Program-made: the position numbers and the translations under genes
Source of the DNA: Pontiellaceae bacterium B12227
GTDB taxonomy: Bacteria > Verrucomicrobiota > Kiritimatiellia > Kiritimatiellales > Pontiellaceae
Assembly (NCBI GenBank): GCA_029432775.1
Contig: JAROAZ010000001.1
Span: 248,001 to 312,000 of the forward strand
DNA length: 64,000 nucleotides
Direction: 5' to 3'
In this document: positions 1 to 64,000 of the stretch, piece after piece
Layout: each line of letters begins with the position of its first letter
How positions within the stretch are numbered: the first letter of the stretch is position 1
The notes under the pieces: generated by a model
Database searches by the model: none
What the model was told of the DNA's origin: nothing
The model's input: only the letters and a program-made list of their open reading frames with translations

Positions 1-452
1 GGGGGCGTCGGTTGGCTTTCGCCTCGCTGCGCGTCTACGATATTTCTGCAAACCACACCATCCAGATCGCAGGTGAACTCAGCAATCACATCCTCGCCCT
101 CGCCTTCGGGATCGACCTCCATCAGGATCGCTTTCTGACGATATTCGGGATGCTGCGAAACAATTCCGCCCGCGAGGCCGGAGGGCCAGCGGTCTTCATC
201 GTAGAGCCAGGCTTCCATGCCGATCGATTCTGCGTAGTCGGCACAGACATTAATCAGCTCAAACCATTCGTCCCCGAGGTATTCGGTTTCCAGCCCGGTA
301 CGCGAATGCATGAAAAATCCGCCCATGCCCATGGCTTTCATGACATCTATCTGATGCAGCAGCTCGTCCTTTTCCAGCTTGCCGTTCCAGCTCCAGAAGG
401 GCTTGCCGCGCCATGCGACACCGGGGTTTTTAAATTCGTTATCCGTTATCAT
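1..452 (-). CDS. GH106-like alpha-L-rhamnosidase, N-terminal part (cut by window edge)
   Basis: Open reading frame of 150 codons running off the left edge with no stop. It starts at ATG 450-452, inside the last codons of the upstream gene (14 bp overlap), which suggests translational coupling. The N-terminus contains KPFWSWNGKL, then GMGGFFMHSRTGLETEYLG and WLYDEDRWPSG. To my knowledge these are typical of the TIM-barrel start of GH106-like glycosidases (alpha-L-rhamnosidase and relatives). No signal peptide is visible, so it is either cytoplasmic or starts elsewhere. Family assignment is from recognition of these motifs only; the catalytic residues lie outside the window. Expected role: removal of terminal rhamnose (or a related sugar) from oligosaccharides, alongside the three GH78 genes of this locus. 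Confidence 0.65.
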   Translation of the reverse strand, partial: MITDNEFKNPGVAWRGKPFWSWNGKLEKDELLHQIDVMKAMGMGGFFMHSRTGLETEYLGDEWFELINVCADYAESIGMEAWLYDEDRWPSGLAGGIVSQHPEYRQKAILMEVDPEGEGEDVIAEFTCDLDGVVCRNIVDAQRGESQPTP

Positions 453-1290
453 GTTTAATTTCCGCAAATCGTCGTTCTATTTCTTCGAGGGTTCCAATGG
501 TGAGAAAAACATCATACTCCACAACCAGTCCTCCTTTGAGGGCGAAGGTCCTGACCGGCGCAATATAGGAGCAGGCCGAAGCCTCAGATCCGGTGGCCCC
601 GGTGCCGAACCGATAGCACGTAAAACCATCAGTCCCCGGGGTGTAAATTCCGATTCCCCAATCATCCTGGTTCAGCCAGGCCGTCCAATGTTCGGAAGTA
701 CGGCCGGATTCATTGGGCCAGCCGGGAATGCGACGAATCAGTTTACCGTCCGTATAGTAGACCAGGTTCGACAAAGCTGCATCGACAAAAACGGCCGGCA
801 TTTCCTGATGGCGGGGCTTGCCTTGATCCTTTCCGGTGAAGCTCATTTTAAAGGTCACTTTTGCAACCGCCCCCGTGAGCATCAGGGTTTGTTCCATGAT
901 GGCCTCCGGACAGCGTTGCCCTCCCGACCAGTTGCGCGGTTCGATCTTCGCGTAGAGGGATTGCTCTGTTTTGCGGAAGGCCAGAGTCGCGGCTTTCTTG
1001 CCGTCCCAGCTACCGCCCTGCACCGGATTATAGGTCCACGGCTTTTTGTTCCAGAAGGAGCCGTCGGGCGCACCGTAGTAGGACTGTTGGATAAAACGGC
1101 CCTCATCGAAATGATTCAGCAGGTTCCGACCGGTCTTGCTCTCGCCGAAATAACCGATCCCCGAACCGCGCGCCTTATCCACACCGATGCGAACCACACC
1201 GTTATCTAGATATTCCCACTCACTCTCAGCCATGGCGCATGACAAAGCAGTAGAAACCGCCAAAGTGATCCATGCCATCTTGTTTCTCAT
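439..1290 (-). CDS. Secreted protein of unknown function, beta-rich
   Basis: A 283-residue protein with a clear signal peptide (hydrophobic stretch about residues 5-20, AMA-E type cleavage site). The mature part is rich in aromatic residues and short strands (YLDNGVVRIGVD, NLLNHFDEGRFIQQSYYG, WTAWLNQDDWGIGIYTPG), as in beta-sandwich proteins that bind or act on sugars. I do not recognise a named family or catalytic motif. It is the first gene after a possible regulator site at about 1312-1324 and its 3' end overlaps the GH106-like gene, so the two are probably co-transcribed. A role in binding or processing the same polysaccharide is inference from context. Confidence 0.7.
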   Translation of the reverse strand: MRNKMAWITLAVSTALSCAMAESEWEYLDNGVVRIGVDKARGSGIGYFGESKTGRNLLNHFDEGRFIQQSYYGAPDGSFWNKKPWTYNPVQGGSWDGKKAATLAFRKTEQSLYAKIEPRNWSGGQRCPEAIMEQTLMLTGAVAKVTFKMSFTGKDQGKPRHQEMPAVFVDAALSNLVYYTDGKLIRRIPGWPNESGRTSEHWTAWLNQDDWGIGIYTPGTDGFTCYRFGTGATGSEASACSYIAPVRTFALKGGLVVEYDVFLTIGTLEEIERRFAEIKHDNG

Positions 1291-1308
1291 ATAAAAATCC
1301 CGGTTTAA

Positions 1309-1324
1309 GTTTAAAACAGTAGAC
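1309..1324 (-). promoter_or_regulatory. Weak candidate LacI-type operator
   Basis: Minus-strand GTCTACTGTTTTAAAC, 19 bp upstream of the start at 1290. Its first nine bases are identical to the start of the better site at 46817-46830 (GTCTACTGTAAAC), but the second half is degenerate. It is included because of its position before the leftmost transcription unit. Confidence 0.3.
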
Positions 1325-1395
1325 GATCCGGCCTAAGAGAACCATAACGATTGCGCCTTCCTATAGGATGATATGGCCACGCACGAACCCATCTG

Positions 1396-1428
1396 AAAAA
1401 AATGCCCCGCTGCAATCAGCGAGGCATT
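1396..1428 (-). terminator. Rho-independent terminator after the PEP-CTERM gene
   Basis: Stem 1401-1412 pairs with 1417-1428 (12 bp, one G-U pair, 4-nt loop). On the minus strand it is followed directly by a run of T residues (plus-strand A run 1396-1402). It lies 27 bp beyond the stop codon at 1455 and closes the unit that begins near 8365. Confidence 0.9.
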
Positions 1429-1454
1429 ACGAAAACCTGAATGACGACTTCCTG

Positions 1455-2489
1455 CTACATCATCAAACGTCGAACGAAGAGCATGCCCCCACCCATGGCC
1501 ACAATCATCCCCAGCGTGGCCGGTTCCGGAATCGTTTCCATGAAACGGACATAATCCAGTTCGAACTCGGCCCCGGTGGTGGCGGTCGGATCAAGGCGGA
1601 ACGCCGTCAGATTACCAGTCCAATCTGCTTCCTCGGAAAAATCAAGCATGTAGGTGTGCCAGTCCCCGTCTACAGCGGCTGCGGTATCCAAATCAATTTT
1701 AGGGGTTAGGCTACCTCTGGCTCCCGTATTCCAGAAAAGGTCGATCCGGTCGCCCGCATCCCCTTTCATGCGGATTTCAACATGTTGATAGATGTCGGCA
1801 TTGATGGTAGGGGCTGTAGCACCATTACCCACCAGCCATACCTGCGAATCACCCGACGAGGCCGTTCCGGAAAGCGAGCCACCCATCACATCGGAGGCCG
1901 ACAAATTAAGCAACGTGGTATTTTGAGAATCGGCGTCATGATCGAACTCCCAGCCAATCGTGCGGCCCCGATCCATCATGATGTAGTCGATTTGCATCTG
2001 ATCTTGGGTTCCATCGTTCGTATAGTTGAATGCATCGACACGCAAGCCGCTTCCGTTCGGGCTCAATGCCTCTAAGTCAAATGAAGTCTCCCGCAATGTG
2101 GTTCCGGTGGAAACCGTTTTGGTTAAGTTTCCAGCCGCAGGAATCGGCGTCGGATAGACCTGAACACCTGTTGTTCCGGCACTATCGCGGTCGACCGCCA
2201 TGCGAACCCGCATTGAACTGTAGAGGGAAGGATCGAAGGAGGTTCCCAACGGATTGTATGTGATGGTTCCTTCGGGTCCTTGGCCGGCCGCATAGTTGTA
2301 GGTCGCCACTCCCCCGCTGATCGAGTCAAGGGTAGTCCGAGCCTTACCGGTAGCGGGATCGACCGATCCGCTAAAATCCTCAACCACCACCGTCGTTGAG
2401 TAATCTACATCCTTCTGGATGGTCACCCCCAAAGCGGACACCGAGAGCGATGCCAAGAAACCGAACACTATATACGTTGTTTTTTTCAT
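1455..2489 (-). CDS. PEP-CTERM sorting domain protein with sugar-binding-like domains
   Basis: A 344-residue secreted protein. The start at 2489 was chosen because AGGAG lies just upstream and MKKTTYIVFGFLASLSV is a signal peptide. The body holds two strand-rich stretches of the kind repeated through this locus (one begins IGWEFDHDADSQ, ending AFRLDPTATTGAEFELDYVRF). The C-terminus is a classic PEP-CTERM tail: IPEPATLGM, a hydrophobic segment, then RR. PEP-CTERM tails are known to be recognised by exosortase (EpsH-type) systems, usually in exopolysaccharide-producing bacteria. The protein is therefore probably anchored or released at the cell surface. No catalytic motif is visible. It is last in its unit and followed by a strong terminator. 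Confidence 0.85.
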   Translation of the reverse strand: MKKTTYIVFGFLASLSVSALGVTIQKDVDYSTTVVVEDFSGSVDPATGKARTTLDSISGGVATYNYAAGQGPEGTITYNPLGTSFDPSLYSSMRVRMAVDRDSAGTTGVQVYPTPIPAAGNLTKTVSTGTTLRETSFDLEALSPNGSGLRVDAFNYTNDGTQDQMQIDYIMMDRGRTIGWEFDHDADSQNTTLLNLSASDVMGGSLSGTASSGDSQVWLVGNGATAPTINADIYQHVEIRMKGDAGDRIDLFWNTGARGSLTPKIDLDTAAAVDGDWHTYMLDFSEEADWTGNLTAFRLDPTATTGAEFELDYVRFMETIPEPATLGMIVAMGGGMLFVRRLMM

Positions 2490-2542
2490 ACTCCTGCTCC
2501 TGCAATTATACTGCATGATCGAAAAACCTTCGTTCTACAACC

Positions 2543-2574
2543 TACCAGCTACCCGGCTGACCGGGCAACTGGTA
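2543..2574. repeat. Intercistronic stem-loop
   Basis: TACCAG (2543-2548) pairs with CTGGTA (2569-2574), and CCCGG (2552-2556) pairs with CCGGG (2561-2565), with symmetric 3-nt internal loops and a 4-nt loop. It lies between the stop at 2597 and the start at 2489. There is no T run, so it is more likely an RNA stability or processing element than a terminator. Confidence 0.5.
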
Positions 2575-2596
2575 TTTGGATCAAGCTGCTGCACCG

Positions 2597-5500
2597 TTAT
2601 TCAGCCGTGGCACGAATGAATTTGGCTGAGGCATCAATGGGAATTCGATTCGTGACCACCGTCTGATCACCAACAACCAGCGATCCGGTCAGGTCATAAT
2701 CTACCCCTTCAACCATGGGATCCCATCCGCCATAGGCAAGCTGTAACCTACCCTCCATAGAGTAGCTCACGCCGTCGCGCTGGTAATAGACATAGTCCAT
2801 AACATTACTGCCGCCGACATCTACCACGGTGGCCTTGGGATAGTAGATCAATCCATCGGACGGATCGCCGCCGAACAGATATTCCTTATAGGTGCTGACC
2901 CGGTCGCCATCGGGATCGGCATCCGGATCAAGACTTGTGAGGTCGTCGAAACCGAATGCCCAACCGTTGTAGCCGCCAAGCGTACTCTCTGCGGTGTACA
3001 CCCGAATCCAGTCCACCTCAACCGTCCGGGGCTGGGGCACGAAGTCGAGACGGATACTGTTGATGGTGTCCACGGAGCAGGCGGAAATATCCAGCTCTAC
3101 AATATACCAGTTGTCGCCATCGGGCGTCACCGTGCATCGATCGGTTGAACTGAGGAACGGCGTAATATTCGACAGCCCCTGAATGACCGAAACCGTGCCC
3201 CCGCCAGTCCAGTTCGTTGGCGTGCCGGCCAGGGACTGGCGGACGCGGAATTCCAGCGTATCCCAGCCGCCACCTACCCGGGTGACTCCATTGGTGTAAT
3301 ACCACTTCGGGTCGCCGCTAGTGGAAGAACAGACCATGCTGCCGCCCGAGGCATCGAGACCAACTACATCAGCGCTTGCATACCAGCCTTCAACATCGCC
3401 GGGGGTATTGAATTCCCAGGAATCAACCAGAGTCTGTTCAACATCAACCGTTCCGCGCGTCAGTTTGATATAATCCACCTCATAGGATCTCCCGATGTTT
3501 GCAGCATTTCCGATCATGTCAAACCGGATACCGACCATCTTATTTGCTCCCATCGAGGAAAGGTCGCGCGAGGCAACGATCCATCCGTCCGCCTCGGTGG
3601 AAACATTCCAGGAGGAGTCGCCAACCGAACCGAGCTGCGTCCACCCTTCAGACCCCAGCAGAAAATCAACAAGAGCTGAACATCCAGTAGAACTCCAGGC
3701 CACCGGAACCCCGTTCGTTTCCAGTTGGCGGGCACGTATCTCAACGGTATACCAGTCCTCTCCCTGCGACTCACAAATCGTATCCAACAGCAGGTACGGA
3801 TCACTCCCCGTCACTTCATCAACCGTCAATACGCCGCCAATCGCAGTCATATTGGAGGATTGTCCATTGGCGTCATACCACCCTTCGGTATCCCCATCGG
3901 TATTGAATGCCCAGATGGTATCCGAGGTCGGAAGGGGGACGTTAATCAAAGTGGCAATCCCGGTAGCCACATCAAAGCTCCACTCACAACCTGAGATACT
4001 GACAAGATTCGGGGTACCCGAAATGGAGGCCCATCCGGGCAGCACTGCGAATGTGGCGCCCTCATCGGAAACAGTCAGGTCTGCGTCCACAAACCGGATG
4101 GTATCGCCCAGCAGAAGATTGCCGGCACCGGAAATCACATTGTATTCCCCCGCAGCAGTTCCGCTCATGACCAGCTTCAGGGTGCCGGTCATGGTCAGGT
4201 CGCCCTCAACTGTTCCGGAACCGGACACGGTTCCGCCATAGGTGTAGGCCCCGCCGGTGCAGGTGGTCAGATCAAGGATGCCGTCGCTCATCATGATAAT
4301 TTCGGAGCTGTCATCAATCGAAGCATCGCCGATCAACTGCACGCGACCATCTTCTACGGTGGTGGTGCCGGTGTAGGTATTGACGCCATACAGCTTAACA
4401 ATACCGTTGGGATAACTTGTTCCGCCCCATTCGTTGTCGATGATGACATTGCCGGTATTCGCACCGTCGCTGATCACCCCGGTGACATCCACGATTGTGG
4501 AGTCGTCCAGGGAAGCGCCATTTGCAGTCGCCTGCAGGGAAAGATTTCCGTTTGCCGTAAAGGTAATGTTGCTGACGACGGTATGGGGCGATGTATTCGC
4601 TCCGCCGGCACTGGCAATGCGGACAATGTCGGATGCATCCGTCGTGCTCACCTCAAACTCATTGGGAATCGTAATGGTCTCCCCGGCCTGATCGTTAAAG
4701 CCTCGGAAATTAGCCCCGCTCTTCAGCACCAGCGTTGCTGTCCCGAACTGATCGGATGTACGAGCCTGACTGACAGCGGCAAAGGTCATGGTACCCGAAA
4801 AATCGGAATCCATAGCCGTATTGTTCATAACCAAAGTTCCATTGACATTATTGATCGTGCCCGTACCGCTGATTACACCGTTCAGCCAGCGTGTGCCGTT
4901 TTTAACCGTCAGCTCGCCATCAACATCCAATCCAAAGTGATGATGTGCAGTTCCGCTGATAATCGTTCCGGTCTCTCCGGCCTCGACCACCACCTTATTT
5001 TTCAGGGTGCGGTTGGCCTCGTTGATTTCGATGGTGGAACCGTTTGCAAGAACCACCGTATTGGAGCCAACCCCGAACGGCCCCTTCACTTCAGCACCTG
5101 TCACAATCACATCCGCATAGATTCCGTCCAGAATAGTGGTGCCGATGTAGGTACTGTTGATCGCGCCTCCGCCAAGTTGGAATTTTGCGCCCGGTGCCCC
5201 GGTATAGGTCAGGGTGAGATTGGTTGAATGAATGCCCCCGTACGATTGGAACTGCGCCGTTGCACTGTTATTCACCAATACGAGATCACCGTCATCGTTC
5301 GACACCGATCCGCCAATCCGCGCGTTTTTGGTGACGTCCGCATTCAACGTCACGCGGTCGCGAAAATAGTTTGTAATGGTAGTCGCCGATGTGTTGAAGG
5401 TAAATTGCGCCTGCGTCCCTCCGATAATCTCATTATTGAAGGTCACCGAATTGTATCTCATGTTAGCGTGAGCTGTCGCCGACTCCTTGAAACTCGTCCA

Positions 5501-5656
5501 GTCGGCAATGACCGCATCATCCCAATCCTGGAGCGTACCCGTCCAGTTGGCCGCATTGTCAGTCCAGTTATTCACCGCCGCCGTGAAGTGGTTCGTCGCA
5601 GCGAATGCCATCGAACACCCCATGGCAGCCATCATTAGTACAACGTGCTTTTTCAT
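2597..5656 (-). CDS. Large secreted autotransporter-type beta-solenoid protein with two sugar-binding-like domains
   Basis: A 1019-residue protein. The start at 5656 follows a strong AGGAGG and gives the signal peptide MKKHVVLMMAAMGCSMAFA. Residues about 20-590 are strand repeats of the passenger-associated type (NTYTGTTTVEDGRVQLIG, GGTVSGSGTVEGDLTMTGTL). Two copies of the locus-wide beta-sandwich module follow (W-x-FNTDGDTEGW and WEFNTPGDVEGW, each ending in a xDYIxL or xDWIRV strand). Next comes a Ca-binding-like DPDADPDGDRVSTYKEYLFGGDP segment and the shared C-terminal tail (YSMEGRLQLAYGGW). There is no autotransporter beta-barrel, so it is probably a surface or matrix protein. Binding of the substrate glycan is inference. 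Confidence 0.75.
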   Translation of the reverse strand: MKKHVVLMMAAMGCSMAFAATNHFTAAVNNWTDNAANWTGTLQDWDDAVIADWTSFKESATAHANMRYNSVTFNNEIIGGTQAQFTFNTSATTITNYFRDRVTLNADVTKNARIGGSVSNDDGDLVLVNNSATAQFQSYGGIHSTNLTLTYTGAPGAKFQLGGGAINSTYIGTTILDGIYADVIVTGAEVKGPFGVGSNTVVLANGSTIEINEANRTLKNKVVVEAGETGTIISGTAHHHFGLDVDGELTVKNGTRWLNGVISGTGTINNVNGTLVMNNTAMDSDFSGTMTFAAVSQARTSDQFGTATLVLKSGANFRGFNDQAGETITIPNEFEVSTTDASDIVRIASAGGANTSPHTVVSNITFTANGNLSLQATANGASLDDSTIVDVTGVISDGANTGNVIIDNEWGGTSYPNGIVKLYGVNTYTGTTTVEDGRVQLIGDASIDDSSEIIMMSDGILDLTTCTGGAYTYGGTVSGSGTVEGDLTMTGTLKLVMSGTAAGEYNVISGAGNLLLGDTIRFVDADLTVSDEGATFAVLPGWASISGTPNLVSISGCEWSFDVATGIATLINVPLPTSDTIWAFNTDGDTEGWYDANGQSSNMTAIGGVLTVDEVTGSDPYLLLDTICESQGEDWYTVEIRARQLETNGVPVAWSSTGCSALVDFLLGSEGWTQLGSVGDSSWNVSTEADGWIVASRDLSSMGANKMVGIRFDMIGNAANIGRSYEVDYIKLTRGTVDVEQTLVDSWEFNTPGDVEGWYASADVVGLDASGGSMVCSSTSGDPKWYYTNGVTRVGGGWDTLEFRVRQSLAGTPTNWTGGGTVSVIQGLSNITPFLSSTDRCTVTPDGDNWYIVELDISACSVDTINSIRLDFVPQPRTVEVDWIRVYTAESTLGGYNGWAFGFDDLTSLDPDADPDGDRVSTYKEYLFGGDPSDGLIYYPKATVVDVGGSNVMDYVYYQRDGVSYSMEGRLQLAYGGWDPMVEGVDYDLTGSLVVGDQTVVTNRIPIDASAKFIRATAE

Positions 5657-5700
5657 ACCTTTCCTCCTTCGTTTAACTTTCCTTAACAAAGACGACGCAT

Positions 5701-5964
5701 TCAGAGCGCCCCGCCGACAATAATCGTTACCGAATTAGCAACACCTCGGCCCACCTGCAGTTGACCAAACGAACCGGCCGAATCGCTGGGAGTCAGCCCT
5801 TCTCCTGCCGTGGTAAACAGCCCGTTTTGGATTCCGGAAGCAACGGCTGAACCGCCCCAATTGGCGGTATCATACCAGTCGTTTGCAACTCCACCTCCAG
5901 TCCATGCGGAGCTAAATGCTGACAAGCTGGCCAACACACAAGCCGAACCTACTATAGCTCTCAT
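5701..5964 (-). CDS. Truncated 87-residue paralogue of the N-terminal strand-rich module
   Basis: Signal peptide (MRAIVGSACVLASLSAFSSA), then WTGGGVANDWYDTANWGG and FGQLQVGRGVANSVTI, ending in GGAL and a stop. The same segment begins the proteins at 6041-8365, 8526-10918 and 10931-14080, where the domain continues with TNxNQTVxGI. Here the frame stops exactly at that point, and the next gene starts 44 bp later. It is probably a degraded or truncated duplicate; a short functional protein is possible. The ribosome site is weak. Confidence 0.5.
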   Translation of the reverse strand: MRAIVGSACVLASLSAFSSAWTGGGVANDWYDTANWGGSAVASGIQNGLFTTAGEGLTPSDSAGSFGQLQVGRGVANSVTIIVGGAL

Positions 5965-6000
5965 TTTCACAAGCCGATGTCCTACCTTTTTTCTCAGATG

Positions 6001-6027
6001 AAAACCCCCGCAAGTCGCGAGGGTTTT
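6001..6027 (-). terminator. Rho-independent terminator-like hairpin
   Basis: Stem 6001-6011 pairs with 6017-6027 (11 bp with one G-U pair; 5-nt loop). Read on the minus strand it ends in GGGGGTTTTC. It lies just past the stop at 6041, before the truncated gene. The T run is short, so termination may be partial. Confidence 0.7.
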
Positions 6028-6040
6028 CGACCCCGCAAAC

Positions 6041-8365
6041 CTACTCCACCACAGTTTGGATGAAGTTTTGATCCAGCGTAATAGAAACATGGTTGGTTAC
6101 GGCATCCACTCCTTCCGAATAGCTTCCGGTTCCAACTTCCACATAGTCCACGTCGTTTGACCATGTTCCGAGGATGAGATCATCGCGGCCTTCAAGCGTA
6201 TAGGTCAGCCCACTGTAGGGGGACGCATTCTTGAAGTAGACATATTCGAGTACATTGCTACCGCCGGACTCCGCCCTAGAACCTACCGGCAATACACCTG
6301 TATTCTGGTCGTCGAGCGGATCCCCGCCAAAAGCGAACTCATAGAAATTGCTCGCATCGTCCATGTCGGGGTCGTCGGCCGGGTCATCATTCCCCGCTGT
6401 CAGCCCGCTTTGGCCCGCCCAATACTCATACCCTGTCTGGCGCTCATTCTTATACAGTCGGATATAGTCGATCTCGAAGTTCTTGCTTACATCCTGCCCA
6501 ACAACATCGAGCCTGATATTAGTGATATCGTCCGATGCCCCGGCAATATCGAGATCGGCAATCACCCAGCCATTTGTATCCGCGGTAACGGCATAAGCAG
6601 ATTGATTTGCAATACCACTAAGAACAAGAATCGTCCCTGTTATGCTCCAGTTCGTAGAGGTCGTGCCGGGATCACCAGGATTGCCGTTTAGCTGGCGGGC
6701 ACGGAATTCCATTCTCGACCAAGCTCCGTCACCTACCGATACGGTATTGGTATACTTGGATTGAGGATCTATACCGGTTAAATCAGCACTGGTCATCACC
6801 CCTTCGACATCATCGATGTCGTTGGTTGCCAACGCACCGCTCACATGCGCGCTACCGAACCACCCTTCCAGATCACCGGCATTGAACTCCCAGGCAACGG
6901 CCAGCTTTTCAGCAAAAGTCGGTTGGGTTGGGCCGGCATAGAGTCGGACATAATCAATTTCAAAGTTATAGTTGGTGCTGGGGGTATTGCCCAGCGGGTC
7001 GAGCCGCATGGAATTCAATGTATTCACACCAAAACCAGACGCATCGAAAGTCGCAATGATCCAATTATCGCCATCGTTTGAAACGCGGCAGAACGGATTT
7101 TCATTTTCCATCGTCTTGAAGTTTGTGAATGGATCCTGCATGGATCCCAAAGTCCCTTGGGGATTGAAAAGCTGTGATGCTGTTGCAACGTCGGGATTCC
7201 CGTCGATATGGCGGATGCGCATTTCCAATGTACGCCACGAATTGCCTTCGAGATCAATCACCGAACCGGGATCCTTGGCTTGGTTGAAAAATAGCTGTCC
7301 GTCCCCAGCAGTGACATCCGAGCAGGTGAGCACAGTTTCGCTACCGTTAATCGCCGCTGCAACATAAACATTCGACAGAGCCATATTGCCCGTTGTGGAA
7401 TCCCAGCCCTCATTGTCGCCCGGGGTATTGAACTCCCATGCAGCAACCAGTTCACGCGCAACCGGCTTGCCGGTGAATACCAGCTGTGTATCCCCGGCGG
7501 CCAAAGAGAGTTCGCCGCTCGACATATTCAGCAATTCAAGGGAACTATTCAGGTCATCCAATTCGGCGGCGGAGAAGGTATCACTGGCCAGTTCAATCAG
7601 AACCAGGGTTTGCTCCGCATCGGTTTCAGCAAACACCCCGTCGATCACCAAAGACCGCGAACCTGCGAAAACAATGGAGTCCGCATTAATCGTGGATACG
7701 GCACCATCTGCCCCGAGTTTGTAGGTTACGGTTGTTTCTTTACCTCCGGAACCCCAAGTAAATTGTCCACCGACATCCAACGTTCCGTCATCGCCAATGA
7801 TATTCAACCAACCTTCGGTCAACGACAGGCCAGCCTGGATCTCTGTTGTTCCGCCCGACACCTCAAATATGCCCGGCTCATTAACCCCTACAGAGACTTT
7901 CCCGCTAAGAGGAGCTCCGAGAGAAGAACTCACAAACAGGGATCCACTCTTCACCTGAACACTACTACCGGATTGAGGGACGCCGCCTCCGGCAGGATTG
8001 ATTTGAACTTGCCGTGTAACCAGGGAACCGCCGTCGATCACCAACGTTCCATAGCCATTAACGATGCCGGAAACCGTTTGGTTTACATTGGTCATTACTG
8101 TGCCGGAAAGAAGCGTTACTCTATTTTTGGTGCCGCGCCCGACCTGAAACTGGCCAAACGATGGAACGGCCTGCGAGACATACATGTCTTTATTTTCTGC
8201 GGTGAACAGTGCGTTATCCGCATCTACAGGTACTGTGGCCGTAGACCAGTTGTTGGTATCGAGCCAGTCGTTCGGGTCGATGCCATTACCGTTGTAGCTT
8301 CTGTTCGCCGCGAATACGGTTCCGCAACACACGGACACCAACATAACCAGCAGTAGTTTTTTCAT
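6041..8365 (-). CDS. Secreted strand-rich protein with two sugar-binding-like domains
   Basis: A 774-residue protein with signal peptide MKKLLLVMLVSVCCGTVFA and an upstream GGAGG/GAGG. Residues about 20-300 form the strand-rich N-terminal module shared with three neighbours (NDWLDTNNWS, FGQFQVGRGTKNRVTL, TVSGIVNGYGTLVIDGG). Two copies of the locus beta-sandwich follow (WEFNTPGDNEGW and WEFNAGDLEGW, each ending FEIDYVRLY or FEIDYIRLY). Then comes a DPDMDDASNFYEFAFGGDP Ca-binding-like segment and the shared tail (YTLEGRDDLILGTW). No catalytic residues are recognised. It lies first after a regulator site at 8438-8450. Role as a glycan-binding or surface structural protein is inference. Confidence 0.75.
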   Translation of the reverse strand: MKKLLLVMLVSVCCGTVFAANRSYNGNGIDPNDWLDTNNWSTATVPVDADNALFTAENKDMYVSQAVPSFGQFQVGRGTKNRVTLLSGTVMTNVNQTVSGIVNGYGTLVIDGGSLVTRQVQINPAGGGVPQSGSSVQVKSGSLFVSSSLGAPLSGKVSVGVNEPGIFEVSGGTTEIQAGLSLTEGWLNIIGDDGTLDVGGQFTWGSGGKETTVTYKLGADGAVSTINADSIVFAGSRSLVIDGVFAETDAEQTLVLIELASDTFSAAELDDLNSSLELLNMSSGELSLAAGDTQLVFTGKPVARELVAAWEFNTPGDNEGWDSTTGNMALSNVYVAAAINGSETVLTCSDVTAGDGQLFFNQAKDPGSVIDLEGNSWRTLEMRIRHIDGNPDVATASQLFNPQGTLGSMQDPFTNFKTMENENPFCRVSNDGDNWIIATFDASGFGVNTLNSMRLDPLGNTPSTNYNFEIDYVRLYAGPTQPTFAEKLAVAWEFNAGDLEGWFGSAHVSGALATNDIDDVEGVMTSADLTGIDPQSKYTNTVSVGDGAWSRMEFRARQLNGNPGDPGTTSTNWSITGTILVLSGIANQSAYAVTADTNGWVIADLDIAGASDDITNIRLDVVGQDVSKNFEIDYIRLYKNERQTGYEYWAGQSGLTAGNDDPADDPDMDDASNFYEFAFGGDPLDDQNTGVLPVGSRAESGGSNVLEYVYFKNASPYSGLTYTLEGRDDLILGTWSNDVDYVEVGTGSYSEGVDAVTNHVSITLDQNFIQTVVE

Positions 8366-8433
8366 TTCCTCATTCCTCCGTTGTAGTTACTGATAGACCA
8401 TGCTCAACGCATAGGGCACGCCGTACGTGATAT

Positions 8434-8462
8434 TGAATACTGTAAACAGTTTCTTATGGCAA
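8434..8462 (-). promoter_or_regulatory. Promoter with LacI-type operator
   Basis: The operator copy TACTGTAAACAGT is at 8438-8450 (12-bp near-palindrome ACTGT-AA-ACAGT), 73 bp upstream of the start at 8365. On the minus strand a TTGCCA (-35-like, 8457-8462) and TATTCA (weak -10-like, 8434-8439) are spaced 17 bp apart, so the operator lies between them. The operator call is stronger than the promoter boxes. Confidence 0.55.
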
Positions 8463-8525
8463 CACATTTTTCTTCCAAATGGTATAAAACCCTAATTTCC
8501 TAAGTAATTTAGCAGTTTTCTACAT

Positions 8526-10918
8526 TTAAAAAGAATGAATGAGCTTGGCCTGTTCAAAAATGCCGCGAGGCGATCCGTAGAGCAGATAAAACTCACCGCG
8601 CAACACTTCATGGGTACCGCCCGGCGTTCGCTCCGGATTGAGCATGCCAAGCAGATTTCCGCGGAAACCGTCCCACTGCATGGCAGGAATTCGAAACGGG
8701 GAATCGCGGGTCTCCACAAACAACCGGCGGTCGTCTTTGTAGAGTACCGCCCCGCTTTCATCATCCACCCCGATAATGGAATTCACATTGATGTCGCTAT
8801 TCGGGAAATAGAGCCCCAGCGCACCATCCCGATCCAGGTCATCCGAGTCGGCCAGAATGAACAGCGGCACCGGCACGGAAGAATAATTGGGTAAAGCATA
8901 ACCGGGAGCCCGCGTTGCAAGCGACGTATCCCGATGGACTGCGCGCGCGGTCACGTTGCTACCGCGCGGTTGCATGATCAAATTCGAAATGTCTGATCCG
9001 TTCAGATAACCGTAGAATTCCGGAGCCCATAGTGAGCGATCCATCCGGATCGATATGGAAAAGCGTAGAACCCCCATATCGTTCGAACTTGCCGGATGAA
9101 GTCCGGCCGGCTCCGCCACGGAAAGATCTGTCACCTCGCCGGCAACGGGATCGTACAGTGGCCCAAGATTGTGCTGCAGGATGCAATGACCGGGATCGCG
9201 CACATAAAACGGTATTCATAGTAGTGCCGGAATCCCGTCGCGTTGGTGCACACTTCATAGGTGCAGTAATAATCGAACTCGCTCGTAATCTCCGTCGCCT
9301 GGCGCCCCGAGAGCAAACTCTCGTCGATCGAGTCCCAGTCGTTGGAGCCGCCGGATTCCGCATAGCCGTCGTTCGCCAGGTTTTCCCATTCAGTGAAATC
9401 AAACTGGCCGTCGCCGCGGTACAGGCAGCAGGGGCGCGGCGCAACCACCAGCGCGGAGTTATCGAGCGTTTCCAGCACCCGGCAGACCGTTCCGGCCGGG
9501 TCGCTGAACCCGGCCTGGGTCGGGTTGTAGCGCTTTCCGTGCAAGTCGTCGCGGATGGCGGACTGCCCGCCGCGGCCATAGCGATCCGCCTGGAACCCCA
9601 TCACATCGCCGATGCCCGGCAACGCCAGCCGGTTAATGTAGCCACCGCCGAAATCGGAAACACCCAGCTCGAAGTCCCCGGAAGAAAGCGTGTGCGTGGT
9701 CAGCGAGGGATCGTTTTCAGCGGCAACCACAAACCAATCTTCCAGCGGCGCATGCTCAATGCCGAAGAATGCCTGCGCCCCGTCAGCCGGCACATACACC
9801 ACACGGTTGCTCCCCTGCATAGGAGCGCCTGACAAATCGGCGCAAAGCGCCCTGCCCCCTGCATTTGTTGAATAGGCAATGGGTCGCCAGCCGGAGGTCA
9901 GATTGGTGCTGGCAACAACGGAAAGCTCCGCTGCGTCCCCGGAAGTCCCTACCTCCAGTTGCATGACCCCATCGTCCACAACCGCCGAAACAATATGCGT
10001 GCGCGCAACCGTGCCCGAGAAAAGCAGCTGGCTTCGATCGTTGCTTAAAGACAGGGATTCATTGCTAATGTTTACCGCGACCAGCGCATTGGAAAGCATA
10101 CTGAATTCCTCCGCACTGAACGTGTCGTCCCCCAGATCCATTAAAACCAGATTTGCAATTTCCGTACAGGTTGCCGCGGATGCATCCACTTCCAGCACAA
10201 TCGATCCCTGAAGGGAAAAGGTGTTCGCAAAAATGGTGGAAACTGCACCCGCACCGTCCAGCTCAAAAGCAACCCGGGACGCGGATGCGGTGCCCAGCCC
10301 AAATTCTCCACCGATCTCCACCGTGGCCCCCGCCCCGGAAAGCTCCAGCAACCCGGCGGTAAAATCGAGGTTGTTGTCCACCGTCAGCATTCCGCCGGAA
10401 ATCCTGAACGAAGCGGATTCATTCAGGCCCAGATCAATATCGCCCGCGTTGGCTCCGCCGAACGATGCATCCACATGGATCGTGCCGTTCCTCAGCTCAA
10501 CGCTACTGCCGGGACTCAGCACCGTTGCGCCGCCGAATACATTCAGTCTCAAAGCCTTCGTGACCAGCGAGCCGCCATCGACCACCAGATGCCCCTCCCC
10601 GTTGTCCACAATGCCGACAACGGTCTGGTTGCTGTTGGTCATCGCGCCGCCGGCGGCAATGGTGACGGCATTGGTTGCGCCACGCCCGGCCTGCAACTGC
10701 CCATGCATCGGCACCGCCTGATGGATCGTCATGCCGGATGCGGACATGAACAGCGCATTGTCGGTGGCCGTCGGCCAGTCCGCCGCCCCGCCCGCATCGC
10801 TCCAGTTGGCGTCATCAAACCAATCGTTCGGGGCAACACCGCCGCCTTGGTAGACATAGTTTGCGCCAAAGGCGGGTGCGCAAAGCAGTATGATCGCAAT
10901 GACCGTTCTAATCATCAT
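8526..10918 (-). pseudogene. Frameshifted relative of the unrecognised large secreted family (31727-33826)
   Basis: Two overlapping frames (9131-10918, 595 residues; 8526-9203, 225 residues) together make one protein. The intact relative at 31727-33826 reads straight through the junction (RHYYEYRYVREPGHCLLQHNLGP), while here FRHYYEYRF is followed by a shift before VRDPGHCILQHNLGP. The break is at the minus-strand TTTT run at 9206-9209; one extra T would restore the frame. Order: signal peptide, strand-rich N-terminal module (residues about 20-300, near-copy of the next gene's), short linker, then the unrecognised domain with YGRGGQSAIRD and RYNPTQAGFSDPAGT. The frameshift may be real or an assembly error in a homopolymer; no canonical slippery site is seen. 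Confidence 0.75.
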
Positions 10919-10930
10919 GTGCCTCAGCCC

Positions 10931-13900
10931 CTATTGCCTTTCAACCTGAATCCGATATGCCGCACTATCCAACGTGTTTGTATCCGCCAACACCGCAAGG
11001 CCATCAGCCCCAATCACCACATCAACCGCTTCCCACACGTTGGAAATGAGGTTTTCCGAACGAAGCAACACATAGCTGCGCCCCGCCTTGCCGTCGAACG
11101 CCACAACGGCGTTTGTTCCAACAGCGAGCCCCTCCGCCCGGAAACAGTCCGAAGCCGATGCGCCGTCGGTTCCGGCAATGGATTCATCGCGGTCGCCCAA
11201 GCCATCGCCATCCAAGTCGCCGTCGGAAGCGCGGATCCAATCAACCCGGAATTCCGACAGTGTATTGACCGGATTAAGCCTCATTCGTGTAATGGTTTGT
11301 CCGTCCCATTGGGCATGTCCCCCGACCGGGATCACCACCGTGTTGGTCTCCCCCACAGCATATGGAACAGAAATCGTGCGTGCCTGATGAAAAGCATTGC
11401 TTGCCGCCGTACCCCAACGGTAGGTCAAACTGCTGCCGCCCGGCGAATGGACGCGCACCAACAGGTTCGAGACGGCGGAACCGTTGAACGAAAATCCATA
11501 GTGCTCGAACTTGCCCTGGTTGCTCTGCGCCTCGCCGACAAGCGCGCCGTTTGCCACCTGCGACCAGTTGAGGAAATCGAGCGGCGTCCAACCCTCGTAG
11601 TCGTCATCCACGTTGAACCCGAACGCCAAGTCTGCGGGGTCGTTAGCATTGCGTCCGATGGCCACTTCCAGAGTATCGCTCATGCCGTCACCATCCGAAT
11701 CAAGCAACGGATCGTTCAGTACAGCGAGAGGTGCCGGATAAGGCGCGGGAGCACTGTTCGTGTAGGGAACCATGAAACGAGGATCGGCGGGATAATCCGT
11801 CGGCGCGCCGCTGACATACCAGTTGTTGCCGTCGCCCAACAGGAGAGACTGGCCATTGGCAGGCAGCGCGTCGTAGCGCGCCATCAGCTTCATCTCCATT
11901 TCCGCAAACCGATTGGTTTCCACATATTTCAAATCGTAAAGCTCGAACGGATCGTCCGCCAGGTTGAACAGGCTTTTGCGGCTCCCAATGCGGTGGATCT
12001 TCCAATCGTCATCGCGCAACGAAATTTCCTGACCCCAGTCCCAGAAAAGTTCCTTCGTGCGAACAACGGCATTCTCCTGCCCGGTCAGGCGCGGAAGGAT
12101 GTCCACGCCGTCAAACTCGGAGGGCACGGCTCCACCCGCCAGCTTGAGCACGGTGGCCGTGAAGTCCAGCGTCCAGACCGGTTCTTCGATCACCTGATTG
12201 GTCGGGATGTGACCTTTCCAGTAGGCCAGCATGGGCACCTTCACGCCGCCTTCCCAAAGGCTTCCCTTCTCGCCGCGCAGGGGAATGTTTTCATTGCCAG
12301 TCCATTTATCCAGCGTGCCGGAGCCGGGCACGCCGTCCCAGAACTTAGGCTGCGCCCCGTTGTCGCCCGCGAACAGGATCAGCGTGTCTTCCTCCAACCC
12401 CAAGTCGCGAAGCTTCTGCATCACACCACCGACCGCGTCGTCGATCGCCCAAACCAGCCCAAGGCCGAGGCGGCGGATATCGTCCAACTCGGCGCTGTAG
12501 TGCGGATAGTCGAGTTCGGGAAAATCAAGGTAGTAGGAATCGGTCTTGGCCATGCGGGGCAAATGCGGGCCAAAGAGCGTCAGATAAAGAAAGAACGGCT
12601 GATCCTGATTGCGCTCAATGAATGCTTCGGCCGCCTCGCCCTGCACGATCACGCGGTTGCGCGCATCGCTGATCGATTGGTGCGGCACCGTGTTGCCCGC
12701 CAAATCAAAGTTGGCAACATAGGGACTGACCGGGTTGCGGAAATATTCCTGGAAGCCGCGCGCCTCTGGATAATAGTCGTCCTTGGTTCCGGGATAATCG
12801 ATGCCCGCCACCGTGTCCGGCGGCGGCTCCAGATGCCACTTGCCCACAATGCCCGTACGGTAGGTTCCCAGCTCAACCAGCCGTTCGGCAATGGTCGGCA
12901 CATCCAGCGGCACGGGGCACGGCCCCCAGATGTCGCCGTTCTGGCGCGTGCCGAAGGTGTTCTGGATGCGGCCGGACATGATCCCCGCGCGCGATGGAAC
13001 GCATTGCGGCGAGGTTGAGTAGCCGTTGGCCATCAAGGCACCGCCCGCCGCGAGCGAATCGAGTACCGGCGTCCGCACGTTGCCGTCGATGCCGTGGATC
13101 CCCAGATCCGTGAAGCCGTGGTCGTCGGTGTAGATCACGATTATATTCGGACGTTTGACCGGCGCACCGACGAAAAGCAACTGGTTGCTCGACGCGTTTA
13201 GCGATAGCTCCCCGTCCATATTCACCAACGCAATCCCACTGGAGAGCGCATCGAACTCCGATGCGCTGAACGCATCGTTTTGCAGCTCGATCAGCACGAG
13301 ATTTTGTGTCGCCGTGTTTTCAACAAACGAACCATTGATCGTGATGGCAGGCATTCCGGTTAGCTCAACCGCATCGGCCACGATGGTCGAAACCCCACCC
13401 GCTGCGCCGAGGACAAAATCCAGCTCTGTTTCGCTGGCCACCGTCGTACCCAGCTTCAGCTGGTTTCCGACATAAATGCTCCCGTCCTCCCCCAGAACTT
13501 CCAACCGACCTGCGGTAAAGTCGAGGTTGTTGTCCACGATCAGCGATCCTCCGGACACCGAGAGCGTCGCCGATTCGTCCAAGCCCAGGTCAAGGTCACC
13601 GGCGTTGGCACCGCCGAATGACGCATCAACATGGATCGTCCCGCTTTTCAACTCGACCGAGCTTCCGGGACTCAGCAGCGTTGCCCCGCCGTACACATTC
13701 AGACGAAGCGATTTAGTGACCAGAGAACCCCCATCAACAATCAGATGTCCTTCACCGCGGGTCACGATGCCGACCACCGTCTGGTTGGCGTTCGAGACCA
13801 CGCCACCCGTAGCAATCGTCACGGTGTTGGTTGCTCCGCGTCCCACCTGGAATTGGCTGTGTGCCGGAACAGCCTGGAAAACGCTCATTCCCTTTTCGGA

Positions 13901-14080
13901 AGTGAACAGCGCATTGTCGACCGCCGTCGGCCAGTTGTTCGCGCCGCCGGCATCGCTCCAGTTGGCATCGTCGAACCAATCGTCCGGATCGGTGCCGTTG
14001 CCTTGGTAGACATAGTTGGCGGCAAATGCCGATCCGCAAAGCACGAAAGCCAGGATTGCCACAGTGCCCTTTGTGCTCAT
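10931..14080 (-). CDS. Sulfatase (S1, formylglycine-dependent) fused to strand-rich and sugar-binding-like modules
   Basis: 1049 residues with signal peptide. Residues about 20-310 are the strand-rich N-terminal module. The sulfatase domain starts at RPNIIVIYTDDHG (metal-binding DD) and has the modification motif C-V-P-S-R at about residue 358, then GKWHLEPP and the FAGDNGA metal site. The C-terminal part has one locus beta-sandwich (FGFNVDDDYEGW), a DGDLDGDGLGDRDES Ca-binding-like segment and the tail DGKAGRSYVLLRSENL. Known family role: hydrolysis of sulfate esters from carbohydrates after Cys is converted to formylglycine. Its ATG overlaps the upstream stop (ATGA, 14077-14080), so it is translationally coupled to the DUF5722-like gene. 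No maturase gene is in the window. Confidence 0.9.
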   Translation of the reverse strand: MSTKGTVAILAFVLCGSAFAANYVYQGNGTDPDDWFDDANWSDAGGANNWPTAVDNALFTSEKGMSVFQAVPAHSQFQVGRGATNTVTIATGGVVSNANQTVVGIVTRGEGHLIVDGGSLVTKSLRLNVYGGATLLSPGSSVELKSGTIHVDASFGGANAGDLDLGLDESATLSVSGGSLIVDNNLDFTAGRLEVLGEDGSIYVGNQLKLGTTVASETELDFVLGAAGGVSTIVADAVELTGMPAITINGSFVENTATQNLVLIELQNDAFSASEFDALSSGIALVNMDGELSLNASSNQLLFVGAPVKRPNIIVIYTDDHGFTDLGIHGIDGNVRTPVLDSLAAGGALMANGYSTSPQCVPSRAGIMSGRIQNTFGTRQNGDIWGPCPVPLDVPTIAERLVELGTYRTGIVGKWHLEPPPDTVAGIDYPGTKDDYYPEARGFQEYFRNPVSPYVANFDLAGNTVPHQSISDARNRVIVQGEAAEAFIERNQDQPFFLYLTLFGPHLPRMAKTDSYYLDFPELDYPHYSAELDDIRRLGLGLVWAIDDAVGGVMQKLRDLGLEEDTLILFAGDNGAQPKFWDGVPGSGTLDKWTGNENIPLRGEKGSLWEGGVKVPMLAYWKGHIPTNQVIEEPVWTLDFTATVLKLAGGAVPSEFDGVDILPRLTGQENAVVRTKELFWDWGQEISLRDDDWKIHRIGSRKSLFNLADDPFELYDLKYVETNRFAEMEMKLMARYDALPANGQSLLLGDGNNWYVSGAPTDYPADPRFMVPYTNSAPAPYPAPLAVLNDPLLDSDGDGMSDTLEVAIGRNANDPADLAFGFNVDDDYEGWTPLDFLNWSQVANGALVGEAQSNQGKFEHYGFSFNGSAVSNLLVRVHSPGGSSLTYRWGTAASNAFHQARTISVPYAVGETNTVVIPVGGHAQWDGQTITRMRLNPVNTLSEFRVDWIRASDGDLDGDGLGDRDESIAGTDGASASDCFRAEGLAVGTNAVVAFDGKAGRSYVLLRSENLISNVWEAVDVVIGADGLAVLADTNTLDSAAYRIQVERQ

Positions 14081-17000
14081 TTCTCCACCTCAACCCGATA
14101 CATGGCCGCAGGGTTGATGTTGGTATCCGTCAACGTGATCGGCATATCTGCCGAGGCATACTGCAGATCGGCTTCGCTCCATTCATTGGAAACCAAATGC
14201 GTGGAGCGCATGAGCGAGTAAAAACGTGCCGCTTTGCCATCCACCACGACGTTGGTTCCTCCAACAATGCCATCCACCACAAAGTAGTCCGCCCCATTGG
14301 AGGGATCGGTCAACGCAATATGCTCGGCAAGTGTATCGTATCCGTCGCCGTCGAGATCCCACGCGGCCTCAAGATTGTCGAACGGATCAAAGCCGTATTG
14401 GACTTCCCAATCGTTGTCGATGCCGTCGCCGTCGGAATCGGCCGAGGCGGCATCCAGGCCGAGCAGGCTTTCGCGCTCGTCGGAATAGCCGTTGCCGTTG
14501 GAATCGGAATCGGCCAGATTCGGCAATCCGTCACCGTCTGGATCCTCGAATCCCTCGTCGGCATTCACAAGTCCGTCACCGTCAAAGTCGAGTGATGAAC
14601 CGAAATAGAGGTAGTCGATTTCAAAGTCGTAGGGCGTTGTACTTCCGACAGGGTCGAGCCGCCATGCCGTGATGTTCTGACCCGCCCAATGTTCATGGCT
14701 CGAGAGGTCAACCGATACAACCTGGAATTCATCTGACGCAACGACTGGGATCAAGGCGGAACGCGCTGCGGAAAACGCAACCTCCCCGTCTTTCTTCCAG
14801 AAGAATTGCCAATTGCCGCCCTTCCCGGTCTTCAGGCGAAGCAGCAGCGTCTCCTGGCCGTCGCCATAGGTGTTGACATTCTGGTTGGTGATCTGCGGAT
14901 CGCCGTGGTCGACCGTCGCGAAAAACATTCCGTTGGAGGTTCCATAGACTGGCAGATTGCGCGTTCCGATATCAGGATCGTCCTCCTCGAAATCGTAGCG
15001 CAGCTCAATGTCGGCTAGATTGATTTCATCCCAGTTAGTGATCGGGATATAAGCCAGGTAGGGATCGAACACCGCCGCCTCGCTGGGTGTACCATAGGCC
15101 TGCATGACATACCACGACGGGCGCTTGCGATAGAGCTGGTAGACATCCGGCTCGGCGGGATTGCCCGCCCACAAACCAAAGAGCAGGTTGGCTTCATTCG
15201 GATGATCGGCCTGGCGATGATAGAGGTACGCCTCAACGCCGGGCACCTGCTCGGTAATCTTGTGCGAATAGGCCAACGCCGCCGCCTGCTCATTTTCCTT
15301 GAACACATCGCCATCGATCTTCACATCAAAGCCCTGCTCGCCCAGATTAATCGTGCGCACCTGGCCCTTGTAGAGCATCGACTCCTGCTGAAGATAGCGC
15401 CGCGCCACCTGCAGATTGCTGAACGTGACATATTCCGTATCGAACGAGTCGGTCGGCTGTGTGTCGTTCCAAAAATCCTGCCCGCGCAGGCTTACGGGAT
15501 AGGGATGAATGCAGAGCGCCCAGGGGAAGTCGCCCTCCTCTTTTGCACGGGCGGCGAACGTATCCAGGAAGTCCTTCACCTTACCGGCGCGCAAAGTTCC
15601 TTGCGGCGCCGCCTTGTCCCAATAGTGCGTGAACGAAACATAGATCCGGTAGTCGGGATGCTGGCTACGGAGCGCAAGATCGGCCATTCGGCAGGCCACG
15701 AGGTAGGTTTCGATCACTTTATCGAGTTCGATTTCTCCCAGGTTATACCACGACCAATGCGCATCCACCTCATTGCCGATTGTAAAGCGGAAGAGCTGCC
15801 CGTTCTCGCCGGAGGGATTGGAAAAATAGCGTCCAAGGTATTCCAACAAACCGCGGTAGTAGGCCAGCCCGACCGGATCGCCCACGTTATGAGCCACGGA
15901 AAATGCGTTGGGCGAATTGGTTGCCGACAGCGGATGGCGGAGTGGGTTGAAGCGCTGACTGGGCGTGCCCTCATCAAGCCAGTAATCCTGCAGTGAGTTC
16001 AGCGAGGTGATGACCGTTGCCATGCCGTTGGTGGTCACATAGCGGATTTTGTCGCCCAGATTGTTGTGAATGTAGTTTTCGTTGATCCCGATATCAAACT
16101 CGTCAACTGGCCAGGTTGCAGCGGGAGCGAGCGAAAGGTCGAGCGCGCTTTTCTGAGTAAAATTCATCTTATTGGCGTGGGAGCCCAGATTGACCTTATC
16201 CACAAAATCGCCGCCATCCATTCCTTTGAACGAAGCAAATGGAGTCAGAGGGGTCGTCCGGTCAGTCGAAAAGGTCCAGACCCGCCCCCCATCTACCACA
16301 GGCACCGCCGGCGTGAAGAGCGGATTATCAGTCACCGCCACCCAGTCCAGTTCAAAGGTTCCGCCCACAAAGTGGGAGGCAGGATATCCGCTCGGATTTG
16401 CATTGGGCGCATCGATACGTATCTTGACATTGCCGTGCCAGTTCAGCGAGCCGGCGGACTGGTTCAACCGCACACGATAGACATGCCATTCGCCATCCGG
16501 AATCAGCGTATCTTCCAGCCGCGCTGTACCCGATTCACCCTGTACAAAACCATAGATTGCCATCGGCACCCTAGGCAGTTCCCCCGTATAACCTGAGAGT
16601 CGGTACTTCATGGCAAACTCCTTGGCCACCTCCAGGTTTACGCGTGTCGGAATACCATCCTGCAAGCCCGGATCCCAGGGCTCTCCTGCATCGGGGAATT
16701 CGTAGTCCGCCACCAGTACACCGTTTTCCGCCAACGGCGACGCAAACCCCTTCCCGGCCGATAAGTACTTCCATCCCTGTTCCGAGTCCTCGGTATAGCT
16801 CAGTTCCGAAAGATCAGTTACAAACCGGGCAGTGCCCAGCTGATTGGTGCCGCCGGAGGTCAGAATATATTTTGAATAAAGTCGATCGCGAACCCCATTG
16901 TAACGTGGAAGCGTAATCGTCGGCTGTGCTGCCCCCGACCAAGTGCTGGAAGGTACGCCCAGATCGATGAACACATCCAATCCCGTATAGCTGCGGTCGC

Positions 17001-17589
17001 CCGTGAAATCGTCGCGATAGGTCACCGCGCACCAATCAATATCGAGCACCGCATTCGAGTTGACCGCATAGGTCTGGCTCTGAGCCGGATCGATCCGCAA
17101 CGTTCGCATACCGGTCCAGTTCGCGACCGATGCGCGGATAATATGCCACGCTCCATCGGCCGGGAGTGAAACATCTGTGAAATCCGGCAGGCCGTAAATA
17201 CGAATCGGCATATCTGCCCCGCCTGCGGTTCCGCTCACCCGCGCACGCATCGAAAACTGTCCGACAAAATCGGCGTTTACCCGGTTTTCCGGAAAACGGA
17301 TCTGCGGATCAAAGCCCAGAGGGGCTGGATCCAGAAATGTCATCCGAAGGAACCCGGCACTCGACAAATCCAGCTGTTGGCAATCCGGACGGTCTTCGGT
17401 GAGATCCCGCAGCGGATTCAGCACATCATACGGTTCGATTTCCAGTAACTGGACCTCACCGGTTACCGAAGAATGCAAATGGATGGTAATTTCCGAGTCT
17501 GATGCCTTGATCAGATCCATTCCTCCGAAGACCACTCCGGGAAGAAGGAGCAGACATAGAATGGTCATATTTCTTGAAAATAAACTCAT
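14077..17589 (-). CDS. Large secreted DUF5722-like probable glycoside hydrolase
   Basis: 1170 residues; the start at 17589 is preferred over an in-frame TTG upstream because AAGGA lies 7 bp before it. Signal peptide, then two beta-sandwich segments (residues about 30-450) and a TIM-barrel-like region resembling DUF5722. Likely catalytic acids are Glu in FTIGNEVDAHW (about residue 603) and Glu in INLGEQGFDV (about 750), in the positions expected for a retaining clan-A glycosidase. After the barrel come another sandwich (HEHWAGQNITAWRLDP, FEIDYLYFG), four or five DGDG Ca-binding-like repeats and the shared tail (DGKAARFYSLMRSTHL). DUF5722 assignment and activity are from motif recognition. It is first in its operon, behind the candidate operator at 17710. 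Confidence 0.65.
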   Translation of the reverse strand: MSLFSRNMTILCLLLLPGVVFGGMDLIKASDSEITIHLHSSVTGEVQLLEIEPYDVLNPLRDLTEDRPDCQQLDLSSAGFLRMTFLDPAPLGFDPQIRFPENRVNADFVGQFSMRARVSGTAGGADMPIRIYGLPDFTDVSLPADGAWHIIRASVANWTGMRTLRIDPAQSQTYAVNSNAVLDIDWCAVTYRDDFTGDRSYTGLDVFIDLGVPSSTWSGAAQPTITLPRYNGVRDRLYSKYILTSGGTNQLGTARFVTDLSELSYTEDSEQGWKYLSAGKGFASPLAENGVLVADYEFPDAGEPWDPGLQDGIPTRVNLEVAKEFAMKYRLSGYTGELPRVPMAIYGFVQGESGTARLEDTLIPDGEWHVYRVRLNQSAGSLNWHGNVKIRIDAPNANPSGYPASHFVGGTFELDWVAVTDNPLFTPAVPVVDGGRVWTFSTDRTTPLTPFASFKGMDGGDFVDKVNLGSHANKMNFTQKSALDLSLAPAATWPVDEFDIGINENYIHNNLGDKIRYVTTNGMATVITSLNSLQDYWLDEGTPSQRFNPLRHPLSATNSPNAFSVAHNVGDPVGLAYYRGLLEYLGRYFSNPSGENGQLFRFTIGNEVDAHWSWYNLGEIELDKVIETYLVACRMADLALRSQHPDYRIYVSFTHYWDKAAPQGTLRAGKVKDFLDTFAARAKEEGDFPWALCIHPYPVSLRGQDFWNDTQPTDSFDTEYVTFSNLQVARRYLQQESMLYKGQVRTINLGEQGFDVKIDGDVFKENEQAAALAYSHKITEQVPGVEAYLYHRQADHPNEANLLFGLWAGNPAEPDVYQLYRKRPSWYVMQAYGTPSEAAVFDPYLAYIPITNWDEINLADIELRYDFEEDDPDIGTRNLPVYGTSNGMFFATVDHGDPQITNQNVNTYGDGQETLLLRLKTGKGGNWQFFWKKDGEVAFSAARSALIPVVASDEFQVVSVDLSSHEHWAGQNITAWRLDPVGSTTPYDFEIDYLYFGSSLDFDGDGLVNADEGFEDPDGDGLPNLADSDSNGNGYSDERESLLGLDAASADSDGDGIDNDWEVQYGFDPFDNLEAAWDLDGDGYDTLAEHIALTDPSNGADYFVVDGIVGGTNVVVDGKAARFYSLMRSTHLVSNEWSEADLQYASADMPITLTDTNINPAAMYRVEVEK

Positions 17590-17709
17590 GAAATCATCCT
17601 TTTTCAATGTAAAGGGCTACTCCAGCACTTTGACCCGCCCCTTGCGAAAGCTGATCAAATCCAGATGGTTCTATTTTGATCAACCCAGAATAAATCACTA
17701 TCTTTTGCA

Positions 17710-17720
17710 TACTGCAAACA
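17710..17720 (-). promoter_or_regulatory. Candidate LacI-type operator (one mismatch)
   Basis: TACTGCAAACA differs by one base from the TACTGTAAACA sites elsewhere. It sits about 120 bp before the start at 17589 in a 166-bp gap. It also forms TTTGCA-TAC-TGCAAA (17704-17718), a perfect short palindrome. Confidence 0.45.
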
Positions 17721-17755
17721 TAATCATTTTATTCCGGCACATGAAAAATGCGTAC

Positions 17756-18805
17756 TCATGGCAGGCAGATTTCCCAAATCCGGGAGAAGCTGTCGGAGCC
17801 GGATTTCCCCTCGACGGTCAGCGTGACCACCCGATCGCACCCGCCATCTTTATAGAAGTGCACGGGGTGCTGGTTGGTCGAGACGAAGCCATCTCCGAAG
17901 TCCCAATGCCATAACTGCGGCTCGCCGCCCGACTCATCCCGAAAGGCCACTTTGCGGGTTGTCCGGTCGAGCAACTTAAACGACCACTTCGCTTCCAGCA
18001 CCTTATTTTCCAGCGGCATCAGCTTAAAGCGGCGCAGGAAATCGGCATTGCTGTGCACTCCGGTTTCGCGGGAGAGATTGTTGAAGGAGCGGTATCCGTT
18101 TTTGCCGGCAGCCTCATCGTCATAGTCCAGCACGACCCAACTCAATCCAATTTCCGCTCCCTCTTTCAGCTCGGAGACCACCGCTTTTTCGGGGCCGTCG
18201 ATCGGAGCATGATCAAAGGGCGTAATCCAGAATTCGAGGGTGTAACGACCGCTCTCGCCGTGCTTGAAGAAATAGGATTGCGCCGCGTTCGACCACGGAA
18301 ACTCCAGTGCCCACGGCTGGCACCCCCAGATCATCGCCCAGTTTTTCCCAACCGAAGGCGTGAAGATATGATAATTCTGCGCCTGCACCCCCTGCATCAG
18401 ATACCCTTCCCATGAGCCATACTTTACGGCCGGATCGGCAATGGCGGTGATGGGTCCGCCCGACGCATTGCCATCGACCATGACCTCAAGAATGTCGTTG
18501 TGCATGCCCGGCATCCTGAAGTCCCAGTAATCATCATAGGCCTCATAGAGGAAATAGAGCCGGTTCAATCCCTTCACCCAGCCAACCTTCACAGAAACAT
18601 CCAGATTTGCAGGATCGTTTTTCGTTCCACGCAACGTGTCTTTCAATCGGTCCGATCCAACTGCATACGACTCCGGCACCATGGCCCAGTCCGCCACTTC
18701 CCCATCGATCCGCGGGATTTCGTGTTTCTCAAACTGATAAATTTTAAACTCGGCAATCGCATTTACCGTGCACAACAGCAAGCCCAAGAAATAGACCGAC
18801 TTCAT
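17756..18805 (-). CDS. Secreted CBM9-like protein with C-terminal PKD domain
   Basis: About 349 residues from the start at 18805 (GGAG 9 bp upstream); an ATG 15 bp earlier is possible. Signal peptide MKSVYFLGLLLCTVNAIA. The N-terminal two thirds resemble family 9-like sugar-binding domains (IPRIDGEVADWAMVPESY, RLYFLYEAYDDYWDF, YTLEFWITPFDHAP). The C-terminal 90 residues are a PKD domain with the signature WHWDFGDG. Such proteins bind polysaccharide and carry no catalytic site. It is the last gene of the 15-gene run and probably helps hold the substrate at the surface; that role is inference. Confidence 0.75.
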   Translation of the reverse strand: MKSVYFLGLLLCTVNAIAEFKIYQFEKHEIPRIDGEVADWAMVPESYAVGSDRLKDTLRGTKNDPANLDVSVKVGWVKGLNRLYFLYEAYDDYWDFRMPGMHNDILEVMVDGNASGGPITAIADPAVKYGSWEGYLMQGVQAQNYHIFTPSVGKNWAMIWGCQPWALEFPWSNAAQSYFFKHGESGRYTLEFWITPFDHAPIDGPEKAVVSELKEGAEIGLSWVVLDYDDEAAGKNGYRSFNNLSRETGVHSNADFLRRFKLMPLENKVLEAKWSFKLLDRTTRKVAFRDESGGEPQLWHWDFGDGFVSTNQHPVHFYKDGGCDRVVTLTVEGKSGSDSFSRIWEICLP

Positions 18806-18829
18806 ATTCATCATCTCCATCTCTGTATA

Positions 18830-19762
18830 CTAATCCATCAAGGACAGTTGGTGGATCGTATGCAAATCCACTTCCAATGATTGGAAGCAGTCGTCGAGCT
18901 GCTCCATGGTTCGGCACCCGATCAGAGGATAGACCGGGTAGTCTTTGGTTTTCCACAAGGCCAGCACCAGCGCGGATACACTATGCCCGCTCGCGTCCGA
19001 CAGCGCCTTGAGCTTTCCGGCAATCCGGTTGCACCCTTCGGTATTGAACGGGTGCTCAGCGAGTGAGGGATGGTCCGTTCCGAGGCGCACCACCTTTTCA
19101 TAATAGCCCGCCGCCTGCGAGGTGTAGGGCATCAATGGCAAACCGGTTTCCCGGTGATAGCGCTCGCCCACTTCGTCGAGCACCGTCAGCAACGGAATCT
19201 CCATCGGCTTGCGGAACCGCCCGCCGATACAGGCCATCGGCTGATTCGCGGAAAACCCTTCCCATCCATTTTTCATCGCGACCGCAGCGGCTTCCTTCAA
19301 CCGGGTAACCGAAAAATTGGAAGCACCATAGTGCCGAACCCAGCCCCGCTCCCGAAAATTTTCCCCGGTGTGGAGCAGTTCTTCCACCGGGCGGGTTTCA
19401 TCATCGCGATGCAGCCAATAGAGATCGATACAATCCACCCCCAGCGCTAGGCGGCTTTTTTCAATATCGTGCGTCAATTCCTCCGCACTCAAACGCGGTC
19501 GGTTCAGCTGATCCATCGGCGGATGGCCGCCCTTGGTGGAAATCAGAAAGTCATCGCGGCAGCCACGCGCTTTCAGCCACCGGCCGATAATCTCCTCGCT
19601 TAAGCCTTCATTCGGAGGCGGATAACACCGGGCGGTATCCAGAACCCGGCCGCCCCGCTCCCGGTAAAAATCCATCATCTGAAAAGCGGTCGCCTCATCC
19701 GGACTCAACCCGAACGTCCCGCTTCCCAGAACAAGGAAGGTATCCTTCGGAAGATTAATCAT
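18830..19762 (-). CDS. Aldo/keto reductase
   Basis: 310 residues, no signal peptide, cytoplasmic. The tetrad of the aldo/keto reductase family is present: Asp42 and Tyr47 (LDTARCY), Lys77 (ISTKGG) and His118 (YWLHRD). The NADPH-side strand near the C-terminus reads YPLIGCRTMEQL. Known family role: NADPH-dependent reduction of an aldehyde or ketone, or oxidation of a sugar. The start overlaps the upstream stop by 8 bp, so it is coupled to the isomerase-like gene. In this context it probably acts on a released monosaccharide; the substrate is not shown. Confidence 0.88.
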   Translation of the reverse strand: MINLPKDTFLVLGSGTFGLSPDEATAFQMMDFYRERGGRVLDTARCYPPPNEGLSEEIIGRWLKARGCRDDFLISTKGGHPPMDQLNRPRLSAEELTHDIEKSRLALGVDCIDLYWLHRDDETRPVEELLHTGENFRERGWVRHYGASNFSVTRLKEAAAVAMKNGWEGFSANQPMACIGGRFRKPMEIPLLTVLDEVGERYHRETGLPLMPYTSQAAGYYEKVVRLGTDHPSLAEHPFNTEGCNRIAGKLKALSDASGHSVSALVLALWKTKDYPVYPLIGCRTMEQLDDCFQSLEVDLHTIHQLSLMD

Positions 19763-20624
19763 TCAGCTTCTTCAGCATTTCACGATAGACGTCGATAGAG
19801 TCGGCGTGATGGCTCTGTCGGACTTTCTGCAGCCCGTAGGTGTGCAGCAGGACCGGGCCTTCATAATCGATAGATTTCAGCGCGGTCAAAAGTTTGGCCG
19901 CGTCATAGTCGCCGTCGCCCAGCGGCTGGATGTTTTTACTCCAGTCGCCTTTCGCCGCACCTTCGTATTCGATATCCGTTCCGCTGATACTAGGCAACCG
20001 GAGCCAGGGTTTGACCGTGGCCGCCACCTCGTTGAGCCGTTCATGATTCCCGGCGCGGATTTCGTGGCACAGGTGCAGTGAAAGATAGACATCCTCACGA
20101 TCCAGCTCCTCAATCACCGCAAGCGCCTCTTCCGCCGACTCGATGGCCGTACGGTCGTGGGGATAAAGAATAAACTCTATACCGGCACCGGCCGCCAGAT
20201 CCGCAATGTGGTTGATCCCCTCAACCATTTCTTTGCGCTCAAGGCCGTCCTCGATCTGGACGATAAGCCACAGGCTCGCATCAGCTTTTTTCAATCGACT
20301 CAGCGCCCGTTCAACAAGGGCATAGTTTTTTGAATTGTCCTTCTTAAGTTTTAAATGAACATACCCGGCATACACTTCAAAATCGGACGCCGCGGCCACC
20401 TTTAGATATTCATTGAATTGGATAAGCTGCTTCTGGCTCGACAGATTAAAAACCATGCCGCCGTAGCCCAATTTCTGCAGCGCGTCGATCTGCTCTGCCT
20501 TGGTGTCACCCAGCCGGTCGAAGTCAAAGTGAAAGCTGCCCAGCGGCCACGTTTCCATGGTGGTTTCCGCAGCAACTGCGGAAACCATCATCAACGTGAT
20601 AAAACTCAGAAAGAAGTGCTTCAC
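19755..20624 (-). CDS. Sugar phosphate isomerase/epimerase-like TIM-barrel protein, exported
   Basis: 289 residues. GTG start with GGAGG 7 bp upstream. An N-terminal signal peptide (MKHFFLSFITLMMVSAVAA) precedes a barrel of the xylose isomerase-like / AP-endonuclease 2 superfamily: GSFHFDFDRLGD, FILYPHDRT, YLSLHLCHE, WLRLPSISGTD. The His/Glu/Asp residues on these strands would form the metal site. Family members interconvert ketoses and aldoses or epimerise sugars. The signal peptide is unusual for an isomerase but common among paralogues in Verrucomicrobia and Planctomycetes. Activity unknown. Confidence 0.8.
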   Translation of the reverse strand: MKHFFLSFITLMMVSAVAAETTMETWPLGSFHFDFDRLGDTKAEQIDALQKLGYGGMVFNLSSQKQLIQFNEYLKVAAASDFEVYAGYVHLKLKKDNSKNYALVERALSRLKKADASLWLIVQIEDGLERKEMVEGINHIADLAAGAGIEFILYPHDRTAIESAEEALAVIEELDREDVYLSLHLCHEIRAGNHERLNEVAATVKPWLRLPSISGTDIEYEGAAKGDWSKNIQPLGDGDYDAAKLLTALKSIDYEGPVLLHTYGLQKVRQSHHADSIDVYREMLKKLND

Positions 20625-20720
20625 TTGCTCGCCTCCAGTTCGCTTTGCCTCTTATAACTCATAATCATTTCACTCATCTTACTTTCTCCCAGGTTAAACA
20701 TCGGTTTGCACGTTGCGGCT

Positions 20721-22157
20721 TCAACCCAGCTTGCGGATCTTTTCCAGATAGGCGCGGGTGATCGGATATTTCCAGATCGGGATCAGCGCAATGGCGGCAA
20801 AGACCGCGCCGGAAAGAAAACCGGCAAGCGTGACCTTTTTCATGATTTCCAGCGAATAGTGTTCCTGCGCGGCCTCAAAACCCATTCGCGTAAGCACGAA
20901 ACCGGAGAAGAAAACGCCAAGCGACTGCGAGGCTTTGAAAACAAAGCTCAGCACCGCTGAATACGAACCGTCGCGCAGCTTGCCGGTCTGAATTTTTCCA
21001 ATCTCGGAAACATCGGCCACCATCGCATATGATGAGGGAATCATCGTTCCCACCCCCAACCAGAACAAATCGTGGAACAGCATAAAGATCAGCAGGCCGC
21101 CGGAAAGCTTCAGACCGCAGCATTCAAACGGAGCAAAGTCGCGCGGCACGATTCCGCCGACGAATAAAAGACACAGCAGAATGTTGCCCACAAGACCGAG
21201 CGAAACCCCGACGAAGATAACACTTTTTTTATCGATCCGTTTAGCGAGCCCCGCCCCGGCCAGCGAGCCGATTGCAAAAGCAACCATGGTGGAGGAATGC
21301 ACAATCGTTTTCTGCACACTCGAAAACTCCATGAAAAATTCGTACACATAAATCTGTACGCTTCCAACGAAGGTGGCGGAGGTGATTGCAATAATTGTCA
21401 TCAGATAGACCATGCGAGGAAGCGGGTCGCTCAGCGTTTGGAAAATGTCGCGGAACATGGCGGACGGTTTATTCCCCTCCGTCGGTTCATTCCGCGAATC
21501 GTGCGCATATTTGCGGGTGGTGATCAGCACCACGGCAAGCAGCGCCAGACCAATGATCACACACGCGCCGACCAGGCCCACATAGTTCCCCGCTTCCGCC
21601 GTGGCTTTGAGTTGCCCTTCCGGTCGATCCGGAAAAAACAGCACCCAGCCGAACGCCGTCAGAATGTTAATGAACATGTTAAACGCCCAGCGCACGCCCT
21701 GTAGTTTGGAGCGTCCGGCATAGTCGGTGCAGATCTCAAAACCCAATGCATTGTATGGCACCAGGAAGACCGTAATCGCCGTGCGCATCAACAAGTTGAA
21801 ACCCATCAGCCAGGCGAACACCGCGTATTTATTTTCCAGCCCGTCCGGAACCAGCCAAAGCAGGACATAGAAAAAAATCGTAAGCAAACCGCCAACCAGC
21901 ATGTAGGGATGGCGTTTACCCCAGCGGCTGCGCGTATTGTCGGTAATGTGCCCCATCACCGGGTCCGTTACCGCATCCCAGAAAATGGAAACACTGATCG
22001 CCAGTCCCGCCAGTGTGGCATCCAGACCGATCACCTGTGTGTAAAACAGCATGGCGAAATTCATGATCGAATTGAGGATGACCGAAGTCACCCCGTCGCC
22101 GGAGGCATAGGCCAGGATATCCGTTGAGGGCGTTTTCTGCTGCTCTGTTGCGTTCAC
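20721..22157 (-). CDS. GPH-family sugar:cation symporter (MFS)
   Basis: 478 residues, about 12 membrane segments. GTG start with AAAGGA upstream. The N-terminal LAISVSIFWDAVTDPVMGHITDNTRSRWGKRHPYM region carries the family signature D-x-x-x-DPxxGxxxDxxxxxxGxxRP (melibiose carrier type). It would import a mono- or oligosaccharide or glycoside together with Na+ or H+. It lies between a GH99-like gene and the isomerase-like gene, so it is likely the importer for the products of this operon. A second GPH gene lies at 54901-56661. Confidence 0.9.
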   Translation of the reverse strand: MNATEQQKTPSTDILAYASGDGVTSVILNSIMNFAMLFYTQVIGLDATLAGLAISVSIFWDAVTDPVMGHITDNTRSRWGKRHPYMLVGGLLTIFFYVLLWLVPDGLENKYAVFAWLMGFNLLMRTAITVFLVPYNALGFEICTDYAGRSKLQGVRWAFNMFINILTAFGWVLFFPDRPEGQLKATAEAGNYVGLVGACVIIGLALLAVVLITTRKYAHDSRNEPTEGNKPSAMFRDIFQTLSDPLPRMVYLMTIIAITSATFVGSVQIYVYEFFMEFSSVQKTIVHSSTMVAFAIGSLAGAGLAKRIDKKSVIFVGVSLGLVGNILLCLLFVGGIVPRDFAPFECCGLKLSGGLLIFMLFHDLFWLGVGTMIPSSYAMVADVSEIGKIQTGKLRDGSYSAVLSFVFKASQSLGVFFSGFVLTRMGFEAAQEHYSLEIMKKVTLAGFLSGAVFAAIALIPIWKYPITRAYLEKIRKLG

Positions 22158-22167
22158 GAAGAGTCCT

Positions 22168-23940
22168 TTATCGGGTTATTGACTCATACCGATAATTAAA
22201 CCGGCCGTTGGGCGCGGCATCGCCGTGGATCAGCCAATCGACCGCATCGGTGGTCTGCCGGTTGTCCGACCACTTGAAGCGCAGTGCGAACGCATCCGCA
22301 TGCAGTCCCAGCTCGGCACGCGGCACCTTCAATGTAATACTGTTTCCCGTCTCTTCCACTTCCACAATCGCCAGGCCCTCCCACATCCAGCCGCCGAGGG
22401 CTCGCTCGAGGATGTAGTGCTGTTTCATGAAGGGATCGAGGTGCACCCGATAGTGATACCCTTCCCAGGTCGGGGTGGTTTCCGGAGCACTTTCCACTTC
22501 AATGAAAAGTTCCATCCAGTTATCGCCGGCACGCGGCGTCAGCGGCTCAACCGTTTCCACCTTGAAATACAGGTTGGTTGCATCCTGCGTAATCCAGGCC
22601 TCCTTCACATCGTTCCGCCCGGTTTGATCCACCAATTGGCCGACCCGTCCCCATCCAAAATGATCTCGATGATCAACGTCATGCAATGTATCGCGATAGA
22701 CCGGATTACCCTCCACCTTGCGCGTTCCCTTATACCGGCGGATACCGTTGATCATCTGGTAATAATAGTTATCGGCATAGCCACCGCGCATCGGTTCAAT
22801 ATCGCGGTTATATTCATCGGTAAATAGATCGATAAATCGCGGATGACCGTTCGGTACTTTTTCACCGGCATATTCCGGCGGGTTATCCCGGTTAAAACGC
22901 ATCGCAATCCATTCATTCCACTGGGTGATCAGGATAAACTCGGGATCCACTTCGAGCGCACGGCTCCACTGCTCGGAAAAATTCAGACCCAGCGGCGTTT
23001 TCGGAGGCACTGGATTTGCACCTTTATTAAAACTTTTTCCTACGTCATGGCCGGGATGCTCGGCCGTGGAAACCACCACCTGTTCCGGCTTGGTAGGATC
23101 TTCATGCCAGCCATAGGCCTGCGGATAGCTCTCCACCCACGGCCAGCGGTCCTTTCCGTTGCCGAACCACTTGCGACCCTTTTTGCTCCAGGCCCAGGAA
23201 TAACGCATGCTGAAATAATCCGTATACTGCTTATCCAGCACGGTGAAGTTGGCCAGAATCAGCGGTTTGCCCTTCCACATAAACCACAGATCTTTATAGA
23301 GCCCTTTGGAATAGAGGTCGCGATAGACCGCACCGACCACCTCGTTGTTATTGGCCTCAATCACACCGGTATTAAATGCCACCTGAGGGGTGGTACCGCC
23401 TTTGGCGCGGATGTCCGCATAAATCCGCAGAATTTCCATATAGGTGTCGCGGTAGTGGAAACCATTCGTAACGTCCAGAATCACCACATCCACTCCGGCA
23501 TCTGCAAACATGCGGGCGTGTCGACGGATCAGCCATTCATCGTTGGCCACATAATAGCCGAACACCGACTCGCCCCAATGGTGCCAATTATCTTTCGATC
23601 CCCACGGACGTTCTCCCAGCGGCGCCTTGAGGATCCGGGTAATATCCAGCGGCGACTTCGTATCAACCGCCGGGTCCGGCCGTACCGGTCCCTGCCCGCT
23701 TTCCGGCTCCTGCGAGGGATTCATGTGCACATCGTATCCGTGCGATCCATGCCAGATATAATAAAAAAGGCCGATGGCTTTTCCTTCTCTGGGATCCCCC
23801 ACTTCATCGTTCGCCGGCAGCTCCCGGCCCAATCGATCGGTACAGACCCACGTATCGCTGAACGTATCCCATATTTCCGCAACAGTCGCAGAACACACCA
23901 CCGAGGCTGCACCAAGTAATACCCATTTCTTAAAATTCAT
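22168..23940 (-). CDS. Secreted GH99/GH71-like glycosidase with C-terminal sugar-binding-like domain
   Basis: 590 residues, signal peptide MNFKKWVLLGAASVVCSATVA, ribosome site AGGA. TIM-barrel-like region with GLFYYIWHG, ADAGVDVVILDVTNG (strand with acidic residue) and LITQWNEWIAMRF at about residue 342. WNEW with a preceding Gln or Gly is typical of GH99-like and related endo-acting barrels. The last ~170 residues (YRDTLHDVDHRDHFGWGRVG, LYFKVETVEPL, FALRFKWSDN) resemble a family 9-like binding domain. Paralogue of 33894-35768 with the same layout. Cleavage within a glycan chain is inference from the family. Confidence 0.72.
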   Translation of the reverse strand: MNFKKWVLLGAASVVCSATVAEIWDTFSDTWVCTDRLGRELPANDEVGDPREGKAIGLFYYIWHGSHGYDVHMNPSQEPESGQGPVRPDPAVDTKSPLDITRILKAPLGERPWGSKDNWHHWGESVFGYYVANDEWLIRRHARMFADAGVDVVILDVTNGFHYRDTYMEILRIYADIRAKGGTTPQVAFNTGVIEANNNEVVGAVYRDLYSKGLYKDLWFMWKGKPLILANFTVLDKQYTDYFSMRYSWAWSKKGRKWFGNGKDRWPWVESYPQAYGWHEDPTKPEQVVVSTAEHPGHDVGKSFNKGANPVPPKTPLGLNFSEQWSRALEVDPEFILITQWNEWIAMRFNRDNPPEYAGEKVPNGHPRFIDLFTDEYNRDIEPMRGGYADNYYYQMINGIRRYKGTRKVEGNPVYRDTLHDVDHRDHFGWGRVGQLVDQTGRNDVKEAWITQDATNLYFKVETVEPLTPRAGDNWMELFIEVESAPETTPTWEGYHYRVHLDPFMKQHYILERALGGWMWEGLAIVEVEETGNSITLKVPRAELGLHADAFALRFKWSDNRQTTDAVDWLIHGDAAPNGRFNYRYESITR

Positions 23941-23942
23941 GT

Positions 23943-26753
23943 TTAGTCCTGTTTCAATGTTAAATTAATCGTGTGCACTCCATTATCCAACGGATAGGCC
24001 GACAACTCCCGTAACGGTACAGCGGAGCCATCGATCTCAACCGATTCCAACCCCTGGATATCAAGCACCAGCAAGGAGGATGTATTGGGCGGCGTCTCCA
24101 CTGTCCATTGGATTTTATTGTCCGCCCGTTTCCAATGGCTGGAAATTTCACCATATTCCGACTCATAGCCTACCTTCACCCAGTCGAGGGATTCCGGGAA
24201 CACCGGCCGCAGGATGATTTGTTTAAACCCGGGCTGCTCAGAAGAGGGACGGATACCGCCGAGTCCCAGATAGAACCAGGCGTCGTAACCGCCCTGGAAC
24301 GGATGGCTCAGCGAGCGGACGGGTTGCTCCATCGTTGCAGGATTAAAAGCCCCCTTGCGCTCCCAGAGCGACGTGCCGTTCAGCTCATTAAACAGATAAT
24401 AAAATCCCGGATGCCCCTGTGCGAAAAAGGTACCGAGCGCGGTGTCGGCATAGCCATGATCCGCCAGGGCCGGATAAAGCCAGCGATGCCCCAGCGCGCC
24501 GACCGAGGCATGACCGTTCCAGTTTTCAAGCACATCGCGGTTCAACGATTTCGCCACGGTTTCACGCAATTGTTCCGGAACAATATCGAAACAGAGCGCC
24601 ATCGCATCGGCCGTCTGGCTACCGTAGCTGCCTGCGGTTTCATCAAAGAAAGCATCATGAAAATCTGCCGCCGTTTCCTGTTTCCAATCGCTGAATATTG
24701 CCACCTGTTTCTGATCCCCCACAACATCCGCAAGTTCTACCATCACCGCGCAGGCTTTAATAAACAGGGCTGTACTGGTTTTTTCCTTCGGCGTTTGCTG
24801 GGGCCGGCCCGCGCCGCCCACCCGCGCATCGCCGGGCTTTCGGACGGGGTCGCACCAATCGCCATACTTGATGGAAATAATGCCGTTCTTCTGCAATCCA
24901 CGACCGTAGTCCATAAACGCAAGCAGGTTCTTGTAGTGGGCTTTAACGGCGTCGAGATCTCCATGGAAACGGTACTGTTCATCAGCAATCAGCACCTGGG
25001 CGACGGCCCAGTCCGGGCTGTTCCCCCCGCCCCGCTTTCCCGGAACAATGGCCGGTGCAATCTCCTTGTTTGTCCGGAAATCACCCAGATATTTTTCCCA
25101 GAACAAGGCCATGTCATAATTATAGTTTGATAGAGTCAGCGCCGCATGCGCATCGCCCGTCCAGCCGCAGCGTTCGCGGATCGGACAGTCGGAAGGAATG
25201 CTGATCAAATTCGACTCATAGGTCCAAAGCGCGGTGCGATGCACCCGGTTGAGGTGCTCGCTCGAACTTTCAAAGGTTCCAACGGTTGGAACCGCGCTGC
25301 GCATCAGGCAACCCGTCAGCAAACCGAGATCCGGCTTCTTTTTCAGTCCGGTCACTTCCACATACCGGAACCCGTGCCAGGTAAACGACGGCTTCCAAAC
25401 CTTGGAAGATTTTGGTCCTGCCATATAGGCATCGGTCTGGTTTACCTTGGTGGCAAAACCGCCGCCGCTGTCCATGCCGGTGGTTCCGGAATCGTCGGCC
25501 CACTCGGCATAACGCAGATAAACCGCCTTGCCGGGTTCCAGCTCCAGCCTGGAACAATCCATCTCGACCACGCCCGTAAAATTCTGCCCGAAATCATAGA
25601 CCCATACGCCGGGTTCCGGATTCAACAGCTTAACGGGTGCAATGCGTTTCACTTCCTGAACCGTCGGCAGGGTCTGAACTTCCAGCCGCTCGGTCGGTGA
25701 TTTTTCCAAGGTCTGGACCGGTTTCCAATCCTTGGACGTCTGCATTCCGTCAAACACCTCGCCGGCATACACATTGTTTTTCACCACCGCGCTCGGGCGC
25801 GATTCCCACGAACTATCGCTCGCAATGGTTTCCTTCGATCCATCCGCATACGTGAGTTCCAGTTGGGCAATGATGGCCGGGCGGCCGTAATAAAATTTGT
25901 CGGACGAAAAGCCGGCATTCTGCCCGAAAAAGCCCTGCCCCAAATGCACCGTCAGTTGGTGGGTTCCAGTTGTAAGGGCATCATCCAGCACATCGATATC
26001 ATACAGAATGCGTTTTTCAAAATCGGTCTGCGCCGGATTACGCAGGCGGCTCCCCAGCTTTTTTCCATCGAGGTAAAAATCGGCGTATCCCGCGGCTGTG
26101 CTGTAGAGTCGGGCGCGCACCACCTTTTTCCCAATCGTGAAATCCTTGCGCAGCCAGGTGGCCGGCTCCAACGCCTCCAGCCGTTTCGCATTTTCCGGCA
26201 TATCGATTCCGGGCTTCCATTCAATCGGTCGCCGAGCGGCTTTGCCTTTGTCCTGCGCGGTGGCGAACATCCAGACCTTCAGAGCGTCAGTCAACGGAAC
26301 CGGCGGATTGCTTACACTCTGAATCCATCGCGCCGACCAGTCGGCCGGATTGAGCAGGCCCATTTCCCATTTGGCGGGAGCACTCCAGTCTCCTGGGTTA
26401 GTTTCGCCTTCCTGCCAAATCCGTACGCGCCAATAACAGACCTGCCGCGAAGCCAGCTGTTTTCCTGCATATGGAATCTGGAGAGAAACGCCCGAAGCAA
26501 CGCGGCCCGAGTCCCATAAATCGGCCAGATCCTGAATTAACTGTTCGGCACTCGATGCCACCTGAATCTGATAGGCCGACTGCATCGTGCCCGACTGTGC
26601 TGACTCCATTTGCCACGAAAGGCCCGGACTCTTTTTTTCAACCCCGACCGGGTCGATCCGGTAATCGCAGGTTAAGCTGCCGGGCTCCGCGGCGGCGATC
26701 GCAGTTATGCCCGCACATAACAGAACGGATAGCTTTTTTAAATAATGTCGCAT
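23943..26753 (-). CDS. Secreted GH78 alpha-L-rhamnosidase
   Basis: 936 residues with signal peptide. Domain order matches the family: N-terminal sandwich (YQIQVASS), two further beta domains, then an (alpha/alpha)6 catalytic domain and a C-terminal sandwich. The catalytic signature SDCPIRERCGWTGD is at about residues 520-535; its Asp, Glu and Asp match the acidic residues known in GH78. The next Asp/Glu-rich helix (ALTLSNYNYDM) follows. It would release terminal alpha-L-rhamnose outside the cytoplasm. Only 2 bp separate it from the GH99-like gene. Three copies of the TTCCA-N5-TGGAA palindrome lie inside this gene. Confidence 0.9.
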   Translation of the reverse strand: MRHYLKKLSVLLCAGITAIAAAEPGSLTCDYRIDPVGVEKKSPGLSWQMESAQSGTMQSAYQIQVASSAEQLIQDLADLWDSGRVASGVSLQIPYAGKQLASRQVCYWRVRIWQEGETNPGDWSAPAKWEMGLLNPADWSARWIQSVSNPPVPLTDALKVWMFATAQDKGKAARRPIEWKPGIDMPENAKRLEALEPATWLRKDFTIGKKVVRARLYSTAAGYADFYLDGKKLGSRLRNPAQTDFEKRILYDIDVLDDALTTGTHQLTVHLGQGFFGQNAGFSSDKFYYGRPAIIAQLELTYADGSKETIASDSSWESRPSAVVKNNVYAGEVFDGMQTSKDWKPVQTLEKSPTERLEVQTLPTVQEVKRIAPVKLLNPEPGVWVYDFGQNFTGVVEMDCSRLELEPGKAVYLRYAEWADDSGTTGMDSGGGFATKVNQTDAYMAGPKSSKVWKPSFTWHGFRYVEVTGLKKKPDLGLLTGCLMRSAVPTVGTFESSSEHLNRVHRTALWTYESNLISIPSDCPIRERCGWTGDAHAALTLSNYNYDMALFWEKYLGDFRTNKEIAPAIVPGKRGGGNSPDWAVAQVLIADEQYRFHGDLDAVKAHYKNLLAFMDYGRGLQKNGIISIKYGDWCDPVRKPGDARVGGAGRPQQTPKEKTSTALFIKACAVMVELADVVGDQKQVAIFSDWKQETAADFHDAFFDETAGSYGSQTADAMALCFDIVPEQLRETVAKSLNRDVLENWNGHASVGALGHRWLYPALADHGYADTALGTFFAQGHPGFYYLFNELNGTSLWERKGAFNPATMEQPVRSLSHPFQGGYDAWFYLGLGGIRPSSEQPGFKQIILRPVFPESLDWVKVGYESEYGEISSHWKRADNKIQWTVETPPNTSSLLVLDIQGLESVEIDGSAVPLRELSAYPLDNGVHTINLTLKQD

Positions 26754-26764
26754 GCGTTTTTTAC

Positions 26765-28126
26765 TCAGAATGATTTAATGCAATCCCGCTTCGCGACGGG
26801 ATACCAATGATCCAGCTGCTCAACCAGCCGCTCCACCACATCCCGTTTTACGCCGGCAAGGTTCATGGTTTCATGCGGATCACTTTTCAGATCGTAGAGC
26901 TGGGGACGCAGATCCATCCGGTTGTGCACCTTTTCCGCATACTTCGTGTTGTTGCCCTCGTTGCGTCCGTATTTTCCGGTATAGGTCAGGATCAGTTTAT
27001 AACGTCCTTCAATGACCCAGCGGTAGAGCAGTGTTTCTTCCGGATCATCCAGATCCACGACATCATGCGCAAAGGATTCGCCGAAAATCCGCTCGCGATC
27101 AACCGGCAGATTCTTTTCCATCGGCTCCAGCAGACTGATGCCCGGAAGGCCTTCCGGAAGACGGGCGCCCGTGGCCGCGCAGATGGTTGGAAGAATATCA
27201 ATGCTGATGGCCAGATCCTGCCGGCGGGCCGGTTTGAGTTTTGCGGGCCAGTTGTAGATGGTCGGCTGGCGCACTCCACCCTCCTGCGGCATTTGCTTCG
27301 AGCCAAACGCAAAGGAGTTGGCTTTTTCGGGATCCTGAATCCATCCGTTATCCCCGAAATACACGATCAGCGTGTTTTCCCGCACGCCCTTTTCTTCGAG
27401 GTAACCGATCAGCTCGCCGCAGGTTTCATCGAACCACTCCACCATCGCGTAGTATTTTGCGACCGGCTCGGAGTCGACGAGCTTTTTGTATTTGTCCAGC
27501 AAGTGCTTCGGCGGCGTATGCGGCGCATGCGGAAGGAAAGGCGCGTACCAGACGAAGAAGGGCTTTTCTTCAGCCACGGCGTCATCAATGAATTCCGTAA
27601 CCGGTGCCATCCCCTTACGGCCTATTTCCAGCCCTTTATCGCCATGGCGACCACCTTTGTTCGGGTAGCCGCGGGTCATGCCGTGCGTGAACCCGCCGTC
27701 CTGGTAACTGCCTTCCCACCATTTGCCGCTTTGGTGCGAAATATAGCCTTGCTCGCCCAACAGCTTCGCCAGCGTATCCATCTTCTTCACACGGTCGATC
27801 ATATACTGCCGGTCCGCCGAACTTCTGGAAATCGGATCGTTACCGCTGATTTTATGATCGGAGGCATAGCGCCCGGTGGCCAGCGTCATCAGCGACGGAC
27901 GGCACAGTGCCGTCGGCACATAAGCGCGTTCAAAAAGGACGCCGCTATCGGCCAGCCGGTCGAGGTGCGGGGTTTTAATGACCTCGTGCCCCATGAACCC
28001 GTAATCGGTCCACGAGTGATCATCGCTAAGAATAATGACCACATTCGGCGGCCGCTCTGCCTGTGCAGCAACGACCAGCGAGATTGCGATCAGACCAAAA
28101 ACACGTAACATCAATGAGTTTCTCAT
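26765..28126 (-). CDS. Secreted sulfatase with C-x-P-S-L active site
   Basis: 453 residues; signal peptide ending AAQA. Sulfatase fold from PPNVVIILSDDHSWTDYG (metal-binding DD). The modification motif is C75-R-P-S-L: the usual Arg after Ser is replaced by Leu, although the downstream TLATGRYASDHK is as expected. GQQ-type GKWWEGSY and FGDNGW metal sites are present. I recall CRPSL in some Planctomycete sulfatase subfamilies, so it is probably an active variant rather than a dead enzyme. Preceded by GGAGG 10 bp upstream and followed 11 bp later by the GH78 gene. Confidence 0.88.
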   Translation of the reverse strand: MRNSLMLRVFGLIAISLVVAAQAERPPNVVIILSDDHSWTDYGFMGHEVIKTPHLDRLADSGVLFERAYVPTALCRPSLMTLATGRYASDHKISGNDPISRSSADRQYMIDRVKKMDTLAKLLGEQGYISHQSGKWWEGSYQDGGFTHGMTRGYPNKGGRHGDKGLEIGRKGMAPVTEFIDDAVAEEKPFFVWYAPFLPHAPHTPPKHLLDKYKKLVDSEPVAKYYAMVEWFDETCGELIGYLEEKGVRENTLIVYFGDNGWIQDPEKANSFAFGSKQMPQEGGVRQPTIYNWPAKLKPARRQDLAISIDILPTICAATGARLPEGLPGISLLEPMEKNLPVDRERIFGESFAHDVVDLDDPEETLLYRWVIEGRYKLILTYTGKYGRNEGNNTKYAEKVHNRMDLRPQLYDLKSDPHETMNLAGVKRDVVERLVEQLDHWYPVAKRDCIKSF

Positions 28127-28151
28127 AAGACTGAAACCTCCTTCGGCTGAA

Positions 28152-30092
28152 TTAGAATTCCCACTCCTTGAGCACTTCGCCTTTGCTGTCCTCCAGGCGA
28201 ATCCACTGAATCAGAAGCTCTCCTGCACCGCGGGCAGGATCAATACGAAGACCGTTAAGGGTGTCCGCAGGGATTTCAACGGCATATTCATGCCATTCCC
28301 CATCGTGATTCACATCAAAATGCGGCATCCGGTCCGGTGAGGGCGGCTTGCCATAATACACAGCACCTTGCCCCGACGCATCCGACTTCATTCGGAGCCG
28401 AACCGTAAACGGACCGTCGATAAAATCTGAAAACGCGTTCGCCTGGATAAAGGGATCCTTTCCCGAACTCTTGATCTGGAGGGATTTTTTAACCGCCTTG
28501 ACTGCGCAGGTTCCGCCGGCCGTCCAACCGCCGGCTGTTCCGCCGGCCGTCTTGACGCTCTTTTGTTTGCTCTTGCTGGAAATCTTCAATCCCCCCGGTT
28601 GCTTGCCGACACGACTCGGATTATATTTTTCCGGATCAAACTTGGGGTTCGGCAAAGGAACCACCGCACCGGAATTCCTGATATAGTTTTCCATCATACG
28701 ATCGAGCGTCTGCACCATTTCCGGATTGGATTTTGCGAGGTTGTTCTGCTCTCCGATGTCATTTTTCAGATTATAGAGCAGATAGTCGTGCGCGCCGCCC
28801 TCCCCCTGATGGAACAGGCGAATCAGTTTCCAGTCGCCCGAAATAAACGACATGGACGGCGGCAGCCAGTCCGGTACCGGCGGGCTGTGCGGGAAATAGG
28901 TAACAATACCACGGCGGTTGAGTTTTCCCCCCTTCAGAAGCGGCGTGATATCCTGTCCGTCCACCACATGGTTCTTCGGCATCCGGACCTTGAGCTGCTT
29001 CAAAAGGGTTGGGTAGAAATCGGCCGACTGGATCACTTCATCGCTGCGGCTTCCCGGCTTCGTGACGCCCGGCCATACGATCACAGTTGGAACACGAACC
29101 CCGCCTTCAAACATGGTGGCCTTTCCGCCGCGCAGCGGAAAATTGCTGGTGGCGGAGGAAATATACTCTTTCCCGTCCCGGCCCGTTTCAACAATCCCGT
29201 TATACATGTTGCCGCCGTTGTCGGACGTAAAGATAATGATGGTCTCATCGGCCATGCCCGACGCTTCGACCGCATCGAGCAGCGAGCCGACGGCATCATC
29301 CATGGAATGAATCATCGCCGCATAGGTCGGCGAGCGCTGCGCATCGTTCGGATCTATCTTTTTGCGGTATTCGTCGATCAGCTCGCTCTTTGCATCGAAC
29401 GGCGCATGAACGGAGAACATCCAATAGTTCATGAAATACGGTTTACTGCCTTTCACCGAATTCATCCAGGCAACGGCCTCTTCGGCCATGCGGTCCTCGA
29501 TATGTTCATTTTCATAGTTCGGATCAAAGTTGTCATACTTCCATGGCGCCACGAAACTGCCCTTCGGTCCCGGCCCGGCATAGTGAGGAAGATCCACGTC
29601 AAAGCCGTGTTCCAGCGGACTGAACGGTTCCGGCCCCAGATGCCACTTTCCAAAGTGGGCCGTTGAATACCCGGCCTTCTTCATCATTTTTCCAAGGGTT
29701 GGAAGTTCGGTATCCAGCCGAGTCACAGAGTCGGTCTGCAACGCCTTGTTTCCTGCCGGCATCGACTTTTCATTGATCGTCGGCTTCAACCGAACTAGCC
29801 CCATGTGATGTTGCGGCGCGGTCGAACCATGGCGAGCCGGCGTCTGCCCGGTCAGAATACTGGCACGCGTCGGCGAACAAAGCGGACTGTTCGAATAGGC
29901 GCGACTGAACGTCATGCCCCGTTTCGCCAACCGCTCCAGGTTCGGCGTGTCATATAGACTGGTTTTACCATACAGCGTGGTGTCCGCCCACCCCAGGTCA
30001 TCGGCGAGAATAAATACCACGTTCATCGGCTTCGCCTGCACACCGGTTAATATTGTCACCAAACAGTAGAGTGCCATCAATTTTATTTTCAT
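28152..30092 (-). CDS. Secreted sulfatase with C-terminal sugar-binding-like domain
   Basis: 646 residues; the start at 30092 is fixed by the ATGA overlap with the upstream stop (30089) and by GAGGTGG. Signal peptide MKIKLMALYCLVTILTGVQA. Modification motif C72-S-P-T-R, with DD (VVFILADDLGW), GKWHLGPEP and FTSDNGG metal sites. After the catalytic part, about residue 520, there is a basic/Gly-rich linker (KSKQKSVKTAGGTAGG), then a beta-sandwich ending LRIDPARGAGELLIQWIRLED, the same final strand as in the locus module. Sulfate ester hydrolysis on the substrate glycan is the family role. Confidence 0.9.
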   Translation of the reverse strand: MKIKLMALYCLVTILTGVQAKPMNVVFILADDLGWADTTLYGKTSLYDTPNLERLAKRGMTFSRAYSNSPLCSPTRASILTGQTPARHGSTAPQHHMGLVRLKPTINEKSMPAGNKALQTDSVTRLDTELPTLGKMMKKAGYSTAHFGKWHLGPEPFSPLEHGFDVDLPHYAGPGPKGSFVAPWKYDNFDPNYENEHIEDRMAEEAVAWMNSVKGSKPYFMNYWMFSVHAPFDAKSELIDEYRKKIDPNDAQRSPTYAAMIHSMDDAVGSLLDAVEASGMADETIIIFTSDNGGNMYNGIVETGRDGKEYISSATSNFPLRGGKATMFEGGVRVPTVIVWPGVTKPGSRSDEVIQSADFYPTLLKQLKVRMPKNHVVDGQDITPLLKGGKLNRRGIVTYFPHSPPVPDWLPPSMSFISGDWKLIRLFHQGEGGAHDYLLYNLKNDIGEQNNLAKSNPEMVQTLDRMMENYIRNSGAVVPLPNPKFDPEKYNPSRVGKQPGGLKISSKSKQKSVKTAGGTAGGWTAGGTCAVKAVKKSLQIKSSGKDPFIQANAFSDFIDGPFTVRLRMKSDASGQGAVYYGKPPSPDRMPHFDVNHDGEWHEYAVEIPADTLNGLRIDPARGAGELLIQWIRLEDSKGEVLKEWEF

Positions 30093-31693
30093 TTTACCAC
30101 CTCGCTTTTCTCCCAAATTCCATCGTTGTCCACATCCCGGCGCTCAAAGTTTTTACGGATGGTCTCCACCTTTTCGGTGCGGCCGCCGAGAAATTCATCC
30201 CATGTTACATTACCGTCTTTATCCCTGTCACGCTGCTTGAAAAGCGGTCTGTCGGTCGGCCCCTTCTTTTGCGCCGTTTGCTTCTTTTTCTTTTTGGGGG
30301 GCTGAACATCGCGCCGGCCATCAAGATACCAGTTGAAATATTTGTTGGCATTCTTGCTCATTCCGTCGGACTTTTCCGCCCAGATGCCGGGAGGCGAAAG
30401 CGTATCGGCCCACTTCTCGAGGTCGGCATGCAACGTGGCGGCCACTTCAGGATACTGCATGATCTGGTTTTTGGTTTCGATGTAGTCGTTCTCCATATCG
30501 AACAAATATTCGCGGTTATCGCTACGCAGGTATTTCCACTTGCCCTTGCGGATCGTCGATTGCCCGAGCCAGCGCCAATAGAGCGTATCGTGCGGAGCGC
30601 CCTGTGTTTTGCCCGTCAGGTAGGGAATGAGGTTTACCCCGTCGAGTACCGGATCGTCCGGCAGTCCGGCCACCGCATTGGCCGTGGCCGCCACATCCAA
30701 CGTAATGACAGGCTTGTTGTAGACCTGCCCGCCGGGAATCGTGCCCTTCCAGCTGACCACAAACGGAACGCGTATACCGCCTTCGGTCAGCATGCCCTTT
30801 TCGCCGTTCATCGGATCATTCAGAGATCCATCCCAGCCGGGTCCGCCGCCCGGAGCATCCACTTTATGAATTTTGTACGGTGCTCCGTTATCACCAATGA
30901 TGAAAATCAGCGTATCTTCCTCGATCCCGTTCTCGCGCAGTGTTTCCACCAGCTGGCCGACGCCGTCATCCACACAGGAAATCATCGCCAGTGCCTGACG
31001 TCGACGCTCCGGCATTTCGCCGGGAAAACGATCCAGATATTTTCTGGGGGCATCCAGCGGCACATGCGGCGCGCGATAGGCGAGATACAGGAAGAACGGC
31101 TGGTCTTTAAAGCGGTTGATAAAGGTCGAGCCAAAGTCAGAGATCATTTCCAGGTGATACCCACCCTTCTGAACCTGCGGCTTAATATCCTCGCCCTTCA
31201 TGTTCATATTCCAATGGCCGGGAGCGGCACTGTGCTTGAAAAAGACCTTGTCGAAACCGACCTGCTGATTCAGCACCCCGCTATCGTCCGAGCCGAGGTG
31301 CGACTTGCCGGCCATGCCGGAGATATAGCCTGCTTTCTTCAACCGCTTCGGTAGCGGGTTGGCAGCATAAAAGTTATTAATCAGCTCCGGTTTATGCAGG
31401 TGCGGATTGGATTCGAGCCCCAGCTTGTTCTGATACTGCCCGCTGATCAGCCCGATGCGCGAGGGTCCGCACTGCGGCGCGGTGGCATGGCCGTCCGTTA
31501 TGCGCACCCCGCCGGTGGCCAGCGCATCGATATTCGGGGTTTTTACATCATCCACTATTCCCTGACACCCCAGGTCGGCGTAGCCGTGGTCGTCCGTGTA
31601 AATCATAATCACGTTTGGCTTTTCGCGACTCGCGCCAAGAGCCGCCGCGCAAATGCCCAGCACACCCAGTAGACCGATACTTGTTTTAGTCAT
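30089..31693 (-). CDS. Secreted sulfatase with C-terminal EF-hand-like pair
   Basis: 534 residues, signal peptide ending AALG-A. Motif C75-G-P-S-R, N-terminal VIMIYTDDHGYADLG, metal site IIGDNGAP. Sequence style (TDDHGxADLGxxG, TAPQCxPSR) groups it with the genes at 10931 and 50070. The last 60 residues hold two EF-hand-like loops (RDRDKDGNVTWDEF and RRDVDNDGIWEKSE) after a Lys-rich linker; these would bind Ca2+. The stop overlaps the next start by ATGA. Confidence 0.9.
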   Translation of the reverse strand: MTKTSIGLLGVLGICAAALGASREKPNVIMIYTDDHGYADLGCQGIVDDVKTPNIDALATGGVRITDGHATAPQCGPSRIGLISGQYQNKLGLESNPHLHKPELINNFYAANPLPKRLKKAGYISGMAGKSHLGSDDSGVLNQQVGFDKVFFKHSAAPGHWNMNMKGEDIKPQVQKGGYHLEMISDFGSTFINRFKDQPFFLYLAYRAPHVPLDAPRKYLDRFPGEMPERRRQALAMISCVDDGVGQLVETLRENGIEEDTLIFIIGDNGAPYKIHKVDAPGGGPGWDGSLNDPMNGEKGMLTEGGIRVPFVVSWKGTIPGGQVYNKPVITLDVAATANAVAGLPDDPVLDGVNLIPYLTGKTQGAPHDTLYWRWLGQSTIRKGKWKYLRSDNREYLFDMENDYIETKNQIMQYPEVAATLHADLEKWADTLSPPGIWAEKSDGMSKNANKYFNWYLDGRRDVQPPKKKKKQTAQKKGPTDRPLFKQRDRDKDGNVTWDEFLGGRTEKVETIRKNFERRDVDNDGIWEKSEVVK

Positions 31694-31726
31694 CTAATTT
31701 TCCCTCGGGTAAAGATCCATTACTCA

Positions 31727-33826
31727 TTAAAAAGGCTGAATGCGTTGCGCATTCTCAAAAATTTCGCGGGGCGATCCATAGAGGATATAGAATTCGCCGC
31801 GCAGCGCTTCGTATTGCGATGCCGGAAGCCGCAACGGATTTAACACGCCCAGCAAATCGCCGCGGAATCCGCACCATTGCATGGTCGGCGTGCGGGTGGG
31901 ACTGTCGCGCAGTTCCATATGCAGACGGCGATCCTCCTCATACAACACAGCACCCGACGTGCGATCCACCCCGATAATACTGAACTCATTCACCGTGCTA
32001 TTCGGATAGTACAAGGCCAGCGCGCCCCCCTGATCGATATCGGTTGAATCGGCATAAATCATCAACGGCACCGACACGGAAGCATAGCTTGGCAGACTGT
32101 ATGCCGGTGCCCGCACAGCCAGTGCGCCATCTTCATGAAACTGCCGGGCGGTTACCGCGCCGGTTCGCGCACCAAAGCTTAAATCACCTATGTCGTTACC
32201 GCTCAATGTGCCCAGATATGTCGGCGACCATACGGCGATATCCATGCGGATGGACATGGCATAGCGCAATACGCCCATGTCGTTCGAGGTGGCCGCCTGA
32301 ATACCCACCGGGTTTGCCACGGAAATATCCGTCACTGCCCCGGCGACCGGATCGTAGAGCGGCCCCAGGTTGTGCTGCAGTAGGCAATGGCCCGGCTCCC
32401 GTACATAGCGGTATTCATAGTAGTGCCGTACGGTGGAAATCGTGATGGCGTTGGTTGTTCCATAGGTTGTACCCCTGGTGCCCAACAGGTTTTCATAGGT
32501 GCAGTAATAATCAAACTCGCTGGTTACTTCCGTGGCCTGCTTTCCGGCCAACAGGCCTTCATCAATCGTGTCCCAATCGTTGGAACCGCCCGACTCCGTA
32601 TACCGATCATCCGCCAGATTTTCCCATTCCGTGAAATCGAACTGGCCATCGCCGCGGAAGAGACAGCAGGGTCGGTTTGGAACCACCAACGCCGATCCAT
32701 CCTGCGCAACGCTGACGCGGCAGATAGTCCCGGCGGGATCGCTGAATCCAGCCTGGGTCGGATTATAGCGAGAGCCATGCAGCGAATCGCGAATCGCGGA
32801 TTGGCCACCGCGGCCATATTTATCGGCCTGTACCCCCATCACATCGCCGATGCCCGGTAGCTCGATCTTATTAATGTAGCCACCGCCCAGATCGGAAATC
32901 CCGACCGTCATCGCGCCGGAGACCAGGTTATGCGTAGTGGTTCTCGGATTCGAGGTCGCCACCACACCGAACCAGTTGGACAGCGGTGTGGTATCGAATG
33001 AATAAAAGTCCGCATTGGCAACACTCGGCACGTAGAGCACGCGCATTCCATTCTCCAAAGCCGCGTCCGAAAGGTGGGTGTGGGTAAAACCTTCAAGGCC
33101 GTTAGTGGAAAAAGTTACCAGACTCCACTCGCCGGTTGTCAGACTGCTTCGCTGCACCAGCATCAACTCATCCAGCGGATCCTGATCGGGGAACAGCAAC
33201 TTCACCACGTTATCAGAACCCATTTGCGGAGGCTCGACACCGACCGCTTTCAACTGAATAGAATCAATCTCGAAATTCCCCGTCGTCTCGTGTGCGACAG
33301 GATCGATGCGCACGCTTTTGATTACGCTAGCATCCAGCGACGAAATATCAAACGAGGCAACCATCCAGTTGTCTGATTGAGAAACGATCGTCCATCCATT
33401 AGCGGCATCGATTGCTCCGGTATTCAGTCCGTTGGCTAATCCCTGATTGATGAAGACCAGCGTGCCGGCGGCCGGATCAGGCCAGTCTTTTGAAGCCACC
33501 CCCGCAACGCCCGGATTCGTGTCCAGCAAACGGATGCGCAGTTCGATGGTTCCCCAGCCCGTTTCACCCGGCGAAAGCCAGAGCGCGGAGTCGGCACCAC
33601 CATTATTATACCGCACCGACGGATCATTTCCGGTGATATCGACAGAGGTCAGCACCGATTCGTCCCCGTTGATCGCATTCGAAACCGTCAACCCGGTCAT
33701 GTGCTGAAATGCACTCCAGCTTTCCGTATTGCCCGATGCATTGAATTTCCACGCTTTAACAACTTCCGCCCGCAGGGAAAGTGACAGCATGCAAACCGTG
33801 GCCAAGATGAATAATCTAACTCTCAT
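31727..33826 (-). CDS. Large secreted protein of an unrecognised family, with N-terminal sugar-binding-like module
   Basis: 699 residues; start at 33826 chosen from AAGGA 7 bp upstream. Signal peptide MRVRLFILATVCMLSLSLRA. Residues about 20-190 are the locus beta-sandwich (WKFNASGNTESW to FEIDSIQLKA). A short tail-like segment (LVQRSSLTTGEWSLV) follows. Residues about 310-699 are a domain I cannot place in any enzyme family: GGGYINKIELPGIGDVMGVQ, YGRGGQSAIRDSLHG, RYNPTQAGFSDPAGT, CCLFRGDGQFDFTEWEN and HNLGPLYDPVAGAV. Conserved Asp, Glu, His and Arg and an aromatic-rich strand pattern suggest an enzyme or binding protein. The 8526-10918 pseudogene has the same domain. Operon position between a GH99-like and a sulfatase gene supports a role in glycan processing. 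Confidence 0.7.
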   Translation of the reverse strand: MRVRLFILATVCMLSLSLRAEVVKAWKFNASGNTESWSAFQHMTGLTVSNAINGDESVLTSVDITGNDPSVRYNNGGADSALWLSPGETGWGTIELRIRLLDTNPGVAGVASKDWPDPAAGTLVFINQGLANGLNTGAIDAANGWTIVSQSDNWMVASFDISSLDASVIKSVRIDPVAHETTGNFEIDSIQLKAVGVEPPQMGSDNVVKLLFPDQDPLDELMLVQRSSLTTGEWSLVTFSTNGLEGFTHTHLSDAALENGMRVLYVPSVANADFYSFDTTPLSNWFGVVATSNPRTTTHNLVSGAMTVGISDLGGGYINKIELPGIGDVMGVQADKYGRGGQSAIRDSLHGSRYNPTQAGFSDPAGTICRVSVAQDGSALVVPNRPCCLFRGDGQFDFTEWENLADDRYTESGGSNDWDTIDEGLLAGKQATEVTSEFDYYCTYENLLGTRGTTYGTTNAITISTVRHYYEYRYVREPGHCLLQHNLGPLYDPVAGAVTDISVANPVGIQAATSNDMGVLRYAMSIRMDIAVWSPTYLGTLSGNDIGDLSFGARTGAVTARQFHEDGALAVRAPAYSLPSYASVSVPLMIYADSTDIDQGGALALYYPNSTVNEFSIIGVDRTSGAVLYEEDRRLHMELRDSPTRTPTMQWCGFRGDLLGVLNPLRLPASQYEALRGEFYILYGSPREIFENAQRIQPF

Positions 33827-33839
33827 AAACATTTCCTTC

Positions 33840-33863
33840 GGAGCCGCGCCACTCCGGCGCTCC
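33840..33863. repeat. GC-rich intercistronic stem-loop
   Basis: GGA-GCGCC pairs with GGCGC-TCC with a small bulge, in the 67-bp gap between the GH99-like lipoprotein gene and the unrecognised-family gene. No T run follows. Possibly an RNA stability element inside the operon. Confidence 0.35.
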
Positions 33864-33893
33864 TCGATAGATGGGGTCAGGATTTCCCTGCTC

Positions 33894-35768
33894 CTATTTC
33901 ACCTTCAATTGATACCTAAAGCGGTTGTTTGGTGCGGTGTCGCCGTGATCCTGGAAATCAAGGACATTGAGCGGTTCGGGCATATGGTCGAACCATTTGA
34001 ACTCGACTTCCAATGACTGGAAATCGGAGTTGCCCAGCGGAAAAGCCAGTTCCACAAAATCGGTTCCTGCCGCAAAAGGAATCTCGGTCATCTTTTTCCA
34101 GCGTCCATTACGCCAGGCGCACAATCCAGCCTTCCCCTTGCCGGCAGCGGTCGGAACAACACGAAACTGGTATCCCTCCCAATTCGGAAGATCGCGATCT
34201 GAAAAACGGATCAGCAGGTTCATTAAGCCTGGATCGTTTTTCTCCTGTTCCAATGGATCAGCACATTGGGCCATGAAGTAAAGATTGGTTTCACCGCGTG
34301 CCACTTTGCAGGAAACAATATCGTTGCGGCCCCATTCATTTTTATACGGCCCGGCGGAGGCATAGCCGGCGTGATTCCGGTGGCGCGTGTCGCCCACATC
34401 GTCGCGGTATTCCGGCTCGACCACTTTCCAATCATTGGAATTCCCGTCCACGGAAATCTTCCAATGATTGGAAACCTCAGGCGGCGGTTTTACCCCCTTG
34501 AACTTCCGAATATTGGAAACCATCTGGTAGTAATAGTTATCCTCGAACCCACCGCGCATCGGCTCGCAGTCGCGGCTGTACTCAATAGAGTATTGGTCTA
34601 TAAACCACGTGGTGCCAGGGTCAATGGTTCCATCGGCGAATTTTCGTGGCTTTTTGCCATCGTAGATGAAGCGCTGGGCCACCCATTCGTTCCAGCCGGT
34701 AATGAAAATAAACTCAGGATCCACTTCCAGCGCATGATCCCACTGTTCCTGAAAATAGGTTCCAATCATTGGATTCTGTTTTTCAGGTTGAGGCTGCTTC
34801 CCGTCCTTATGACTGCGGCCAATACTGTTGACCGGATGCGATGCGGCGGCCACCGCCACCTGCTCCGGTTTTTCCGGCGATTCGTGCCAACCATGCGCCT
34901 GAGGGGTAAACGAGATCCACGGCCACTTATCTTTTCCATCACCAAACCATTTCGTTTTCTTCGGCCATGCCCACGAGCGGCGGATGGAGAAAAAGTCGAG
35001 GATCTCCTGCGGCAGATCGTCGGGAATGGTCATCATCAGTGGCTTGCCTTTCCAGCGAAACCAGAGTTCGGGATAAAGTCCCGGCTTGTAAAAGTCGTTA
35101 AACACCTCGGTCGTGGCCTTGACATGGTTTGAATTAAAAAGAAACGCCACCTGCGGCGTCCTCCCGCCCTTCGCGCGAATATCCGTGAACACTTCACAGA
35201 GCTTCAGATAATGCTTTTTATAGGTCACGGCGTTGGTAACATCGAACACCACCACATCCACCCCGGCATCGGCCAGCATCTGTGCATGTTTGGCAATGAT
35301 CCACTCATCGTCCATCAGGTAGTAGCCAAAGCGCGGTTCCTCCCAGAAATGAAACAGGTTTTTAGGCCCCCATTGCCGCCGGCTCTCGGGCTGTTTCAGA
35401 ATTTCGGTAACATTGTGCGGCCCCGACTGCTTGTGGCCGCCGAGCCAGAGGAAATAGAAAATACCGACAAACTTGTCTTCACGGGGAGCTCCGCACACTT
35501 CATAGCCCGGAAGCTCCCTACCCAATCCATCGGTCGCCGCCCACGGCTTGCACACGAGCGGTCCCTTACGGACGGGAACCACTTTTTCCTCCCGAACCTG
35601 AACCGGCTCAACCTTCTTAGCGGGTATCGGTTCAGCATCCTCTATGGGTTGAAGCACAACCATGGGAGGTAGCTTTTGCATTTCAGCTTCCTCGTGCGGA
35701 GGAAGCGTATTGGAATCGGAGCAACCGACAACCAATGCAAGTGAAAGCATCGCATAAAATCGAATCAT
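33894..35768 (-). CDS. GH99/GH71-like glycosidase, lipoprotein, with C-terminal sugar-binding-like domain
   Basis: 624 residues. Lipoprotein signal (ALVVGC), then a linker of about 50 residues, so it is probably membrane-anchored. Barrel motifs parallel the paralogue at 22168: GIFYFLWLG, ADAGVDVVVFDVTN and FIFITGWNEWVAQRF at about residue 358. The C-terminal 170 residues carry a CBM9-like domain (YRDDVGDTRHRNHAGYA, LYFMAQCADPL, LEVEFKWFDHM). Gap to the upstream sulfatase is 4 bp. Three TTCCA-N5-TGGAA palindromes lie in its 3' part, two only 18 bp apart. Confidence 0.72.
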   Translation of the reverse strand: MIRFYAMLSLALVVGCSDSNTLPPHEEAEMQKLPPMVVLQPIEDAEPIPAKKVEPVQVREEKVVPVRKGPLVCKPWAATDGLGRELPGYEVCGAPREDKFVGIFYFLWLGGHKQSGPHNVTEILKQPESRRQWGPKNLFHFWEEPRFGYYLMDDEWIIAKHAQMLADAGVDVVVFDVTNAVTYKKHYLKLCEVFTDIRAKGGRTPQVAFLFNSNHVKATTEVFNDFYKPGLYPELWFRWKGKPLMMTIPDDLPQEILDFFSIRRSWAWPKKTKWFGDGKDKWPWISFTPQAHGWHESPEKPEQVAVAAASHPVNSIGRSHKDGKQPQPEKQNPMIGTYFQEQWDHALEVDPEFIFITGWNEWVAQRFIYDGKKPRKFADGTIDPGTTWFIDQYSIEYSRDCEPMRGGFEDNYYYQMVSNIRKFKGVKPPPEVSNHWKISVDGNSNDWKVVEPEYRDDVGDTRHRNHAGYASAGPYKNEWGRNDIVSCKVARGETNLYFMAQCADPLEQEKNDPGLMNLLIRFSDRDLPNWEGYQFRVVPTAAGKGKAGLCAWRNGRWKKMTEIPFAAGTDFVELAFPLGNSDFQSLEVEFKWFDHMPEPLNVLDFQDHGDTAPNNRFRYQLKVK

Positions 35769-35772
35769 GCTT

Positions 35773-37671
35773 CTATTTTCCCGTCCTGAAGCGGTACCAG
35801 AACGCGCCGTCGTTGAGTGCTCCGGCGGGTTTGCCGCCGAGGGTGATCCAGCCGGGATCAGTCAGCACGAAATAGGTCGTGTTCGGTACCAGCTTGGGCA
35901 GATCGTCGAAAACGACGGTCTTTTTGCCCTCCGCCGGATGCCCCGGTTGCGGGTCGGCCTGCCAGACGGGCGTGTGCGGATCGCTCACGGCATAGAGCCG
36001 AATGGTCTTGCCCTTTGATTTGCTGAAGCTGATCGACTCAGAAAAGGTAAAGGAGAGATCCGTGTCGCACGGCACATCAATTGCCGATCCATTGGGTTCT
36101 CCGAATTCGTAGGACGGCATCGCCATGCGGATACGGTGGAAGCCCCACCCCTCGTCCTGATCCGAAACCGGCCGGCGCCAGTCCGGCGACATGCTGGTAT
36201 TGTTTTCCGCAAAATCAAACCAGCGCTTTTCCATGGCCTGCAGCATTTCAGGCATCTTTGCCGCGAGGTTTTTTGATTCGGCCGGGTCTTTTTTAATGTT
36301 GTACAGCTTCCACGGCCCATCGCTGATGCTGGAGATTTTCCAGTCGCCCTTCACCAGCCCTTTGCCGGTAAAATTGAACGCCCAGAAGATTTCGTCGTGA
36401 ATCGCATATTCCGGCAACGCGGGATTTCTGAACAGCGGAAGCATCGAGTTGCCGAAAAGCGGTTCGAGCTTACGCTTGCCGTCCTTTTCGGGATAATCGA
36501 CGCCCGCGATTTCGAGGAAGGTCGGATAAAGATCCGTCACGTGCAGCCGTTGCCGCTGAATGCTGCCGGGTTTGCCCGCCAGCTGCTTCGGCCAGCGCAC
36601 AATGAACGGCACCGAAACGCCGCCCTCCTGCGCAGACGACTTGTACCAGCGGAACGGCGTGCATTTCAAATAGGCCCATCCCGTGGAGGCATACGGGTTG
36701 CTGCCCGGCTCCCACGGAACCGGCAGATGGTCGGTGCGGATGTTGCCATTGCCATAATCCCCCCCGTTATCGGAAAAGAAAATGACCAGCGTGTTGTCCG
36801 CGACCCCGGTTTTTTCCAAATGCCGGAGAAGACGCCCAACGTTTTGGTCGACATGATCCACCATGGCGGCATAGGCCGAAACCCGGCGGCTTTCCAGGCT
36901 CTGGAACTCCGGCGTCAGTTCATCCCAGCGGCGCACCTCGCCATCGGCCTCGGTCAGCACATAGCGCTTATCAACCAGCCCCATCTTCTTCTGGCGGTCG
37001 AACCGCTTTTGCCGCAGCACATCCCAACCTGCGCTGTAGCGGTCGTAGTATTTTTCCACCGTTTCGCGCGGGGCATGCAGCGGACTGTGCGGCGCATTCA
37101 AGGCCAGATAGGTAAAGAACGGCTTGTCGGCCGCCCGGGCGGCATCGATCTGCGCAATGGCTTCATCCGTAAAGGCGTCGGTGCTGTACCACCCCTCCGG
37201 CACGTTTTTCGGCTTTTCTTTATTTCGCTGGATCGTCGGCTTGCCCCGCTGCCACCCCGTCCACGAATCAATCTGCCCCTGCAGGAAGCCATAGAACGAA
37301 TCGAACCCTGCATCCAACGGATTGCCCGGCTGGTGCCATTTCCCGGTGATCGATGTGGCATAGCCCGCTTTTTTCATCAGCTTGGCAATCGGCAGCGAAC
37401 AACGGTAACCATCGGACTGCGAATGCGTGTGCCCGCTCATCAGGCTCGTCCGCGTGACGACACACATCGGGTTGACATGGAACTCCGTAAAGCGCACGCC
37501 CTGTCTAGCCAGGTTATCAAGCTGTGGGGTGTCAATCTCGCCGCCGTAACAACCGAGATCAGACCATCCTAGGTCATCGGCCACGATCATTAAAATATTC
37601 GGAGGTGATGTAGGTTTTGCACATCCGATGAGCGGGAGGATCAAGATGAACGTTGTCAGTATTTTTTTCAT
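35773..37671 (-). CDS. Sulfatase lipoprotein with variant C-V-V-T-R site and Ig-like tail
   Basis: 632 residues; lipobox LPLIGC near residue 17. Sulfatase core from PPNILMIVADDLGWSDLG. The modification motif is C70-V-V-T-R, lacking the Pro usual at the third position but keeping Cys and Arg. GKWHQPGN and FFSDNGG metal sites are present. C-terminal 110 residues (IDVPCDTDLSFTFSES to VLTDPGW) look like an SbsA-type Ig-like domain. Lipid anchoring would keep it at the membrane, next to the lipoprotein GH99-like enzyme encoded 4 bp downstream. Whether the variant motif is matured is not known from sequence. Confidence 0.87.
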   Translation of the reverse strand: MKKILTTFILILPLIGCAKPTSPPNILMIVADDLGWSDLGCYGGEIDTPQLDNLARQGVRFTEFHVNPMCVVTRTSLMSGHTHSQSDGYRCSLPIAKLMKKAGYATSITGKWHQPGNPLDAGFDSFYGFLQGQIDSWTGWQRGKPTIQRNKEKPKNVPEGWYSTDAFTDEAIAQIDAARAADKPFFTYLALNAPHSPLHAPRETVEKYYDRYSAGWDVLRQKRFDRQKKMGLVDKRYVLTEADGEVRRWDELTPEFQSLESRRVSAYAAMVDHVDQNVGRLLRHLEKTGVADNTLVIFFSDNGGDYGNGNIRTDHLPVPWEPGSNPYASTGWAYLKCTPFRWYKSSAQEGGVSVPFIVRWPKQLAGKPGSIQRQRLHVTDLYPTFLEIAGVDYPEKDGKRKLEPLFGNSMLPLFRNPALPEYAIHDEIFWAFNFTGKGLVKGDWKISSISDGPWKLYNIKKDPAESKNLAAKMPEMLQAMEKRWFDFAENNTSMSPDWRRPVSDQDEGWGFHRIRMAMPSYEFGEPNGSAIDVPCDTDLSFTFSESISFSKSKGKTIRLYAVSDPHTPVWQADPQPGHPAEGKKTVVFDDLPKLVPNTTYFVLTDPGWITLGGKPAGALNDGAFWYRFRTGK

Positions 37672-37680
37672 TTTAATTTC

Positions 37681-40152
37681 CTAGTTCCTAAGTGAGATTA
37701 CCAAATCTATTATCCAACTGCCCGCCGGCAACTCAAAATTGTTATCGTCCACCGGCTTGTCGTTGAGTTTGATTTCAAAAGGTTCGAATTGGGAAAGCTT
37801 AACGGCGGCAGAGGCGTTTTCGGGAACGGTAACGCTCCAGCGAATGGAAGCGCCTTCGCGTTTCCAATGGCTGGAAATGAGTCCGCGGGGAGAGCGATGA
37901 TTGACCTTCACCCACTCCAGTCCCGGCAGGAAACAGGGCTTGAGGATGAAGTGTTTGAAACCGGGCTGTTCCGGATCGGGGCGGATGCCGCCAAGGCTTT
38001 CGTGAAAGGTTACCGCAAAGCCGCTTTGCATCGGGTGGTTGAACGAGTTGCGCTGATAGCGTTCACCTGCGGGCCAATCCATGGGCACTTCCGGCCAGGT
38101 GGTCAGACCGTGCGCTTCCGTCAGAAAGGCCAGGCTTGGAAAATCGGTATTCCCCCAAAGCCGACGGGTTGCTTCTCCAAAGCCATAGTCGTTGAGTGCG
38201 GTGTAGAGGTGGCGATGGCCGAGCATGCCCGAAGTGTAGTGCCCACTGGATTGCTCTATGATCAACCGGTTCAATCCCGTTGCTACTTCCCCTTCTTTAA
38301 CTTTAGGAACGAGTCCGATATTCAGTGCCATAGCCGTAGCCGTTTGCGATCCGTAATCATACGTATCGCGGTCCATAAATTTTTCATTGAAGGCGGTTTT
38401 AATATCTTCCGCCAGCTTTCGGTATTTTGTTTCCGCGCCGGTTTTTCCCATCAACCCGGCCATCCGTTCCATGGCTATTGCGGACTGATAATAGAGAGCA
38501 CTGGCCGTGAGGTTCGGCGGGGTATCCATTTCTTTATTCCCGCCCGGCGGGCACCAGTCGCCATAGGCAAACCCTTCTTTAATCAGGCATTTGTTTACCT
38601 CGTGCCCCTGCAGATAATCCATATAGTCGGCCATCATCGGCCAGGCATTGAGCGCGGTCTCACGGTCACCGCAGTAGAGCCAGTTAAACCACGGCACCAA
38701 CACCACCGCCATCCCCCAATCGGGACGGGCCTGCCCGCAAAGCCGTTTGCCACAGGCAATGTTTGCCGGCGCGCGCGGATCTCTGGGCGGGATATCCCCT
38801 TCGGCATAATGCCGGGGAACCGGAATCGAGGCGCCGAGTACCGTCTTAAAATCTTCGATGTGTTTTCGCCACAGGCTGCGGGCATCATAATTCATAGAGA
38901 TCGTTTCGGCCACGGCATGCATGTCGCCCAACCAGGCGCACCGTTCCCGGTGCGGGCAATCGGACAGCAGGCCCTGCAGGTTGCCTTCGATGGTGCGCAG
39001 CGACACTTCGTAAAATTTATTCAGTATCGGGTCGGAACACTCGAAATGGCCGATCCGTTCCAGATCGGAGCGAACCAGCCAGCCCGTAAAATCAGCGAGT
39101 GCGGGTTTCTTCGACAACCCGGCAACCTGTGCGTAACGGAACCCGTGATAGGTAAAGCACGGCTCCCACTCCTCCACACCGCCGCCCTTGCAGACATAGA
39201 TATCGGTCTGGTCGGCGGATGTGACGTGTACGCCGGTTGAAGCGGTATCGATCGCCTTGCCGTCCGGCATCAGCAGCTCGGCAAATCGCATGGTGATTTT
39301 GGTGCCGCGCGGTTCGCGCACCCGCAGCTGCAGCCAGCCGCCAATGTTTTCACCGAGATCGACAATCCACTCCCCGTCCGCAGCCGGCAGGATCGCGACC
39401 GGCCGGATGGCCCGCACCTTGCGGATCGGCTCAAGCCGTTGCTCAACGAGGTTGGTGGTCGGCGGCTCCATCTCGCGGACAGGCTTCCAATACTTGGAAT
39501 TGAAATCCGGTTCGCTCCAGCCCGGCAGTTCGCGTCGGGCATCGTAGGTTTCACCTGCGTAAATGTTGTCAAACACCACCGGGCTCTGATGCGCCTGCCA
39601 GTGCTCATCCGTCAGCACCCGCTGCGACGCCCCGTCGGTGAATTTAATCACCAGCACCATTTTTGCGCGCGGCGGGCCATAAGCGAGGCCTCCGCCAAAA
39701 GCAAAGTTTTGGCCGTAAAAACCGTTGCCCAACATCAGGCCGATCGCATTGGAGCCGGACCTAATCTGTTCGGTTACATCATGGACCACATAGAAGGCGC
39801 GCTTTTCATAGGAGGTCGGCGCCGGATCGAGTACGCGGTCGCCGATTTTTTGGCCATTGAGATAAAGCTCGTGAAGCCCCAGCCCGCAGACATAGGCCGT
39901 GGCCGTCTGCACTTTTTTATTAATGGAAAATTCACGGCGCAACAGGGACGACGGAAAAGAACGGCGCTGAACCGGCTCCGTTTGATTGATGTACAGCGAG
40001 GCCCGTTCGGCAAAGGCGGGATCCCGCTGGTCATCGGTGAATCCGATCCACCGAGCCTCGTTCCACATCGGCACAGCACCTTTTTCCGCCGCCTGCGTCA
40101 TCAGCCCTCCGACACAGAGCGCAACTGCGAATATACGAAACCACTGCATCAT
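37681..40152 (-). CDS. Secreted GH78 alpha-L-rhamnosidase
   Basis: 823 residues with signal peptide (ALCVGGLMTQAA). Domain layout of GH78 without the first sandwich of the 23943 gene. Signature SDCPHRERCAWLGD at about residue 397, with the expected acidic residues. C-terminal sandwich with LISSHWKREG as in the paralogue (LSSHWKR-type segment). The start overlaps the upstream stop by ATGA (40149-40152). It probably removes rhamnose side groups after desulfation. Two TTCCA-N5-TGGAA palindromes are inside. Confidence 0.9.
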   Translation of the reverse strand: MMQWFRIFAVALCVGGLMTQAAEKGAVPMWNEARWIGFTDDQRDPAFAERASLYINQTEPVQRRSFPSSLLRREFSINKKVQTATAYVCGLGLHELYLNGQKIGDRVLDPAPTSYEKRAFYVVHDVTEQIRSGSNAIGLMLGNGFYGQNFAFGGGLAYGPPRAKMVLVIKFTDGASQRVLTDEHWQAHQSPVVFDNIYAGETYDARRELPGWSEPDFNSKYWKPVREMEPPTTNLVEQRLEPIRKVRAIRPVAILPAADGEWIVDLGENIGGWLQLRVREPRGTKITMRFAELLMPDGKAIDTASTGVHVTSADQTDIYVCKGGGVEEWEPCFTYHGFRYAQVAGLSKKPALADFTGWLVRSDLERIGHFECSDPILNKFYEVSLRTIEGNLQGLLSDCPHRERCAWLGDMHAVAETISMNYDARSLWRKHIEDFKTVLGASIPVPRHYAEGDIPPRDPRAPANIACGKRLCGQARPDWGMAVVLVPWFNWLYCGDRETALNAWPMMADYMDYLQGHEVNKCLIKEGFAYGDWCPPGGNKEMDTPPNLTASALYYQSAIAMERMAGLMGKTGAETKYRKLAEDIKTAFNEKFMDRDTYDYGSQTATAMALNIGLVPKVKEGEVATGLNRLIIEQSSGHYTSGMLGHRHLYTALNDYGFGEATRRLWGNTDFPSLAFLTEAHGLTTWPEVPMDWPAGERYQRNSFNHPMQSGFAVTFHESLGGIRPDPEQPGFKHFILKPCFLPGLEWVKVNHRSPRGLISSHWKREGASIRWSVTVPENASAAVKLSQFEPFEIKLNDKPVDDNNFELPAGSWIIDLVISLRN

Positions 40153-43100
40153 GGCAGCTCCACGAGTACACGGTAGAAACCGTTGGTTGAAGGTGTTCCG
40201 CTTGCGAAGAACACAGTCTGATCGGAGCCCAGCGGCCCGGCGCTTTCAACGGTTCCCCAACTGGTCGGCTTCAGGCTTTCCGTCCATTGCAATGAATAAA
40301 GCCGACCGGCCTTTCCATCGACCTGTACCGGGATTTGTGAGCCATCGACAACAAACTTGTTTTCTGCCGGATCAAGCCAATCGGTGCCTGCAATAATTTC
40401 CGCCCAATCGTCGAAACCATCGCCGTCCGCGTCACCGTTGGCGGAACGGATCCAGTCGATCTCAAAGGTGGCCCCTTCGGATCCGATCGGATCGACCCGA
40501 AGTTTGTCGATGATGTTTCCATCCCAGCCGGATGTTCCAGCCATTGGAAACTCGATCACCTGCCACGTTCCGTTGTTCGTGTACTGCTTCGTAATCAAGT
40601 TGCCGACAAACCCGCCCCCTTCGGGAGCCCAGTATAGCTGGACTCCCGCATTGGCACTGGCCCGCATCCGTAATGTGACGGCTGGCACAGGCGCGGAATC
40701 AAAACCGACCTCGTGATTTTCAAAGTGCGGATCGCCGGAGGTCGTCGTTCCTTGAACAGCCCCGTTGGACACCATAAATCCGGTCATGTTTTTGGGATTG
40801 GTGTGCCACCCCTCAAAATCATCGTCGGCATTAAAATGGAAGGCCATGTCCGCAGGATCATTCGGATCGCGGGAATGGATATTTTCCTCCCCGTCGGTCA
40901 TGCCGTCGCCATCCGTGTCGAGCCTGGGTACGGATGTAATATATTCCCCGCCGGCATCCAGCACCGCCACTTCGAGCACCTGCGTATTATAATATCCCGA
41001 GCTGGGCTGGAAACGGATCTGCGCCACCGGCGCGCCGGGATTGATCGGAATTTCGAACGTGCGTTCCACATTGTCGTGCGTGACCGCAAAGCCGACGGAT
41101 TGTGCGATCAGCCATTCCGTGTCGCCGGGAAACTTCCACCAGATGCGTCCATCGCCATAGCTCTGCGAGGTCATCGTGACCCGCACCTTCGCGGGAACCG
41201 GTTCCGCCGAAAGGTCGGGGCTGTCGAGCGCGGGAAGGAAGCTGTTGGAAACCATCTTTAATCGCCCGCCCGTACCATCCTGCACCCATACGCCATGGTT
41301 CGGCGTCCACCCTTCAAACGTTGGCGGAACATAGTTCGGATTATAAATCGGCACCAGTGCTTCCGAGTCGGTGATGTGCTGCGTGATCAACGCATCCAGC
41401 GAAGCCACCAGCGCGGGATGGTCGTCCGCCAGGTTGTTCTCCTCGCCGGGATCATCCGCAATATTGTAAAGCTCGTAGCGGTGAACATCCTGCCCGCCGC
41501 CACCATGGTAAAAGCGGATCAACTTCCAGTCATCCTGCCGTACCCACACCCCGGGAAAGGTTCCGGTCGAGGGCGGGGACTGGGGAAACTGAACAAAGAC
41601 CGTGTTGCCGTTGGAAGGCGCCTGCCCCAACAGCGAAGGCACCAGCGAGGTCGAATCCAGCGCATATCCGTCGTAGGGCTCCAGGTCGAGCATGTCCAGC
41701 ACCGTGGCATAGATATCCATATTGTTGACGTTGTTGCTGTTGACGGTTCCGCCCGCCACCTGCCCCGGCCAATCCACGATAAAGGGGACGTGTGAGCCGC
41801 CGTCCCAGATGCAGGCCTTGCCGGCGCGCGACGGCCAGTTGTCGGTCGGCACGGCTAGGTCTTCGGCGATCCAGCTATACATCCAACCGCCGTTGTCGCC
41901 GGTAAAAAAGATGATGGTATCGTCGGTCAGCCCCAGCTCTTCGAGCTTGTCGAGCACTAGGCCAACCCCATCATCCATCACTTCGATCATGGCCGCCATC
42001 GTCGGGCTGTCCTGCCGTCCTTCCGAACCGGAAAGGCCAACATATTTTGAACGGATATCCGGCTTGGCCTGGAATGGCCCATGGACATCGTACCACCACA
42101 TGTTCATCAGGAAGGGTTGGTGGCGGTTGTCTTCGATAAAGTCCTCCGCCCAGGCCGCCAGTATGTCGTTAACGTGATCGTCTGTCTCGACCGGAGAACC
42201 GTCCGGCCAAGTGGCGGGAATATTGGAATCGGCCGAAAAGGGAGCAAAGTAGCCGCCGGGCGGGCCCGAATGCTGGCGGCCGCCGACAACAAAATCAAAG
42301 CCTTGGTTTTCGGGAATATATTCATCCTTGCCCAGATGCCACTTCCCGAGAAAAGCGGTCGAGTAGCCCGTCTGCTTCATCAGCTCGGCATAGGTGACAT
42401 AGGCATTCGGCAAACGGGTGCGCGTGCCGGCCGAAGTGGAAGGAAGATAAGAATTGGCAGTCGTCCCAACGCCCGGATCGAGAACCACATTATCCGAATG
42501 GCCATTCGGCGTGTTAAAGCGTACGCGTGCCGGATAAAGTCCCGTCAAAACGCCCGCGCGCGTCGGCGAGCAGAGCGGATTGGCCGAATGGGCATTCGGG
42601 AAATTCATCCCCGCTGCCGCCAGGCGTTCGACGTTCGGTGTCTGGTAATAGTCGCCGCCGTTCACGGTCACATCGCGCCAGCCCAGATCGTCGGCCATCA
42701 TGACAATCACATTCGGGCGGTTACCGCTTTCGCCAACAGCGATACGATCAAAACGAATTTCCGCCCCCGAGGATTCCCCGTTGGGCAGATCAATACGGAG
42801 CTGTTTCAGCGTCCCGTGCCAGTTCGAGCGAACCGACATGTCGATTTCATAAAGGGTATAGCCCGGATCATTCGTCACGACCGTGAAGTCAACCGAGTTT
42901 CCGATAAAGGACGGATCTTCCAAGGTCTGGAAAAACACCGCAGCGGTCTCGTTCGAGGAACCGTTCTTTGCCTTCACGTAGACCCGCGATATTCCGGTTA
43001 GATCAAGTCCCAGATTATCAGGTGAAATAATCTGGGGATCATTGCCTGCGGCAACCACCACATAGTCGCCACCCGCCACCGCATCGCTTGTTGTTCCCGC

Positions 43101-43937
43101 AGCCGACCAGCCCTCCCGGTCGCCATCGATATTGAAGATCCAGCGCAAACAGGAAACCACGCTCAGGTTTTCGTTATAAAGATCCGCCAGTTCCTGATCC
43201 GAAAGCGCGGTATCGTAAATACGGATATCGTCCATGCGGCCATCGAACGACAAACCGGCGCTTGAGGCAACCCCCGTCGGAACACCGGCTATCAGATCCG
43301 TTGTTGTTCCAATGGTTCCCACATTGTGAGAGGCACTATCAGTTACAGCAGCCACACCCGTTGCAGACAGCATAGCATTCGTGAACGGAATCGCCGTCAC
43401 CTGGATCGATCCGTCGGTGGCTGTTCCCGGATTGGATGAAGCCTGATAGCGCAGGGCAACGAGATACCACTGCTCCGCTCCAAGCACCGAAGCCGATGTG
43501 CCTGTTGCGACCTTGTTTACCCCATCACCGGCAAACACCCGCAGCTTCCCGTTTTGCTTTTTAAAATTAAAACCGGAGGTCATCGCGCCAAAAGCATCAC
43601 CGTCGCTACAGTCGAGAATCCGTTCGTTTTCGTCGAACCCTTCGGGAGAAAAGCGAATCCAGACGGTGGCCGTAAAATTGCCTGCCGGAATCCGCTGGTT
43701 TCCGGCTCCGAGATTGATCGAGTCGTTGTCGCCTTCCGAAAACTCAAGCGACCCCGCAATCATTCCGTCCCGACCGCGCAGCAGCTCGGTCGAAGAAGCG
43801 TCAGCACTTCCGGCACTGTCAACGATAGCCTCATGCTGGAACGTCTCGTCCAGTCGATAGTGATGAATCAAAGCCGCATCCGCGCATAACGCGCATGCAG
43901 CCATAATGATCAAACCGTTGGTGAGTTTAAGTATCAT
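40149..43937 (-). CDS. Multidomain secreted sulfatase: LamG-like, sandwich, sulfatase, sandwich
   Basis: 1262 residues. Signal peptide, then a LamG/concanavalin-like domain (residues about 22-265: LIHHYRLDETF, FTATVWIRFSP, GRMDDIRIYDTALSDQELADLYNE), the usual architecture of glycan-binding lectin-like domains. Then a locus sandwich (IFNIDGDREGW), the sulfatase core from NVIVMMADDLGWRDVTVNG with C-S-P-T-R at about residue 455 and FTGDNGG, another sandwich (HFNADDDFEGW to FEIDWIRSANG) and the tail VDGKAGRLYSLQWTESL. Such fusion targets the sulfatase to its polymer. AAGGA 7 bp upstream of the start. It follows the protease gene by 10 bp. Confidence 0.9.
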   Translation of the reverse strand: MILKLTNGLIIMAACALCADAALIHHYRLDETFQHEAIVDSAGSADASSTELLRGRDGMIAGSLEFSEGDNDSINLGAGNQRIPAGNFTATVWIRFSPEGFDENERILDCSDGDAFGAMTSGFNFKKQNGKLRVFAGDGVNKVATGTSASVLGAEQWYLVALRYQASSNPGTATDGSIQVTAIPFTNAMLSATGVAAVTDSASHNVGTIGTTTDLIAGVPTGVASSAGLSFDGRMDDIRIYDTALSDQELADLYNENLSVVSCLRWIFNIDGDREGWSAAGTTSDAVAGGDYVVVAAGNDPQIISPDNLGLDLTGISRVYVKAKNGSSNETAAVFFQTLEDPSFIGNSVDFTVVTNDPGYTLYEIDMSVRSNWHGTLKQLRIDLPNGESSGAEIRFDRIAVGESGNRPNVIVMMADDLGWRDVTVNGGDYYQTPNVERLAAAGMNFPNAHSANPLCSPTRAGVLTGLYPARVRFNTPNGHSDNVVLDPGVGTTANSYLPSTSAGTRTRLPNAYVTYAELMKQTGYSTAFLGKWHLGKDEYIPENQGFDFVVGGRQHSGPPGGYFAPFSADSNIPATWPDGSPVETDDHVNDILAAWAEDFIEDNRHQPFLMNMWWYDVHGPFQAKPDIRSKYVGLSGSEGRQDSPTMAAMIEVMDDGVGLVLDKLEELGLTDDTIIFFTGDNGGWMYSWIAEDLAVPTDNWPSRAGKACIWDGGSHVPFIVDWPGQVAGGTVNSNNVNNMDIYATVLDMLDLEPYDGYALDSTSLVPSLLGQAPSNGNTVFVQFPQSPPSTGTFPGVWVRQDDWKLIRFYHGGGGQDVHRYELYNIADDPGEENNLADDHPALVASLDALITQHITDSEALVPIYNPNYVPPTFEGWTPNHGVWVQDGTGGRLKMVSNSFLPALDSPDLSAEPVPAKVRVTMTSQSYGDGRIWWKFPGDTEWLIAQSVGFAVTHDNVERTFEIPINPGAPVAQIRFQPSSGYYNTQVLEVAVLDAGGEYITSVPRLDTDGDGMTDGEENIHSRDPNDPADMAFHFNADDDFEGWHTNPKNMTGFMVSNGAVQGTTTSGDPHFENHEVGFDSAPVPAVTLRMRASANAGVQLYWAPEGGGFVGNLITKQYTNNGTWQVIEFPMAGTSGWDGNIIDKLRVDPIGSEGATFEIDWIRSANGDADGDGFDDWAEIIAGTDWLDPAENKFVVDGSQIPVQVDGKAGRLYSLQWTESLKPTSWGTVESAGPLGSDQTVFFASGTPSTNGFYRVLVELP

Positions 43938-43947
43938 CCAATATTCC

Positions 43948-46782
43948 TTATGGCCATTCCACGAGCACGCGGAAGTATTCGGTGGGTTCGGTTGTTGTAT
44001 TCGTAAAGATGATGGTTTGGTCCGCTCCCAGCGGACCGCAGGTATCTATCGTGTTCCATTGCGGCACGAAAAGGTTGGTGCTGTTCTGGAGGGCATAAAG
44101 CCGCCCGGCCTTGCCGTCCACTTCAACTCCCAGCGGGGCCATGTCGACCAGGAAGGCATTCTCCGAAGCGTTTATACGATCAGTTCCAATCAGGAATTCC
44201 TCCCAGTCGAGGAAACCGTCGTTGTCGGAATCTTCGTCAAGATAATCCGGAATAGCATCTGCATCCGAGTCCCCTGTGCCTTCAACGGCATCCGTGAAGC
44301 CATCATAGTCTGCATCGCCGTTCACTGCACGAATCCAGTCGATTTCAAAATCAGCGCCGGCGGAACCAATCGGATCGACCCGCAACCGGTTGATCCGCTT
44401 GCCGTCCCATTCCGCATTTCCAGCCATATCAAACTCGAGCACTTGCCAGTTTCCCGAACCGGTGTAGGTTGCATCGAGATGGGTCCATGGCCCCCCTTCC
44501 GGATACCAGTACAGTTGCGTATCCGCATTTGCTGTTGCGCGAATGCGGATGGTTACTTCAGGAACCTGCTCTCCTAAAAAGGAAAAAGAATGGTTCTCGA
44601 AATGCGGGTCCGGAGTCATGGTTGTTCCCTGAACCATTCCATTGGAAACCACCAGGTTGGTCATGTTCTTTGGATTCACGTTCCAGTTTTCAAAATCGCC
44701 GTCTGTATTGAAATGGAAGGCCAGGTCGTTCGGTTCGGTGTGCTCGCGGCCAGCGGCCGCTTCCGCCGCATCGTCCATGCCGTCACCATCAGACTCCGTG
44801 TCGGCAAATTCGGGCAGCCCGTCTTCGTCGGCATCGCCGTAACCGTCCATCGCATCCGTAAGGCCGTCCCCGTCATAATCGCCGTCGGTGACAACGATCC
44901 AGTCGATGGCAAACGTCTTATTCGCCGAGCTGGCTCCACTCATGGGATCCAACCGGAAACGGGTGATGGTCTTGGTGGTCCAGTTGGTATCGCCGGACAC
45001 ATCAAATTTCAACACCTGTGGTGTACTGTTGCCGGTATAGCCAACACCGACACTCCGCGCACCGACTATGGTGTTCGAGTCCGTATTGCCCCAGAATAAC
45101 TGGGCCGTACTGTTCACATCGGCCTGTATTCTAACCAGAATATTCGAGCCAGCCGACCCGGGAAAGCTGAGTCCGCTTCTGAAAAGCTGTGAATCACCAG
45201 AGGTCGCACGACCGTTCATCCAACCATTGGATACCGATTCATTTGAAATGTTGTTCACGTTCCATCCTTCAAAATCCCCGTCGGCGGAAAAACCAAAGAA
45301 GGGCAATGCCACTTCATCAAAAACAGGATCGAGCATATCGGGCAGGCCATCGCCATCCGCATCCTCCGAACCGGATTCTTCTGAGTTCGGAATACCGTCG
45401 TTGTCATAGTCCGTTGGATTGGATGTTTTCCATGCCGCCGCCGTTGGTGAAAAGGTTCTGATGGTCCGCGCATGATCTCGCGTTGCAGTACCTGATACGA
45501 TTCCGTTCCACGTTACATCCGGGTTGGAAAAAAATCCACTTTTGGCACCGACATAAGTCATGATCGAGCCTCGGGTGGAGCCACTGCCAACCGGATACTC
45601 GAAGTAATGCGCGTACGAATAGCTGTAAAGCCCTTTTAATAAAGTTTGTCCTGGCCCAGCGACGTCATTGTGCCCACACCCCAGATTATGTCCAAGCTCA
45701 TGCGGCATCACACCATTCGCCGTTGAATAGTCAGCAGCAGACCAGACGCCCCCGATTATGCCGACGCCATAGTCCGTTGTTTCACCAAATACGCAAACCA
45801 TGTCGGCGCCATAGGCATTGCGGTAACTATGCGCCTCATCCAATTGCCCATCCGTTGAACTGATCAGCCGATTCAATAACGTACTGGTCGAACCGTCATT
45901 CGCAGCTCCAGCAGCAGGATGCGACACCGGCGCAATGCCGAGCAGGTTTGCCGTTGTGCCGCACTCACTGCCCGACATATAACTGTTCAGCGTGCCGATC
46001 ATTGCGTTCGCCTTCGCGAGGATCGCACTCAGGCTGCCTGCTGTTTGAAGGGCTAAAGGGGTATAAACTACCAACACATCTACGGTGGTGTCCGTTCCGG
46101 CAAGAGCAATCGGCGTTTCACCTAAAACCTCCATGTACTCATCGCCATACCCCGCAATCCCTGAATGTACAGCCTGACAGGTGCCGCAGAAACCATCCGG
46201 CACATCGAGCGGCGCAAAACTTAATCCCCCCGACGGAGAGCCTGTCAGCTGGAACTCACCCCGTTCCGACAGCGTATAGCCATCAATGACATCATCTACC
46301 ATCGAGAGGGTAAAAACAGATTCCGGTTCGTCATCAATGCGCCCCGTCCAGCTGATCGCGCCGGCACCGGAGACGGTGTGCTCCGTAAACGTCACACCCA
46401 TCGACTCCCCATTCGGCAGCGCCAGTTCCATCCGCTGTTTTATACTGACGTCCGTGCGCGGGAGACCGCCTGACAGGAAAACCAGGGAGGAATCTGTTTT
46501 AAGATTTAAGGCAACCTGTCGGGAGGCCGCCGCGGCGGCCGATGGAATATCCGATTCCAAGAGTTTGGCCGACCTCGGCGGCTCAATAGATGCAGTCGTT
46601 TCCTCATCCGAAGCAGCATCAACAGCTTTCGGTGTCGGTAAAGCGCTACCAGCGAATAGCGTCGGTTGGGCAGATACCTGCAAGGTGCTTTTAACGTGTA
46701 CGTCCGCCGCCCTCTGACCCGCAAAGAACAGGACAGTCAGCATAACTACAGAAAAAATCGTGAATGGAATCTTGCGGTTCAT
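43948..46782 (-). CDS. Secreted metzincin (reprolysin-like) metalloprotease with sugar-binding-like modules
   Basis: 944 residues. Signal peptide-like N-terminus, propeptide-like region, then a catalytic domain with the zinc motif HELGHNLGCGHND at about residue 361 and a Met-turn GSIMTYVG at about 407, both diagnostic of metzincins of the M12B/reprolysin type. After it come DGDG segments, a sandwich (FSADGDFEGW), more Ca-binding-like repeats, a second sandwich (HFNTDGDFENW to FEIDWIRAVNG) and the tail VDGKAGRLYALQNSTNL. Being the first gene of the 15-gene run, behind operator site 46817, it is induced with the polysaccharide genes. It may release or process surface proteins, or attack algal wall protein; that is inference. 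Confidence 0.85.
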   Translation of the reverse strand: MNRKIPFTIFSVVMLTVLFFAGQRAADVHVKSTLQVSAQPTLFAGSALPTPKAVDAASDEETTASIEPPRSAKLLESDIPSAAAAASRQVALNLKTDSSLVFLSGGLPRTDVSIKQRMELALPNGESMGVTFTEHTVSGAGAISWTGRIDDEPESVFTLSMVDDVIDGYTLSERGEFQLTGSPSGGLSFAPLDVPDGFCGTCQAVHSGIAGYGDEYMEVLGETPIALAGTDTTVDVLVVYTPLALQTAGSLSAILAKANAMIGTLNSYMSGSECGTTANLLGIAPVSHPAAGAANDGSTSTLLNRLISSTDGQLDEAHSYRNAYGADMVCVFGETTDYGVGIIGGVWSAADYSTANGVMPHELGHNLGCGHNDVAGPGQTLLKGLYSYSYAHYFEYPVGSGSTRGSIMTYVGAKSGFFSNPDVTWNGIVSGTATRDHARTIRTFSPTAAAWKTSNPTDYDNDGIPNSEESGSEDADGDGLPDMLDPVFDEVALPFFGFSADGDFEGWNVNNISNESVSNGWMNGRATSGDSQLFRSGLSFPGSAGSNILVRIQADVNSTAQLFWGNTDSNTIVGARSVGVGYTGNSTPQVLKFDVSGDTNWTTKTITRFRLDPMSGASSANKTFAIDWIVVTDGDYDGDGLTDAMDGYGDADEDGLPEFADTESDGDGMDDAAEAAAGREHTEPNDLAFHFNTDGDFENWNVNPKNMTNLVVSNGMVQGTTMTPDPHFENHSFSFLGEQVPEVTIRIRATANADTQLYWYPEGGPWTHLDATYTGSGNWQVLEFDMAGNAEWDGKRINRLRVDPIGSAGADFEIDWIRAVNGDADYDGFTDAVEGTGDSDADAIPDYLDEDSDNDGFLDWEEFLIGTDRINASENAFLVDMAPLGVEVDGKAGRLYALQNSTNLFVPQWNTIDTCGPLGADQTIIFTNTTTEPTEYFRVLVEWP

Positions 46783-47012
46783 TTCATTTACTCACGCCAG
46801 ATAAGTCGTGTGATATTGTTTACAGTAGACCATTGAGAACAAATAGGCAATGTGAATCCAAGACAATTGCACTTCGGGATAGAGGAAATTTAGATGGTAT
46901 ACGGGACGTAAAGCCAACGAATGACCATTTGGGGGTCGGCAGCGATACCTGCGGCACCATTTTCAGTATTACACGTATCTCGATTGCTCCACACAAAGTT
47001 GGCCTATTTTAT
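46783..47012. other. Intergenic region between PEP-CTERM and metalloprotease genes
   Basis: This is most of a 309-bp gap between the minus-strand genes ending at 47092 and starting at 46782. It holds the operator near 46817-46830. The T-run/terminator structures are annotated separately at 47013-47067. No open frame of note was seen on either strand. Confidence 0.6.
46817..46830 (-). promoter_or_regulatory. LacI-type operator before the 15-gene run
   Basis: Minus-strand GTCTACTGTAAACA, containing a perfect TACTGTAAACA, about 35-48 bp before the start at 46782. GTTTAC-A-GTAgAC forms a 13-bp near-palindrome. A TTGCCT lies 17 bp further upstream of TACTGT, but the -10 is poor; promoter boundaries are uncertain. 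Confidence 0.6.
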
Positions 47013-47067
47013 AAAATCCCACCCGGATGGGACAAAAAAATACCCCGCCTTTCGGAAGCGGGGCATT
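47013..47067 (-). terminator. Rho-independent terminator, two hairpins in tandem
   Basis: Main stem 47039-47048 pairs with 47058-47067 (10 bp, one G-U, 9-nt loop) and is followed on the minus strand by a run of T residues (plus A run 47034-47040). A second weaker hairpin (TCCCA/TGGGA, 47017-47032) with TTTT follows. Both lie after the PEP-CTERM stop at 47092. Confidence 0.88.
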
Positions 47068-47091
47068 TCTGTAAAATTATTTTTTTTTGGA

Positions 47092-47820
47092 CTAAATCAT
47101 GAAGCGACGGCGGATAAACAGAAGCGCTCCCCCCATGGCAGCAATCATTCCCAGCGTCGCCGGCTCCGGAATGGCTTCAACTCTGAGATAATCGATTTCG
47201 AAGTTGGCGCCCTGAATGGAATTCGCCGGGTCAATGCGGAAGTTGTGGATCAAGTCCGTTCCCGTTCCCAGTGTATCGGCCGTAAAAGCATAATTCACAA
47301 CCACCCAACCGCTGGCATCCGCCGCCGTGATTGAGGGAGTCACGCCAGTCAAGGTTTGGAGCCTGATGTTGGATGCGACGGTATTGTTCGCCGCATTGTC
47401 ACCATAGAGTGTCGTTCCGTAAAACAGATCCACTTGAGTGATGGTCAGGCTGTCAGAAGCATCGAACGCGCCACTCAGGTCTTTATCCACCCGGATGCGC
47501 AGGCTGATGTTTGTGACCGACGGTGCAGCTACATCGACATCAAACGACGTGCGAACCTGGGGGTCGTTATTGGCAATGACCTGTCCGGCAAGAACGGTAT
47601 CAGTCCCGAGATGAGCGGTACGATAGCCTTCCGTAGCGGAACCGATCCCTGCCGTTGTAATGCGATTATTGAAATCGGTCCAGACATTGACTGCACCGTC
47701 ATTTTCATCGACATCATAGGCATGCCCATTTCCATCGAACTGCTCTTCATAGACAATGGTCGCGTGCGTCATCGACGCCGTGATAAGCATTGCCATCAGT
47801 ATCCCTGTTATTTTTTTCAT
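47092..47820 (-). CDS. PEP-CTERM sorting domain protein
   Basis: 242 residues from 47820, where AAGGAG lies before the ATG and MKKITGILMAMLITASMTHA forms the signal peptide. Strand-rich body like the locus sandwich (VRTSFDVDV, NFRIDPANSIQGANFEIDYLRVE). C-terminal PEP-CTERM tail: AIPEPATLGM, hydrophobic segment, IRRR. Exosortase substrates are cleaved or anchored at the surface. The gene forms its own unit, with a promoter/operator at 47874 and a terminator after it. Function beyond surface location unknown. Confidence 0.85.
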   Translation of the reverse strand: MKKITGILMAMLITASMTHATIVYEEQFDGNGHAYDVDENDGAVNVWTDFNNRITTAGIGSATEGYRTAHLGTDTVLAGQVIANNDPQVRTSFDVDVAAPSVTNISLRIRVDKDLSGAFDASDSLTITQVDLFYGTTLYGDNAANNTVASNIRLQTLTGVTPSITAADASGWVVVNYAFTADTLGTGTDLIHNFRIDPANSIQGANFEIDYLRVEAIPEPATLGMIAAMGGALLFIRRRFMI

Positions 47821-47873
47821 TCTCTTTCTCCTTATCACTCCAGTTAATCGAGGACTAACCCACAACAGTTAAG

Positions 47874-47902
47874 GTTTACAGTAAACAGGATTTCGATGTC
47901 AA
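47874..47902 (-). promoter_or_regulatory. Promoter with overlapping LacI-type operator
   Basis: Minus-strand TTGACA (47897-47902, perfect -35) and TGTAAA (47875-47880, -10-like) with 16 bp between. The operator GTTTAC-A-GTAAAC (47874-47886), a perfect 13-bp palindrome with a central A, covers the -10. A repressor bound there would block the polymerase. This is the best promoter/operator pair in the window. Confidence 0.7.
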
Positions 47903-47945
47903 AAGCGAAGTGGAATTTTTCTTTCGAACGCCTGTTCAATAGCAA

Positions 47946-50066
47946 TCAAAGCTCATAGGCGCCTTTGGTATCAATCTTCAGTGTTTTCCCGTTAAAGCGG
48001 AGGGTCAGCGTGCTGGTAGGTGTTGCCTTCACATTGATTTTTACCCGATCCGTGGAAACGCTGACATCCATCGGGATGGACTGGTATTTGAGGTTGCGCA
48101 CGGTCATTTCCGGGCAGGCCTTCGGCAGATTGGGTTCGATATTGAGCACCTGTCCGTCGGGACGCAGGCCCATAAAGCCGAACGGCACGGCCGCAGTGAG
48201 CATGCTGCTTTCGGTAAACTCGTGATCGATTCCGACACCGCCGGCGGTGCCTCCGCCCTGCAGCGTGGTGCCGCCCTTGCCATCGCCATAGTATTTGCGA
48301 TAGCCGCCGTATGCCGTAACCTCTTCGTCCCATTCGCGGATAGCCATCAGCCGTTTCCACGCGTTGTCCGCGCCGAGCGTCTTGATGCGGCTCATGATGT
48401 CGTAGAACGAGAAACCGAGCACGGCCCCGCCATCCTGAACCTGCCCGCCGAACGGCAGGGTTTCGGGGCCCGTCCATGCAAAGGAATACCATTCAACATT
48501 GCGCTTCGTGGTGGCGCGCGGCGCGAGGCGATAGTTGTAAATATCGGCTCCCGTCGAGGTGTCGCCCTCCACAACGCGCTGCCCGTCGATCCATTCCATA
48601 ACGCGCTTCGCATTCTCCGCGTTGGCTATGCCGTAATGAATCGCTTCAAGGTTGACGAAGGTAAAGCCGTAGTCGTGCGCAATGCCGTCAGCATCGATGC
48701 AGCCGACAAAACGTCCGGCTTGCTTATCGAAAAACTTTTTGTTCGCGGTTTTCTTCACATCGGCGGCGTGCTCGCGCAATGCCTTGGAGTCGCCGCCAAC
48801 GACCTCTTCCAAATCCGCCATCGCCAGCAACGATGCGTAGTAGTGCGTGGTGGTGTACATGTCGTCCCAACCCAGCGGGAGCAGGTCCCAATAGTTTCCG
48901 CCCTTGCCGTGACCCACATGGAAGGTTTTGGTTCCGTCGGCATTAACCGTGTAGCCGGGGCGGCCGTCGTGCCCGTGCCATTCGCAGCGGATGTAGTTGA
49001 GTGCGCGGCCATTGCCCTCTTCCATCATATAGCGCATCGCCGTGCGCAGGCGCGGCATCTGTTCTTTCAGGAAAGAGGTGTCGCCCGTCCAGCGAACATA
49101 TTCATAGGCCGACTTGATGAAGATGGCGTTGTTCACCAGATGGCGCGTATCCCAATGGCTGAAGATCGAGCGGACCAGCAGCGTCCGCCTCTTTTCCAAT
49201 CCCTGGAAACGGAAACGAATGCGCGTAATTTTGCCCTTCCACCCCGGATGCTGATCCAATGCGAGGATTGAATGGAACATGCCCGTGTCGGAGCTGTAGG
49301 GTTCAATCGTGTCGGGGCTGAAGGCCATCCGGCGATCGGTGCTCCAATCGGAGTCGCCCTCGCACTTCCATTCCATGACCGGACGCAACGCAGGCATGTC
49401 GCCGTCGGCATTCCAGCGGATCTGGATGAACGGGCAGTTGAAGGCATCCAGTTCGACGCCTTCCGGGCTGGTAAGCGTCGGCTGTTTTCCCGAAACCTTC
49501 AGCTTCCAGGCATGCTTTTTTTCAAAGAGGCCCTTCGATTTCAGTCCGTCGGTTTCCCACGTCTTAGTGGCGGCTTTACCGAAATGTTCCGGAGCATAAT
49601 CGCGGGAGGGCTGATAGCAGATTTCCCAACCCAGCGGTTCATCATAGAAATGCCACCCGGCGGTGGTTCCACGAAAACCGTTTTCGTAGGGCACCTGAAT
49701 CCAATGCGGGAAAGGCCAGCCGTGGTCGTGCGAAGACGCGCCGTGCTGCTGTGTCAGCACATAGCCATCTTCGGCCATGCCCTGCTCCGACAGCACCTGA
49801 CGGTGCTGCAGCTGAATCGAATGTTCCCCCCACTCCGCACCGTTCAACCAGGCGTCGGAGATGGCCAGGTATTCGCGCGGAAAGATGGTGTTCTCGATGT
49901 TGATTCGGTTGGTGAAGAACGAATCAATATATCCGTTCACCCACGCAGCACCCTCGGGAGCACCGGAAAATTCAAAGCGCGTGACATCGTCCCCGACCGT
50001 TCCCTGCCCGAAAGAAGAAACCGCTAAGACCGTGCATACAACTGTAATCCATTTATTCATCTGCAT
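47946..50066 (-). CDS. Secreted glycosidase-like protein, six-hairpin type, unassigned family
   Basis: 706 residues; signal peptide ending SSFG. N-terminal beta region (residues about 20-280), then an alpha-helical region with NNAIFIKSAYEYVRWTGDTSFL, MMEEGNGRALNYIRCEWHGHDGRPGY and WDDMYTTTHYYASLLAMADLEE, as in (alpha/alpha)6 glycosidases. Acidic residues in IDHEFTESSM and WDEEVTAYGG are candidates for catalysis. The C-terminal sandwich ends in LTLRFNGKTLKIDTK. It resembles the GH78/GH95 group in overall layout but lacks the D-C-P-x-R-E-R signature; I cannot name a family. Last gene of the seven-gene operon, 3 bp after a sulfatase. Confidence 0.7.
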   Translation of the reverse strand: MQMNKWITVVCTVLAVSSFGQGTVGDDVTRFEFSGAPEGAAWVNGYIDSFFTNRINIENTIFPREYLAISDAWLNGAEWGEHSIQLQHRQVLSEQGMAEDGYVLTQQHGASSHDHGWPFPHWIQVPYENGFRGTTAGWHFYDEPLGWEICYQPSRDYAPEHFGKAATKTWETDGLKSKGLFEKKHAWKLKVSGKQPTLTSPEGVELDAFNCPFIQIRWNADGDMPALRPVMEWKCEGDSDWSTDRRMAFSPDTIEPYSSDTGMFHSILALDQHPGWKGKITRIRFRFQGLEKRRTLLVRSIFSHWDTRHLVNNAIFIKSAYEYVRWTGDTSFLKEQMPRLRTAMRYMMEEGNGRALNYIRCEWHGHDGRPGYTVNADGTKTFHVGHGKGGNYWDLLPLGWDDMYTTTHYYASLLAMADLEEVVGGDSKALREHAADVKKTANKKFFDKQAGRFVGCIDADGIAHDYGFTFVNLEAIHYGIANAENAKRVMEWIDGQRVVEGDTSTGADIYNYRLAPRATTKRNVEWYSFAWTGPETLPFGGQVQDGGAVLGFSFYDIMSRIKTLGADNAWKRLMAIREWDEEVTAYGGYRKYYGDGKGGTTLQGGGTAGGVGIDHEFTESSMLTAAVPFGFMGLRPDGQVLNIEPNLPKACPEMTVRNLKYQSIPMDVSVSTDRVKINVKATPTSTLTLRFNGKTLKIDTKGAYEL

Positions 50067-50069
50067 GTG

Positions 50070-51503
50070 TTAATCCGTTCTAAGATAGTGTTCAAACCAC
50101 TTGGTTTCCTGATCATTGACCGGGCCGGATCTCAGATGATCGGGCTCAAATTCTTTCAGCTGTTTGTCCAGTGCGGCGCGCAGACGTTCGGCGCGCTCGG
50201 GATGCTCTGACACAAGATTGTTCTTTTCCGGCATATCTTCGGCCAGATTAAAGAGCCATTCGCGGCCATCGCTGACCTGAACATATTTCCAGTCGCCGCG
50301 GCGGACGGCGGCCTGGTTCCAGAATTTCCAGAACAGGTCGCGCTCCGGCAATTCCTTGGCTTTTCCCGTCAAACGCGGCAGCAGGTCGATGCCATCGAGG
50401 TCATCCGTCAGCGGCAGCCCCGCCGCAGCCAAGCTGGTCGGTGAGACATCCAGCGAGATCACCGGATCTTCGATGACGGTGTTCGCCGGAATGGTTCCGG
50501 GCCAGCAGACCACATACGGCACATGGACGCCGCCTTCCAGGATCATGCCCTTTTCGCCGTTGAGCGGCGTATTCATCGATCCGTCCCACGCCCCGCCCGG
50601 GAACGATACGGGAATATCCTTCATGTCGATCTTCAGCGGCGCGCCGTTGTCGGCAATCAGAAAAATCAGGGTATCTTCATCCAGATCAAGTTCAGCCAGC
50701 TGCTTGCGGATGCGGCCGATGCCGTCGTCCATGGCGGAGATCATCGCCAGCGCATAGCGGCGGCGTTCCGGCATTTCGCCAGGGAAGCGCTTTAGATATT
50801 TTTCGGTCGCTTCCATCGGAACGTGCGGCGCGAAATAGCAGAGATAGAGGAAGAACGGATTTTCCTTATTGCGATCAATGAACGACAACGCGGCATCGGT
50901 CTGGATATCGAGGCGGTAGCCCTTAATATCCTGCCACTCGCCATCGGGATTCCGATCCTTGCCGTCGAGGCCGTAGTTGAGCCAGTACCGGTTCAGTTCG
51001 CCTTTGAAAACGTCATCAAACCCACGAGCTTTCGGATAGTACGGCAGCACTTTTTCAAACGGAATGGCGGTCTTCGGCGTCGGATCCGGAATGCCCAGGT
51101 TCTTTTCCGTCCAGCCGGCCATCGTCCAGTTGGGTTCCAGGTGCCACTTGCCGATAAAGCCCGTGCGGTAACCGCCCGCCTTCATCCGATCCGCCAGCGT
51201 CTTTTCATCCAGCGGCAACGGCCCCATGGCGTTGTGCTCGAAACCAAAGCGCTGCTGGTAGCGGCCGGACATGACTCCGGAGCGCGACGGCGAGCACTGC
51301 GGCGCGGTCACATAACCCTGCTTGCAAAGTGCGCCATCGCGCGCCATCTGATCCATCTGCGGGGTCTTGACATCGTCGCGCTGACCATGGATCCCCAGGT
51401 CGGCCCAACCGTGGTCGTCCGTATAGATCAGAATCACATTAGGTTTCTTTGCAGCGAATGAAACGGAGGATGCACACAGCAACAGAAGCAGTAGCTTTTT
51501 CAT
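50070..51503 (-). CDS. Secreted sulfatase
   Basis: 477 residues; signal peptide MKKLLLLLLCASSVSFA; AAGGA before the start. VILIYTDDHGWADLGIHG, motif C70-S-P-S-R, GKWHLEPN and LIADNGAP. Sequence style matches the sulfatase parts of 10931 and 30089 (TDDHGxxDLG, TxPQCxPSR), so these three probably share a substrate class. It has no accessory domain. It follows another sulfatase by 10 bp in the operon from 58936. Confidence 0.9.
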   Translation of the reverse strand: MKKLLLLLLCASSVSFAAKKPNVILIYTDDHGWADLGIHGQRDDVKTPQMDQMARDGALCKQGYVTAPQCSPSRSGVMSGRYQQRFGFEHNAMGPLPLDEKTLADRMKAGGYRTGFIGKWHLEPNWTMAGWTEKNLGIPDPTPKTAIPFEKVLPYYPKARGFDDVFKGELNRYWLNYGLDGKDRNPDGEWQDIKGYRLDIQTDAALSFIDRNKENPFFLYLCYFAPHVPMEATEKYLKRFPGEMPERRRYALAMISAMDDGIGRIRKQLAELDLDEDTLIFLIADNGAPLKIDMKDIPVSFPGGAWDGSMNTPLNGEKGMILEGGVHVPYVVCWPGTIPANTVIEDPVISLDVSPTSLAAAGLPLTDDLDGIDLLPRLTGKAKELPERDLFWKFWNQAAVRRGDWKYVQVSDGREWLFNLAEDMPEKNNLVSEHPERAERLRAALDKQLKEFEPDHLRSGPVNDQETKWFEHYLRTD

Positions 51504-51513
51504 GATCTATCCT

Positions 51514-53409
51514 TTAATAAAATTTGTATTCGGTGATAACGGATTGGTCGGGCGTGAGCAGGTTGACGTTGCGCAACTCAACCTCGTCGCCCTCGTTCGA
51601 AAGCACAAAGCGGACATCTTTGATCCGGCTCTGGAAATCCATCTTCACGCGGAATGTTTTCCAATCATTGGAAAGCGGCTTGGCCACATTGCGTTCGGCG
51701 GAACCGAAGTCCGGCGTGGCATGCGAGGTCCATTGGACGCTGACGATGTTGCCCTTGGCAGAGCGGGCTTCAAACTCAACCCATGCGCTCTCCACCAGGC
51801 TGGGTGTAACGCGGGTTTGTGCATCGAATTGTTTTTCCTCTGCCCGCATCACCAGCGCACCGTCTTTAGCCGTAAGCGATCCTTTTCCAGTCGTTGAAAA
51901 CCAGACCCCGACCGTGCGGCCGTTATAGGCTTTGTTGGCATTGGGTTTCAGCGCTCCGCTTTTCTTGTAGTAGCCGTCGAGCTGGGCGGCCATCGTCTGC
52001 ACCTTTTCGGGATAGGCCGAGGCAAGGTTCTTCGTTTCGCCAATGTCGTCCTTGAGGTTATAGAGCTCATAGCGGTGCTCCTGCCCTGCGCCATCGAACC
52101 AGAAGCGCAGCAGTTTCCAGTCGCCGGAACGAATCCAGGTATTGGGAATATTCATGGTGGCCGGAACAAAGTGCGAGAAGTCGCACACCGTCGGTCCGCG
52201 ATCAAAGTCTTTGCCCTTGAGCGCGGGCACATAACTGACGCCATCCTTATGATCGTCCGGCCGCAGCTTCTGTCCGGTCATTTCCAGCAGCGACGGATAG
52301 TGGTCGACCGTCGAGATCACGGCCGGGTTCACCGAACCGGGCTTGATTTTTCCCGGCCAGCTGACAATAAGGGGAATGCGCACGCCGCCCTCATAGTTGT
52401 TGCCCTTGCCGGAACGCAGCGGCTCGTTGTTGGTGGGCGTGGTGCCATCGGCGACGTCGTACATGTTGCCGCCGTTGTCGGAGGTGAAGATCACAATCGT
52501 ATCGTCGGCAAGTCCGTTGGCTTCGAGCGCATCGAGTACACGGCCGACATTCTCGTCCATCACCTGAATCATCGCCGCCATGGTCGGGCTGTGCTGCGGG
52601 TTGGCCGGATCGGCTTTCTTCTTCCATTGTTCAACATATTCGGGTTTGGACTGGAACGGCGCGTGCACGTCGTAGAGCCAGAAGCACATCATGAAGGGCT
52701 TTTCTTTGTTTGCCGCAATGTACTCAACGGCGCAGTCGCCGAGATAGTCGTCGATGTGCAGATTCGCCGGCGGATTTTCCGGCAGCGTTTTCTTTTTATC
52801 CCACGGCGGGAAAAATTTGCGGTTGCCGTCCATGCCGGGAGGGCCCGGATGCTCGCGGCCGCCGACCACAAAGTCGAACCCGTTGTTTTCGGGAATATAG
52901 GGATCGTAGCCCATGTGCCATTTACCGAGGAAGGCGGTGGCATACCCCGCATCCTTGAATGCTTCACCCAGGGTGTAGTATTCAAGCGGGAGGTGGTTAA
53001 CCGACGAGGGCCCGGCGCCGCGCTGATCAGGAGCACCGTTATGCGACTCCGCGTGCTTATGATCGCCCGGAATATGACCCGACGCCGACGTGAATCCAGT
53101 GCGCACCGGATACTGACCGCTCAGAATACTGGAGCGGGTCGGCGAGCAGAGCGGATTGGCCGAATAGGCATCTGTAAAGCGCATGCCCGTGGCCGCCAGG
53201 CGGTCGACGTTCGGTGTTTCATAGAAGGTGCTGCCGTAACAGCCGGTGTCTTTCCAGCCAAGATCGTCCACCACTATAAACAACACGTTCGGCTGGCGGG
53301 CTTCTGCCACAAGTATCAACCACGGAATACACAGAATACACGGAAGGATTTTTCTGATTCCGTGTGTTCCGCGTATTCCGTGGTTTAAAAGTTTTTTAAT
53401 CTGGCTCAT
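51514..53409 (-). CDS. Secreted sulfatase whose signal peptide is encoded by an inverted repeat
   Basis: 631 residues. N-terminus: MSQIKKLLNHGIRGTHGIRK, then ILPCILCIPWLILVAEA and cleavage before RQPNVLFIVVDDLGWKD. Almost all of residues 8-30 is encoded by the 28-bp arms of the inverted repeat at 53318-53385. Modification motif C88-S-P-T-R, GKWHMGYDP and FTSDNGG metal sites. C-terminal part (residues about 500-631) is a sandwich-like domain (AWVEFEARSAKGNIVSVQW). TAATG overlap joins it to the upstream sulfatase stop. Confidence 0.88.
   Translation of the reverse strand: MSQIKKLLNHGIRGTHGIRKILPCILCIPWLILVAEARQPNVLFIVVDDLGWKDTGCYGSTFYETPNVDRLAATGMRFTDAYSANPLCSPTRSSILSGQYPVRTGFTSASGHIPGDHKHAESHNGAPDQRGAGPSSVNHLPLEYYTLGEAFKDAGYATAFLGKWHMGYDPYIPENNGFDFVVGGREHPGPPGMDGNRKFFPPWDKKKTLPENPPANLHIDDYLGDCAVEYIAANKEKPFMMCFWLYDVHAPFQSKPEYVEQWKKKADPANPQHSPTMAAMIQVMDENVGRVLDALEANGLADDTIVIFTSDNGGNMYDVADGTTPTNNEPLRSGKGNNYEGGVRIPLIVSWPGKIKPGSVNPAVISTVDHYPSLLEMTGQKLRPDDHKDGVSYVPALKGKDFDRGPTVCDFSHFVPATMNIPNTWIRSGDWKLLRFWFDGAGQEHRYELYNLKDDIGETKNLASAYPEKVQTMAAQLDGYYKKSGALKPNANKAYNGRTVGVWFSTTGKGSLTAKDGALVMRAEEKQFDAQTRVTPSLVESAWVEFEARSAKGNIVSVQWTSHATPDFGSAERNVAKPLSNDWKTFRVKMDFQSRIKDVRFVLSNEGDEVELRNVNLLTPDQSVITEYKFY
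53318..53385. repeat. Long inverted repeat (28-bp arms) inside the sulfatase signal peptide
   Basis: Left arm 53318-53345 and right arm 53358-53385 pair over 28 bp with three mismatches, all transitions, and a 12-nt loop. Each arm contains repeated ACGGAA/ACACGGAA blocks. The element looks like a small mobile or palindromic repeat unit that has become coding. No second copy was seen in this window. Confidence 0.8.
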
Positions 53410-54911
53410 TATTTTCTCCGTTTAATGCTGCGCGGATCACCGATGTCATCTTCGGAAGCCATCCACTGCTTCAGCGTGTTGTCCATGCGCTGCACCACCG
53501 ATTTGTATTCCGGGTTTGCGGCAAGGTTTTTGGTTTCGTGGGGATCGTTCTTCAAGTCGTAGAGTTCATATTCCGGACGGAACATGCTCTCCCTCAGCAA
53601 TTGATAGGCCCACGGAAATGCATCCTTGTGCAGGATGATTTCCTCGCAGGCATTGTTTTCCCATATATCGCTCGGCGTGGCATCCCACGGGTGCCAGGCG
53701 GGCTGGTGGGCGGTCTTGCGCCAGTTGGGATCGGTGGCCATGGTATCGATATCAAACTTCGGCACCGTCTTGTAGTTAATGTTCCAGATGTAGCGATAGC
53801 GGCCATCCGTGACACTGCGGGTCGGATAATATTCGTCCGGCGATCCGCCATGGGCATTGTGCTCGGAAACCATAAACTTGCGGCCGACATCGTTACGGCG
53901 GCCTTCGAGTACGGAACGCAGCGACTTGCCCTGCACGGTCGACGGAATACCGATACCCGCAAAATCGAGCACGGTCGGCATGATATCGACATGGCCGATC
54001 AAGGCATCGGATACTTTGCCTTTCTTCACCCCGGGTCCCGTGACGGAAAACGGCACATGGACGCCCCAGTCGTAGGCGGTGGCCTTGGCGCGGTGATAGC
54101 AGAAGCCCTGATCAGATGAGTAGATAAAGATGGTATTGTTCAGATCTCCAGCCTCCTTCACCACCTCTAAGATGGCGCCAATGACGGCATCAGCGTGCTG
54201 CACGGTGGTCAGGTATTCGGCATAGTCCTGTTTGGTTTTCGGAGTGTCCGGCCAGTGCGGCGGAAGTTCGACATCAGCGGGATCGACCTTCGGTAGATCG
54301 GGATTCTGCTTAATGTGTTTCTGAAATGGGCGGTGGGTATTATCCACATTGCACTGAATGAAGAACGGTTTACCATCCGCCGCCTTGATGAAATTCCGCA
54401 TGGCGTTGGCACTGCCGGAAGGCTTCAGGTTGGCGGTATCGCGGAAGTCGAACGGAAATTTCCACGCCGGACTGAGATGCCACTTTTCAGTGATACCCGT
54501 AAAATATCCGTTCTTAGCGAGCACTTCAATGAGCGTCGGGATGTCTTCATGAACACCAACGCCATCGACCTTCGAGGACTGCCGGCCGAAGTCTTTATCT
54601 GGATCGGCAAGGATCGGGCCGACCGTATTGCGCCAGTGTCCGTTCGAGTGCGGATACATACCGGTGAGAATGGAACCGCGGCACGGCGCGCACGATGCCG
54701 CCGATGAATAGGCATGAGTGAAAAACACCCCTTCTTTCGCCAGCGCATCGATGTTCGGCGTTTCAAGACCGGGCACACCGAGCATACCCAGGTGGTACGA
54801 TTGGTCATCCGTCAGCAGCAACACAAAGTTCGGTTGCTGTTTGGCCTGAACGGCTCCCAAAAGGATCGGACAAACCAGACAAATCAGATCGATTTTTTTT
54901 CTAATTTTCAT
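53409..54911 (-). CDS. Secreted sulfatase with C-A-P-C-R site
   Basis: 500 residues from 54911; an ATG at 54926 and a TTG at 54929 are alternatives. Signal peptide MKIRKKIDLICLVCPILLGAVQA. Sulfatase core NFVLLLTDDQSYHLGMLG; motif C74-A-P-C-R, where the residue before Arg is Cys. This CxPCR form is, to my knowledge, found in N-sulfoglucosamine sulfohydrolase-like subfamilies. GITEKWHLSPA and YSSDQGFC metal/active sites. It overlaps the symporter stop by 11 bp. Confidence 0.88.
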   Translation of the reverse strand: MKIRKKIDLICLVCPILLGAVQAKQQPNFVLLLTDDQSYHLGMLGVPGLETPNIDALAKEGVFFTHAYSSAASCAPCRGSILTGMYPHSNGHWRNTVGPILADPDKDFGRQSSKVDGVGVHEDIPTLIEVLAKNGYFTGITEKWHLSPAWKFPFDFRDTANLKPSGSANAMRNFIKAADGKPFFIQCNVDNTHRPFQKHIKQNPDLPKVDPADVELPPHWPDTPKTKQDYAEYLTTVQHADAVIGAILEVVKEAGDLNNTIFIYSSDQGFCYHRAKATAYDWGVHVPFSVTGPGVKKGKVSDALIGHVDIMPTVLDFAGIGIPSTVQGKSLRSVLEGRRNDVGRKFMVSEHNAHGGSPDEYYPTRSVTDGRYRYIWNINYKTVPKFDIDTMATDPNWRKTAHQPAWHPWDATPSDIWENNACEEIILHKDAFPWAYQLLRESMFRPEYELYDLKNDPHETKNLAANPEYKSVVQRMDNTLKQWMASEDDIGDPRSIKRRK

Positions 54912-56661
54912 TGGCTTTTCTCTCATCAAGTTTTCGGCGGGTTTCCTCCGCCCGGGCGCGGTTGATCGGATAGAACCAGAAGACGATCATCGCCAGACCA
55001 AGTCCACCCGCCTGGAATGCTATGATCAGCACTTTCATGCGTGCAGAGATCTTTTTCTGCTTTTCCATATCTACCAGGTAGACGCTTTCCACGGTTTCAA
55101 CATAAGCCTTCAACCGTTCAGACTGTTCGCCGGCTCCTTCAGCCAGGGTCGTTTGAATATCGGATAAGAAGGCATTCACAGCATCTTCAAATTCATACCA
55201 GCGATAGTACGAAGTTTCGCCGGCGAAAATGCGGGCCATGATCGACCACTTGCTTCCTTCGACGGCAGACTTATCGTTTGCAATCAGCTCAAAACGATCG
55301 CCATGCTGTTTAAATTCTTCCGTTGCTTCGACAAAAGAATGGTTCCCGAATTCCCAGTCACGAACCGGCTGAATCACCGAGGCAATAGTACGTTCTTCAA
55401 ATGCATCGGTTTCGGTCGCATCGAAATCTGCGAGGTAAAGCATCGTACCCGAAAGCGCGGCCGTAATGGTCAGAGCACCTTTCAATACAAACCCGTTCAC
55501 CGCTCCGAACATACCCTCGCGACGCATACCGCTCTTCAACTCATCCTCATCACAGACGTCCGCCACCATCGAGCTGACCATGAGCCAGCAGCCCTGCAGC
55601 CCCATGAAGACCAAAATGGCAGATATTAACTGCAACAGCGGCCAACGTGGATCCATCGTAAACCAAAGGCTGGCCGCGCCAACGCAGGCCATACCGAGTC
55701 CAAGCAGCATAGCATTACGTTTTTCAAACCGAGTCGATACCGCAGTCAACAGGAACATACTGAAATAGGACACAACCGCACCGAGCGTTCCGCTGATGGC
55801 CACGATCAGTGCCCCGAAATCCTTGTTGCCCCCGCACACATAATAGATATTTACAAAACTGCCGAGCGTACCGGCACAGAACAGGCCGGTAATGATGATC
55901 AGATACGCAACCAGCAGAATTACAAATGGTCCATTGGTTAAGGCCGCTTTCACAGAAGGAATTAAAGGCGCCGTCTTCTGCATTTGAATATCTTCGCGTT
56001 CGCGGCAGACAAAAACAGGAATTAATCCGGCTACAATGACAATGACACCAATACCAATCGACACCCAGAATGCCCCCTGCGCCTCATTGGCAAAGGTATC
56101 GAGCTGTGAAAGCTTATAGACCCACGGAACCGTCATGCTACCGATCAGACCAATATACATCCGCCAGGCCAGCACGCGGGTTTTCTCGTCGTAGTCATTC
56201 GTCAGCTCAAAACCGAGCGCGGTATACGGCACGATATAGAGTGTGTAGACGATGGCAAAAAGAATCCCGAGGACCGAGGCATAGATAAACATCGGATTCT
56301 TCATCCAGATTTCACTTTCAGCAGAACCCACCTGAACCCAGAACAGCGGAAGCAGTACGGCGCACAGCACCGCGCCCAGCACCATGTAGGGCCGCCGACG
56401 TCCCCAACGCGAACGGGTATTATCAGAAAGGTTACCAATCACAGGATCGGTAATCATGTCGACAAAACGGGGAATGGCCAGCGCCGCACCGGCCAGGCCG
56501 GCCGGCATTTTGAAATAGTTCACATAAACCAGAAAAAACATGAGGTTCAGCACATTCAACATATAGTTGTCCGCCAGCCCCCCGAATCCCCAGCCGACGC
56601 GCGTCAGCATTGAAACCTTGGCGTCGGGAGATGCTTTGTGAACAGGGTGTTTTGTCGTCAT
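54901..56661 (-). CDS. GPH-family sugar:cation symporter with large periplasmic insertion
   Basis: 586 residues; start 56661 chosen from AAAGGA upstream (a longer frame exists but overlaps the GH78 gene). The N-terminal half carries FVDMITDPVIGNLSDNTRSRWGRRRPYM, the family signature, and about 11 membrane segments. Between the last two segments lies an extra soluble stretch of about 130 residues (FDATETDAFEERTIASVIQP to LVDMEKQKKISARMK), rich in helices and acids, absent from the 20721 paralogue. It lies between the cytoplasmic GH78 gene and the sulfatases, so it probably supplies rhamnose-containing oligosaccharides to that GH78. Confidence 0.87.
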   Translation of the reverse strand: MTTKHPVHKASPDAKVSMLTRVGWGFGGLADNYMLNVLNLMFFLVYVNYFKMPAGLAGAALAIPRFVDMITDPVIGNLSDNTRSRWGRRRPYMVLGAVLCAVLLPLFWVQVGSAESEIWMKNPMFIYASVLGILFAIVYTLYIVPYTALGFELTNDYDEKTRVLAWRMYIGLIGSMTVPWVYKLSQLDTFANEAQGAFWVSIGIGVIVIVAGLIPVFVCREREDIQMQKTAPLIPSVKAALTNGPFVILLVAYLIIITGLFCAGTLGSFVNIYYVCGGNKDFGALIVAISGTLGAVVSYFSMFLLTAVSTRFEKRNAMLLGLGMACVGAASLWFTMDPRWPLLQLISAILVFMGLQGCWLMVSSMVADVCDEDELKSGMRREGMFGAVNGFVLKGALTITAALSGTMLYLADFDATETDAFEERTIASVIQPVRDWEFGNHSFVEATEEFKQHGDRFELIANDKSAVEGSKWSIMARIFAGETSYYRWYEFEDAVNAFLSDIQTTLAEGAGEQSERLKAYVETVESVYLVDMEKQKKISARMKVLIIAFQAGGLGLAMIVFWFYPINRARAEETRRKLDERKANEN

Positions 56662-56677
56662 AAAAAATCCTTTTCGT

Positions 56678-58936
56678 TTAGGCGGTAAGCCCAGCGGCCT
56701 CAGTTGAAGACAGCTGGCAGGTTTCTTCATCATCCGGCAGGACTCTGAAAACATGACGTCCGGCATTTACGGTTTCGGTCAGATAAGGCAGGCGAATCGT
56801 GGCCGGCACTGGCGTTTCCAATTCGACAACATACCCCGCCCCCTTTTTTTTCCAATGGATGGAAACCGGGCCCGCTACAGAATCATAGGACGCTTTAACA
56901 AAATCAAACCGGTTCGTAAGGCACGGCTCGACTTCCAGCGTCCGGAACCCTGGCGAACCGGGCTTGATTCCCGCCAGCGATTCAAACATCCACTCGCAAA
57001 CCACGCCGAACGCATAATGGTTGAAGGAGTTCATGCCAACATCGCCAAAACCATTGTCTTTTGTCCAGCTGTTCCAGCGTTCCCATATCGTGGTGGCACC
57101 GTTATTGACTTCGTAGAGCCACGATGGATGCCCTTCGTTCAGCACCAGCTCGACAGCCAGATCGGACCGGCCCATTTTCGTGAGAGCCGGACAAAGATAG
57201 GCCGTACCGACAAAACCGGTGGAAAGATAGCCTTTGTTCTTTTCGAGGAGCTTGACCAGGCAGTCACATGCCTTTTGATAATCGTTACCTTCGAGCAGGT
57301 CCATTGCGATCGCCAATGCACAGGCCGTCTGCGTTTTTACCACGATCTTCTCATCCTCAATGAAGGTTTCTTTGAAAAGTCTGCGGCTTGATTGTTCCAA
57401 TGATTGGAAGCGCAGTTCATCGGCTGACTCGCCCATTGCCGAAGCCATCTCCGCCATTAGATGCGCATCATAGGCGCGGTAGGCCAGGCCGATCAACGGA
57501 ACCGGTGTTTCTTCGCCTATGTTGAGCCAATCGCCATACGACACTGCATCGGGGCCGTTGTGCAGGTTGCCGTCGGAGGAAATCAGCTCCATGTATTTTT
57601 TCATGGAATTCCACCACGGGCGAATAAAGCCGAGATCGCCATAAGCTTGCCATAATACATACGGGCAGATAATGCCGGCATCCGCCCATGCCGCCTGACC
57701 ATGCCCCATGCGCCCCATAAAGGGTGCCATATCGGGATATCCGCCGTTTTCATGCTGGGCATCGTGCAGATCCACCAACCATTTATTATAAAACGGTCGA
57801 AGATCCGCTAAATAGGTGGCCGAGCGGATAAAGATCTGCGTATCCCCGGTCCAGCCAAGGCGTTCGTCGCGCTGCGGGCAGTCGGTTGGCACATCCAGGT
57901 AGTTGCCGCGGAAGCCCCATTGGATATTGCTGAACAGCTGGTTCACCTTTTCATCGGAACATTCGAACATTGCCGTTTCCTGCAAACCGGACATCCATAC
58001 GACACCGGTAACGGTGTCGAACGACGGTTCGCCAGGAAGGCCATAGACTTCCACATATCGGAAGCCGTGGAAAGTGAAGCGTGGCTGCCAGACCTCTTCG
58101 CCCTCTCCCTTTGCAATGTAGCGGTCGATTGCCTTGGCGCTGCGGAGATTCTCGGTGTAGAGCGTGCCGTCGGGATTCAACATTTCTCCGTGCTTGATCA
58201 CGATTTCCGTTCCGGCAGATACGTTAAGTTTCAGACGAACCACGCCGACCATATTCTGGCCGAGGTCAAAAACATGACGATCCGGCTCCGGATGTGTCAC
58301 CGCAACGGTCGGACACTCGGCCACGGTTTTTACCGCCTCTCCCGGAAAAGGTTCGATGAATGCAGGTAACTGCTCGTGCGGATCAAGCGTGTTGACCGCC
58401 CCCCACGCGGAATCATCGAATCCCGGCAAATCCCACCCCGGTATTTTCCTCCGGGCATCGTAGGTTTCGCCCATCAGCAGATCCGCTGAGAGAATTGGCC
58501 CCTCGACACCTTTCCAATCGGCATCCGTGCAAATGGTTTCCGCGGTTCCATCAGCATAATGAATGTCCAGCTCCGCACTGAACCAGGCATCGTGCCCATA
58601 ATATCCCTTATCGCCGAACGGCCCGAAATATCCGGCGAACCACCCTGGAGCAATAATTCCGCCGATGACGTTTTCGCCGGCATTCATACGATCCGTCACA
58701 TCATAGCTATGGAAATAGACTCGCTTTCGATAATCCGTCCACCCGGGGAGCAGTTGCGCATCGCCCACCTTCCCGCCATTCAGCCTCAGCTCACAGACGC
58801 CGAGGGCCGTTACTCGAACCACGGCCGTCGCCACCATCTTATCCACTGAAAAACTTTTCCGAAGATAGGGAACCGCTGGATTCCATCCGCACCGGATCCA
58901 TTCCGCAGTCCATTTATTTTGTTCGTTAAAAGACAT
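56678..58936 (-). CDS. Cytoplasmic GH78 alpha-L-rhamnosidase
   Basis: 752 residues; GGGAG 5 bp before the ATG at 58936. Unlike the other two GH78 genes it has no signal peptide, so it is intracellular. It carries the N-terminal sandwich pair (LRLNGGKVGDAQLLPGWTDY, VYFHSYDVT), the D-C-P-Q-R-D-E-R-L-G-W-T-G-D signature at about residue 349 and a C-terminal sandwich. It would hydrolyse imported rhamnosides. First gene of the seven-gene operon, divergent from the regulator, with operator site 58976-58990 before it. Two TTCCA-N5-TGGAA palindromes inside. Confidence 0.9.
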   Translation of the reverse strand: MSFNEQNKWTAEWIRCGWNPAVPYLRKSFSVDKMVATAVVRVTALGVCELRLNGGKVGDAQLLPGWTDYRKRVYFHSYDVTDRMNAGENVIGGIIAPGWFAGYFGPFGDKGYYGHDAWFSAELDIHYADGTAETICTDADWKGVEGPILSADLLMGETYDARRKIPGWDLPGFDDSAWGAVNTLDPHEQLPAFIEPFPGEAVKTVAECPTVAVTHPEPDRHVFDLGQNMVGVVRLKLNVSAGTEIVIKHGEMLNPDGTLYTENLRSAKAIDRYIAKGEGEEVWQPRFTFHGFRYVEVYGLPGEPSFDTVTGVVWMSGLQETAMFECSDEKVNQLFSNIQWGFRGNYLDVPTDCPQRDERLGWTGDTQIFIRSATYLADLRPFYNKWLVDLHDAQHENGGYPDMAPFMGRMGHGQAAWADAGIICPYVLWQAYGDLGFIRPWWNSMKKYMELISSDGNLHNGPDAVSYGDWLNIGEETPVPLIGLAYRAYDAHLMAEMASAMGESADELRFQSLEQSSRRLFKETFIEDEKIVVKTQTACALAIAMDLLEGNDYQKACDCLVKLLEKNKGYLSTGFVGTAYLCPALTKMGRSDLAVELVLNEGHPSWLYEVNNGATTIWERWNSWTKDNGFGDVGMNSFNHYAFGVVCEWMFESLAGIKPGSPGFRTLEVEPCLTNRFDFVKASYDSVAGPVSIHWKKKGAGYVVELETPVPATIRLPYLTETVNAGRHVFRVLPDDEETCQLSSTEAAGLTA

Positions 58937-58975
58937 CTTAGCTCCCATCTACACGGGCACTACAAAAGCACCACT

Positions 58976-59020
58976 CTCTGTAAACAGTATCATTAGTAAC
59001 GTATTTTCACTGATTGTCAC
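58976..59020 (-). promoter_or_regulatory. Divergent-region promoter and LacI-type operator for the seven-gene operon
   Basis: Operator CTCTGTAAACAGTAT at 58976-58990 (CTGT-AA-ACAG near-palindrome). On the minus strand GTGACA (59015-59020) and ACTAAT (58992-58997) are spaced 17 bp, putting the operator just downstream of the -10. The 208-bp region between the two divergent genes holds no other frame of interest. Confidence 0.5.
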
Positions 59021-59144
59021 GAAAATAGTGGGCTAATTCTAAACAGGAGCCTTGGTTTAAGGGGAAAACAGCACAAATTCATATGAGCGTAGCGGTAAAA
59101 GAAAGTTGCAGACCGTAGAAAAAGTGGATAGTAAGGGACATTAA

Positions 59145-60287
59145 ATGCAGGAAATTTTTACTGTAAACATTGCGCAAAGGATGATTTCAGCTATGGCCCC
59201 CAAAGGAAAAAAAAGAAAAAGAACGCATAACCGGGTAACCCTGGAAGACATTGCCCAGCGTTGCGAAGTGAGTAAAGCCACCGTATCGCGCGTGCTGAAC
59301 GGGCACCTGAACGAGTTTCCGGTCTCCGAAGAAATGATCCAGCGCGTCAAGTCTGCTGCGGCCGAACTGGGCTACCGACCCAACCGCCTGGCCCGCGCCA
59401 TCCGCAACCAGCGCACCAATCTGGTCGGTCTCTCTTTCATTCATATCGACCACCAGCTTATGACCGCCGATCAGATTGCTTACGAGAATCAGGTTATGGG
59501 ACTTTTCACCAACATCATCCTTTCCCATCCCGGCTTCAAGGACTACGACCTGGTTATTCATGACCGCGAAGAAGCAGTCGACCGACCGTTACAGGAAAGC
59601 GACTTTAAGTCGGACCTGCTCGAAGGCATGATTTACCTGACACCATCAGAAGATCACCGCGAATTTCTCGATATCGCTTCGAAGGAGTTTCCCATTGTCC
59701 TGCTGGGGCAGATTGAGGGTGCGGAGGAAAAAGTCCCCTGCATCGATATCAACAACCGTAAGATGGCCGCTCAGGCCGTGGAACACCTAATTCAGATCGG
59801 ACGGCGCAATATCCTAATGCTCATCCCTGAAAGGCTCCAGCACATCAGCTGTATCCAGGACCGGATCAAAGGGTATCATGACGCCTTGGATGCCGCCGGA
59901 ATTGTGCAATCCGCTGAACGGATTCAAACCGTCAGAAGCCTGAAGGAAAATGTGGACGCCCTCTTTGCAGAACTAAAGTGCCTTGACGACATCGATGCCA
60001 TTTTCTGCCCGACCGACGACCTCGCCGCCCTCTGTATTACAGCCGTGAAAGCCAGTAAAAAAAGTGTTCCAAGCGATATCGCGATTATCGGTTTCGACGA
60101 CCTTCCGTTGGCCCAGCATACCAGCCCCCCGCTCTCCACGGTGCATCGTCCGGCCGACAAACAGGCGCATGCAGCCATCGACCTGCTGCTGAAAATCCTC
60201 AAAAAGGAAATCCCCTACGAGCCTGGCTTCCACGAAATCGAAACCGACCTTGTCATCCGCAAAAGCACGCATCCTTGCGATAACTAA
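59145..60287 (+). CDS. LacI-family transcription regulator
   Basis: 380 residues from 59145, where AAGGGA lies 6 bp before the ATG; a start at 59193 (MAPKGKKRKR) is also possible. Helix-turn-helix at about residues 31-53: VTLEDIAQRCEVSKATVSRVLNG, with the hinge helix PNRLARAIR. The sugar-binding core follows (VGLSFIHID, IAIIGFDDLPLAQHTSPPLSTV). Known role: repressor released, or activator enabled, by a sugar ligand. An operator-like copy (59159-59169) sits inside or just before the coding start, suggesting autoregulation. Controls the divergent operon and probably other units with TACTGTAAACA. Confidence 0.92.
   Translation: MQEIFTVNIAQRMISAMAPKGKKRKRTHNRVTLEDIAQRCEVSKATVSRVLNGHLNEFPVSEEMIQRVKSAAAELGYRPNRLARAIRNQRTNLVGLSFIHIDHQLMTADQIAYENQVMGLFTNIILSHPGFKDYDLVIHDREEAVDRPLQESDFKSDLLEGMIYLTPSEDHREFLDIASKEFPIVLLGQIEGAEEKVPCIDINNRKMAAQAVEHLIQIGRRNILMLIPERLQHISCIQDRIKGYHDALDAAGIVQSAERIQTVRSLKENVDALFAELKCLDDIDAIFCPTDDLAALCITAVKASKKSVPSDIAIIGFDDLPLAQHTSPPLSTVHRPADKQAHAAIDLLLKILKKEIPYEPGFHEIETDLVIRKSTHPCDN
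59157..59169 (+). promoter_or_regulatory. LacI-type operator at the regulator's own start
   Basis: TTTACTGTAAACA, containing a perfect TACTGTAAACA and the palindromic core TTTAC-T-GTAAA. Located 12 bp into the annotated frame, or 24-36 bp before the alternative start at 59193. Consistent with self-repression. Confidence 0.6.
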
Positions 60288-60303
60288 CTTCCGTTTTTTT
60301 AAA

Positions 60304-60345
60304 GACTGAGACACGTGTATATAATAATACGTGTTTGAATCAGTC
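60304..60345. repeat. Inverted repeat after the regulator gene
   Basis: Outer arms GACTGA/TCAGTC (60304-60309, 60340-60345) and inner arms ACACGT/ACGTGT (60311-60316, 60329-60334) around an AT-rich loop. It lies 17 bp after the stop. A T7 run precedes it on the plus strand, and there is no T run after it on either strand, so it is not a standard terminator. Confidence 0.5.
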
Positions 60346-61068
60346 GATGTGTCGTTCTGCGACATTTCCCCGCCCGTGCCCGGAAACGGTGCTAAAAGCG
60401 GACGTCCACATATTGCTCGTCAGATTCGGCATTTTTTAAAATCAGGCAAACGTGGTTTGTAATGCTGTCGCGTTGAATCAGGAACCCCGAAGTTCTTTGC
60501 TCAAGTGGCCTCGTTTGACTATTCGGTGTTGATGATGAGCCGGATAAGCTGTGTGGGTTCCACCAGCGCTGATATGCAATTGGTCACGAAATGTAATCCA
60601 TCCAATCTTCTGCCCAATATTGGAACATGTTCGCTTGGCACATCACTGATCGGATCGCTTCCGTTTCCATATTCAGTGAAGTTAAAAGTACCAGTCGTTC
60701 CACCGGCAGGAATAACGATCCCCCCAAAATCATACTCAGACTACTATCGTACCGTGTGACAGCAACAGCCGTACCGCCCTCGAATGAAAGGCCTAACCCA
60801 GATGAATCCCAACACCCGTCACTGGTATTTTCATTCCCCAACTTGACGCCCATGCGAAACATCACAGGCGATTGATTAGTGATTTCTTCTGAGAGGCATT
60901 AAACGTAGTAGCTTAAATGCAGCTGTCTTCAGACGCACTCAACAGTAAAAAATACTCATTCAATTGAAGTGCGCTCTTTACTGTACCTCAGGCATGAAAT
61001 TTGGTTAATTAAGACGACTTTATATGATGCTGGTATTGAGTTCGGTTGGCAGGACTGCAGGAGGAAAA
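60346..61068 (+). other. Long intergenic region before the ABC transporter genes
   Basis: Contains the remnant at 60519-60898 and, near 60977-60985, TTTACTGTA, a half match to the LacI operator. AT-rich sequence around 60990-61030 is the likely promoter region, but no clear -35/-10 pair stands out. No RNA gene was recognised. Confidence 0.5.
60519..60898 (-). pseudogene. Decayed gene remnant with one frameshift
   Basis: On the minus strand two frames join into a protein-like stretch: MGVKLGNENTSDGCWD, GTAVAVTRYDSSLS, then after a frame change near 60730 EYDFGGIVIPAGGTTGTFNF, TEYGNGSDPISDVP and a stop at 60519. TEYGNGSDP resembles the FYEFAFGGDP Ca-binding-like segment of the secreted proteins nearby. 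No start codon with a ribosome site and no complete frame. Probably the leftover C-terminus of such a gene; chance is not excluded. Confidence 0.4.
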
Positions 61069-62214
61069 ATGGCTCAGGTTTGCTTGGAACAAGTCAGTAA
61101 AAAATTTGAAGACAACAAGGCCGTGGTGAACGATGTTAATCTTGAAATCGCCAACGGTGAATTTCTGGTGTTAGTGGGACCGTCCGGCTGTGGTAAATCC
61201 ACGACCCTGCGCATGATTGCCGGACTGGAGGAGATCACGGAAGGCCGCATTCATATTGGCGAACGTGTCGTGAACGAAATCCCGCCGAAAGACCGGGACA
61301 TTGCCATGGTTTTCCAGAACTACGCGCTTTACCCGCATATGAGTGTCTACGACAACATGGCATTCGGCCTGAAGCTCCGGCACATTTCCAGGCAGGAGAT
61401 CGATGAACGTGTAACACGTGCGGCCACCATTCTCGGATTGCAAGATCTGTTGAAGCGGAAACCCAAAGCGCTCTCTGGCGGACAGCGCCAACGTGTTGCG
61501 ATGGGCCGGGCCATTGTCCGCAAACCGGCCGTCTTTCTTTTTGACGAGCCCCTTTCCAACCTCGATGCGAAAATGCGTGTTGAAATGCGCAAAGAGATCA
61601 TCAAGCTGCATAACCGCATGTCGACCACCATGATTTATGTTACCCACGATCAGGTCGAAGCCATGACGCTGGGCGACCGGATCTGTGTGATGCAGGCAGG
61701 CAACATTGAACAGGTAGGACGACCAACGGTTATTTTCGACCATCCGGCCACGCTGTTTGTCGCCCGCTTTATCGGCACTCCGGGCATGAACATTTTTGAG
61801 GGCACCATTGCATCCGACGGACACCTTTATTTCGATGCGGGCAGCTTCAGAGTTCCTGTTCCGGATGATAAGGCCGGTTTATTAAAAGAATATCTTGGCA
61901 AGCCCGTCTGTTTTGGAATCCGGCCGCGCGCACTGGGCCTGCTGGGCGGCGAAGAACATTCCGGCACCATGCTCTCAGGCTGCTTGGAAATTTCTGAAAT
62001 GATCGGCGAAGAAATCCTGTTGCACATGGAAAACGGAGATCACAGCTTTATTGCCAGTGTCCACCCTCATGAAGTATCCGAGGATATTGCCAAAGAATTA
62101 CACTTTTCATTGAACCTCCGGTTTGCCCATTTTTTTGATAAGGAAACGGGGCAGAACTTAACCCTTCCACAGCATGTTGCTGAAGAAACTCTGGCCGCGG
62201 AAACAATGAAATGA
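61069..62214 (+). CDS. Sugar ABC transporter ATPase (MsmK/UgpC type)
   Basis: 381 residues from ATG 61069, which follows AGGAGG by 4 bp; an upstream in-frame ATG at 61024 lacks this. Walker A GPSGCGKST (residues 38-46), signature LSGGQRQR (about 136), Walker B VFLFDEPLSNLD (about 155), H-loop VTHDQ (about 191). C-terminal TOBE-like regulatory region (GIRPRALGLLG). Powers uptake through the CUT1-type permease encoded next (ATGA overlap). Confidence 0.94.
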   Translation: MAQVCLEQVSKKFEDNKAVVNDVNLEIANGEFLVLVGPSGCGKSTTLRMIAGLEEITEGRIHIGERVVNEIPPKDRDIAMVFQNYALYPHMSVYDNMAFGLKLRHISRQEIDERVTRAATILGLQDLLKRKPKALSGGQRQRVAMGRAIVRKPAVFLFDEPLSNLDAKMRVEMRKEIIKLHNRMSTTMIYVTHDQVEAMTLGDRICVMQAGNIEQVGRPTVIFDHPATLFVARFIGTPGMNIFEGTIASDGHLYFDAGSFRVPVPDDKAGLLKEYLGKPVCFGIRPRALGLLGGEEHSGTMLSGCLEISEMIGEEILLHMENGDHSFIASVHPHEVSEDIAKELHFSLNLRFAHFFDKETGQNLTLPQHVAEETLAAETMK

Positions 62215-63086
62215 AGCGCGAAGGATTAAAGGGCTATCTCTTCATCGCTCCCTGGTTGATTGGCTTTTTTGTGTTCGTACTGATCCCGTTTATCGCAAGC
62301 ATCTATCTGGCTTTTACGGATTTTGACATCATTTCTTCCCCGGAATGGGTTGGGCTCGATAATTATAAACGCCTGTTTTTTGATGATCCGGTTTTCTGGA
62401 AATCTCTGGGTGTTACGCTGAAATATGCTTTGATCGCCGTGCCCCTGGGAACCGTGGTCGGCGTGGGCCTGGCCCTGCTGTTGAACCTTGATATCCGGGG
62501 GATCCGATTCTATCGCACCGCGTTTTATCTCCCATCCATTGTCCCGATGGTGGCCAGTTGCGCGGTTTTCTCCTGGGTGCTCAATCCGCAGATCGGCTTA
62601 ATGAACAGTATCCTGCGTTTTATAGGCATCGAAGGCCCGGCCTGGCTATCCAGCGAGCCCTGGGCTTTTTATTCGCTGGTGATGATTTCTCTCTGGTCCG
62701 TGGGCGGCAGTATGATCATTTATCTTGCCGGTTTGAAAAACATTCCTATGTCGCTTTATGAAGCCGCGGTGGTTGATGGCGCCAATGCCTGGCACCGAAC
62801 CATCCATATCACACTGCCCATGCTGACCCCTGTTATTTTTTTCAACGTGATCATGGGGACAATCAATGCATTTCAGTACTTTGCTCAGGCTTACATCATG
62901 ACGCAGGGCGGACCGGAAGACAGTACCAGTTTTTATGCACTTTATCTCTTTAAGCGAGCCTGGCGCTATCTTGATATGGGATATGCCAGCGCCATGTCCT
63001 GGATTCTTTTCATTCTGGTGATGTCGATCACCGTGCTGCTTTTTAAAACACATAAGAAGTGGGTGCATTATGAAAACGGATCATAA
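62211..63086 (+). CDS. Sugar ABC transporter permease (MalF/UgpA type)
   Basis: 291 residues, six membrane segments (first: GYLFIAPWLIGFFVFVLIPFIASIYLAF). The EAA loop that contacts the ATPase reads EAAVVDGANAWHRTIHITLP. The start overlaps the ATPase stop (ATGA). A second, MalG-type permease would be expected after or within the following gene. Confidence 0.93.
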   Translation: MKREGLKGYLFIAPWLIGFFVFVLIPFIASIYLAFTDFDIISSPEWVGLDNYKRLFFDDPVFWKSLGVTLKYALIAVPLGTVVGVGLALLLNLDIRGIRFYRTAFYLPSIVPMVASCAVFSWVLNPQIGLMNSILRFIGIEGPAWLSSEPWAFYSLVMISLWSVGGSMIIYLAGLKNIPMSLYEAAVVDGANAWHRTIHITLPMLTPVIFFNVIMGTINAFQYFAQAYIMTQGGPEDSTSFYALYLFKRAWRYLDMGYASAMSWILFILVMSITVLLFKTHKKWVHYENGS

Positions 63087-64000
63087 GCGCCTCCTGAAAA
63101 ACCTCAGCACAACCATCAGCCTGGTGCTTTTGTTTGCTTTTCTGATGGGCTGGCTTCTGAAAACACCTGACCTCCGAAAGTATCCGGATCGCGAACCGGT
63201 CTATTTTTGGCATATGTGGACTTCGGGCTGGAAAAATGTTGTTGATGGAATCTGCGATGATTTCAACCGGAGCCAGGATCAGTATGAAGTCATTCCCCTG
63301 TCCATTCCTGCCAAAGTGGGTGACTCAAAATTTCTTCTGGCATCAGCAGGCGGCGATCCCCCCGACTGCATGGCGCAGTGGAATCAGGTAATCCCCCAGT
63401 TCGCGGATAGTAAACTCATTATGCCCCTGGACGAACTGATGTCGCCGGATGAATATTCAGCCTTTCTGATCAATACATTTCCAGTTGCCCAGAAAATTGC
63501 TTTCTTTGAAGGCCGGCACTACTGCGTGCCATTGGCCCTGGATGTGCGCGCCTGCTATTTCCGCCTCGACCATTTGCGGGAGGAAGGTTTGATTCCCGAA
63601 TCCGCTCCCGTCCGCATTACGACCCAGGAAGATTATCAGGCGATGCTAGAACTCCTTCCGGAAACTATTGAACAAATGGCCGAGTGGGGTTGGCGACTGC
63701 ACCGGTTCGATGATAAGGGCCGCTTAGCCCGACTGGGCTTCCTGCCTCAGTGGTTCAGAATGATGGCACCTGTTTTCGGCGGCGGATTTTATGACTGGGA
63801 GCAGGAAAAACTGACACTTAATACACCCGAAAATTTAAAAGCTCTGACCTACATCACCGAACAGAACAAAATCATCGGCTTTGATCGTGTGCTGCGTTTC
63901 AATTCATCACTTACCGGAAAACATGGGTCGGACTGGCCTTTTGCCATCGGCAAACGCAGCATCACAATCGATGGCCAATGGCGAGTTGCCCAGCTGGAAC
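63070..64000 (+). CDS. Membrane-anchored family 1 extracellular solute-binding protein (cut by window edge)
   Basis: First 310 codons visible, no stop. ATG at 63070 lies inside the permease gene (17-bp overlap). N-terminal membrane segment (TTISLVLLFAFLMGWLL), not a cleaved or lipoprotein signal, then a binding-protein fold: VYFWHMWTSGWKNVVDGICDDF, GGDPPDCMAQWNQ, YCVPLALDVRACYF. Family members capture oligosaccharides for the permease. The anchor and the gene order (after, not before, the permease) are unusual; a C-terminal permease fusion is possible but outside the window. Confidence 0.8.
   Translation, partial: MKTDHKRLLKNLSTTISLVLLFAFLMGWLLKTPDLRKYPDREPVYFWHMWTSGWKNVVDGICDDFNRSQDQYEVIPLSIPAKVGDSKFLLASAGGDPPDCMAQWNQVIPQFADSKLIMPLDELMSPDEYSAFLINTFPVAQKIAFFEGRHYCVPLALDVRACYFRLDHLREEGLIPESAPVRITTQEDYQAMLELLPETIEQMAEWGWRLHRFDDKGRLARLGFLPQWFRMMAPVFGGGFYDWEQEKLTLNTPENLKALTYITEQNKIIGFDRVLRFNSSLTGKHGSDWPFAIGKRSITIDGQWRVAQLE

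Follow-up and report, generated by a model that had tools for sequence, protein, structure and literature searches.

Why should an interrupted palindrome, TTCCA-N5-TGGAA, recur within one gene after another along a stretch of bacterial chromosome? The question arises from a 64-kb stretch of DNA, referred to here as the window, in which 17 exact copies of this word are found where dinucleotide shuffles (100) give a mean of 0.08 and a maximum of 1. The original prediction had arrived at the same count, and every position that it named is correct. All 17 copies fall inside called genes, the calls having been made with a simple codon-usage gene finder built for this analysis. The copies are listed below, together with one of the one-mismatch matches, which is perhaps a weaker or decayed site.

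18872..18886, unstranded, exact copy in aldo/keto reductase gene 18830-19762 (-)
24130..24144, unstranded, exact copy in alpha-L-rhamnosidase (GH78-type) gene 23943-26753 (-)
25277..25291, unstranded, exact copy in the same GH78-type gene 23943-26753 (-)
25393..25407, unstranded, exact copy in the same GH78-type gene 23943-26753 (-)
29690..29704, unstranded, exact copy in gene 28152-30062 (-)
34008..34022, unstranded, exact copy in gene 33894-35735 (-), weak GH99 match below family cut-off
34426..34440, unstranded, exact copy, first of 33-bp pair, in gene 33894-35735 (-)
34459..34473, unstranded, exact copy, second of 33-bp pair, in gene 33894-35735 (-)
34760..34774, unstranded, one-mismatch copy (last base), one of 22 such matches in the window
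36892..36906, unstranded, exact copy in gene 35773-37671 (-)
37862..37876, unstranded, exact copy in gene 37681-40152 (-)
39485..39499, unstranded, exact copy in gene 37681-40152 (-)
40535..40549, unstranded, exact copy in sulfatase gene 40149-43937 (-)
42918..42932, unstranded, exact copy in sulfatase gene 40149-43937 (-)
49194..49208, unstranded, exact copy in gene 47946-50066 (-)
51659..51673, unstranded, exact copy in gene 51514-53409 (-)
56850..56864, unstranded, exact copy in alpha-L-rhamnosidase gene 56678-58948 (-)
57395..57409, unstranded, exact copy in alpha-L-rhamnosidase gene 56678-58948 (-)

The gene labels given earlier (reductase, sulfatase and GH78) stand, but the GH99-like label is backed by a match that falls short of the family cut-off. 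With spacers of 0-24 scanned in the window, enrichment is confined to N5, with 17 copies against 0-2 for each remaining spacer, and among the palindromes of 5+5 bases with a gap of 0-12 this is the most frequent. Matches in the window with at most one mismatch number 39 against 2.6 expected. One-mismatch copies deviate mostly at the outer T or the fifth base of the motif.

The word had been taken for a signal at the level of DNA rather than a trace of protein conservation, with a codon-preserving shuffle named as the test that could overturn this view. In 200 such shuffles, carried out within genes so that both protein and codon use were preserved, the mean was 2.0 and the maximum 5, and the view is upheld. 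The peptides F-Q-x-L-E, S-x-x-W-K and x-P-x-x-G are indeed encoded at the eight positions given for them, and all three codon phases are used, by 6, 3 and 8 copies in the window and by 57/38/31 coding copies in a 464-kb sample of the genome. Duplication of the same segments, the other cause proposed as a refutation, was not seen when the flanks of the window copies were compared by eye.

The whole genome (G000, 6.29 Mb), which probably belongs to the genus Pontiella in the class Kiritimatiellia, carries 2297 exact copies against 6 of the reversed word, or 1 per 2.7 kb, which supplies the genome-wide count that the original prediction had called for. That prediction had the copies span 38.5 kb; the outer parts of the window are indeed empty, but with 2297 copies in the genome the span does not mark a boundary. 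At the genome-wide rate the lack of copies in 1-18,871 is unusual (P about 0.001) and that in 57,410-64,000 is not (P 0.09), and counts per 20 kb show mild over-dispersion (P 0.027). In the 464-kb sample, which yields 163 sites with its stretches scanned separately and 164 with neighbouring stretches joined, 126 of the 164 copies are coding, whereas synonymous-codon shuffles of the 309 genes give a mean of 16.7 and a maximum of 26. Within this genome the copies are evenly placed along genes, without gene-end bias (P 0.20), and the intergenic sites favour no gene orientation (0.65/0.52/0.54 per kb in divergent/tandem/convergent gaps). An origin-terminus bias had also been suggested as a check; in the relative G032 the near-origin half holds 53 exact copies against 36, and the rank correlation is not significant (P 0.20).

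The full motif extends over about 17 bp, T-TTCCA-R-w-S-w-Y-TGGAA-A, with enrichment at a spacer of 5 only among the spacers of 0-30 tested. Its profile, drawn from the 163 sites, is symmetric; the flanks are informative and the centre is C/G in 94%. The profile is reproduced from the excess over control spacers, obtained with a relaxed pattern that lets in some chance matches.

In the congener G001, which has 2237 copies, 38 of 46 sites are exactly preserved against 11.4% of same-phase control windows; the equivalent figures are 10 of 20 against 8.1% in G009 and 7 of 14 against 5.3% in G027. Silent third bases in the motif core, whose conservation had been proposed for study, are identical in G001 at 49 of 51 positions (96%) against 56% elsewhere, and the proline (CCA) and glycine (GGA) codons of the core are kept in 10/11 and 11/11 cases against 0.19 and 0.39. 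Amino acid identity at the motif is ordinary, at 85% against 83%. In G027 just 5 of 8 core silent sites are identical, against 0.50. Because silent sites within the motif are conserved while amino acid identity is ordinary, the motif is under purifying selection acting on duplex DNA. Dinucleotide shuffles, codon shuffles and silent-site conservation together rule out chance, codon use and peptide conservation as its cause.

The motif is unevenly distributed among relatives. Copy number within the genus runs from 5 to 2297, and the congeners G004 (20 copies), G018 and G015, at 5-12 copies per Mb, live without the dense motif; of 74 further class members, 30 carry at least 44 copies. In relatives, the copies occur in arrays, mostly 31-32 or 21-22 bp apart, and in the arrays inspected both spacers and flanks are unrelated between copies. 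Steps of at most 70 bp in 116 named loci measure 31 or 32 bp in 196 of 218 cases and 21-22 bp in 9, these loci having been picked for a 31/32-bp pair, so that their steps say nothing of pairing frequency. In unselected data, pairing is found in 16/16 genomes, chosen by the analyst among motif-rich ones, with 0 for the reversed control.

The spacing follows the helix over longer distances in some lineages, as judged with the same relaxed pattern. A 10.4-bp period reaches beyond 150 bp in G032, a single-contig genome, and helical phase is supported for steps of 37-200 bp in other non-Pontiella sequences (n=43, P 0.0045). A 10.45-bp phase is absent for steps of 37-200 bp in both Pontiella samples (G000, n=43, P 0.42; G001, n=71, P 0.50), where the short steps are also looser. 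Further tests of long-range phase outside G032 give a mixed picture: in four pooled same-order relatives P is 0.52 over 36-160 bp and 0.027 over 36-300 bp, and single-genome phase peaks lie in G031 and G040 at 9.4-9.7 and 12-13 bp. In other Kiritimatiellia, divergent gaps hold fewer arrays (0.36 per kb) than convergent ones (0.94 per kb), and the arrays are near stop codons, at a median distance of 32 bp, so that a gene-end role is possible there.

The motif is probably bound, as double-stranded DNA, by a predicted homodimeric DNA-binding protein that would occur in many Kiritimatiellia. In relatives, neighbouring copies are helically phased, which points to a protein that binds cooperatively. 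Each half-site, about TTTCCAR, would be read by one subunit of the dimer, and adjacent dimers, aligned on one side of the helix with two or three turns between them, would touch each other. As the sites number in the thousands in coding as well as non-coding DNA, and the window's genome shows no promoter bias, the main job would most likely be chromosome architecture, through wrapping, bridging or the forming of short loops, and not the regulation of individual promoters. The reader would then be a sequence-specific nucleoid-associated protein.

Searches by protein family and by array neighbourhood found no binder. Genes for an autoregulated binder were sought as families recurring beside arrays, but among 339 proteins none stands out: the largest cluster has 7 members (sulfatases), three others have 3 each (SMC being one of these) and the rest are pairs, a recurrence that by rough estimate does not exceed chance. 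Since the genomes compared are drafts, in which "not found" can mean not assembled, absences are read accordingly: a LacI-family protein as shared reader was not found in motif-rich G031, G034 and G076, nor a Fur-family protein in motif-rich G048, G076, G030, G040 and G036. Fur-family boxes have a 7-1-7 layout. A HARE-HTH protein that lies beside an array in G054 is sporadic (9/50 genomes) and does not match motif density.

That the reader is an Lrp/AsnC-type protein, binding the motif as a DNA-wrapping oligomer, is unlikely, although the geometry fits. Ss-LrpB of Sulfolobus is described as binding a 15-bp palindromic consensus, TTGCAAAATTTGCAA, which shares the layout of 5-bp halves around 5 bp, and Lrp sites are reported to be separated by two or three turns of the helix and to bind cooperative dimers, a spacing like that of the motif copies. 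An Lrp/AsnC member is present in 20/20 motif-rich genomes tested and 39/42 overall, and the genomes without one (G014, G043 and G084) are all motif-poor. However, it is also present in 19/22 motif-poor genomes, and the protein of G004 is very similar to that of G001 despite their 20 and 2237 copies, so that presence in carriers with absence or alteration in non-carriers is not the pattern found. The presumed recognition helix, by eye, differs among motif-rich genomes and has many acidic residues. Exact sites occur in 3 of 40 two-kb loci around Lrp/AsnC members (G037, G032 and the second copy of G076), in two of them upstream of the gene by no more than about 130 bp, as judged by eye. Ss-LrpB, for its part, is reported with 37 ChIP peaks, 81% of them in or overlapping intergenic DNA, whereas the motif has thousands of sites, mostly within genes. 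The family is a weak candidate. NrdR boxes are another near system; NrdR itself represses ribonucleotide reductase genes.

The original prediction had likened the word to HIP1 and to uptake or segregation motifs, a likeness that is fair in scale and placement; neither, however, foresees the helical phasing in relatives. A DNA-uptake signal, built up as natural transformation favours fragments bearing it, is decidedly improbable. The uptake sequences of Neisseriaceae and Pasteurellaceae are asymmetric, whereas the motif is a palindrome whose copies in relatives keep a phase of about 10.4 bp. Uptake sequences are described as numbering hundreds to thousands in each genome, many of them within genes, as the motif does, and as preferring one orientation in the reading frame. 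A ComEC-type competence protein is found in 28/28 genomes tested, but equally in motif-poor ones; neither the 31/32-bp arrays nor the 10.4-bp phase have an evident role in uptake, and the even placement along genes in G000 also speaks against it.

Still more doubtful is a HIP1-like origin, in which a DNA methyltransferase and mismatch repair would leave the motif as a by-product. To our knowledge, highly iterated motifs such as HIP1 have no agreed function. HIP1 (GCGATCGC) is described as a short cyanobacterial palindrome iterated at about 1 per kb and linked to methyltransferases, and a 2015 review proposes a model for it. Like HIP1, and as expected of a motif of that type, the palindrome lies far above chance genome-wide, mostly in genes, and is widespread in a clade of which some members are without it; its one-mismatch copies, at the outer T and fifth base, parallel the deviations reported at HIP1 ends. 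Unlike HIP1, it is interrupted and about 17 bp long, and its graded flanks, central C/G and phased neighbours are left unexplained by a methyltransferase. Type I enzymes, whose specificity subunits are the obvious readers of split palindromes, fail as a shared determinant, these subunits having not been found in motif-rich G031, G076 and G067.

An RNA hairpin acting in mRNA as a terminator, processing or translation signal is disfavoured and very improbable: the word can form a short stem and arrays lie near gene ends in relatives, but all codon phases are used, the base pair beside the core is A..C in 54 and G..T in 58 cases on the sense strand (P 0.78), and across all sites of three genomes variation in one half is independent of that in the other (P 0.88). 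That the copies stem from a mobile or REP-like element, or from conserved peptides, is scarcely credible despite the high copy number and large differences between congeners, given codon shuffles that cannot reproduce the count, conserved silent sites, and no homology outside the palindrome in inspected copies. Spread by viruses was rejected too, just 5 stretches with tandem pairs turning up in a viral collection.

We regard the motif as new and related to the known kinds of iterated motif. It was not found in the largely open-access literature searched, which covered palindromes in Kiritimatiellae and Verrucomicrobia as well as work on Kiritimatiella and Pontiella, nor are palindromes mentioned in the main texts of two Pontiella papers or in the accessible part of a 2026 paper on reverse-complement triplets that tabulates one Kiritimatiellaceae genome.

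Should the reader indeed prove to be architectural, a second, structural code would run through coding sequences across much of a bacterial class. It is conceivable, and we put it forward tentatively, that this amounts to a class-wide sequence-specific chromatin, in which a dedicated dimer coats, wraps or bridges the chromosome through thousands of 17-bp sites in and between genes, kept by silent-site selection and helix-spaced in several lineages; Pontiella would then show stages from dense to lost. The motif offers handles beyond those of HIP1, in a graded profile of about 17 bp, silent-site selection, helix-locked spacing in relatives and congeners ranging from a handful of copies to more than 2000, one of which is very probably the cultured Pontiella agarivorans. 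The reader of an iterated genomic word is therefore directly testable.

The interrupted palindrome TTCCA-N5-TGGAA occurs in the window as 17 exact matches, against 0.08 in dinucleotide shuffles, and all the positions first listed for it are among them. A spacer of five is the only one enriched: other spacers from 0 to 24 give 0-2 matches each, and in a 464-kb sample of the window's own genome (G000) spacer 5 gives 163, with 0-4 for each other spacer from 0 to 30. All 17 copies fall within genes predicted by a simple finder based on codon usage, in codon phases of 6, 3 and 8, and genic copies in the sample divide into 57, 38 and 31, so that the claimed use of all three phases is borne out. A shuffle preserving amino acids and codon use had been named as a possible refutation. 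When synonymous codons are shuffled within genes, leaving protein and codon use intact, the window gives a mean of 2.0 copies and a maximum of 5 in 200 runs, and 309 sample genes give a mean of 16.7 and a maximum of 26 against 126 observed. These residual copies persist because the proteins already hold fitting peptides. Genome-wide, as the original prediction had proposed to count, G000 (6.29 Mb, 206 contigs) holds 2297 copies against 6 of the reversed, non-complemented word, and the window is therefore one stretch of a genome-wide feature. Positions 1-18871, encoding large unknown proteins, one sulfatase, DUF5722 and PKD, contain no exact copies, where 6.9 would be expected at the G000 rate; this part is possibly more recently acquired DNA.

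The sample was aligned with stretches of congeners, the control being same-phase windows that keep all ten bases, and counts of conserved copies include sites in alignment gaps. G001, with 77 kb aligned at 78% identity, retains 38 of 46 copies exactly, against 11.4% of control windows. The corresponding values are 10/20 against 8.1% for G009 and 7/14 against 5.3% for G027, a genome with 1146 copies. Lower-density congeners keep few (G005 2/14, G021 3/15, G017 1/4, G010 1/4, G003 1/2, and G024 1/8 with four more at one mismatch) or none (G006 0/1, G004 0/1, and G015 0/2, both in gaps); the aligned stretch of G013 contained no site to compare. Codon alignments with G001 cover 64 genes, in which 27 of 32 coding sites are exact. 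Silent third bases of the core are identical at 49 of 51 positions against 0.56 elsewhere, proline (CCA) codons in sites at 10/11 against 0.19, and glycine (GGA) codons at 11/11 against 0.39. Amino acid identity is equal in site codons (0.85) and the rest (0.83), and conservation of the spacer within the motif, at 0.70, is below average. Silent core bases are identical at 6/7 positions against 0.52 in G009 and, on few data, at only 5/8 against 0.50 in G027, where amino acid conservation in site codons (0.68) is below that of others (0.80). Purifying selection acts on the DNA word, as is well shown for the G000-G001 pair. The codon shuffles, the three phases and silent-site conservation with ordinary amino acid identity uphold the original view of a DNA-level rather than a protein signal.

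In the sample the motif has the symmetric profile T(0.55)-TTCCA-A/G(0.73/0.23)-t(0.44)-C/G(0.94)-a-T/C-TGGAA-A(0.55), and an estimate based on how far TCC-N7-GGA (454) exceeds other spacers (about 170) is similar. The deviating base of one-mismatch copies is mostly the fifth (66 copies, 49 with A changed to G) or the outer T (50); each of the other three positions accounts for 10-11, and wrong-spacer controls have 4-7.5 per position. Were an RNA hairpin selected, bases flanking the core should pair; on the sense strand of genes in G000, G001 and the single-contig relative G032 (3.88 Mb), unpaired A..C (54) and wobble-pairing G..T (58) are about equally frequent (P 0.78), which disfavours the hairpin. 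Over all sites in these genomes the halves vary independently (P 0.88), which suggests that each half-site is recognized on its own, as a protein dimer would do. By eye, another small palindrome apparently splits some copies in two relatives (L027:1380-1820 and L023:9950-10150), a pattern that a mini-element inserting at the motif would leave; one such unit lies between motif halves as CCCCGATA..TATCGGGG.

A phylogenetic count covered 117 genomes. The 28 members of the genus hold 5 to 2297 copies, the sole other family member 1673, and all 14 genomes from another family of the order 181-1091. Among other class members 30 of 74 have at least 44, and the remaining 44 genomes have 0-27 (reversed control 0-9). 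Tandem pairs occur in at least 116 stretches from named genomes, labelled Lentisphaerae, Kiritimatiell-, Verrucomicrobia or uncultured bacterium; among those listed, three come from one 'Spartobacteria' MAG and one from a 'Firmicutes' MAG.

Relatives carry the motif in tandem arrays whose spacers and flanks are unrelated to one another. At 116 named loci, preselected for one 31/32-bp pair, steps of up to 70 bp are 31 (92), 32 (104) or 21-22 bp (9), with 16, 17, 30, 33, 62 or 64 bp together accounting for 13; 138 of 148 steps in the first 80 loci are 31 or 32 bp. Without such preselection, all 16 motif-rich genomes tested contain tandem pairs at gaps of 8-25 (among them G048 with 746, G028 with 252 and G000 with 84), and the reversed control has none. 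For G032, evenly sampled over 400 kb, the spectrum of 31 distances between relaxed matches (18-150 bp) peaks at 10.4 bp with a power of 24.2 that none of 500 uniform sets reached, and nearest-neighbour steps of 37-200 bp are phased (n=21, 0/5000). Over these steps the other relatives pooled show a weaker phase (n=43, P 0.0045), with two of four pooled sets individually below 0.05, and the two Pontiella samples (G000 and G001) show none (P 0.42 and 0.50). In a second test, which pooled four same-order relatives, P was 0.52 over 36-160 bp and 0.027 over 36-300 bp; individually, G031 and G040 have peaks away from 10.4. The window's genome has an excess of near pairs only, at about 27-35 bp. Long-range phasing is thus evident in G032, has partial support in other relatives and is not seen in the window's genome. 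A palindrome with independently read halves, maintained by selection on duplex DNA and repeated in relatives at whole helical turns, is the expected outcome of a dimeric protein whose neighbours touch side by side.

No protein reading the motif was found among the families examined. LacI and type I specificity subunits were each not found in three motif-rich genomes and Fur not in five, all of them draft genomes, and HARE-HTH was not found in 41 of 50 genomes. An Lrp/AsnC-type binder is a doubtful candidate. Its geometry is close, since published cases, as excerpted, have a 15-bp 5-5-5 palindrome with sites two or three turns apart, and such a protein occurs in all 20 motif-rich genomes tested; however, it also occurs in 19 of 22 others, its presumed recognition helix varies among carriers (by eye), and its own gene is mostly without sites. 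Of 42 Kiritimatiellia genomes, 34 carry a single such match, 5 carry two and 3 none. Most of these proteins (loci L235-L274) are roughly 160 aa long, their presumed recognition helix being acidic, and the G037 gene has an aminotransferase gene as its neighbour. A DNA-uptake signal is slightly less probable still: a ComEC-type protein is present in 28 of 28 genomes tested, but uptake gives no help in explaining the phasing. The ComEC-type match of one class member (G053:C1:1409676-1410500) has three in-frame TAG codons and may be a pseudogene or reflect recoded TAG.

Judging from excerpts of the published accounts, the system closest in scale is HIP1 (PMC4390886), followed by DNA uptake sequences (PMC2346458). 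Literature searches on the motif (six spellings) and on palindromes and these organisms found no report of it. The motif belongs to the iterated-palindrome kind, with helical phasing as the new element. Two repeats in locus L009 are separate matters: a dispersed repeat of about 60-120 bp (~18469-18590), unrelated to the motif question, recurs in at least 10 other places in the same genome at 78-85% identity (C77, C120, C123, C137), and a short gene-end string of about 28 bp (~14639-14667) has 93-100% matches elsewhere in several congeners.

In the 464-kb sample 126 copies are genic, 34 intergenic and 4 on edges. Coding density is 0.32 per kb (126 in 398 kb), and intergenic densities in G000 are 0.65 in divergent, 0.52 in tandem and 0.54 in convergent gaps. 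Copy-bearing genes include those for glycerol kinase, exonuclease III, a TlyA-type methyltransferase and a MutY-like protein whose match is slightly below the family cut-off, and position within genes is uniform (P 0.20; G000). The proposed check for ori-ter bias, made in G032 (L314-L333), counted 53 copies in the half around the GC-skew origin against 36, a slight excess for which the rank correlation is not significant. Because most G000 copies sit in varied genes and are not biased to promoters, the motif is more likely to serve chromosome architecture than classical regulation in the window's genome. Arrays in some relatives lie 44 inside genes and 154 outside, at 0.94 per kb in convergent gaps, 0.58 in tandem and 0.36 in divergent ones. 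Their leaning towards gene ends and convergent gaps would suit a function as insulator-like elements or roadblocks in those genomes.
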